This document shows, piece after piece, positions 1 through 33,144 of a stretch of 33,144 bases of DNA (position 1 is its first letter; each line of letters begins with the position of its first letter). Made by a program: the position numbers and the translations under genes. The stretch comes from Pararhodobacter sp. (GTDB lineage Bacteria; Pseudomonadota; Alphaproteobacteria; Rhodobacterales; Rhodobacteraceae): NCBI GenBank assembly GCA_020832665.1, contig JAFIEG010000044.1, positions 1 through 33,144 on the forward strand, read 5' to 3'. Below the pieces are notes generated by a model that was not told the origin of the DNA, did no database searches, and saw only the letters and a list, made by a program, of their open reading frames with translations.

Positions 1-47
1 AAATACGCCGGGGGGAGTCGGCGCAGCCGACGGGGGGCAGCGCCCCC
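1..47. repeat. Extragenic GCCGGGGGGA repeat, copy A (cut by window start)
   Basis: This matches the copies at 17001-17063 and 20951-21012. It has the core GCCGGGGGGA, then a hairpin with stem GTCGGC/GCCGAC and loop GCA, then GGGGGGC-AGC-GCCCCCC, a second perfect short hairpin. The 5' part (CTTCATCTTGCC in the other copies) lies outside the window. The 3' side runs directly into the poly-C tract, so its true right end cannot be seen. I associate such elements with Rhodobacterales intergenic regions (recall, not searched). Confidence 0.75.
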
Positions 48-180
48 CCCCCCCCCCCCCCCCCCCCCACACCCCCCCCCCCCCCCCCCCCACACCCCCC
101 CCCCCCCCCCCCCCTTCATATTCCCCCCACCCCCCCGGGGGGGGGGGCCCCCCCCCCCGGGGGCCCCCCCCCCCCCCCCA
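43..180. other. Low-complexity poly-C/poly-G tract, probable assembly artefact
   Basis: Almost uninterrupted C runs occur, broken only by isolated ACAC, TTCATATT and a block of Gs at about 137-147. No codon structure or recognisable motif is present. It begins exactly where repeat copy A enters its C-rich 3' arm and ends shortly before the stop codon of the first gene. That position suggests polymerase slippage or base-calling failure at a contig end rather than real sequence. I see no gene in 1-187. Confidence 0.7.
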
Positions 181-187
181 ACCCGTC

Positions 188-1048
188 TCACGCCAGCCCC
201 CACAGCAGCCGCGCCTCTTCGGCCGAGGCCGGCTCGCGCCCCGCCTGCCGTGCTACACCCGCCAGCGCCTCGATCAGCGCGCCATTGCCCGAAGCGCGCG
301 AGCCGTCGGGCAGATAGAAGCAATCCTCCAGCCCCGTGCGCAGATGCCCGCCCAGCTCGGCGGCGCGGCGGTGCAGCGGCCAGACCTCGGCGCGGCCGAT
401 GGCGGTGACCTGCCAGGGCGCGCCTTCGGGGCGGTATTTCAACGCCAGCGGCAACAAATCGGCATCCGCCGGCATGCCCGACGCCACGCCCATCACCAGA
501 TTGACTTGCGGATCACCCACCATGCCGACCTCGGCAAACATCGACACCGAGCGCAAAATGCCCAGATCGAAACACTCGAATTCAGGCTTCACGCCGGCCT
601 CTGCCATGGCCGTCAGGACTTTCTCGATCTTCTCCACCGGGTTGGCAAACAGCATCGGCGGCCAGGCCCAGCGCGCGCCCGAGCGCGTCTTGAGATAATT
701 CAGCGAGCCGGCATTGCAGGCCGCGATCTCGGGCTTGCCGGCACGGATGCAGGCGATGGGGCCCGACTGGTCGCGCTCCATCACCCCGGTGGTGAAATTG
801 AGGATCACGCCGGGGCAGGCATCACGGATCGCCTGCGCCACCTCGGCGGCCAGCGCCGGCTCCCAGCTGGGCAGGTGCCCGCGCCCGGCGCCCTGATCGC
901 GAAAATGCACATGCATGCACACCGCGCCGGCATCCCATGCCTCGCGCGCGGCGCCGGCCAGCTCTTGCGGGGTTACCGGCACCGGATGCTGGCGCGGGTC
1001 GGTCAGCACCCCGGTAAGCGCGCAAGTAATTATTGCCTTGTCGCTCAT
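188..1048 (-). CDS. BKACE family (DUF849) beta-keto acid cleavage enzyme
   Basis: A 286-residue protein of the beta-keto acid cleavage enzyme family. The founding member, Kce of lysine fermentation, condenses a 3-keto acid with acetyl-CoA to give acetoacetate and a new acyl-CoA. Visible family features are the N-terminal strand ITCALTGVLTDP, the metal-binding HVHFRD motif with His46 and His48 (the same numbers as the zinc ligands known in Kce), EFECFDLG near the middle, and GGHLRTGLED towards the C-terminus. The start is the ATG at 1048, preceded on its own strand by GGGGGGAG. The open frame runs 17 codons further upstream, but that part lacks family similarity. It diverges from the TetR gene, with a palindrome at 1094-1113 between them, so local control by that regulator is likely. 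The exact keto acid substrate cannot be read from sequence. Confidence 0.9.
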   Translation of the reverse strand: MSDKAIITCALTGVLTDPRQHPVPVTPQELAGAAREAWDAGAVCMHVHFRDQGAGRGHLPSWEPALAAEVAQAIRDACPGVILNFTTGVMERDQSGPIACIRAGKPEIAACNAGSLNYLKTRSGARWAWPPMLFANPVEKIEKVLTAMAEAGVKPEFECFDLGILRSVSMFAEVGMVGDPQVNLVMGVASGMPADADLLPLALKYRPEGAPWQVTAIGRAEVWPLHRRAAELGGHLRTGLEDCFYLPDGSRASGNGALIEALAGVARQAGREPASAEEARLLWGLA

Positions 1049-1093
1049 CTCGCTCCCCCCAAACGACCGCGACAAGGCTAGCAATGGCAGGAT

Positions 1094-1113
1094 AACCAAG
1101 CAAGCGCTTGGTT
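1094..1113. promoter_or_regulatory. Probable TetR operator palindrome
   Basis: Arms AACCAAG (1094-1100) and CTTGGTT (1107-1113) form a perfect inverted repeat, and the inner CAAGCGCTTG (1101-1110) is itself a perfect 10-bp palindrome. It lies between the divergent BKACE and TetR genes, 46 nt upstream of the BKACE start. This is where an autoregulating TetR protein typically binds. That it is the operator is inference from position and symmetry. Confidence 0.65.
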
Positions 1114-1201
1114 GAGTTTCCTTGCGTCACCGATTAGCCTGCGCCACCATCGCCGGCCCGAGAACCCGCCCGTCATTTCGGGCATCAGCAGTGAAGCATG
1201 G

Positions 1202-1834
1202 ATGCCAGAATCAACCCGAACCGCCCCTGACCTCGCCGGCGCCGCGCCGGGGCTGTTCGACATGGCCACGCCGCGCGGCCGGCTTCTGCGCATCGCCGCA
1301 AGACTGTTTGGCGAGAAGGGCTTTGCCGGCACCACTGTGCGCGACATCGCCGCCGGGCTGGGCATTCAATCGGGCAGCCTGTTTCATCATTTCCGTTCGA
1401 AGGAGGACATCCTCTTCGCGGTGATGGAAATGGTGGTCGAGGCCATCAACCGCGACCTGGCCGAGGCGGTGGCCGCAGCGCCCGATACCGCTGGCCGGGT
1501 GCGCGCGCTGATCGCTGTCGAATTGCATTATCTGCACGGGCCGGCCAGCGATGCCACCTCGGTGTTGTTCCATGAATGGCGCGCCCTGCCGAAAGCGCGG
1601 CGTTCGGTACTGATGAACGGGCGCGCGGCCTATTTCGACCTCTGGCAGACGGTCCTGGCCGAAGCGCGCGCGGCCGGCCTGACGCCTATAGAGCCCGAAA
1701 TCCTGCGTCAGCTTCTGCATGGCGCGCTGGCCTGGACCAGCTTCTGGTACCGCCCCGGCGGCGCGTTGACGCCCGAGGCACTTGTCGAGCGCGCATTGGC
1801 ATTGGCGCTGAAAGACGAGGGCCGGGCCAGTTGA
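1202..1834 (+). CDS. TetR/AcrR family transcriptional regulator
   Basis: About 210 residues. The N-terminal TetR DNA-binding domain is clear at roughly residues 24-75: RLLRIAARLFGEKGF, then the helix-turn-helix TTVRDIAAGLGIQSGSLFHHF and SKEDILFAVM. The C-terminal half is the variable ligand-binding helical domain, with a Trp-rich stretch near residues 180-190 (AWTSFWYRPGG) seen in regulators that bind CoA esters or hydrophobic ligands. The start is uncertain. I chose the ATG at 1202. A TTG at 1112 would lie inside the operator and add a non-family extension, and an ATG at 1262 would still leave the HTH intact. It is divergent from the BKACE gene, its probable target. A hairpin overlaps its stop codon. 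Confidence 0.88.
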   Translation: MPESTRTAPDLAGAAPGLFDMATPRGRLLRIAARLFGEKGFAGTTVRDIAAGLGIQSGSLFHHFRSKEDILFAVMEMVVEAINRDLAEAVAAAPDTAGRVRALIAVELHYLHGPASDATSVLFHEWRALPKARRSVLMNGRAAYFDLWQTVLAEARAAGLTPIEPEILRQLLHGALAWTSFWYRPGGALTPEALVERALALALKDEGRAS

Positions 1835-1851
1835 TCGCCAACCGGCCCGGC
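1821..1851. terminator. Probable bidirectional terminator hairpin
   Basis: GCCGGGCC (1821-1828) pairs with GGCCCGGC (1844-1851). Inside, GTTG (1830-1833) pairs with CAAC (1839-1842) around a 5-nt loop, with one A/C mismatch between the two stems. It overlaps the stop codon of the TetR gene and lies between convergent genes. There is no clear U tract on either side, so termination efficiency is uncertain. Confidence 0.5.
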
Positions 1852-1886
1852 CCGAAAGGCAAGCGTGTGTCTTGCTGCGTGCCGGC

Positions 1887-2348
1887 TCAGTTTGACTGCT
1901 GGCGCAACAACAACCGGATTTCCGCCGTGCAATCTGGTTGCCCGGAAAATCCGTTCACTTCAGCGTGTACATTTATGATATCCGTGCCCTCGTCGGGCTC
2001 GGGGGGGAACATGGAGATGATCCGTATCTGGTTTTCGGTCGTGAAGAAACTGGCAAACGCATAGGCCGCTTCCGCCGATTGCCAGCCATCGCCATCCGGC
2101 TCGCCGAAATTGCGCCACGATGCCGCAAAGCTGGGCGAGAAGATGGAATATGTACTGCCTTCCTCGAATATTCCCGCCCGCGCGGTAATCGAGTTGCTGT
2201 TCGGACCCCAGCCCTGGCAGTTCTGGAAGTTGCTGATATGTCCGCCACCCCGAAACTGGGTAGCCTGTGCCGAAAGAGGCGTCGCCAGGGCCAGCGGCGC
2301 CAATAGCGCGGCTGCGGCAGCGATCATGGTGGAAGATTTGGTGAACAT
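1887..2348 (-). CDS. Small secreted protein, unknown function (paralogue 1)
   Basis: I do not recognise a named family. The 153-residue product starts with a Sec signal peptide (positive start, hydrophobic residues 8-22, probable cleavage after LSAQA near residue 29), so it should be periplasmic or secreted. The mature part carries FRGGGHISNFQNCQG (residues 32-46) and ends with CTAEIRLLLRQ (140-150). The only two cysteines, C44 and C140, could form a disulfide joining the two ends. Both motifs recur in the next gene (2464-2964), so the two are tandem paralogues. The ATG at 2348 follows AGGAG by 8 nt, and a GTG one codon upstream is also possible. It is transcribed after its paralogue with a 115-nt gap. 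Base composition here looks less G+C-rich than the flanks. Confidence 0.75.
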   Translation of the reverse strand: MFTKSSTMIAAAAALLAPLALATPLSAQATQFRGGGHISNFQNCQGWGPNSNSITARAGIFEEGSTYSIFSPSFAASWRNFGEPDGDGWQSAEAAYAFASFFTTENQIRIISMFPPEPDEGTDIINVHAEVNGFSGQPDCTAEIRLLLRQQSN

Positions 2349-2463
2349 CACATTTACTCCTGTTTCATGGGTGCCTTCGCGCCGGCAACGGTCATTGCCA
2401 GCCGGTCGGTGCATCGTTCCTTGCGCCAGCTCGGCCCGATCGGGACAAGCCAGGCGCGCCGCA

Positions 2464-2964
2464 TCACTGACGCTGCAATTCGAGATCGATATCGGCTCTG
2501 CACCCCTGAATGTTGAACATGTGCCGAACCCGCACCCTCAGTCGCATGCTTTCGGTTGCTTCGGTGATCTCCGTCGGCCGCTGGCGCAACACGCGCAAAC
2601 GCGGGCGCGCGTCCCAGCCCTCGAACGAGGGAGCAAGTTGGGCACCCTGCACCCGCACCCAGTTGTCCTCGAACACGCCGTTCAACCGCCGAAGATTGAA
2701 GGCATAAGCCGAAAAGCCGTTGACTGCGATCAGGCTGGATTCGGCATTGCCGTCAAGCTCGCCCGGCCGGTACCGCGCCGTTATCAACATAACGCCGCCA
2801 CCGAAGTTGACACCCTCGCAATTCACGAGATCGGAGACATAGCCGCCACCCAGGAACTCTACGGGCTGGGCCAGTGCCGCAGGGGCGGAAAGTACAGCCG
2901 GGGCTGCGACAAGCACAGCCACGCACAGACCACGCGGCAGCCACCGCGAAAGACTTGCAAACAT
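2464..2964 (-). CDS. Small secreted protein, unknown function (paralogue 2)
   Basis: A 166-residue protein with a Sec signal peptide (hydrophobic residues about 12-30, probable cleavage after ALA near residue 32). The mature part begins PVEFLGGGYVSDLVNCEG and ends CRADIDLELQRQ. This is the same F-x-GGG-x-[IV]-S-x3-NC-x-G and C-x-A-[ED]-I-x-L-x-L pattern as its downstream neighbour. Mature cysteines are C49 and C155 only. The middle differs strongly between the two paralogues, so the duplication is not recent. The start ATG at 2964 follows AAGGAG by 9 nt; upstream in-frame codons lack a signal sequence. A candidate promoter lies at 3031-3059. No function can be assigned. Confidence 0.78.
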   Translation of the reverse strand: MFASLSRWLPRGLCVAVLVAAPAVLSAPAALAQPVEFLGGGYVSDLVNCEGVNFGGGVMLITARYRPGELDGNAESSLIAVNGFSAYAFNLRRLNGVFEDNWVRVQGAQLAPSFEGWDARPRLRVLRQRPTEITEATESMRLRVRVRHMFNIQGCRADIDLELQRQ

Positions 2965-3024
2965 CTTGATTTTCTCCTTGGAAAGAACTGGTGGCGCCCG
3001 ACAAGTGCCTGATTTTCTGCCTGT

Positions 3025-3059
3025 GCTCACAGACTAGTGAGCGCCTGACAGCCAATCAA
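3025..3059 (-). promoter_or_regulatory. Candidate promoter with inverted repeat over the -10
   Basis: On the minus strand, TTGATT (3059-3054), a 17-nt spacer and TAGTCT (3036-3031) form a plausible sigma-70 type promoter about 65-95 nt upstream of the secreted-protein start at 2964. A perfect inverted repeat GCTCAC/GTGAGC (3025-3030 and 3037-3042, 6-nt loop) brackets the -10 hexamer and could be an operator or a 5' leader hairpin. Both are inferred from sequence alone. Confidence 0.4.
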
Positions 3060-3122
3060 TAAAAAAAGAAGTGGGCGAATCAAAAAGAATCGGATCGCGG
3101 CGCATGATATCACCGGGCCGAT

Positions 3123-3209
3123 TGGTGGCCGCTGTGGGACTCGAACCCACACGCCCATACGGGCAACGGATTTTAAGTCCGGTCTGTCTACCGGTTCCAG
3201 CAAGCGGCC
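3123..3209 (-). tRNA. tRNA-Leu (anticodon UAA)
   Basis: Read on the minus strand, acceptor arm GGCCGCT (3209-3203) pairs with AGCGGCC, followed by discriminator A and an encoded CCA (3125-3123). The T arm is GTGGG-TTCGAGT-CCCAC. The anticodon loop CTTAAAA places UAA, for leucine UUA codons. A long class II variable arm with stem GCCC/GGGC, as expected for tRNA-Leu, explains the 87-nt length. The 3' end faces the secreted-protein pair, a position often used by integrating elements. Confidence 0.95.
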
Positions 3210-3242
3210 GCCGCCGCCTTCATAGCAGCCGCCCGGCCCTGC

Positions 3243-5219
3243 TCAAGCCTTTTCGCCGCCCGATGCGCGCCTTTGCGCATAGGCCACGAACCAGTCGAAG
3301 CTTTCGGGATTGGCCATTGAATCGCGGTTGACCACAATTGCCGGGTCACCCCCCATCAGCAGCTTCTTGACCGGCACTTCCAGCTTTTTCCCCGAAAGCG
3401 TGCGCGGCACCTCGGCAATGGCCTCGATCGCATTGGGCAGGAAACGCGGTGATATATCGGCGCGGATGCGTGCGCGGATTGCCTCGCGCAGCGCCTCGTT
3501 CAACTCTACCCCCGGCGCCGGCACCACGAAAAGCGGCATGAAGCTGTCGCGGCCCAGATACTCCAGATCGACAACCAGCGAATCCAGCACCTCGTCCATC
3601 GCCTCGACGGCGCGATAGATCTCGGACGAGCCGATGCGCAGCCCGTGGCGGTTGATGGTGGCATCCGAGCGGCCATAGATCACCGCGCCGCCCTCGGGTG
3701 TGATCTCGATCCAGTCGCCATGGCGCCAGACACCGGGAAAGGTGTCGAAATAGGCCTCGCGCAGGCGCGCGCCGTCCTTGTCGCCCCAGAAGAACAGCGG
3801 CATCGAGGGCAAGGGCTCGGTGCAGACCAGTTCGCCCACCTCGCCGATCACTTCCCGCCCGCTCTCGTCAAAGGCGCGCGCGGCATTGCCCAGAAAGCGG
3901 CACTGCATCTCGCCCGCGCGCACTGGCAGCATGGGGTTGCCGCCGACAAAGGCCCCGGCCAGATCGGTGCCGCCGGAAAGCGGCGCCAGCCAGACATCCT
4001 CTTTCACCTCGCGATAGATCCATGCGTATGCTTCCGGGCTGAGCGGCGAACCGGTGGAGCCGATGGCCCGCAGCGCCGAGAGATCGAGCGCCGCGCCGGG
4101 CTGCAGCCCCGCCTTCTGGCAGCCCATGAAGAAAGCCGCGCCGGCGCCGAAGCTGGTGAGCCGCTCCTCGGCTACCATGCGCCAGACCTGCAACAGATCG
4201 GGGTGGTTGGGCGCACCGTCGAACAGCGCCACCATCGCGCCCTGCATCAGCCCGAAGAATTGCGCGTTCCACATGATCCAGCCCGACGAGGTAAGCCATG
4301 AAAAACGCTCATCGGGCCCCAGATCCATGTGCAGCGAAGCTTTCGCGCATTCGAGCACCAGCCCGCCATGACCGTGCACGATGGGCTTGGGATTGCCGGT
4401 GGTGCCCGAGGAATAGACGATCCAGAGCGGATGATCGAAGGGCACGAGCGCGGGCGCGAAACCGGCCGGTGCCTCGCCGGCGAGCAGATCATCCCACAGC
4501 ACCCATCCATCGGGGGCGGGGGTGCCTGTGGCGGGAACATGCACGCAATGCGCCAGCCCCGGCAGGCCGTCGGCAATGCCCGCCACAACCGCGCGCTTGT
4601 CGATGCGCTTGCCGGCCAGGATATAGCTGTCCTGCGCGATCAGGACCTTGGGCTCGATCTGGCGAAAGCGGTCGAGCACCGCTACCGGCCCCATATCGGG
4701 CGCCGCCAGCGACCAGATGGCACCGATGCTGGCGGTTGCCAGAAAGGCCACCACCGATTCCTGCGTGTTGGGCAGGATCGCCACCACCCGGTCGCCATGC
4801 CCGACGCCCAGCCGGCGCAGCCCCGCCGCGGCGCGCGCCACCTGCCCGGCCAGATCGTTCCAGCTTGCCTCGCGCCGGCCGAAGGTTTCCGACCAGCTGA
4901 CCAGCGCCTGCGCCTGCCCGCGCGTGGCGGCATGGCGCAGCACATGGGCGGCAAAGTTGACGCGCGCGCCGGGAAACCACTCGGCGCCGGGCATGGCGCG
5001 GCTGGCCAGCACGCCCTCGCCCCCCTCGATATCGAGCGCGAAGTAATCGACGATTGCCTGCCAGAAACCCTCGAGGTCGCTCACCGACCATTCCCACAGC
5101 GCGTTGTAATCGGCAAATTCCAGCCCCCGCTCGGCCTTGAGCCAGCCGATGAAGCGCGCCATCGATGTGGCCTCGGCGCGCTCAGACGAAGGCGTCCACA
5201 GGATCGGTCGGTCATTCAT
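3243..5219 (-). CDS. aacS: Acetoacetyl-CoA synthetase
   Basis: A 658-residue AMP-forming ligase matching acetoacetyl-CoA synthetase (acetoacetate + ATP + CoA to acetoacetyl-CoA) in length and motifs. An N-terminal ACS-type domain comes first. The phosphate loop [18 protein letters not shown] lies at about residues 269-286, then SSGWIMWNAQF, GGTDLAGAFVGGNPMLPV (acyl-pocket region of this subfamily), HGDWIEI and GRSDATINRHGLRIGSSEIY. The C-terminal adenylation lysine lies in PRTLSGKKLEVPVKK near residue 611. The start is the ATG at 5219. The open frame continues far upstream into the divergent ligase gene, but that extension is not real. The enzyme returns acetoacetate to central metabolism, and the BKACE enzyme at 188-1048 would produce it. 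It ends 33 nt before the tRNA-Leu gene, in the same direction. Confidence 0.93.
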   Translation of the reverse strand: MNDRPILWTPSSERAEATSMARFIGWLKAERGLEFADYNALWEWSVSDLEGFWQAIVDYFALDIEGGEGVLASRAMPGAEWFPGARVNFAAHVLRHAATRGQAQALVSWSETFGRREASWNDLAGQVARAAAGLRRLGVGHGDRVVAILPNTQESVVAFLATASIGAIWSLAAPDMGPVAVLDRFRQIEPKVLIAQDSYILAGKRIDKRAVVAGIADGLPGLAHCVHVPATGTPAPDGWVLWDDLLAGEAPAGFAPALVPFDHPLWIVYSSGTTGNPKPIVHGHGGLVLECAKASLHMDLGPDERFSWLTSSGWIMWNAQFFGLMQGAMVALFDGAPNHPDLLQVWRMVAEERLTSFGAGAAFFMGCQKAGLQPGAALDLSALRAIGSTGSPLSPEAYAWIYREVKEDVWLAPLSGGTDLAGAFVGGNPMLPVRAGEMQCRFLGNAARAFDESGREVIGEVGELVCTEPLPSMPLFFWGDKDGARLREAYFDTFPGVWRHGDWIEITPEGGAVIYGRSDATINRHGLRIGSSEIYRAVEAMDEVLDSLVVDLEYLGRDSFMPLFVVPAPGVELNEALREAIRARIRADISPRFLPNAIEAIAEVPRTLSGKKLEVPVKKLLMGGDPAIVVNRDSMANPESFDWFVAYAQRRASGGEKA

Positions 5220-5350
5220 CGCGCTCGCGCCCCCATTATGCAAATTGCGTGCCCCATTGGTCGCGCAAGCCCGCGCGGCAATCAAGGGCTGCACACCCTG
5301 ACGCAGGGTCACCACGCGCGCGCGCGTCCCCTGCCCGTCCCCTCCGGCGC

Positions 5351-5378
5351 TTGACCAGACCGGCCAATAGGCTACGCA
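5351..5378 (+). promoter_or_regulatory. Weak candidate promoter for acyl-CoA ligase
   Basis: TTGACC (5351-5356), a 16-nt spacer and TACGCA (5373-5378) lie just upstream of the TTG start at 5403. The -10 is poor. A perfect hairpin ACCCTG-ACG-CAGGGT (5295-5309) lies further up in the same 183-bp divergent region and could be a regulator site. Confidence 0.3.
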
Positions 5379-5402
5379 TGTAAGAAAATGAGGGAGGATA
5401 CC

Positions 5403-7043
5403 TTGCTGGGCCAGATGATGAGCCAACCGCTGCTGATTTCCAGCCTGCTGGTGCATGCCGAACGCCATCACGGCGCGCGCGAGATCGTCTCGCGGCGCAC
5501 CGAGGGCGACATACACCGCTACACCTATTGCGACATGGCAAAACGCGCGCGGCAGATAGCCAATGCGCTGGCCGGGCTGGGCGTAGGCTTTGGCGACCGG
5601 GTGGGCACGCTGGCCTGGAACGGCTATCGCCATGTCGAGCTGTATTACGGCGCCTCGGGTTCGGGCGTGGTACTGCACACGCTCAACCCGCGCCTGCACC
5701 CCGATCAGCTGGTCTGGATCGCCGATGACGCGCAGGACAAGGTGATGTTTATTGAGCTCAGCTTCCTGCCGCTGATCGAGGCCACGGCAGCGCGCTTTGC
5801 CAGCGTCGAGCATTTCGTGCTGATGGCCGATCGCAGCCACATGCCCGCCGACACGAAGATCGAGGGCCTGATCTGCTACGAGGATCTGATCGAGGGCGCG
5901 TCGGATGCCTATGACTGGCCGGTCTTCGACGAGAACACGGCCTCGAGCCTTTGCTACACCTCGGGCACCACGGGCAACCCCAAGGGCGTGCTCTATTCGC
6001 ATCGCTCGACGGTGCTGCACTGCTATGGCTGCGCGCTGCCCGATTCCACCGGCCTGTCGGCGCGCGATGCGGTGCTGCCGGTGGTGCCGATGTTCCATGT
6101 CAATTCATGGGGCATGGCCTATGCCGCGCCGATGGTCGGCGCCAAGCTGGTGCTGCCCGGCCCAGCGCTGGATGGCAAATCGCTTTATGATCTGTTCGAG
6201 GCCGAGGGCGTCACTTTCTCGGCGGGCGTGCCCACCGTCTGGCAAGGGCTGCTGGCGCATGTCGAAGAAAACGGCCTGCGCTTTTCCACCATGAACCGCA
6301 CGGTCATTGGCGGCTCGGCCTGCCCGGCGGCGATGATCGAGACCTTCGAGAAGAAGTACAACATCACCGTGCTGCATGGCTGGGGCATGACCGAGATGAG
6401 CCCGCTGGGCACCGTCTGTTCGCTCAAGGCCGGGCAGGATGCCTTGCCATGGGATGAGCAACTGGCCGTCAAGGCCACGCAGGGGCGCGCGATTTTCGGC
6501 GTTGATACGAAGATTGTGGATGCCGACGGGAAAGAGCTGCCCTGGAACAACGAGAGCACGGGTGAGTTGATGGTGCGTGGGCCCTGGATCATCGGGCGCT
6601 ATTTCAACCGCGCGGAAGACCCGCTGGTTTATGACGAGGCCGGGCTGGGCTGGTTCCCCACCGGCGATGTCTGCGCGATCATGCCTGATGGCTTCATCCG
6701 CATCACCGACCGGGCGAAGGATGTGATCAAGTCGGGCGGCGAATGGATCGGCTCGATCGATCTGGAAAACATCGCCATGGGCCACCCGGCGGTGGCGATG
6801 GCCGCCTGCATCGCCGCGCCGCATCCGAAATGGGATGAGCGCCCGCTGCTGGTGGTGATGAAAAAGCCGGGTCGCGAGGTGACACGCGAGGAGCTGCTGG
6901 CCTTTTACGAGGGCAAGGTGGCGAAGTGGTGGATACCCGATGACGTTGTCTTTGCCGACGACATCCCGCTGGGCGCCACCGGCAAGATGCAGAAGAACAA
7001 GCTGCGCGAGCAGTTCAAGGATCACGTTCTGCCGACGGTATAA
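5403..7043 (+). CDS. AMP-forming acyl-CoA ligase, DmdB-like / fatty-acyl-CoA synthetase
   Basis: A 546-residue acyl-CoA synthetase that joins a carboxylic acid to CoA through an acyl-AMP. Visible motifs are [12 protein letters not shown] (residues 184-195), [34 protein letters not shown] and the catalytic lysine in [16 protein letters not shown] (near K528). The N-terminus [14 protein letters not shown] and the whole layout resemble what I recall of the 3-methylmercaptopropionate-CoA ligase DmdB of roseobacters. The same layout is shared by medium- and long-chain fatty-acyl-CoA ligases, so the substrate is open. I chose TTG at 5403 because GGGAGG sits 6 nt before it and the protein then begins like its relatives. 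The in-frame ATG at 5388 lies before that ribosome-binding site. It diverges from aacS. Confidence 0.88.
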
Positions 7044-7059
7044 GCGCCCGGCGAGGCGC

Positions 7060-7083
7060 AGGATGGGCAGTTTTTCCCATCCT
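7060..7083. terminator. Hairpin between convergent acyl-CoA ligase and comEC
   Basis: AGGATGGG (7060-7067) pairs perfectly with CCCATCCT (7076-7083) around an 8-nt loop containing five Ts. It lies 17 nt after the ligase stop and overlaps the comEC stop, so it can end transcription from both sides. The arms resemble those of the hairpin at 13083-13105. Confidence 0.55.
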
Positions 7084-9229
7084 ACCGTCCTGTCCAGGGG
7101 CGCGCGCCGGCCAGCGCATGGGCTTCAAGCCAGCGCGGCCGGCCACCGCGCAGCGCCAGCGCCAGCGCCCCGCTTTGCGCAAGCGCCCTGCGGTCGATGA
7201 CAGTGCAGCCTCCCTCTGGCGGCACTTCAAGCGAAGTGCCCAGAATCACGGTCACCCCCTGAGCACAATTCGCCGCCAGCCGCTCGGCCGCGTTGCGCCC
7301 GAAAAGATGAACGAATTGCTGCCCGGCGACGGTGAATTCGCCCGCATCCGGCGCGCCATTCGGCCCCGCTCGCGCGGCGGCGGCCTCCTGGCCGGCGCTG
7401 TCGCCATCGGCGGCCAGCCAGTTGCGCGCCGTGAAGCCCTCGCCGCGCGGGCGCGACAGGGCGCGGCCCTCGGGGCCCATCACCCCCACCAGCGCGCCGC
7501 TCTCGGCAATCAGCAGCGCCGGGCGCTCTACCTGCCACCAGCCCGCCAGCGCCAGCCCCGCCGCCAGCGCCCCGGGGGCCAGGCGGCTGCGCCCCGGGCC
7601 CGGCCAGAGGATCATCCACAAAAAGCCCAGCGCCATCGCCGGCAGCACCCAGAAGGGCGGCGAGGGCACATGGCGCACCGCCCCCTCGAATCCCGCCACC
7701 CAATGCGCCACCCCCAGAATCCAGCGCGTGCCCTGGGCCATCAGCCAAAGCCCGGCCCCTTCCAGCCCCAGCGGCCACAGCGCCGCCGAAAGCACCGCCG
7801 CCGGCATCACCAGTGCACCCATCAGCGGCACCGACAACACATTGGCCAGCAGCCCGTACTCGACGATGCGGTTGAAATGCGCCGCCGCAACCGGCGCGGT
7901 TGCAAGCCCGGCCACAAGCGAGCACAGCACCACGCCCCCCAGCCCCTGTGCCAGGCGGTGCCACAGCGCCTGGCGGCGGTAGCGGCGCGGCTGCGCCTCG
8001 GCCAGCCTTTGGCGGCGCTCGCGCAGCAGGCCGAAGACGGCGACCAGCGCCACCGTCGCCGCGAAGGACATCTGGAAACCCGGCGAGAGCAGCGTTTCGG
8101 GCCGCCAGGCGAGGATCAGCACCGCCGCCAGCGCCACCGAGTTCAGCGAGATCGCCCTTCGGTCGAGCAGGATGGCGCCCAGCATCACCGCCGCCATGAC
8201 GAAGGCGCGCTGCGTGGCAACATTGCCGCCCGACAGCAGCAGATAGAACCCCGCCGCCGCCAGCGCCCCCAGCGCTGCCAGCTTGTGGATGGGCAGGCGC
8301 AGCGCCAGATAGGGCACCATTGCCAGCGCCAGACGCAGCGCGCCATAGACCGCTGCCGTCAAGAGGCCCATATGCAGCCCCGAAATGGCCAGCAGATGCG
8401 CCAGATTGGCGCGCCGCAGCGCCTCGGTCGTTCCCTGGCCCACCCCCGAGCGGTCGCCGGTGAGGATGGCAGCGACAAAGCCGCCAGTCTCGCCCGGCAG
8501 CCGCGCGCGCAGGGCAGCAGACATACGCATGCGCAGCCTTGTGACCGCCAGCGCCGGCCCCGGCTGGGGCGGGGCGATGGCCAGCACCGGTGTGCGCGTA
8601 TACCCCACCGCGCCCAGCCGGTCGAACCAGGCCAGACGCCTAAAATCGAAGCCACCGGGCTCGACCGGGCCGCCGGGTGGGCCCAGATGGCCGGTCAGCA
8701 CCACGCGCAGGCCCGGCACCGGCTCGATATCGGGCGCGCCGCCATGCAGCGACACCCGCACCCGCGCGGGCAGGCGCTCGGTTGCCACGTCATGCAGCAC
8801 CACGCGGTCAAGCGTCAGGCGCAGCGCATCGGAAACCGAGCGGTCGATGGCCACGATGCGCCCCTCGATGGGGCCGTAATAACGCCATTCCAGCACCGGC
8901 GCGGCCACCGAATGCGCCCGCCACGCCGCCAGCAGCAAGCCGGCCAGCACCAGCGCCAGCGCCGCAAAGAGGGGCCGCACCGCCTGCGGACCGGCCATCG
9001 CCGCCGGCACCAACAGCGCCGCCGCCGTGGCGAGGGTCACGAAGCCGGCCATGCCCGGCTCTTGCGGCATGGTGAAGTAAAGCCCGATGCCGAGCGCCAT
9101 GAAAACCGGCACGAAGGGAAACAGCCGCCCGCGTGCCGCCGCCAGCGCCTGCAGCGGCATCGCCGCGACCGCCGCCAGCGGCACGCGCCGCAGGGGCGGC
9201 AACAGCCGGGTCAGAGCAGGGCCTGGCAC
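7082..9229 (-). CDS. comEC: ComEC/Rec2 family DNA-uptake channel protein
   Basis: A 715-residue, multi-pass inner-membrane protein of the ComEC/Rec2 family, which carries single-stranded DNA across the inner membrane in natural transformation. An N-terminal membrane pair (about residues 37-105) precedes a DUF4131-like soluble domain (about 110-240). The competence domain begins around 250 with GGFVAAILTGDRSGVGQGTT and the family signature LAHLLAISGLHMGLL, followed by many hydrophobic segments to about residue 555. The C-terminal 160 residues show no HxHxDH metal-binding motif, so this form appears to lack the metallo-beta-lactamase-like domain of Bacillus ComEC. I believe this short form is usual in Rhodobacterales. 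The start is a GTG at 9229 with a weak ribosome-binding site; an ATG at 9160 is the alternative. It diverges from gltX. Confidence 0.88.
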   Translation of the reverse strand: MPGPALTRLLPPLRRVPLAAVAAMPLQALAAARGRLFPFVPVFMALGIGLYFTMPQEPGMAGFVTLATAAALLVPAAMAGPQAVRPLFAALALVLAGLLLAAWRAHSVAAPVLEWRYYGPIEGRIVAIDRSVSDALRLTLDRVVLHDVATERLPARVRVSLHGGAPDIEPVPGLRVVLTGHLGPPGGPVEPGGFDFRRLAWFDRLGAVGYTRTPVLAIAPPQPGPALAVTRLRMRMSAALRARLPGETGGFVAAILTGDRSGVGQGTTEALRRANLAHLLAISGLHMGLLTAAVYGALRLALAMVPYLALRLPIHKLAALGALAAAGFYLLLSGGNVATQRAFVMAAVMLGAILLDRRAISLNSVALAAVLILAWRPETLLSPGFQMSFAATVALVAVFGLLRERRQRLAEAQPRRYRRQALWHRLAQGLGGVVLCSLVAGLATAPVAAAHFNRIVEYGLLANVLSVPLMGALVMPAAVLSAALWPLGLEGAGLWLMAQGTRWILGVAHWVAGFEGAVRHVPSPPFWVLPAMALGFLWMILWPGPGRSRLAPGALAAGLALAGWWQVERPALLIAESGALVGVMGPEGRALSRPRGEGFTARNWLAADGDSAGQEAAAARAGPNGAPDAGEFTVAGQQFVHLFGRNAAERLAANCAQGVTVILGTSLEVPPEGGCTVIDRRALAQSGALALALRGGRPRWLEAHALAGARPWTGR

Positions 9230-9306
9230 ACTTGTTCTCGACCGCTGGATTGCCTAGAGCTTGCCCAGTCCTAGGTCGAGGATGGTTTCCGAAAGGTTAA
9301 TGCCCG

Positions 9307-10734
9307 ATGTCCCAGCAGCCGACCGACAGACCGGTTATCACCCGCTTTGCCCCCTCGCCCACCGGTTTTCTGCATATCGGGGGGGCGCGCACGGCGCTGT
9401 TCAACTGGCTTTACTCGCGCGGCCGGGGCGGGCGTTTCCTGCTCAGGATCGAGGACACCGACCGCGCCCGCTCCACCGAGGAAGCAACGGCGGCGATTCT
9501 CGACGGACTCGAATGGCTGGGCCTCGACTGGGATGGCGAGGCGGTCAGCCAGTTCGCCCGCGCCGACCGCCACGCCGAGGTAGCGCAGCAGATGCTGGCG
9601 GCGGGCCATGCCTACAGATGTTTCGCCACGCCCGAAGAGATCGACGCCTTTCGCGCGGCCGCCCGTGCCGAGGGCCGCTCGACGCTGTTTCAAAGCCCCT
9701 GGCGCGATGCCGACCCGGCCAGCCACCCCAACGCGCCGCATGTCATCCGCTTGAAGGCCCCGCGCGAGGGTGAGACGGTGATCGAGGATGCGGTGCAGGG
9801 GCGGGTGGTGTTTCGCAACGACCAACTCGACGACATGGTGCTGCTGCGCTCCGATGGCACGCCCACCTACATGCTGGCGGTGGCCGTCGATGACCACGAC
9901 ATGGGCGTGACGCATGTGATTCGCGGCGATGACCATCTCAACAACGCCGCCCGCCAGACGCAGATCTGGCGGGCCATGGGCTGGGCCGAGCCGGTCTGGG
10001 CGCATATCCCGCTCATTCACGGCCCCGACGGCAAGAAACTGTCCAAGCGCCACGGTGCGCTGGGGCTCGATGAGTACCGCCGCATGGGCTACCCGGCAAC
10101 TGCGCTGCGCAACTATCTGGCGCGGCTGGGCTGGAGCCATGGCGACGACGAGTTCTTCACCGACGCCCAGGCGCTGGAATGGTTCGATCTGGCCGGCATC
10201 AACCGCGCCCCGGCGCGTTTGGACCTGAAGAAGCTCGACCATCTGACGGGGCTGCATTTCAGTGCCATGGGCGATGCTGCACTGCTGCAAGGGCTGCGCC
10301 AGTATCTGGCTGCCACCGGCGCCCCGGCACTGGACCAGGCGCGCGAAGAGGCGCTTGCGCGGGTGCTGCCGCTGGTCAGGGAGCGGGCGCGCTCTTTTTC
10401 TCAAATTCTTGAAAAGGCTCACTTTGCTCTGACCAGCCGACCATTGGAACCGGATGAAAAGGCGAAAGCCGCGCTGGACGGTGTATCCCGTGGTATACTG
10501 GAAGAATTGACGCCGCAGTTGCGAGATGCTAGCTGGACCCGCGAAAGTCTTGAAGCTGTCGTGAGCGAAACGGCTGCGGCGCACGGGCTTGGCCTGGGCA
10601 AGCTGGCGCAGCCCTTGCGGGCGGCCCTTGCGGGACGTAGCGTCTCGCCCAGCGTCTTCGACATGATGCTTGTCCTTGGACGAGAGGAAACCCTGGCGCG
10701 ACTGGCCGATGCAGGCGGCCTGAATGCCGAATGA
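9307..10734 (+). CDS. gltX: Glutamyl-tRNA synthetase
   Basis: A 475-residue class I aminoacyl-tRNA synthetase that charges tRNA-Glu (and possibly tRNA-Gln for later amidation). The HIGH-type motif is [19 protein letters not shown] (His23 to Gly26), followed by [10 protein letters not shown]. The zinc-region cysteines of some bacterial forms are not evident. The KMSKS-type loop is KLSKRHG (residues 244-250). The C-terminal helical anticodon-binding domain ends in [13 protein letters not shown]. Length and motifs fit a full enzyme. The start is the ATG at 9307, with only a weak AAAGG upstream. It is followed by gltA 55 nt downstream in the same direction, an order I recall from Rhodobacter relatives. 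Alphaproteobacteria often carry a second gltX copy, so this may be one of two. Confidence 0.96.
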
Positions 10735-10789
10735 GAGCCCGCCAAACGCAGCAATGCGACGGGCCGCAATAGCAAAGCGAGGGAAAGCC

Positions 10790-12085
10790 ATGGCTGAATC
10801 CAAAGGAACTGCGAAGCTGCTCATCGGCGACAAGACACTGGAACTGCCGGTCTACGCGCCCAGCGTCGGGCCCGATGTCATCGATATCCGCAAGCTTTAT
10901 GCCCAGGGCGACGTGTTCACCTTCGACCCCGGCTTTACCTCGACCGCGGCCTGTGAATCGGCGATCACCTATATCGACGGCGACAAGGGCGAGCTGCTCT
11001 ATCGCGGCTACCCGATCGAGCAGCTGGCCGAGAAATCGCACCACCTGGAGGTCTGCTATCTGCTGCTCTATGGCGAGTTGCCCACCGCCGAGCAGATGCT
11101 CGATTTCGAAACCCGTGTGACCCGCCACACGATGGTGCATGAGCAGATGCACAATTTCTTCCGCGGTTTCCGCCGCGATGCCCATCCGATGGCCACCATG
11201 GTGGCGGTGGTGGGTGCGATGTCGGCGTTTTACCACGATTCGACCGATATCAACGATTCCTGGCAGCGCGAGGTGGCCGCGATCCGCATGATCGCCAAGC
11301 TGCCCACCATTGCCGCCATGGCCTACAAGTATTCCATCGGCCAGCCCTTCGTTTACCCCAAGAACAGCCTCGATTACGCCGGCAACTTTCTGCATATGTG
11401 CTTTGCCGTGCCCGCCGAGGATTATGTCGTCGATCCGATCCTGGCGCGCGCCATGGATCGCATCATGATGCTGCATGCCGATCACGAGCAGAACGCCTCG
11501 ACCTCGACGGTGCGGCTGGCGGGTTCGTCGGGGGCCAACCCCTTTGCCTGCATCGCCGCCGGCATCGCCTGCCTGTGGGGGCCCGCGCATGGCGGCGCCA
11601 ATCAGGCCTGTCTGGAAATGCTGCGCGAGATCGGCACCGTCGATCGCATCCCCGAATACATCAGGCGCGCGAAGGACAAAGACGACCCGTTCCGCCTGAT
11701 GGGTTTCGGGCATCGCGTGTACAAGAATTTCGACCCGCGCGCCAAGGTCATGAAGCAATCGGCTGACGAGGTGCTGGGGCTTCTGGGCATTCAGGACAAC
11801 GAAACCCTGCGGGTGGCCAAGGAACTGGAGCGCATCGCGCTTGAGGACGAGTATTTCGTCGAGAAGAAGCTCTACCCCAATGTCGATTTCTATTCGGGCA
11901 TCATCCTCGAGGCGATGGGCTTTCCCACCTCGATGTTCACGCCGATCTTCGCACTTTCGCGCACCGTCGGCTGGATCTCGCAGTGGAAGGAAATGATCGC
12001 CGACCCGCAGCAGAAGATCGGCCGCCCGCGCCAGCTTTACACCGGCGCGTCCTGGCGCGGATATGTCGAGCTTGAGGACCGCTGA
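10790..12085 (+). CDS. gltA: Citrate synthase (type II, hexameric)
   Basis: A 431-residue citrate synthase, the entry enzyme of the TCA cycle (oxaloacetate + acetyl-CoA to citrate), close in length to E. coli GltA. The catalytic triad is visible: His in [11 protein letters not shown] (H267), His in [14 protein letters not shown] (H308) and Asp in YPNVDFYSG (D366). The His-containing [13 protein letters not shown] segment is also present. The N-terminal domain starting [14 protein letters not shown] is typical of the Gram-negative NADH-sensitive type. The start is the ATG at 10790 behind GAGGG; the frame runs upstream into the gltX end but without family sequence. A good hairpin terminator follows at 12111-12135. 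Confidence 0.97.
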
Positions 12086-12110
12086 GCGCGGCTGGGCGGC
12101 AGCGGGGTTC

Positions 12111-12135
12111 GGGGCGGGGTCATTCCCGCCCCTTT
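12111..12135 (+). terminator. Intrinsic terminator after gltA
   Basis: GGGGCGGG (12111-12118) pairs with CCCGCCCC (12125-12132) around a 6-nt loop and is followed by TTT. It lies 26 nt after the gltA stop and only 16 nt before the mazG start, so mazG is either transcribed by read-through or has its promoter further upstream. Confidence 0.65.
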
Positions 12136-12150
12136 GAGTTGGAGAGCGCC

Positions 12151-12972
12151 ATGCCCGAAGATCCGTTGATCCATGACCCAAAGGGCGGATTGCCGCGGCT
12201 GGTGGAAATCATGCGCAGGCTGCGCGCGCCCGAGGGCGGCTGCGCCTGGGATATCGAGCAGGATTTCGACACGATCGCGCCCTATGCCATCGAAGAGGCG
12301 CATGAGGTGGCCGATGCCATTGCCCGGCGCGACTGGCCAGGGCTGCGCAGCGAGCTGGGCGATCTGCTCTTTCAGGTGGTCTATCACGCGCAGATGGCCG
12401 CCGAGGAAGGTCATTTCACGCTAGATGACGTGCTCCGCGATGCCGCCGACAAGATGGTGGCGCGCCACCCGCATGTTTTCGGCGATGCCGAAGCGCGCAC
12501 GGCCGAGGCGCAGACCGCCGCCTGGGAAGAGCAAAAGGCGTTTGAGCGCGCTGCGCGGGCGCAGACCGGGGTGCTCGACGACGTGCCGCTGGCGCTGCCG
12601 GCGCTGATGAGAGCGGTGAAGCTGCAAAAGCGCGCCGCGCGGGTGGGTTTCGATTGGCCCGATGCCGGGCAGGTGGTGGACAAGATCACCGAAGAGGCGC
12701 GCGAACTGGCCGAGGCGCGCGACAACCTGCCAGAAGCGGCCATCGCCGAGGAGATGGGCGATCTGCTCTTCGTCATGGCCAATCTGTCGCGGCATCTGAA
12801 GGTCGACCCGGAAGTGGCGCTGCGCGCGGCCAACGACAAGTTCATCCGCCGTTTTCGCGCCATCGAGGCCTCGCTGGCCGCGCGCGGGAGCCGGCCCGAG
12901 GACAGCACGCTCGAAGAGATGGACGTGCTGTGGAACGAAGCCAAGGCCGCCGAGCGCCGGGGCGGCGACTGA
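12151..12972 (+). CDS. mazG: Nucleoside triphosphate pyrophosphohydrolase MazG
   Basis: A 273-residue MazG protein that hydrolyses (d)NTPs to monophosphate and pyrophosphate, a nucleotide-pool cleaning function. It contains two MazG domains. The first has MRRLRAPEGGCAWDIEQ, then EEAHEVADAI (E48, E49, E52) and ELGDLLFQVV (E68, D71). The second has VGFDWPDAGQVVDKITEE, then EEARELAEA and EEMGDLLFVMANL. The EExxE...ExxD magnesium-binding pattern is intact in both. The ATG at 12151 follows GGAG by 7 nt; a TTG four codons upstream is part of that ribosome-binding site and is rejected. It stands between gltA and the convergent clpB. Confidence 0.95.
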   Translation: MPEDPLIHDPKGGLPRLVEIMRRLRAPEGGCAWDIEQDFDTIAPYAIEEAHEVADAIARRDWPGLRSELGDLLFQVVYHAQMAAEEGHFTLDDVLRDAADKMVARHPHVFGDAEARTAEAQTAAWEEQKAFERAARAQTGVLDDVPLALPALMRAVKLQKRAARVGFDWPDAGQVVDKITEEARELAEARDNLPEAAIAEEMGDLLFVMANLSRHLKVDPEVALRAANDKFIRRFRAIEASLAARGSRPEDSTLEEMDVLWNEAKAAERRGGD

Positions 12973-13002
12973 CGGTACGACAGGCATCGCTTGCGCGAAA
13001 AA

Positions 13003-13046
13003 GCACCTTCGAAGGCGCTTGCGACGCGATTTCGAAATCGAGTCGC
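13003..13046. repeat. Nested TTCGAA-centred palindromes between mazG and clpB
   Basis: CCTTCGAAGG (13006-13015) and CGATTTCGAAATCG (13027-13040) are perfect palindromes. The second is extended by GCGAC (13021-13025) pairing with GTCGC (13042-13046) across one G/A mismatch. Together with the hairpin at 13083-13105 they fill the 145-bp convergent intergenic space. They could be part of an extragenic repetitive element or a structured RNA. I see only one copy in this window. Confidence 0.6.
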
Positions 13047-13082
13047 CGCGGCCAGGCTGATCTCGAAACCCTTGCGCCCCGT

Positions 13083-13105
13083 AGGGTGGGCAATCTGCCC
13101 ACCCT
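13083..13105. terminator. Bidirectional terminator hairpin between mazG and clpB
   Basis: AGGGTGGGCA (13083-13092) pairs perfectly with TGCCCACCCT (13096-13105) around a 3-nt loop ATC. It lies 12 nt beyond the clpB stop on the minus strand and downstream of mazG on the plus strand. No U tract is seen. The arms resemble those of the hairpin at 7060-7083. Confidence 0.55.
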
Positions 13106-13117
13106 GCAGCGCCGCGA

Positions 13118-15739
<2,622 letters not shown>

Positions 15740-15817
15740 CACGTTCTCTCCTCGTCAAGCGCCCGCTTCCCGGTCGGGCCTGCCGTCCAGCACCCGCCCG
15801 CTTCGGACCTCACAGGC

Positions 15818-15847
15818 AATGTGGGGAAGGGGGGCATGCGTTGCAAG
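15818..15847 (-). promoter_or_regulatory. Probable RpoH (sigma-32) heat-shock promoter of clpB
   Basis: On the minus strand, CTTGCAA (15847-15841), a 14-nt spacer and CCCCACATT (15826-15818) fit the CTTGAAA-N11-16-CCCCATNT type of alphaproteobacterial RpoH promoters. It lies about 80 nt upstream of the clpB start, a known heat-shock gene. The match is by eye, with no weight-matrix score. Confidence 0.6.
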
Positions 15848-15938
15848 AGCGCCACAGTCGCTTTGCGCGGATGAACGGATTCTTAACCGTTTCACGCCAG
15901 TATGGCCCCGAAACAGGGTGACGGAAGGAATAACAGCC

Positions 15939-16232
15939 ATGCGCTACAGACCCCATCGATGGCCCAGCCGCACGCCGGTGAAGATCAAGGCTGGCGACGG
16001 CGAATTTTCTGCGCTGCTGATCGATGTCAATCGCGAGGGCGCGCGGTTGCGTGGCCTGCCGGAGGACGCGCTGCAACCCGGCGCGAGCGTCGCGCTGGCG
16101 ACATCAGGGCTGCGGCTCAATGCGCAGATCCGGTGGAAGAAGGACGAGACAGCGGGCCTGAGCTTCGCCGCGCCGCTGGCCCGCTCGGCCCTGGCCCGGC
16201 TGCGCAAGACCGGCACCTCCAGACCGCTCTGA
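15939..16232 (+). CDS. Small PilZ-like domain protein
   Basis: A 97-residue protein with the layout of a single PilZ domain, a fold that in many cases binds cyclic di-GMP. An Arg-rich start MRYRPHRWPSRTPVKI contains an RxxxR-type element (R4-x2-R7 and R11), followed by LLIDVNREGARLRG, which resembles the D/NxSxxG motif with Asn in place of Ser. It ends with QIRWKKDETAGLSFAAPL, the usual last strands (G-[LV]-x-F). The imperfect second motif leaves c-di-GMP binding uncertain. The start ATG at 15939 follows AAGGA. It is divergent from clpB and apparently monocistronic. Confidence 0.7.
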   Translation: MRYRPHRWPSRTPVKIKAGDGEFSALLIDVNREGARLRGLPEDALQPGASVALATSGLRLNAQIRWKKDETAGLSFAAPLARSALARLRKTGTSRPL

Positions 16233-16370
16233 CGACCACGCCGGAAACCGCCTTACACCGCGCCCGGTGCTGTCCTGGCTCCTCTAGCGGCCCCCACCGC
16301 CGAAGTCGCGCATCTGCACCGGCGTCCTGATCCAACTGCCACCACGCCCATCATGCTGCCCGCCCGACCC

Positions 16371-16406
16371 GCCTGCCTTGACTCGCCTCCGGGGCAGGCG
16401 CATATC
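16371..16406 (+). promoter_or_regulatory. Candidate nfuA promoter within an inverted repeat
   Basis: TTGACT (16378-16383), a 17-nt spacer and CATATC (16401-16406) form a possible sigma-70 promoter ending 21 nt before the nfuA start. GCCTGCC (16371-16377) and GGCAGGC (16393-16399) form a 7-bp inverted repeat that brackets the -35 element and could be a regulator site. By-eye evidence only. Confidence 0.4.
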
Positions 16407-16427
16407 CGTTCAAACGGAGGCTCGCCC

Positions 16428-16985
16428 ATGTTCATCCAGACCGAATCCACTCCCAACCCGGCCACGCTGAAATTCCTGCCCGGGCAGGACGTGCTGGGCC
16501 GCGGTACGGCTGATTTTACCGATGCCGACACCGCCGCAACTTCGCCGCTGGCACGCGCCCTGTTCCGCGTCGAGGGGGTAACCGGGGTCTTCCTGGGCTC
16601 GGATTTCATTACCGTCACCAAGGCCGAAGGCATCGACTGGGCACATCTCAAGCCCGCCATCCTTGGTGCGATCATGGAGCATTACCAGTCCGGCGCTCCA
16701 GTGATGGAGGGCGAAACGGAATCGGGCCACGCCTCGCAGACCGGCCCCGATGCCGAGATCGTCGATCAGATCAAGGAACTGCTCGACACCCGCGTGCGCC
16801 CCGCCGTGGCCCAGGATGGCGGCGACATCACCTTTCACGGTTTTGACCGCGGCGTCGTCTATCTGCACATGAAAGGCGCCTGTGCCGGCTGCCCGTCCTC
16901 GACACTGACGCTGAAAATGGGCATCGAGAATCTGCTGCGCCACTACATCCCCGAAGTCACCGAGGTGCGCCCGGTCACCGCCTGA
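16428..16985 (+). CDS. nfuA: NfuA-type Fe-S cluster carrier protein
   Basis: A 185-residue scaffold or carrier that delivers Fe-S clusters to target enzymes. It has an Nfu N-terminal domain (residues 1-90, starting MFIQTESTPNPATLKFLPG, with GVTGVFLGSDFITVTK), a short linker and a C-terminal NifU domain (105-180). The cluster-binding CxxC is in GACAGCPSST (C152, C155), preceded by RPAVAQDGGDITF. This is the alphaproteobacterial/mitochondrial Nfu1 arrangement. The start ATG at 16428 has a strong GGAGG 8 nt upstream. It is followed by an extragenic repeat copy and then tsaB. Confidence 0.94.
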   Translation: MFIQTESTPNPATLKFLPGQDVLGRGTADFTDADTAATSPLARALFRVEGVTGVFLGSDFITVTKAEGIDWAHLKPAILGAIMEHYQSGAPVMEGETESGHASQTGPDAEIVDQIKELLDTRVRPAVAQDGGDITFHGFDRGVVYLHMKGACAGCPSSTLTLKMGIENLLRHYIPEVTEVRPVTA

Positions 16986-17000
16986 CCCAGGCGCAACCCC

Positions 17001-17063
17001 CTTCATCTTGCCGAAAATACGCCGGGGGGAGTCGGCGCAGCCGACGGGGGGCGGAGCTCCCCC
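17001..17063. repeat. Extragenic GCCGGGGGGA repeat, copy B
   Basis: It begins CTTCATCTTGCC, then the core AAATACGCCGGGGGGA, a hairpin with stem GTCGGC/GCCGAC and loop GCA (17031-17045), and a G-run/C-run second stem. It lies between nfuA and tsaB. Compared with copy C, the hairpin stem bases differ in a compensating way. A TTG start inside it (17008) would extend tsaB but is implausible. Confidence 0.85.
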
Positions 17064-17094
17064 AACCCCGGCCGCTCCAGGGCACCGCCAGCAT

Positions 17095-17742
17095 ATGCCG
17101 CGCCAAGACCCAGCCTTCCCCGCAACCAAACCGGGCGCCGCGCCGCTCGTGCTCGGCTTCGACAACTCGGGCGCCTGGGTCAGGGCGGCGCTCCTGCGCG
17201 GTCAGAGTGTCCTTGCCGCGCAGGACATCGCCATGGCGCGCGGCCAGGGCGAGCGGCTTTTTCCCGAACTCGAGGCGCTGCTGAGCACGGCCGGGCAGGG
17301 CTGGCAGGCACTTGATGCGCTGGGCGTGGGTACTGGGCCGGGCAATTTCACCGGCATCCGCATTGCCGTTGCCGCCGCGCGCGGCCTGGCGCTGGGCCTG
17401 GGCATTCCCGCCATCGGCGTCAACCGCTTCGAGGCGCTGTCGCTGCGCGGCCCGTCGCTGCCCGCGCTGGTGCCCGCCCCGCGCGGCATGGCATGGCGCT
17501 GCGCGCTCGGCGGCGCGCCCACGCTCGTCGATTCCGCCACGCTCACCGGCCGCCATCTCGCCGAGCCGGGTGATTTCACCGGCACGGATACCGCCCCGCC
17601 GGCGCTACCGCTTGCGGTGGCCATCGCCCTTCTGGCCGGCGAGCGCCTGCACGGCAATCAGAATGCGCGGCCGAAACCGCTCTATCTGCGCGAGGCCGAC
17701 GCCGCGCCCGCCTCCGACACCCCGCCACCGCTTCTCGACTGA
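17095..17742 (+). CDS. tsaB: tRNA threonylcarbamoyladenosine biosynthesis protein TsaB
   Basis: A 215-residue ASKHA-fold protein. TsaB forms a complex with TsaD and TsaE that makes t6A at position 37 of ANN-decoding tRNAs. The N-terminal LVLGFDNSGAWVRAALL (residues 18-34) and the typical GTGPGNFTGIRIAVAAARGL (79-98) are diagnostic, followed by PAIGVNRFEAL. The C-terminal half is shortened and divergent, as usual for TsaB. The start ATG at 17095 is chosen because the in-frame upstream codons lie inside the extragenic repeat; no strong ribosome-binding site is visible. No rimI acetyltransferase gene follows, although I recall the two being neighbours in many relatives. A hairpin follows at 17767-17792. 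Confidence 0.9.
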   Translation: MPRQDPAFPATKPGAAPLVLGFDNSGAWVRAALLRGQSVLAAQDIAMARGQGERLFPELEALLSTAGQGWQALDALGVGTGPGNFTGIRIAVAAARGLALGLGIPAIGVNRFEALSLRGPSLPALVPAPRGMAWRCALGGAPTLVDSATLTGRHLAEPGDFTGTDTAPPALPLAVAIALLAGERLHGNQNARPKPLYLREADAAPASDTPPPLLD

Positions 17743-17766
17743 CGCGAAGCGCACGCCACAAGCAAA

Positions 17767-17792
17767 CCGCCCCCGGAAGAAACCGGGGGCGG
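17767..17792. terminator. Bidirectional terminator between tsaB and livK
   Basis: CCGCCCCCGG (17767-17776) pairs perfectly with CCGGGGGCGG (17783-17792), loop AAGAAA. On the minus strand it is followed by TTTGCTTG. It lies between convergent tsaB and the last gene of the long minus-strand cluster and probably ends both transcripts. Confidence 0.7.
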
Positions 17793-17829
17793 CAACATCG
17801 CCGGAGCGATGATCAAGGCGAAGCCCCGC

Positions 17830-19017
17830 TCAGAACGGATCGGTCAGCGGCACCCAGCGCCCGTCCTGCACCTGATCCACCCGCACCAGTTCCGGCATGG
17901 CGTGGTTGTCCTCGAATCCAAGCTCGGTGAAGGTGGTGAAATCGGCGTGCCGCGTGGCGCGCGCGGCTTCGACAAAGCTGTCGGCGCTCAGATCGCGCCC
18001 GGCCGCTTCCAGCGCATCGATGAACCACGAGGTATAGGACCAGGCATTGGCCGCGTTCTCGTCGGCATCCACGCCGTAGGTCTCGGCGAAATCCGCCAGC
18101 CATGCCCGCGCATCGGCATCCTCGGTATCGGGCCCGTGCAGCTGCCAGCCGCCGATACCGTAAAGGCCCTCGACCTCGTCACCGCCCAACCGGGCCACCA
18201 GCGTGGCGCGGCCCGGAATGGCAGTAAGCACGCGCACGCCATCCCAGTCGAGCTTCTTGACCTCACTCATCACGCCCACGGTTTCGCGGATGATGGTGCC
18301 GGCAATGACCAGTTCCACCCCGGCCGCGCGCATCCGCGCCACCTGGCTGGAAAAGTCGATGTCGCCGGGCCGATAGGCCGCCTCGGCCACCACCTCGCCG
18401 GCGCCGGCCTCGGCCAGCCCCATGGTGACCCCGCCGCGGATCAGATCGCCGAACGGACCCTCCTGGTAGATCACGCCGATCCTCTCCACCCCCCATTCAT
18501 TGATCGCCCAGGCCAGCGCGCGCCCGGTGGTGGTGTGGTAGTTCTGCACGGTGGTGAACAGATAGGGGCTGTTCCCGGCCACCTGCTGCATGACGTTCGA
18601 AGCCGCCCAGGGCGCAAAGACAATGCGCCCGGCCTCGGTTGCCATGCCCACGGTAGCGGCATTGGTGCCCGAGCCGAAGGGGTTGAGAATGCCGAACACC
18701 TCATCCGAGCGGATCAGCTTTTGCGCGGCGCGAACGGCCAGCTGCGGTTGGCTGCCATTGTCCTCGACAATCAACCTGATGCGGCGGCCATGAATGCCGC
18801 CGGCCTCGTTGGCGCGGTCGATGCGCATCTGCATGGCGTTGCGCAGCATCGGCATGCCGGCGGCAACCGGGCCGGACAGGTCGAGATGCGTGCCGATGAC
18901 GATCTCGTCATCATGCACCCCCGAGGCGCGCGCACGCCCGGTGCCAAAGCCCAGCGACGAGCCTACCGCCAGCGCCGCGGCGCTGCTGGCAAGCATGGAA
19001 CGACGGTTCAGTTTCAT
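17830..19017 (-). CDS. LivK-type ABC transporter substrate-binding protein, Tat-exported
   Basis: A 395-residue periplasmic binding protein of the branched-chain amino acid/amide family (type I, two-lobe). The N-terminus NRRSMLASSAAALAVG is a twin-arginine signal, with cleavage probably after ARA near residue 31. The mature part begins DDEIVIGTHLDLSGPVAAG, and GGIHGRRIRLIVEDNGSQP is also typical of LivK proteins. Members of this family carry amino acids, but also aromatic acids, amides and urea, so the ligand is open. The ATG at 19017 follows GGGAGG closely. It is the last gene of the minus-strand cluster and presumably feeds LivHMGF. The Tat signal suggests export after folding. Confidence 0.9.
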   Translation of the reverse strand: MKLNRRSMLASSAAALAVGSSLGFGTGRARASGVHDDEIVIGTHLDLSGPVAAGMPMLRNAMQMRIDRANEAGGIHGRRIRLIVEDNGSQPQLAVRAAQKLIRSDEVFGILNPFGSGTNAATVGMATEAGRIVFAPWAASNVMQQVAGNSPYLFTTVQNYHTTTGRALAWAINEWGVERIGVIYQEGPFGDLIRGGVTMGLAEAGAGEVVAEAAYRPGDIDFSSQVARMRAAGVELVIAGTIIRETVGVMSEVKKLDWDGVRVLTAIPGRATLVARLGGDEVEGLYGIGGWQLHGPDTEDADARAWLADFAETYGVDADENAANAWSYTSWFIDALEAAGRDLSADSFVEAARATRHADFTTFTELGFEDNHAMPELVRVDQVQDGRWVPLTDPF

Positions 19018-19083
19018 TCTTTCCTCCCTTGGTGAATGATCGCCGACGGTTAGTTCTGCCTTCTGCCTGCCCCGACTACCGCC

Positions 19084-20922
19084 TCAGACGGGATACATGC
19101 CATCGATGAGCGCGGCGTATTTCTGCGCGATCACCTTTCGCTTGAGCTTCATGGTGGGGGTCAGCTCCTCGTCCTCGGCGGTGAGCAACTCGCCAAGGAT
19201 GCGGAAATCCTTGATCTGCTCGACCCGCGCCAGCATCAGGTTGGCCGCCTCCACCTCGCCACGGATCAACTCTATCACCGCCTGCGCCCGCGTCAGGCTG
19301 GCAAAATCGGTGTAGGGAATCGCCTGCTCGCGGGCGAACCGCGCGACATGCTCCTGATCGATCATGACGAGCGCAGTCAGAAAGCGCCGTGCCTCGCCGA
19401 TGACCACGGCATCGGTGATATAGGGGCTCATCTTCAGCAGGTTCTCGACCTGGCTGGGGGTGATGTTCTTGCCTCCGGCGGTGACGATGATGTCCTTGAT
19501 CCGGTCGCGGATCGCCAGATAGCCATCGCCATCGATGGCGCCGCAATCGCCGGTGCGCAGCCAGCCATCGGGGGTGATCGTCTCGGCGGTCTTTTCCGGG
19601 TTGTTCCAGTAACCGACAAAGACATTCGGCCCGCGCACCAGAATCTCGTCGGCCTCGCCGATCGATATCTCGGTGCCCCCGGCCTTGCGCCCGGCCCAGC
19701 CCAGCCTGATGCCGCCCTTCGGCGTGGCGGTGCAAAAACCCGTTGTCTCGGTCATGCCGAAAGCCTCGCGCAGTTCCACCCCGATCGACAGGAACCAGCG
19801 TATCAGATCGGGCGGCACGGGCGCGGCACCGGTAAGCGCGCTCTTCACATTCTGCAGCCCCAGAAAGATGCGGATATTGCGCAAGGCCACATGGCGCAGG
19901 GCGCGCGCCGGCAAGGACAGCGGCGGTGGCGCCACGCCCTTCAGCCGCGCCTCGACCTGCGGCTTGCCCAGATCCAGCGCCCGCCCATAGGCCCAGCGCG
20001 CCGGGCCAATCGCATCGCGCATGAAGAGCGTCACCGCCGAATGCATCTTCTCCCAGAACCGCGGCGGCGCGAAAACCACATGCGGCGCCACCTCGCGGAT
20101 GTCGTTCATCACCGTGCCGCTGTTTTCGGGAAAATGCACCACCAACCCCACCGCCAGCGGGTTGAACACGCTCGCCATGCGCTCGGCGATATGACAAAGC
20201 GGCAGAAAGGACAGCGACTTGTCGCCGGGCTCGATATCCAGATATTCCGGCGCGCAGGACATCTGGAAAACCAGATTGGCATTGCTGATCATCGCCCCCT
20301 TGGGCGCGCCGGTGGTGCCCGAGGTATAGACCAGAAACGCCAGATCATCGGGCCGACCGGCATCGATCGCGGCCTCGAAATCATTCGCCCGCGTCTCGGC
20401 CAGCTTGTGACCACGGGCCAGGAAATCATCGAAGAAGCTTACCGCCGGATCGGCAAAACCGCGCAGACCCTCGCGCTCCATCACCACGATATGCAGCAGG
20501 CGCGGACAACGTTCGCGCACCGCCAGCGCCTTGTCGAGCTGCTCCTGGTTCTCGACAAGCAGAACCCGCGCGCCCGAATCGTCCAGAATATGATGCACCT
20601 GAAAGGCCGAGGATGTCGGATAGATGCCGTTGCCGGCAAAGCCCATGCATTGTGCGCCGATATCGGCATACAGCCATTCGGGCCGGTTCTCGGCCAGCAC
20701 GCAGACGATATCGCCCCGCTCCAACCCCAGATCGGCCAGCGCCAGCCCGATGGCGCGGGCATTGGCGTAATATTCGCGCCAGGAAACCGTCTGCCAGAGC
20801 CCGCGCGCCTTGCGCCTGAGCGCCGGCGCCTCGCCCCATTCGGCCACCCGCGCGCGAAACACCCGCGCCGGTGTGTCCTGGCCCAGAAAGACCTGCGGCG
20901 CCTGACGTGCCTGCATGTTCAT
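19084..20922 (-). CDS. AMP-forming long-chain acyl-CoA synthetase family protein
   Basis: A 612-residue acyl-CoA synthetase of the long-chain (FadD15/FACL) branch. The phosphate loop is VYTSGTTGAPKGAM (residues 198-211). Further motifs are SFLPLCHIAERM, REAFGMTETTGF, GWLRTGDCGAIDGDGYLAI, DRIKDIIVTAGGKNITP and the C-terminal LTPTMKLKRKVI with the probable catalytic lysine. It activates a carboxylic acid to its CoA thioester. A gene of this kind set between Liv transporter genes usually suggests activation of the imported acid rather than bulk fatty acid metabolism. I chose ATG at 20922; TTG at 20940 or ATG at 20916 are alternatives. It is separated from livF by 118 nt holding an extragenic repeat, and from livK by 66 nt. 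Confidence 0.9.
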   Translation of the reverse strand: MNMQARQAPQVFLGQDTPARVFRARVAEWGEAPALRRKARGLWQTVSWREYYANARAIGLALADLGLERGDIVCVLAENRPEWLYADIGAQCMGFAGNGIYPTSSAFQVHHILDDSGARVLLVENQEQLDKALAVRERCPRLLHIVVMEREGLRGFADPAVSFFDDFLARGHKLAETRANDFEAAIDAGRPDDLAFLVYTSGTTGAPKGAMISNANLVFQMSCAPEYLDIEPGDKSLSFLPLCHIAERMASVFNPLAVGLVVHFPENSGTVMNDIREVAPHVVFAPPRFWEKMHSAVTLFMRDAIGPARWAYGRALDLGKPQVEARLKGVAPPPLSLPARALRHVALRNIRIFLGLQNVKSALTGAAPVPPDLIRWFLSIGVELREAFGMTETTGFCTATPKGGIRLGWAGRKAGGTEISIGEADEILVRGPNVFVGYWNNPEKTAETITPDGWLRTGDCGAIDGDGYLAIRDRIKDIIVTAGGKNITPSQVENLLKMSPYITDAVVIGEARRFLTALVMIDQEHVARFAREQAIPYTDFASLTRAQAVIELIRGEVEAANLMLARVEQIKDFRILGELLTAEDEELTPTMKLKRKVIAQKYAALIDGMYPV

Positions 20923-20950
20923 CGCCCCCACCCGCGCCAATCGCCGCCCT

Positions 20951-21012
20951 CTTCATCTTGCCTCAAATACGCCGGGGGGAATCGCCGCAGGCGATGGAGG
21001 GCAGCGCCCCCC
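20951..21012. repeat. Extragenic GCCGGGGGGA repeat, copy C
   Basis: It begins CTTCATCTTGCC, then AAATACGCCGGGGGGA, a hairpin with stem ATCGCC/GGCGAT and loop GCA (20981-20995 region), and GGGC-AGC-GCCC. Relative to copies A and B, paired positions change together while the loop is kept, showing selection for the hairpin. It lies within the long minus-strand cluster, between livF and the acyl-CoA synthetase gene. Confidence 0.85.
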
Positions 21013-21040
21013 TGCCCCGCCACCAGCATTGCAAGCCGTT

Positions 21041-21811
21041 TCATCGCCATGTCCGCCGCCTCTTCCAGCGCTGCGCCGTGCCGCTTTCGCCGACCAGCGA
21101 GCCGCCGCCCAGATAGGCCTCGCGCACATCGGCCTTCTCGCTGAGCGCCGCGCAGCTGTCATGCGCCACCACCCGGCCCAGCTCCATGATGTAGCCGATA
21201 TCGCCATGCTCCAGAGCCACGGCGGCGTTTTGCTCGACCACCAGCATGGCGGTGCCGGTTTCGTCGCGAATGCGGCTGACGATGGCGAAGATCTCGCGCG
21301 TCAGCCTCGGCGCCAGCCCCAGGCTGGGCTCGTCGAGCATCAACAGCTTCGGCGCCGACATGAAGGCGCGGCCGATGGCCAGCATCTGCTGCTCGCCCCC
21401 CGAAAGCAGCCCGGCATGCTGGCGTTCGCGCTCGCGCAGGCGCGGGAACCAGCCATAGACGCGCTCCAGATCGCGCGCCACATTGTCGCGGTCGCGCCGC
21501 GCATAGGCCCCCATGCCCAGGTTTTCGGCCACCGAAAGAAACGGATAGACCTGCCGCCCCTCGGGCACCAGCACCATGCCGCGCCGGCAGATGGCGTCGG
21601 GGTCAAGCCGCTGTGTTTCCTCGCCGCGAAACAGCACCTGCCCCTTGAACGGGTCGATGACGCCGGCGAGCGTGTTCAGGAGCGTCGTCTTGCCGGCGCC
21701 ATTGGCGCCCAGCACGGCCACGATCTGGCCCTCATCGACCTTGAGATTCACCCCCTGCATGGCCACGATCGGGCCATACCAGGTTTCCAGATTGCGCACT
21801 TCCAGCAGCAT
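21041..21811 (-). CDS. livF: LivF-type ABC transporter ATP-binding protein
   Basis: A 256-residue cytoplasmic ATPase of the branched-chain amino acid/amide ABC importer family. Walker A GANGAGKT is at residues 35-42, signature LSGGEQQMLAIGRA at about 136-149, Walker B LLMLDEPSLGL at 156-166 and the switch His region VVEQNAAVALE further on. VPEGRQVYPFLSVAENL is the typical LivF Q-loop area. An extra tail of about 25 residues follows AYLGG and ends Arg-rich; LivF proteins usually stop close to that motif. The start is 3 nt beyond the livG stop, so translation is probably coupled. Confidence 0.93.
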   Translation of the reverse strand: MLLEVRNLETWYGPIVAMQGVNLKVDEGQIVAVLGANGAGKTTLLNTLAGVIDPFKGQVLFRGEETQRLDPDAICRRGMVLVPEGRQVYPFLSVAENLGMGAYARRDRDNVARDLERVYGWFPRLRERERQHAGLLSGGEQQMLAIGRAFMSAPKLLMLDEPSLGLAPRLTREIFAIVSRIRDETGTAMLVVEQNAAVALEHGDIGYIMELGRVVAHDSCAALSEKADVREAYLGGGSLVGESGTAQRWKRRRTWR

Positions 21812-21814
21812 CGC

Positions 21815-22579
21815 TCAGCCCCCCAGATAGGCGGCGATCACGCCGGGATGGTTTTGCACCTCTTCGACCGTGCCCTCGGCCAGCACCGCGCCCTGCGCCA
21901 TGCAGATCACCCGGTCGGCCACCGCATTGACCAGCGACATGTCGTGCTCGACCATGACCACGGTGATGCCCAGATCGGCGCGAATATCCTCGATCCAGAA
22001 AGCCAGGTCGCGCGTCTCTTCCGGATTCAGCCCCGAGGCGGGCTCATCGAGAAACAGCAATTCGGGCTGCGTGCACAGCGCCCGGCCCAGCTCGACCACC
22101 TTGCGCACGCCATAGGGCAAGCCCGCGATCAGCGCGTTGCGCCAGGGCGAAAGCTCCAGAAACTCGATCACCGCCTCGACCTGGGCGCGGTGGTCCTCTT
22201 CCATCCGCGTCAGCGCCGGGGTGCGCAGCAGCTGCTGCCACCAGCGCCCCTGATCGAAGCGCTGCCGGCCCAGCATCAGATTGTCGAGTACGGTGGCGTT
22301 CTCGAACAGCTCGATATTCTGATAGGTTCGCGCCAGCCCCAGATGCGCGATCCGGTGGCGCGGCACGCGCCGCAAATCGGCACCCTTGAAGTGCATCTCG
22401 CCGCCCGAGGCGTTGAACACCCGCGTCACCAGGTTCAGCATCGAGGTCTTGCCGGCGCCGTTGGGGCCGATCACCGCCAGCACCTCGCCAGGCTGCACCG
22501 TCATGCTCAGGCCCGATATCGCCTTCAGCCCGCCGAAATGCAGCGACACGTTGCGCAGTTCCAGAAGCGGCGCGTTCAT
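21815..22579 (-). CDS. livG: LivG-type ABC transporter ATP-binding protein
   Basis: A 254-residue ATPase partner of LivF. Walker A GPNGAGKT (residues 38-45), the LivG-type replacement signature LPYGVRKVVELGRAL (154-168), Walker B LLFLDEP (174-180) and the switch region VVMVEHDMSLV. The segment GLARTYQNIELFENATVLDNL is characteristic of LivG. Its ATG overlaps the livM stop by 4 nt (ATGA). Confidence 0.94.
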   Translation of the reverse strand: MNAPLLELRNVSLHFGGLKAISGLSMTVQPGEVLAVIGPNGAGKTSMLNLVTRVFNASGGEMHFKGADLRRVPRHRIAHLGLARTYQNIELFENATVLDNLMLGRQRFDQGRWWQQLLRTPALTRMEEDHRAQVEAVIEFLELSPWRNALIAGLPYGVRKVVELGRALCTQPELLFLDEPASGLNPEETRDLAFWIEDIRADLGITVVMVEHDMSLVNAVADRVICMAQGAVLAEGTVEEVQNHPGVIAAYLGG

Positions 22580-23652
22580 TTGTCACGCTCCGATTTCATG
22601 TAGGCTTTCTGCCGGCGGAAGGTGTCGCGCCGGTAAAGCGGAAAGCTCTGGATGAGCGCGCGCAGCTTCAGCCAACGACCGTTGAGCCCGCGCGGCTCGA
22701 AGAGCACGAAGAAGGCCAGGATGGCACCGAAGACGAACAGCTCGAGCCCGAACTGGCGCGCGACCACATCGGGCAGCACGGCCTTGAGCCGCGAGATGGC
22801 CACCGGCAGAACCCCGATCACCACCGCCCCCATGATTGCCCCGCGCATCGAGCCCAGCCCGCCGATGACCACCATCAGCACCAGCTCCAGCGACAGAAGC
22901 AGGGTAAAGCCGTCAGGAGTCAGATAGCCGATGTGATGCGCCATCAGCGCCCCGGCCAGCCCCGTCACCCCCGCCGACAGGCCGAAGGCGCCGATCTTGA
23001 CGCGCTTGACATTGATCCCCAGCCCGGCTGCCGCGGCCTCGGAATCGCGCACGCCGACAAAGGCGCGCCCCAGCCCCGAGCGCAACAGGTTCAGAAGCCC
23101 CAGCAGCACCACCACCGCCACCGCGAGGCAGAAATAATAGAACGCCGTGGGCGAGGCGAGCGACAGGCCGAACATCTCGGGGCGCGGCACCGACAGGCCC
23201 ATGAAACCGCCGGTGACCCCGCGCCACATGCCGATCAATTGCTCGACGATGATGGCAAAGGCCAGCGTGACCATGGCCAGATAAAGCCCGTGCACGCGAA
23301 TGGCCGGGATGCCCACCACCAGCCCCGCCGCCGCCGCAATCAGCGCCGCCAGCGGGATCGAGGCCGCCATCGGCACGCCCTGGCGCATCAGCCAGGCATG
23401 GGCATAGGCGCCGATGGCGACAAAGGCGGCATGGCCCAGCGATATCTGGCCGGTAAAGCCGGTGAGCAGCATCAGCCCCATCGCGGCGATGCACAGGATC
23501 AGCACATAGGCCATCTCGCCCAGAATGTAGTTCGAGGCGAAGAAGGGCGCGGCCAGCAAAAGCGCGGCCAGCAATCCGTAATTGGCCCAGTCCTCGGGGT
23601 GGCGCAGCAGCGCGAAGCCCTGGCGGTATTCGGTATCATAGGCAAAGCGCAT
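22576..23652 (-). CDS. livM: LivM-type ABC transporter permease
   Basis: A 358-residue inner-membrane permease with about 8-10 hydrophobic segments. The N-terminal cytoplasmic stretch has about 25 residues. The family hallmark GFTGQISLGHAAFVAIGAY lies at about residues 66-85. GIPAIRVHGLYLAMVTLAFA and GGLGSMRGAIMGA are other conserved parts, the latter being the cytoplasmic coupling loop that contacts the ATPase. The C-terminus is basic. It starts 3 nt after the livH stop and overlaps livG by 4 nt. It forms the transmembrane channel together with LivH. Confidence 0.94.
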   Translation of the reverse strand: MRFAYDTEYRQGFALLRHPEDWANYGLLAALLLAAPFFASNYILGEMAYVLILCIAAMGLMLLTGFTGQISLGHAAFVAIGAYAHAWLMRQGVPMAASIPLAALIAAAAGLVVGIPAIRVHGLYLAMVTLAFAIIVEQLIGMWRGVTGGFMGLSVPRPEMFGLSLASPTAFYYFCLAVAVVVLLGLLNLLRSGLGRAFVGVRDSEAAAAGLGINVKRVKIGAFGLSAGVTGLAGALMAHHIGYLTPDGFTLLLSLELVLMVVIGGLGSMRGAIMGAVVIGVLPVAISRLKAVLPDVVARQFGLELFVFGAILAFFVLFEPRGLNGRWLKLRALIQSFPLYRRDTFRRQKAYMKSERDK

Positions 23653-23655
23653 AAC

Positions 23656-24540
23656 TCAGACCCTCCGCCCATGGGCTTCGCCCAGGATGCCGCGCGGGCG
23701 CAGGATCAGCACGCCGATCAGCACCAGATAAGCGGCGATATCCTTGAAGCCATGCGGCAGATAGACCCCGGCATATTGCTCGATCAGCCCGATCAGCAGC
23801 CCGCCGAGAATGGCACCGGGGATCGAGCCGAAGCCCCCCAGCACGATAGCCGCCAGCGCCTTGAGCGTGACCAGCCACAGCGCGGTATCGACCAGCGCGA
23901 TGGGTGCCAGGAACACGCCGGCCACCGCCGCCGTCGCCCCGCCCAGCGCAAAGACCAGCGAGTTCACGCGCTTGACCTGCACGCCGTTGAGATAGGCGGC
24001 AAGCTGGTTCTGGCTCGATGCCTGCATGGCCACGCCCAGCCGCGTGTTGCGAAAGAACAGCCACAGGCCCAGCGTTATGGCCAGCACCACGCCCATGATG
24101 ACCAGCTCGATATTGGCGAAGGAAACCCCGAAAACCTGCGTCGATTGCCCCGACCAGGGCGTACGGTAGCTTTGCGATTCGGGGCCGAAGATCATGCTCA
24201 CCAGGCCGCGGATCATGAAGGCCAGCGCGATGGTCAGCATGACGCCGGAAAACTGCGGCTGGCCGGCGATGCGGCGAATGACCAGGGCATCGAGCCCATA
24301 GGCAAAGGCGCCCATCAGCGCCATGACGATGAGCAGCGCCGCCCAGAAGGGCAGCCCCATCAGCGCGATCAGCGCCCAGGCGATGAAGGCGCCGAGCACC
24401 AGAATGTCGCCATGAGCGAAATTCAGCACCTCGGTGGCCTTGTAGATCAGCACGATGCCCAGCGCGATCAGCGCATAGATGGCGCCGACGGCGATGCCGT
24501 TCATCGTGATCTGCGCAAAGAGCGCAAGTTCGGGGCTCAT
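23656..24540 (-). CDS. livH: LivH-type ABC transporter permease
   Basis: A 294-residue inner-membrane permease. The hallmark IYKATEVLNFAHGDILVLGAF lies near the N-terminus, and the coupling-loop motif GGFGSIPGAILGGLLIG near the C-terminus. About eight membrane segments are visible. The ATG at 24540 follows GAGGA by 7 nt and overlaps the stop of the upstream regulator gene by 4 nt (ATGA). The frame runs 20 codons further upstream inside the regulator gene, but that start lacks support. It partners with LivM. Confidence 0.94.
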   Translation of the reverse strand: MSPELALFAQITMNGIAVGAIYALIALGIVLIYKATEVLNFAHGDILVLGAFIAWALIALMGLPFWAALLIVMALMGAFAYGLDALVIRRIAGQPQFSGVMLTIALAFMIRGLVSMIFGPESQSYRTPWSGQSTQVFGVSFANIELVIMGVVLAITLGLWLFFRNTRLGVAMQASSQNQLAAYLNGVQVKRVNSLVFALGGATAAVAGVFLAPIALVDTALWLVTLKALAAIVLGGFGSIPGAILGGLLIGLIEQYAGVYLPHGFKDIAAYLVLIGVLILRPRGILGEAHGRRV

Positions 24541-25487
24541 GTCGTTTCCTCTGCGGGGGGTTCGAATTCCACTTCCCAGGGCAGAAGCGGCTGGTGGCAA
24601 TGGCTGCAGGCGGCGCGCGCGGCGAAGGGGTGGCCGCAGGCGCGGTGCACCGGCGCTATCGAGCTGGGCTCGTTGAAATGGTGCTCGCTGGCCCAGGCCG
24701 CGAAACAGGTGATGTAGCCGAACAGCGCGCGGCTGGCCGGGGTGAGCCTGTAGCGGCGGCGGCGGCCGTCATCGGGGTCTGGCTCGGCGCGCAGAAGCCC
24801 GGCCTCGACCATGCCTGAGAGCCGGCGCGCCAGCACCGAGGGGCCGATCTGCAGCACCTGCGACAGCTCGTCGAAATAGCGGCAGCCCAGCGTGACCGCC
24901 GAAACGATGAGCAGTGCCCAGCGGTCGAGCCGCAGGCCCAGGCTGCCCGCCGCGCCCTCGCCCACCGGCACGCGCGGGGTGCGCGCGGGTGCCGTGCCGT
25001 CATGCGGCAACCGGCGGTTGGGGCGCAGGCGAAAGCGCAAATCATGCATGGTGACCTGCTCGCCGCAGGCGCCGCAGGTAAGCTCGGGCAGGAAGGCGTG
25101 ACCGCAACTCTTGTGCTTGAGCCGGCGCGGCAGCGGCAGGTCATGCTCGCCGAAGCGGTGTTCCCAATCCCAGACCATGAGCACCGCGTCATACATCGCC
25201 AGCCCCTTGCGGGTGAGGTGATAGGCATGGCGCAGCGGGCGCTGGCTGTAGGGGCGCGGGCGCATCATGTCCATCGCCACCAGCGCCTTGAGCCGGTCTG
25301 ACAGCGTATGGCGCGGAATGCCCAGCTTCGCCTGAAAGTCATCGAAGCGCTTGATGCCCATGAAGGCGCCCATGAGCACCTGCACCGTCCAGCGGTCGCC
25401 CAGCAGGCGCAGCCCGTGATTGAGCGTAGAGGTCAGGATGGCCTCGCGCATCAATTCCAGGTTCAGGGGCTCGGCTTGGGCGTTCAC
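24537..25487 (-). CDS. Double HxlR-type winged-helix regulator with two zinc-ligand motifs
   Basis: A 316-residue protein made of two similar halves. Each half has an HxlR-like winged helix: residues about 20-110, with LLGDRWTVQVLMGAFMGIKRF and LSDRLKALVAMDMM; and about 180-270, with LRLDRWALLIVSAVTLGCRYF and LARRLSGMVEAGLL. Each is followed by a short cysteine/histidine cluster with identical spacing: HxxCGHx7CxxC at H125, C128, H130, C138, C141 and again at H281, C284, H286, C294, C297. HxlR regulators normally act as dimers of a single domain of about 110 residues, so this looks like a built-in dimer. The zinc role is inferred from the ligands. The start is a GTG at 25487 behind GAGGG, 3 nt after the thiolase stop, and it overlaps livH by 4 nt. 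It is the only regulator within the cluster and the likely controller of it. Confidence 0.85.
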   Translation of the reverse strand: MNAQAEPLNLELMREAILTSTLNHGLRLLGDRWTVQVLMGAFMGIKRFDDFQAKLGIPRHTLSDRLKALVAMDMMRPRPYSQRPLRHAYHLTRKGLAMYDAVLMVWDWEHRFGEHDLPLPRRLKHKSCGHAFLPELTCGACGEQVTMHDLRFRLRPNRRLPHDGTAPARTPRVPVGEGAAGSLGLRLDRWALLIVSAVTLGCRYFDELSQVLQIGPSVLARRLSGMVEAGLLRAEPDPDDGRRRRYRLTPASRALFGYITCFAAWASEHHFNEPSSIAPVHRACGHPFAARAACSHCHQPLLPWEVEFEPPAEETT

Positions 25488-25490
25488 CGC

Positions 25491-26672
25491 TCACACCCTC
25501 TCGATGATCATGGCCGAGGCCAGCCCGGCCGCGCCGCACAGCGCGATCAGCGCGCGCTTGCCGTCGCGGCGTTCCAGCTCGTCAAGCGCCATCGACAGCA
25601 GCGCCGATCCGGTCGAGCCCATGGCATGGCCAAGCGCGATGGCGCCGCCATTGACGTTCAGGCGCTCCATCCCCACGCCCATATGGCGCGAGAAATGCAG
25701 CATCAGCGCGGCGAAGCTTTCGTTGATCTCAAACAGGTCGATATCGTCGGCGCCCAGCCCCGCGCGCTTGAGCACCGCCTGTGCCGCATCGACCGCGCCG
25801 GTCAGCGCCAGCGTGCGATCCACCGCCAGCTCTGCCGAGGCCAGGATGCGCGCGCGCGGCTTCAGCCCGGCACGTTCGGCCGCCGACGGGCTGGCCACCA
25901 GCACCGCCGAGGCGCCATCGGCCATGGCCGGGGAATTGCCGGCGTGGTGAACATGTTCCACCGCTTCCAGCCCGTATGCCTTCGCCAAAAGCGCGTCGAT
26001 GCCGTATTTCGCGCCCAACTCGGCAAAGGCGGGCTCCATCCCCGCCAGCTTTTCGGCACTGGTGCCGGGGCGCGGGGTTTCATCGGTATCCAGCCCGTCC
26101 ACCGACACAAGGCCGGCACAGCGCCCGCCCTCGCGCGCGGCCACCGCGCGCGCCTGGCTCTCGGCGGCGTATTCGTCGCATTCGGCGCGGGTGAGGCCCT
26201 CCATCGTTGCCACCAGATCGGCGGCGATGCCGATGGGCACCAGGCGCTGCTCGCGCTGAAAGTCGAAATCATGCGTCAGCGGGCCCTTGTCGGATGCCAT
26301 GGGCACGCGCGACATGCTCTCCACCCCGCCGCCCAGCGCCAGCATGTCGCCCTCCAGCGCCGAAAGCGCGGCCAGCCGCACCGCCGACAGGCCCGAGGCG
26401 CAGTAGCGGTTCACGCTCAGCCCCGGCACAGCGTCGCCCAGCCCCGCCGCCAGACCGCCCAGGCGCGCGATATTGGCGCCCTGCTCGCCGGTCTGGGTGA
26501 CGCAGCCGATGATCATCTCGCCCGGCGCGGCCTCGGCCAGCGCGTAGCGATCAGACAGCGCGCGCAGCGGCGCAGCCAGCAGATCGACCGGCTTGACGCC
26601 GGCCAGCGCGCCCTTGGCATTGCCCCTTCCGCGCGGCGTGCGCACCGCGTCGATGATGAGCGCTTGCGCCAT
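25491..26672 (-). CDS. Acetyl-CoA acyltransferase / thiolase
   Basis: A 393-residue thiolase with all catalytic residues visible: nucleophile Cys91 in VNRYCASGLSAVRL, His349 in NVNGGAIALGHAMGSTG and Cys379 in LIALCGAAGLASAM. It also has FEINESFAALML. It either cleaves 3-ketoacyl-CoA to acetyl-CoA plus a shortened acyl-CoA or runs the reverse condensation. In this setting cleavage is more likely. Two adjacent ATGs (26675 and 26672) are possible; the second has better spacing (7 nt) from GGAGG. It lies 53-56 nt after the flavoprotein gene and 3 nt before the regulator gene. Chain-length preference cannot be told. Confidence 0.92.
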   Translation of the reverse strand: MAQALIIDAVRTPRGRGNAKGALAGVKPVDLLAAPLRALSDRYALAEAAPGEMIIGCVTQTGEQGANIARLGGLAAGLGDAVPGLSVNRYCASGLSAVRLAALSALEGDMLALGGGVESMSRVPMASDKGPLTHDFDFQREQRLVPIGIAADLVATMEGLTRAECDEYAAESQARAVAAREGGRCAGLVSVDGLDTDETPRPGTSAEKLAGMEPAFAELGAKYGIDALLAKAYGLEAVEHVHHAGNSPAMADGASAVLVASPSAAERAGLKPRARILASAELAVDRTLALTGAVDAAQAVLKRAGLGADDIDLFEINESFAALMLHFSRHMGVGMERLNVNGGAIALGHAMGSTGSALLSMALDELERRDGKRALIALCGAAGLASAMIIERV

Positions 26673-26728
26673 CATGCGTCCTCCCGTTTCAACGCGCCGT
26701 TGCCCGGCGCTTATTTCTGCGGCCCCGA

Positions 26729-27673
26729 TCAGGCCTCGACCGCGCCGAACGCCATCAGACGGCTGCGCGCGGCGCGAAATTCATTCTCCAGCCGGTCCAC
26801 GACCCGCGCCACTGGCTCGACTTCGCGCACCGCGCCCACGCCCTGCCCCGCCGACCAGACATCGGCCCAGCGCTTGCCCTTGAAGGACTGGCCGCTGTCA
26901 TAGGCGCGGTTTGGCGCGTCGGGCATGTTGTCAGGGTCAAGCCCATTGGCGACGAGCGAGGGTTTCAGCCAGCTTGCCGGCGTGCCGGTGATGCCGGCGC
27001 TGACCAGCAGATCCTCTATCTGCGCTTCCACCACCATGTCGCGATAGGCTTGCGGCGCCATGCTTTCAGGCGTGGCGATGAAGCGCGTGCCCATATAGAC
27101 GGCATCAGCCCCCGCAGCCAGCGCGCCGGCCACGCCCGCGCCATCGGTGATGCCGCCGCCGATAATCACTGGCCCGTCGAAGAATTCGCGCACCGCGCTG
27201 ACAAAGGCAAAGGGCGACAGCGCGCCGGTATGCCCGCCGGCGCCGGCGCAGATGCAGGCCAGCCCGTGCGCGCCGGCCGCGACCGCCTTTCTGGCAAGCG
27301 CCACGGTGGTGACATCGGCAAATACCTTGCCGCCATAACCCTCGACCACCGCCACCGCCGGTTTCGGCGAGCCCAGCGCGGTGACCACGAAGGGCGGGCG
27401 GTGCTTTGCCACCAGCGCCAGATCCTCGGGCAGGCGGGCGTTCGATCTGTGCGTGACCAGATTGGCGCACCAGGGTGCCGCGCCCGCGGTTTCGCGCGCG
27501 ATGCGGGTCATCCATTCATCAAGCTTGTCGATGCTGCGCGCATTGGGCGTGGGAAAGGCGCCGATGATGCCGGCCTTGCAGGCGGCGATCACCAGATCAG
27601 GCCCCGATATCAGAAACATCGGCGCGGCAAAGACCGGCAGGCGCAGCGAGGGCAGTTGCAGGGCGGGGTGCAT
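26729..27673 (-). CDS. Nitronate monooxygenase family flavoprotein
   Basis: A 314-residue TIM-barrel FMN protein of the nitronate monooxygenase (2-nitropropane dioxygenase) family. The N-terminal LRLPVFAAPMFLISGPDLVIA, the catalytic-His region CAGAGGHTG (H148) and the FMN phosphate site GGGITDGAGVAGALAAGADAVYMGTRF are visible. Members oxidise propionate-3-nitronate or other nitronates, and the fold is shared with FabK-type enoyl reductases. The physiological substrate here is therefore uncertain, and a reductase or oxidase role on a pathway intermediate is possible. Its ATG shares one base with the upstream TAA stop, showing tight coupling to the aldehyde dehydrogenase gene. Confidence 0.88.
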   Translation of the reverse strand: MHPALQLPSLRLPVFAAPMFLISGPDLVIAACKAGIIGAFPTPNARSIDKLDEWMTRIARETAGAAPWCANLVTHRSNARLPEDLALVAKHRPPFVVTALGSPKPAVAVVEGYGGKVFADVTTVALARKAVAAGAHGLACICAGAGGHTGALSPFAFVSAVREFFDGPVIIGGGITDGAGVAGALAAGADAVYMGTRFIATPESMAPQAYRDMVVEAQIEDLLVSAGITGTPASWLKPSLVANGLDPDNMPDAPNRAYDSGQSFKGKRWADVWSAGQGVGAVREVEPVARVVDRLENEFRAARSRLMAFGAVEA

Positions 27674-29358
27674 TAGCTGCCCTCCTTCACCGGGCGGCGC
27701 GACTGCGCCACGGCAAAGCGCGGCGCCACGAAGGCCAGATTGGTCAGCGTGGCATTGCCCGCCGGGTTCAGCCCGGTGACATGGTAATCGCTATAGGCGG
27801 CGGCAAAGTTCAGCGGCATCGCCCCGGTCAGGTTGGTGGTGAGCTGCGCGCCGGCATTTGCGTAGGCTTCCTCGGCGCGGGCGATGAAATCCTCGTCGGT
27901 GGCGTAAAGGAATGCCGTCAGCCCGCCGCGCTCCTTCACATCTTGCGTGGCGCGGGAAAGCGCATCCTCGGCGCTGTCGCAGCGGATGACAAAGCTGATG
28001 GGGCCAAAACGCTCTTCGCCGTAAAGCTCGCGCGACTGGGGCGTGACCTGCAGCATCAACGGCGTGGCGGTGCGCGCGGAGGGGAAATCGGGGTGTTCAT
28101 AGGGCCGGCTTTCCAGCAGCACGCGGCCCTGCGCCGCGCCCTCGTCGCGCATCTGTTCCATCAAGGCCAGCGTCTGCGGCGCCTGGATGGTGGCCATGAT
28201 CATCGCTGCCTTGCGCGGGTCTTCGACCAGCCGCGCCACGGCATCGGCCAGCCTTTGTGCCACCTCGTCAAAGCCAACCTTGCCCTGCGGCGTGTCCACC
28301 CCATCGGCGGGCACATAGACATTCTGCGGGCTGGTGCACATCTGCGCCGAGAACATGCACATGGTGGTGGCCAGCGAACGAAGCGCCGCGTCAAGGTCAT
28401 CAGCGCCTTGCAAGACCACGGTGTTGCAGCCCGCGGTTTCGGTAAAGGCGATGGCGGGATGGGCGTTTTCCTCGACCCATTTGCCGAAACGGGTGGAGCC
28501 GGTGAAATCGACGATGGCGCATTTGGGGTGCTTGATCAGCGCCTTGCCCAGCGGCTGCGCCTTCGTATCCAGCGCCATCGTTACCAGATTGGGGTCGAAC
28601 CCGGCTGCTTGCAGCACCTGCCGGCACACGCGCACGGTGATCGCCATGGGCAGCACCGTATCTGGGTGGGGCTTGACGATGACAGCATTGCCGGTGGCAA
28701 GGCTGGCCAGCATCGAGGGCCAGGCGTTCCAGCTTGGAAAACTGGCGCAGGCAAAGCACACCGCCACCCCGCGAGGGACAATGCGATAGGTCTTTTCCAG
28801 CCGGATTTCCGAAGGGCCGAAGCGGCGCTCCCAGCCGGCTTTCGGCGTGACCGCGCGCATGGCTTCCTCGGCATAGACCAGCGCCTCGATCCCGCGGTCG
28901 AGCGCATTCACACCCGAGCCGGCATAGGCCATGTTGTAGCTTTGCCCGGCGGTGTGCATGACGGCATGCACCAGCGTGAACAGATGCTCGCGGTAGAGCG
29001 TATCCAGCACCTCCATCAGCGCGCCCAGCCGCGCCTCGATCGGCGCGCGTGCCCAGGCCGGCATGGCGGATTGGGCGGCATCGAACAGCGCATCGATATC
29101 GGCCTGCGGATAGGTGATGCCCAGCGGTGCTTGCGTATAGGGCGAGATCTCTTCACCCAGCCGCCCGATGGTGCCGGGTTGATCAAGATCGAAGGGCTGG
29201 CCCAGCATGGCCTCGTATGCCGCCTTGCCCGAAGCCGCCGCGGCCTCGGCATTCGGATAGGCCTTGGGCATCTCGGGATAGGGCGACCAGCAATGGCGCT
29301 CGCGGCAGGCCTCGCGCGCGCGCTCCAGCGTGGGCAGGTGCTTGTCAAAGAGCATCAT
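27673..29358 (-). CDS. PaaN-like aldehyde dehydrogenase
   Basis: A 561-residue NAD(P)-type aldehyde dehydrogenase matching the PaaN group named from phenylacetate degradation. The nucleotide-binding lysine is in GNAVIVKPHPDT (K229), the general base Glu in AFTETAGCNTVVL (E307) and the catalytic Cys in FSAQMCTSPQNVYVP (C341). The C-terminal MaoC-like hydratase domain of E. coli PaaZ is absent; this is the shorter, hydratase-free form. No other paa genes (paaABCDE, paaK, paaG) are in the window, so phenylacetate as substrate is doubtful and oxidation of another aldehyde is likely. The start ATG at 29358 follows GGAGG by 5 nt and overlaps the preceding stop by 4 nt. Confidence 0.88.
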   Translation of the reverse strand: MMLFDKHLPTLERAREACRERHCWSPYPEMPKAYPNAEAAAASGKAAYEAMLGQPFDLDQPGTIGRLGEEISPYTQAPLGITYPQADIDALFDAAQSAMPAWARAPIEARLGALMEVLDTLYREHLFTLVHAVMHTAGQSYNMAYAGSGVNALDRGIEALVYAEEAMRAVTPKAGWERRFGPSEIRLEKTYRIVPRGVAVCFACASFPSWNAWPSMLASLATGNAVIVKPHPDTVLPMAITVRVCRQVLQAAGFDPNLVTMALDTKAQPLGKALIKHPKCAIVDFTGSTRFGKWVEENAHPAIAFTETAGCNTVVLQGADDLDAALRSLATTMCMFSAQMCTSPQNVYVPADGVDTPQGKVGFDEVAQRLADAVARLVEDPRKAAMIMATIQAPQTLALMEQMRDEGAAQGRVLLESRPYEHPDFPSARTATPLMLQVTPQSRELYGEERFGPISFVIRCDSAEDALSRATQDVKERGGLTAFLYATDEDFIARAEEAYANAGAQLTTNLTGAMPLNFAAAYSDYHVTGLNPAGNATLTNLAFVAPRFAVAQSRRPVKEGS

Positions 29359-29795
29359 GCGCGCCTCCAGATCAGCCGGTGGTGGCGGGATATGTCGCTG
29401 CCGGGAATGGTATCGCTGGCCGAAAGCGTGAGAAGATCGCCATCAAGCGCCATGTCGCGGCGCTGTTCGCTGCCCACGAAATTGGGGTTCAGCGCATGGG
29501 TCACGCGATGCGTCACGCAACCCGCGCCATGGTCAATCTCGTAGCGCCCGGCATAGTGGAAATAGCTTTCAAACGCCGCCAGCCGCTCGCCCTCGGGGGC
29601 GCTGCGCACGCTGGCGCTTGAAAGCCGCCCGCGCCCGGCGCGCGCGATCACCGCCGACATGTGCCCGTCATCGGTATAGACCAGAAGGCCCGAGGCATCA
29701 GCGCCATAAGGGTAGCTGGGCGCGCGCCCGTCGCCATAGGCGATCTCCCATCGCTCCAGTTTCCAGGCGCCGGCAAGGGGGTTGGCACCGCTCAT
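29355..29795 (-). CDS. Lipocalin-like domain protein
   Basis: A 146-residue protein resembling the lipocalin-like (Lipocalin_5 type) family: LAGAWKLERWEIAYGDGR at the start, YPYGADASGLLVYTDDGHMSAVI, then FHYAGRYEID and SDISRHHRLIWRR at the end. No signal peptide is present, so it should be cytoplasmic. Such proteins are small beta-barrels; some bind or transform hydrophobic molecules. Its start overlaps the oxygenase stop and its stop overlaps the aldehyde dehydrogenase start, each by 4 nt, so it is translated as part of the same unit. A role in holding or isomerising the cleavage product is a guess from position. Confidence 0.72.
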   Translation of the reverse strand: MSGANPLAGAWKLERWEIAYGDGRAPSYPYGADASGLLVYTDDGHMSAVIARAGRGRLSSASVRSAPEGERLAAFESYFHYAGRYEIDHGAGCVTHRVTHALNPNFVGSEQRRDMALDGDLLTLSASDTIPGSDISRHHRLIWRRA

Positions 29796-31270
29796 GCCGC
29801 CTGCGCCGCGTCAAGCTGCGCCTGACGCACCCAGCAGGAATGAAAGCCATGCGGCACGCGCTGCGGCACGATCACCCGCGCCAGCGGCCCCGCCGAGATA
29901 TCCTTGGCGTCATGCACCCAGACTTCCGAGCGCTCGGCCAGCCCGTTCCACACGAAGCCGACGATATAGCCGTCATCCTCTTCCACCGCGCCGTCGCGCG
30001 GGGCGAAGGGCGCCTCGGAAAACCAGAACCCCTCGCCGGGATGGCAGGCAACGGCGCCGCCGGTTTGCAGATCATATTTCACCAGCCCGGCGAAATGCGG
30101 CTGCTCCAGCGTGCGCGGGCGGCCCATCAGCACGTTATAGGTGTAGCGGTTCTTGCGACCCTGCCAGCCCATGTTGATCATCGGAAATTCGGTGTTGAGG
30201 ATGTCATCGACCACCCCCTCGCGCGCCTCGCCGGTGGCCAGATTCATGCGCCACTGATACATCTCGTAATCAGTGCCCTGCGTGCCGATGGTGAACAGCA
30301 GCCGGCGCACATCGAGGCTGCCGTCATAGCCGCGCGGCATGGCATAGGGCGTGCCGATCATCACCACCTCGGTCTCGCCCCTGGCGTTCACCTCTTCCCA
30401 GGCATTGGCGACATGCAGCATGTAGCGCGGCTCGAACTCGAACCATTTCGGCGCCCCACCGGCACGCGGGATCACGGCATAGCGCGTGGGCCAGTCCTGC
30501 CGGAACTCAAGGCTGTAGCGCCCGGCCTCCAGCGCCGCCGGATTGTTGATCAGCGGGAAGTCATGCAGGATGACATGGTTTTCGGTCATCCCCATGTCAT
30601 GCGGCAGGCGCGGGCCCGGCAGCGGCACATCCTGCAACAGCTTCAGCGCGCCATCCGCGCCGATGACGCCGAAATGCATGTAGGGCGGGCGGTTGCCATA
30701 GGCGAAGAAGAGAAACTCGCCCGTATGCTCGTCAACGCGCGAATGCGCCGAAATCTGCAAACCCACCAGCCGCGGATCATGTTCCAGCTTGCCCAGCGTG
30801 GCCAGGGTGAACGGGTCCATCACATAGGCCGCGCCGCCGCGATACCAGGTGGCATAGAGCCGGCCATTGTGGAACACCACATCGGTGTTGGCCACATTCT
30901 TCATGGCGTCATCGGGCAGCGCGCCCTCGGGCATGCGGTCCTTCAGCCCGGGCCAGAGCGCGCGCCCGGCCTCACGCTCGGCGCGCAGCCCCTCGGTGAG
31001 CACATAGCGGTTGCGATAGCTGGCCTTGCCGCCCTGGATATGCACGGCATGCAGCATGCCGTCGCCATCGAACCAGTGATACTTGCCATGCGGCCCATGC
31101 GCCGGCGAGGGACCGTTGCGCACATACATGCCGTTCAGATCATCGGGCAATTCGCCGATCACCTCCAGATCATGCGCTTCGATCTCGCGATGGATGGGCG
31201 CGAAAGGGCCCTGCATCGAGGCATCGGGCACGAACCAGTTGGAGCGGTCGGGGAAGCGATCGAGTCCCAT
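29792..31270 (-). CDS. Carotenoid/stilbene cleavage oxygenase (RPE65 family), second copy
   Basis: A 492-residue member of the carotenoid cleavage oxygenase family: non-heme Fe(II) enzymes that split a C=C bond with O2 to give two carbonyl compounds. All four iron-ligand histidines are visible: H176 in ISAHSRVDEHTGE, H224 in LPHDMGMTENHV, H286 in YMLHVANAWEE and H477 in PHGFHSCW. The family start MYVRNGPSPAHGP and WFDGDGMLH are also present. Substrates in the family include carotenoids, apocarotenoids, lignostilbenes and isoeugenol-type phenylpropenoids. It is 43 nt downstream of a paralogue and overlaps the lipocalin-like gene by 4 nt. Confidence 0.92.
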   Translation of the reverse strand: MGLDRFPDRSNWFVPDASMQGPFAPIHREIEAHDLEVIGELPDDLNGMYVRNGPSPAHGPHGKYHWFDGDGMLHAVHIQGGKASYRNRYVLTEGLRAEREAGRALWPGLKDRMPEGALPDDAMKNVANTDVVFHNGRLYATWYRGGAAYVMDPFTLATLGKLEHDPRLVGLQISAHSRVDEHTGEFLFFAYGNRPPYMHFGVIGADGALKLLQDVPLPGPRLPHDMGMTENHVILHDFPLINNPAALEAGRYSLEFRQDWPTRYAVIPRAGGAPKWFEFEPRYMLHVANAWEEVNARGETEVVMIGTPYAMPRGYDGSLDVRRLLFTIGTQGTDYEMYQWRMNLATGEAREGVVDDILNTEFPMINMGWQGRKNRYTYNVLMGRPRTLEQPHFAGLVKYDLQTGGAVACHPGEGFWFSEAPFAPRDGAVEEDDGYIVGFVWNGLAERSEVWVHDAKDISAGPLARVIVPQRVPHGFHSCWVRQAQLDAAQAA

Positions 31271-31313
31271 GCGGGATTCCTTTCCTTGTCAGATGCGCTT
31301 TGCAGCGACCGTA

Positions 31314-32801
31314 TCAGCCGCGCGGGCGGGCCAGAAGTCCGTCGCGGAAATCGGCGCCATTGGCCCAGCAGGAATGCGTGCCCGAGGCCAGCTGATGCGG
31401 CAGTTGCACCCGGCAGACCGGGCCATCCTCGAAGCGCTTGCAATCGATCAGGATCAGCTCCGACTTGCCGGTGCCCTCGTTGATGACGAAGCTCGCCAGA
31501 TAGCCGTCATCCTCTTCCGTTGCGCCGATTCGCGGGGCAAAGGGGGCCTCGGATGCAAACTGCCCCTCGGGCAGCACAATCTGCCAGCTTTCGCCGGTGT
31601 GCAGGTCATGCTTCACATAGCCGTTGAAGATGAACCAGCCCGGCACCTGCACCGCCGAATAGGCATAGCGATAGGGGCGGCCGGCGTATTTCTGGTTGAT
31701 CATGCCGAATTCGAGGATGCGGTCATCGAGCCGTTCCTCGCGCGTTTCGCCGGTCTTGAGGTTGAAGCGCCAGCGATGCAGCTTGGTGCCCATCTTGTGC
31801 TGATCAAGATAGGACATCATGCGCTCGTAACCCGGCTTCGCGCCCTCGTAATTCGTGGGCATCGGGTCTTCCTGGAAATAGCCGTCGAGCACGATCTCGT
31901 CGCCCTCTTCATAGGCGTTGAGAAAGTGCAGAACGAAGGTTGGCGCGGCCTCAAACCAGATGATGTCTTCCGGCCCGCCCCGGCGCGGGATGACGGCGAA
32001 TCGCGATTTCATGTCGGGATAGAACCGCACCACATGCTTGCCGCGAGCCAGCGTCTCGGGGTCCCAGAACAGCGGGAAATCGTTGAGGATGGCGTAGTTC
32101 TCGGTAAAGGCCATGTCATGCGGCAGGCGCGGTCCCGGCAGCGGCACGGGCACATAATGCACCAGCCGGTCATAGCGATCGACAACGCCGTAATGCATGT
32201 AGGGCGGCTTCTTCGAGTAGTTGAAGAACAGCAATTCGCCGGTGTGCTCGTCAACCTTGGTATGGGCCGAGATGCCATCCTCGGGCGACCAGTCGGGCGG
32301 GCCTGACTGATCGAGCGTCTCCGGGTCCAGCCGGTAGCCCTCGCCGCACTGGAAATAGGTAGTCAGCGCCTGGCCGGCATGCACCACGACATCGGTCGAC
32401 GAGGCATCCTTCAACCCGCCATGCGCGCCCCAGCCCGGCCGCTTCGACAGGCGCGGGTCTTCCATCAGCCCGGCCCAGAGCCGGCCACCCGCTTCCATTT
32501 CCGCACGCAACCCGGCGGTGTCGATGAAGCGGTTGCGATAGCTGACCTTTCCATCGCGGATCAGAGCCATGTGCAGCATGCCGTCGCCATCAAAAGGGTG
32601 ATACCGGCTCAGCGACTGGTGCAGCGGGTTTTGCGTGTTGCGCAGATAGACACCGTCGATATCGCGCGGCACCGCGCCCTCGATGACCGGCAGTTCCTCG
32701 GCATCCACCTCTTCATGCAGGGGCGCCCAGGGGCCTTGCAGATAGGGATGATCACCCGGATCGATGGACCCGTCCAGACGACGGACAAGCTTGACTGACA
32801 T
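31314..32801 (-). CDS. Carotenoid/stilbene cleavage oxygenase (RPE65 family), first copy
   Basis: A 495-residue paralogue of the next gene. The four Fe(II) histidines are H180 in ISAHTKVDEHTGE, H228 in LPHDMAFTENYA, H292 in FVLHFLNAYEE and H476 in SGTHSCWANG, the last embedded in a slightly different sequence from the usual PHGFHG. VYLRNTQNPLHQSLSRYHPFDGDGMLH marks the family N-terminus. The two copies share the overall frame but diverge clearly, suggesting different substrates or cleavage positions. The start ATG at 32801 sits just behind GGGGGAG; a longer frame upstream enters the A+T-rich promoter region and is rejected. It is the first gene of the long minus-strand cluster. Confidence 0.92.
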   Translation of the reverse strand: MSVKLVRRLDGSIDPGDHPYLQGPWAPLHEEVDAEELPVIEGAVPRDIDGVYLRNTQNPLHQSLSRYHPFDGDGMLHMALIRDGKVSYRNRFIDTAGLRAEMEAGGRLWAGLMEDPRLSKRPGWGAHGGLKDASSTDVVVHAGQALTTYFQCGEGYRLDPETLDQSGPPDWSPEDGISAHTKVDEHTGELLFFNYSKKPPYMHYGVVDRYDRLVHYVPVPLPGPRLPHDMAFTENYAILNDFPLFWDPETLARGKHVVRFYPDMKSRFAVIPRRGGPEDIIWFEAAPTFVLHFLNAYEEGDEIVLDGYFQEDPMPTNYEGAKPGYERMMSYLDQHKMGTKLHRWRFNLKTGETREERLDDRILEFGMINQKYAGRPYRYAYSAVQVPGWFIFNGYVKHDLHTGESWQIVLPEGQFASEAPFAPRIGATEEDDGYLASFVINEGTGKSELILIDCKRFEDGPVCRVQLPHQLASGTHSCWANGADFRDGLLARPRG

Positions 32802-32995
32802 GGTCTCCCCCTGCCGAACAAGCCTGGCACAGCTTTGGTCAGCGATTTTTACTTTCTTTATTGAACCTGAAGATTGCAAGTTAAGCTGAATCTGTCAACA
32901 ATAATTTGAGCCGGCGCGGGAGGGGGAGTGCATCTTGCCTGTCCGGCGTCGCGGGCGGCATCTCGGCTTGTGTCGCGGTGTTTCGATTGCGAAAG
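32802..32995 (-). promoter_or_regulatory. Promoter region of the oxygenase-Liv cluster
   Basis: The stretch about 32829-32915 is visibly richer in A+T than anything else nearby. On the minus strand, TTGACA (32898-32893) is a perfect -35, followed by a 17-nt spacer and AATCTT (32875-32870), a weak -10, suggesting a regulated promoter. AGATT (32871-32875) and AATCT (32889-32893) form a short inverted repeat across the spacer and could be an operator half-site pair. I see no gene in this stretch. Confidence 0.5.
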
Positions 32996-33028
32996 GAAAA
33001 CCCCAGGGCCTGGGGGGCCCCGGGGTTT
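32996..33028 (-). terminator. Intrinsic terminator of the right-edge gene
   Basis: GGGGTTT (33022-33028) pairs with AAACCCC (32998-33004) and GGCCC (33016-33020) with GGGCC (33006-33010), one mismatch between the stems, 5-nt loop. On the minus strand it is followed by TTTTCCTTTC. The orientation fits a gene ending at 33090 and insulates the cluster promoter. Confidence 0.75.
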
Positions 33029-33089
33029 GCTGGCATATCGGGCGAAAGGGAGCGCGCGCGGGGCAAATTGCCCGGTCGATGCTCCGGCT

Positions 33090-33144
33090 TCAGGCGGCGA
33101 AGAGGGTGCGCGCCTCGGCGGGGCTGAGCACGGGCCGCGCGGCG
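33090..33144 (-). CDS. C-terminal end of an unidentified protein (partial)
   Basis: The minus strand reads an open frame from the window edge ending ARPVLSPAEARTLFAA and a TGA at 33092-33090. Only 17 residues are visible, too few to assign a family. The sequence looks like normal coding text, and a strong terminator in the matching orientation follows 62 nt later. That combination is why I report it. Confidence 0.55.
   Translation of the reverse strand, partial: AARPVLSPAEARTLFAA

What the first reader, a model, noticed from the sequence alone, without database searches (positions are those of the whole stretch)
17830..32801. Thirteen-gene uptake and C=C-cleavage catabolic cluster, possibly a new pathway
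Seen: thirteen consecutive minus-strand genes with five overlaps of 1-4 nt and three 3-nt gaps, an A+T-rich TTGACA promoter region at the head and a strong hairpin at the tail. Known: the families are two Fe(II) carotenoid-type oxygenases, a PaaN-like aldehyde dehydrogenase, a nitronate-monooxygenase-family flavoprotein, a thiolase, an acyl-CoA synthetase and a full Liv-type ABC importer. Inferred: the set imports a compound, activates it with CoA, splits a double bond oxidatively, oxidises the aldehyde and thiolyses the product. I know of no described pathway with this combination. Candidate substrates are apocarotenoid acids, stilbenoids or phenylpropenoid acids.
Basis: partly seen in the sequence, partly recalled or inferred. 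Interest (0 to 1): 0.82.

Follow-up and report, generated by a model that had tools for sequence, protein, structure and literature searches.

The report
Widespread carotenoid-oxygenase catabolic gene module
A Pararhodobacter bacterium carries a thirteen-gene cluster that looks built to take up an unknown compound with a carbon-carbon double bond, attach it to coenzyme A, split the double bond with two unusual iron oxygenases and feed on the pieces; parts of this gene set recur in distant bacteria, so it is probably a real but still unnamed degradation pathway.

Summary
In detail: thirteen minus-strand genes, 17830-32801, five overlaps of 1-4 nt, three 3-nt gaps. The genus is Pararhodobacter. 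The order is conserved in 6 of 17 same-genus genomes, with one extra gene (SCP2-type thiolase) absent here; two more carry it incomplete or split; 9 lack both oxygenase and LivK orthologues, five of them drafts under 90% complete. Oxygenase plus Liv genes also occur in 4 betaproteobacterial loci. Of 80 loci of the oxygenase family, 47 have at least two of six partner genes nearby and 14 have none; controls 0 of 20 with two. Importers vary, and plasmids carry the module. The 99 related oxygenases compared all lack a second-shell glutamate reported as conserved in characterised relatives; 8 of 8 outsiders keep it. The phenol-binding Tyr/Lys of lignostilbene dioxygenases is absent, so stilbenoids are less likely. 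Best reading: CoA-dependent oxidative cleavage of an imported unsaturated acid, perhaps an apocarotenoid or norisoprenoid. Substrate and co-transcription are untested. My searches of an open-licence paper library showed no description.

The parts
31314..32801 (-). CCO1, Fe(II) carotenoid-oxygenase family (RPE65, PF03055), 495 aa; four His ligands H180/H228/H292/H476 intact, second-shell Glu replaced by Gln151
   Evidence: Pfam E 2.4e-123; residues; AlphaFold2 pLDDT 90.7, lowest Foldseek E-values to plant CCD1
29792..31270 (-). CCO2, second carotenoid-oxygenase paralogue (44% identical to CCO1), 492 aa; second-shell Glu replaced by Arg
   Evidence: Pfam E 7.6e-124
29355..29795 (-). LIP, lipocalin-like small protein (PF13924), 146 aa
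   Evidence: also in betaproteobacterial loci L048 and L049
27673..29358 (-). PAAN, PaaN_2-type aldehyde dehydrogenase (TIGR02288 above cut-off), 561 aa
26729..27673 (-). NMO, FMN protein of the NMO/FabK superfamily, probable enoyl-thioester reductase, 314 aa
   Evidence: function inferred
26676..26728 (-). 53-nt gap where 6 collinear relatives carry an SCP2-type thiolase gene (about 402 aa); absent here and in G001
   Evidence: nearest copies in own genome 58% (C20) and 53% (C15)
25491..26675 (-). THL, thiolase (acetyl-CoA acyltransferase type), 394 aa
24537..25487 (-). HXLR, tandem HxlR-type regulator with CxxC pairs, 316 aa
   Evidence: two HxlR stretches; CxxC read from sequence
23656..24540 (-). 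LivH permease
22576..23652 (-). LivM permease
21815..22579 (-). LivG ATPase
21041..21811 (-). LivF ATPase
19084..20922 (-). ACS, AMP-forming acyl-CoA synthetase, 612 aa; best NCBIfam model FadD11, far below its cut-off
   Evidence: 417 against 950 bits
17830..19017 (-). LivK periplasmic binding protein (leader with twin Arg), 395 aa
   Evidence: leader read by eye
17766..17793 (-). strong 11-bp G+C-rich hairpin after the last gene

Best explanation
The thirteen genes are one catabolic operon of a widespread, modular and apparently undescribed pathway type. LivKHMGF imports a small unsaturated acid; the acyl-CoA synthetase makes its CoA thioester; one or both carotenoid-family Fe(II) oxygenases split a C=C bond with O2, giving an aldehyde or ketone end; the PaaN-type dehydrogenase oxidises the aldehyde of a CoA-linked intermediate; the FabK/NMO-like flavoprotein reduces a conjugated enoyl thioester; the thiolase (with an SCP2-type thiolase encoded next to it in relatives, elsewhere in this genome) releases short acyl-CoA units; the tandem-HxlR protein controls expression. 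The first substrate is most likely a branched, conjugated acid of apocarotenoid/norisoprenoid type rather than a 4-hydroxystilbene. Shown: gene content, order, conservation, intact Fe(II) ligands, absence of the stilbenoid-binding residues. Inferred: co-transcription, order of reactions, substrate class. The confidence given is for the operon and its reaction logic; I put about 0.4 on the isoprenoid substrate class.
For: Collinear cluster in 6 of 17 same-genus genomes, 12 of 13 genes in a 7th, split over contigs in an 8th. LivK and CCO orthologues co-occur in 8 and are both absent in 9 of 17 (Fisher p 4e-5, not corrected for kinship). Same partners in betaproteobacterial MAGs: L044 reads SCP2-HXLR-CCO1-DUF1295-SDR-THL-LivHMGF-ACS-LivK; L049 reads CCO1-CCO2-LIP-PAAN. 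Among 80 CCO1-family loci SCP2-thiolase is near 47, HxlR 40, THL 38, NMO 31, ACS2 16, PAAN 11, against 0, 0, 0, 1, 0, 0 of 20 control segments. Same core with other transporters: TRAP in own genome and relatives (L017, L020, L021), TTT-type binding protein in Cupriavidus plasmids, MFS and TonB in Sphingopyxis. The genome has a phenylacetate epoxidase locus on C68 with a weaker PaaN-model match (68 bits, 695-aa frame) beside it, so PAAN need not serve phenylacetate. Apocarotenoid lean: best sequence match and lowest Foldseek E-value is plant CCD1; LSD Tyr/Lys absent; SCP2-type thiolases, DUF1295 (5-alpha-reductase-like) and SnoaL/LEH-like neighbours in relatives suit branched enone chemistry (the chemical argument is inference).
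Against: No substrate, transcript or enzyme datum. 14 of 80 CCO1-family loci have none of the six partners searched, 7 of these 14 on loci over 21 kb. No enoyl-CoA hydratase or hydroxyacyl-CoA dehydrogenase lies in the cluster. A Liv+ACS block occurs without a CCO in one control segment, and only 7 of 80 loci have Liv genes at 50% identity or more. Five of the 9 genus members lacking the cluster are drafts under 90% complete. DUF1295 was not found in this genome, so ring chemistry suggested by relatives may not apply here. A tannase/feruloyl-esterase-family gene lies in one related cluster (L101) and a BD-FAE-type hydrolase in another (L082), pointing to aromatic esters. Foldseek E-values separate CCD1 from lignostilbene dioxygenases only slightly and TM-scores to the latter are as high or higher. 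PaaN_2 is inside a phenylacetate operon in Azospirillum and beside Liv genes in the Paracoccus phenylacetate locus.
Confidence: 0.62

Rival explanations
1. Aromatic route: the cluster degrades a phenylpropanoid, stilbenoid or lignin-derived aromatic alkene. The CCOs split the propenyl or stilbene double bond and PAAN oxidises the aromatic aldehyde, as lignostilbene dioxygenases start stilbene breakdown in Sphingobium.
For: Liv, TRAP and TTT importers often carry aromatic acids (recalled); PaaN_2 plus Liv sits in the Paracoccus phenylacetate locus; one related cluster holds a tannase/feruloyl-esterase-family gene; query-normalised TM-scores to LsdA and NOV1 are 0.83-0.84, against 0.82-0.83 for CCD1.
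Against: Tyr-101 and Lys-134, which bind the 4-hydroxyl in LSD4 (PMC8191317, passages), are replaced by Met, Leu or Lys and by Phe, Trp or Tyr in CCO1 and CCO2, depending on protein and alignment. LSD models score 174-219 bits against cut-offs of 650-800. A simple aromatic aldehyde would need neither thiolase nor enoyl reductase.
Confidence: 0.25
2. Terpenoid or steroid-like ring degradation: the CCO cleaves a ring or side-chain C=C of a CoA-linked cyclic enone, and PAAN oxidises the ring-opened aldehyde as in phenylacetate degradation.
For: PaaN_2 lies in paa loci; relatives add DUF1295, several SnoaL/LEH-like proteins and SDRs; NMO-family flavoproteins act on ring-derived CoA esters in steroid degradation (IpdC, recalled, not tested).
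Against: This genome gave no DUF1295 match; endocyclic cleavage by a CCO is not known to me. I did not search for steroid ring-cleavage genes; none appeared among the proteins scanned.
Confidence: 0.13
3. Two or more independent units lie side by side: an oxygenase/thiolase operon and a general Liv+ACS importer cassette for another substrate.
For: Liv+ACS occurs without a CCO in one 20-kb segment (L141); gaps of 118 nt before ACS and 66 nt before LivK; only 7 of 80 CCO1-family loci have Liv genes at 50% identity or more.
Against: At E <= 1e-60 LivK occurs only in the 8 same-genus genomes that have the CCO genes, plus one 45% match in G036 (60 genomes searched); Liv and CCO1 occur together in Alpha- and Betaproteobacteria within one CCO1 clade with support 1.0; HXLR and LIVH overlap by 4 nt.
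Confidence: 0.12
4. Biosynthesis or signalling: the CCOs make an apocarotenoid from the cell's own carotenoids.
For: One SQS/PSY-family match in the genome (C54).
Against: A dedicated importer, CoA ligase and thiolase fit breakdown of an outside compound; related modules sit on plasmids, one in a strain from a 2,6-dichlorophenol enrichment, others from soil and river sediment.
Confidence: 0.05

Closest known systems
Lignostilbene-alpha,beta-dioxygenases (LsdA, LSD4, NOV1)
   Same: Same RPE65/CCO fold, four His Fe(II) ligands, two of three second-shell Glu, the Thr near the vacant site
   Different: No Tyr-101/Lys-134 phenol site; Glu-135 replaced by Gln (CCO1) or Arg (CCO2) with a one-residue insertion; context is CoA-dependent
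Plant CCD1 (carotenoid 9,10-dioxygenase, 7vud/9m6z)
   Same: Best PDB match by sequence (230 and 244 bits) and lowest Foldseek E-value, 31% identity
   Different: CCD1 keeps the second-shell Glu in the printed alignments; plant enzyme outside any operon
Synechocystis apocarotenoid oxygenase and its Glu150Gln mutant (5kjd)
   Same: The engineered change in 5kjd (title) appears to be the one found naturally in CCO1; the equivalence rests on the order of ligands in the family and is partly recalled, not aligned here
   Different: Wild-type ACO has Glu; 24% identity
Phenylacetate (paa) pathway with PaaN_2 and Liv genes (Azospirillum, Paracoccus)
   Same: PaaN_2 dehydrogenase, CoA ligase, Liv genes nearby, and in Azospirillum a thiolase
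   Different: No paaABCDE epoxidase, PaaG or PaaH in the cluster; a PaaA gene is elsewhere in this genome (C68); PAAN is 43.9-46.7% identical to the PaaNs in the 25 of 37 plasmid records listed

Membership tests
RPE65 / carotenoid cleavage oxygenase superfamily | PF03055 over full length | tested here: met
   E 2.4e-123 and 7.6e-124
RPE65 / carotenoid cleavage oxygenase superfamily | Four Fe(II)-binding His | tested here: met
   Both window proteins; 95, 95, 95 and 94 of 95 in the alignment
RPE65 / carotenoid cleavage oxygenase superfamily | Three second-shell acidic residues (said to be conserved in all characterised CCDs, PMC8191317, passages) | tested here: not met
   Two met in both proteins (E364, E418 of CCO1); third is Gln in CCO1 and Arg in CCO2. 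The superfamily call rests on fold and the other features; this is a variant site
Lignostilbene dioxygenase | Tyr-101 and Lys-134 binding the 4-hydroxyl | tested here: not met
   Met and Phe in CCO1; Leu or Lys, and Trp or Tyr, in CCO2 depending on the alignment
Lignostilbene dioxygenase | NCBIfam LSD equivalog cut-offs | tested here: not met
   199 and 218.7 bits against 800; 174 and 190.5 against 650
8'-apo-carotenoid 13,14-cleaving dioxygenase (NF052295) | Equivalog cut-off 675 bits | tested here: not met
   220.8 and 229 bits
PaaN of the phenylacetate pathway (TIGR02288) | Model cut-off | tested here: met
   630.5 against 578.75 bits; the orthologue in L019 falls just below, 575.3
PaaN of the phenylacetate pathway (TIGR02288) | Located in a paa operon | tested here: not met
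   The genome's PaaA is on another contig, C68
Nitronate monooxygenase | Closer to entries named nitronate monooxygenase than to other members of the superfamily | tested here: inconclusive
   FabK entries E 9e-29 and a 'putative nitroalkan dioxygenase' (3bo9) E 1e-28 rank before entries named nitronate monooxygenase, best E 6e-15; the FabK model is also far below cut-off (113.5 against 453 bits)
Liv-type ABC importer | Binding protein, two permeases, two ATPases | tested here: met
Single operon | One transcript | not testable with these tools
   Overlaps and conserved order only

The most novel reading that the evidence does not exclude
A new class of catabolic pathway, spread over Alpha-, Beta- and Gammaproteobacteria and carried in part by plasmids with interchangeable importers, in which an uncharacterised carotenoid-oxygenase subfamily cleaves C=C bonds in CoA-thioester intermediates. 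In this subfamily a second-shell glutamate of the four-His iron site, reported as conserved in all characterised relatives, is naturally Gln, Arg, Met or Leu beside a one-residue insertion. The pathway could be a bacterial route for mineralising apocarotenoids.
Probability: 0.28. Interest if true: 0.85.

Novelty: new variant of a known kind. Interest (0 to 1): 0.6.

Why it matters
[quoted passage not shown] A recurrent module gives one large group of them a testable role, gives neighbours with doubtful names (nitronate monooxygenase, PaaN) a likely context, and offers a set of clusters and plasmid-borne versions in which to find the substrate. The changed iron second shell looks like a natural counterpart of an engineered mutant and would test what that glutamate does.

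Tried and rejected
Considered and rejected or left open: a phenylacetate role for PAAN (a paa locus is elsewhere; not excluded, since PaaN_2 is a paa gene in Azospirillum); a nitronate role for NMO (inconclusive); LSD membership; abscisic acid as substrate: a Rhodococcus turns it into dehydrovomifoliol and a Novosphingobium grows on it (PMC7996341, passages), and cleavage of its C2=C3 bond would give that product, but no gene link was found and I do not claim it. LivK and ACS matches to the PDB gave no ligand hint. Monophyly of the related oxygenases is not resolved (support 0.264; no outsider inside). One intended outgroup (Variovorax, L167) dropped out because my gene finder did not return it, so 8 outsiders, not 9, were compared; the Nostoc protein was cut to its last 480 residues. 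Of the module rows printed the Sphingopyxis one has Gln instead of a second Glu (the E418 position), and the Nostoc outsider has Asp there.

MFS, TonB and some TTT, TRAP and acyl-CoA-dehydrogenase labels in unnamed or unannotated loci were read by eye from the protein starts. In one search of the notes nothing was added beyond the calls cited.

Papers: ten searches, in an open-licence library only; others were about residues, the other seven about the gene combination or substrate. Searches returned 0 papers; others returned 52, 36 and 14 partial matches, of which I saw titles and abstract starts of the 20, 20 and 14 listed. Three papers were seen as passages; the rest as listings.
Full report
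Observation. Domain searches give, in order of transcription: CCO1, CCO2, a lipocalin-like protein, a PaaN_2 aldehyde dehydrogenase, an NMO/FabK-superfamily flavoprotein, a thiolase, a tandem HxlR regulator, LivH, LivM, LivG, LivF, an acyl-CoA synthetase and LivK. A strong hairpin follows; a full promoter was not found by the scan.

Where it is. The window is contig 123 of a 4.19 Mb draft genome. I therefore take the genus to be Pararhodobacter (inference).

Conservation in the genus. Of 17 same-genus genomes searched, 7 have a CCO1 orthologue at 82-85% identity. Fetching the surroundings shows the 13 genes collinear plus one extra in 6 (G005, G008, G009, G013, G016, G017); G001 has 12 (no CCO1, no extra gene); G004 is a 64%-complete draft with CCO1/CCO2 and LivK on different contigs. 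The extra gene, between NMO and thiolase, encodes an SCP2-type thiolase (NF004936 above cut-off for the L032 copy). It is missing in the window; the nearest copies in the window's genome are 58% and 53% identical, on contigs 20 and 15. LivK orthologues (68-71%, E <= 1e-60) are found in the same 8 genomes and in no other of the 17; one further match, 45%, is in G036, outside the family. The other 9 have neither; five of them are under 90% complete.

Beyond the genus. A scan of one genome per species gave 80 best loci for the CCO1 family. Four betaproteobacterial MAG loci (L044, L047, L048, L051) carry CCO1 with Liv genes, in L044 and L047 in the order thiolase-LivHMGF-ACS-LivK; L049, a Comamonadaceae MAG, has CCO1-CCO2-LIP-PAAN up to its end. 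CCO1 proteins of Pararhodobacter and these betaproteobacteria form one clade, support 1.0. More generally 47 of 80 loci have at least two, and 33 at least three, of six partners (SCP2-thiolase, thiolase, HxlR, NMO, ACS2, PAAN); 19 have one and 14 have none. Of 20 control segments of 20 kb, 0 have two and 1 has one. Caulobacterales and sphingomonad versions add a DUF1295 protein (40 of 80 loci by clustering of predicted genes), several SnoaL/LEH-like proteins, SDRs, a DapB-like protein, and MFS and TonB transporters (the last two labels by eye). Gammaproteobacterial loci (for example L109, L110, L111) have CCO1 with HxlR, thiolase and SCP2-thiolase. DUF1295 was not found in the window's genome.

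A module with exchangeable importers. The window's genome has a second cluster on contig 15: HxlR, CCO, hydrolase-like gene, NMO, CoA ligase, SCP2-thiolase and a TRAP transporter. In G009 and G016 that TRAP version lies directly beside the Liv version (DctP of L021 confirmed). A CCO with what looks like a TTT-type transporter (by eye) is on contig 29 (L018). Plasmids of Cupriavidus necator NH9 and C. basilensis DSM 11853 carry ALDH-SDR-MFS-TctC-thiolase-HTH regulator on one strand and NMO-CoA ligase-hydrolase-CCO-porin on the other; a Sphingopyxis granuli plasmid carries an HTH regulator, MFS, CoA ligase, NMO, SDR, ALDH, hydrolase, TonB receptor, Rieske protein, CCO and thiolase. A Liv+ACS block also exists with no CCO in its 20-kb segment (L141), so the importer is a cassette joined to the module.

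The oxygenases. CCO1 models with high confidence (pLDDT 90.7). The best PDB match is plant CCD1 by sequence and by Foldseek E-value, but lignostilbene dioxygenases follow closely with equal or higher TM-scores. [quoted passage not shown] the paper calls the seven metal-site residues remarkably conserved in all characterised CCDs (PMC8191317, passages incl. abstract). In the window proteins the four His and two Glu are kept. The third Glu is Gln in CCO1 and Arg in CCO2, and Tyr/Lys are not kept. Over the 99 related oxygenases compared (80 from the 80-locus set, not all of them with partners nearby, and 19 others) the position is Gln (86), Arg (8), Met (3) or Leu (2) and never Glu, next to a one-residue insertion relative to the outsiders; all 8 outsiders (two from unnamed Alphaproteobacteria, Nostoc, two Streptomyces, Martelella, Roseinatronobacter, Cupriavidus metallidurans) have Glu, as do LsdA, CCD1 and VP14 in the printed alignments. 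A Glu150Gln mutant of Synechocystis ACO has a solved structure (5kjd, title); that it is the same position follows from the ligand order and is partly recalled. Cautions: 1 of 95 sequences lacks the fourth His in the alignment, and the Sphingopyxis plasmid protein has Gln at a second Glu position.

Other enzymes. PAAN passes the TIGR02288 cut-off, as do the members in L092 and L110; the one in L019 falls just short. The genome has a separate PaaA locus, and Azospirillum shows PaaN_2 inside a paa operon, so the shared chemistry is probably oxidation of a CoA-linked chain aldehyde (inference). NMO is nearest to FabK enoyl reductases and to a putative nitroalkane dioxygenase, well before entries named nitronate monooxygenase.

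Mechanism. The simplest scheme is import, CoA activation, oxidative C=C cleavage, aldehyde oxidation, enoyl reduction, thiolysis. Which step the two CCOs take, and whether they act on free acids or CoA esters, is not known. I favour a branched conjugated acid (apocarotenoid or norisoprenoid) over stilbenoids because of the residues above, the CCD1 likeness and the SCP2-thiolase and DUF1295 partners of relatives; the tannase-family gene in L101, the BD-FAE-type hydrolase in L082 and the importer types speak for aromatics. I put about 0.4 on the isoprenoid class, 0.25 on aromatics.

Novelty. Seven searches of an open-licence library on the gene combination or substrate showed no paper describing it: four returned nothing and three returned partial matches seen only as listings. 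Subscription papers are not covered. Enzyme families and operon logic are known; the pathway and the oxygenase subfamily look new, hence 'new variant of a known kind'.

Noticed in passing
window 188-1009 (-), 3243-5162 (-), 5388-7043 (+), 1262-1834 (+): Another catabolic-looking group at the other end of the window: beta-keto acid cleavage enzyme (BKACE), an AMP-binding protein with an ACAS_N domain (acetoacetyl-CoA-synthetase-like by eye), another acyl-CoA synthetase and a TetR regulator.
   Followed up: no
L021 and L022 (G009), L025 and L026 (G016): The TRAP version and the Liv version of the CCO module lie side by side in two Pararhodobacter genomes, which suggests two entry points to one pathway.
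   Followed up: partly
L067, L072, L076: In two Brevundimonas bullata loci and a Bordetella-labelled MAG the module sits beside an APH-type kinase (Pfam on L067 only) and a gene that looks like an acyl-CoA dehydrogenase (by eye), a pair that recalls ACAD10/11 breakdown of 4-hydroxy acids (recalled).
   Followed up: no
L037 (Cupriavidus necator C39 plasmid p1), L172 (pBB1): CCO1 relatives at 53% identity on Cupriavidus megaplasmids; in L037 near a 74% SCP2-type thiolase match and a second CCO.
   Followed up: partly
window 33001-33015 (-): A short G+C-rich hairpin followed by TTTTCC lies about 200 nt upstream of the first gene and may end a neighbouring transcript.
   Followed up: no
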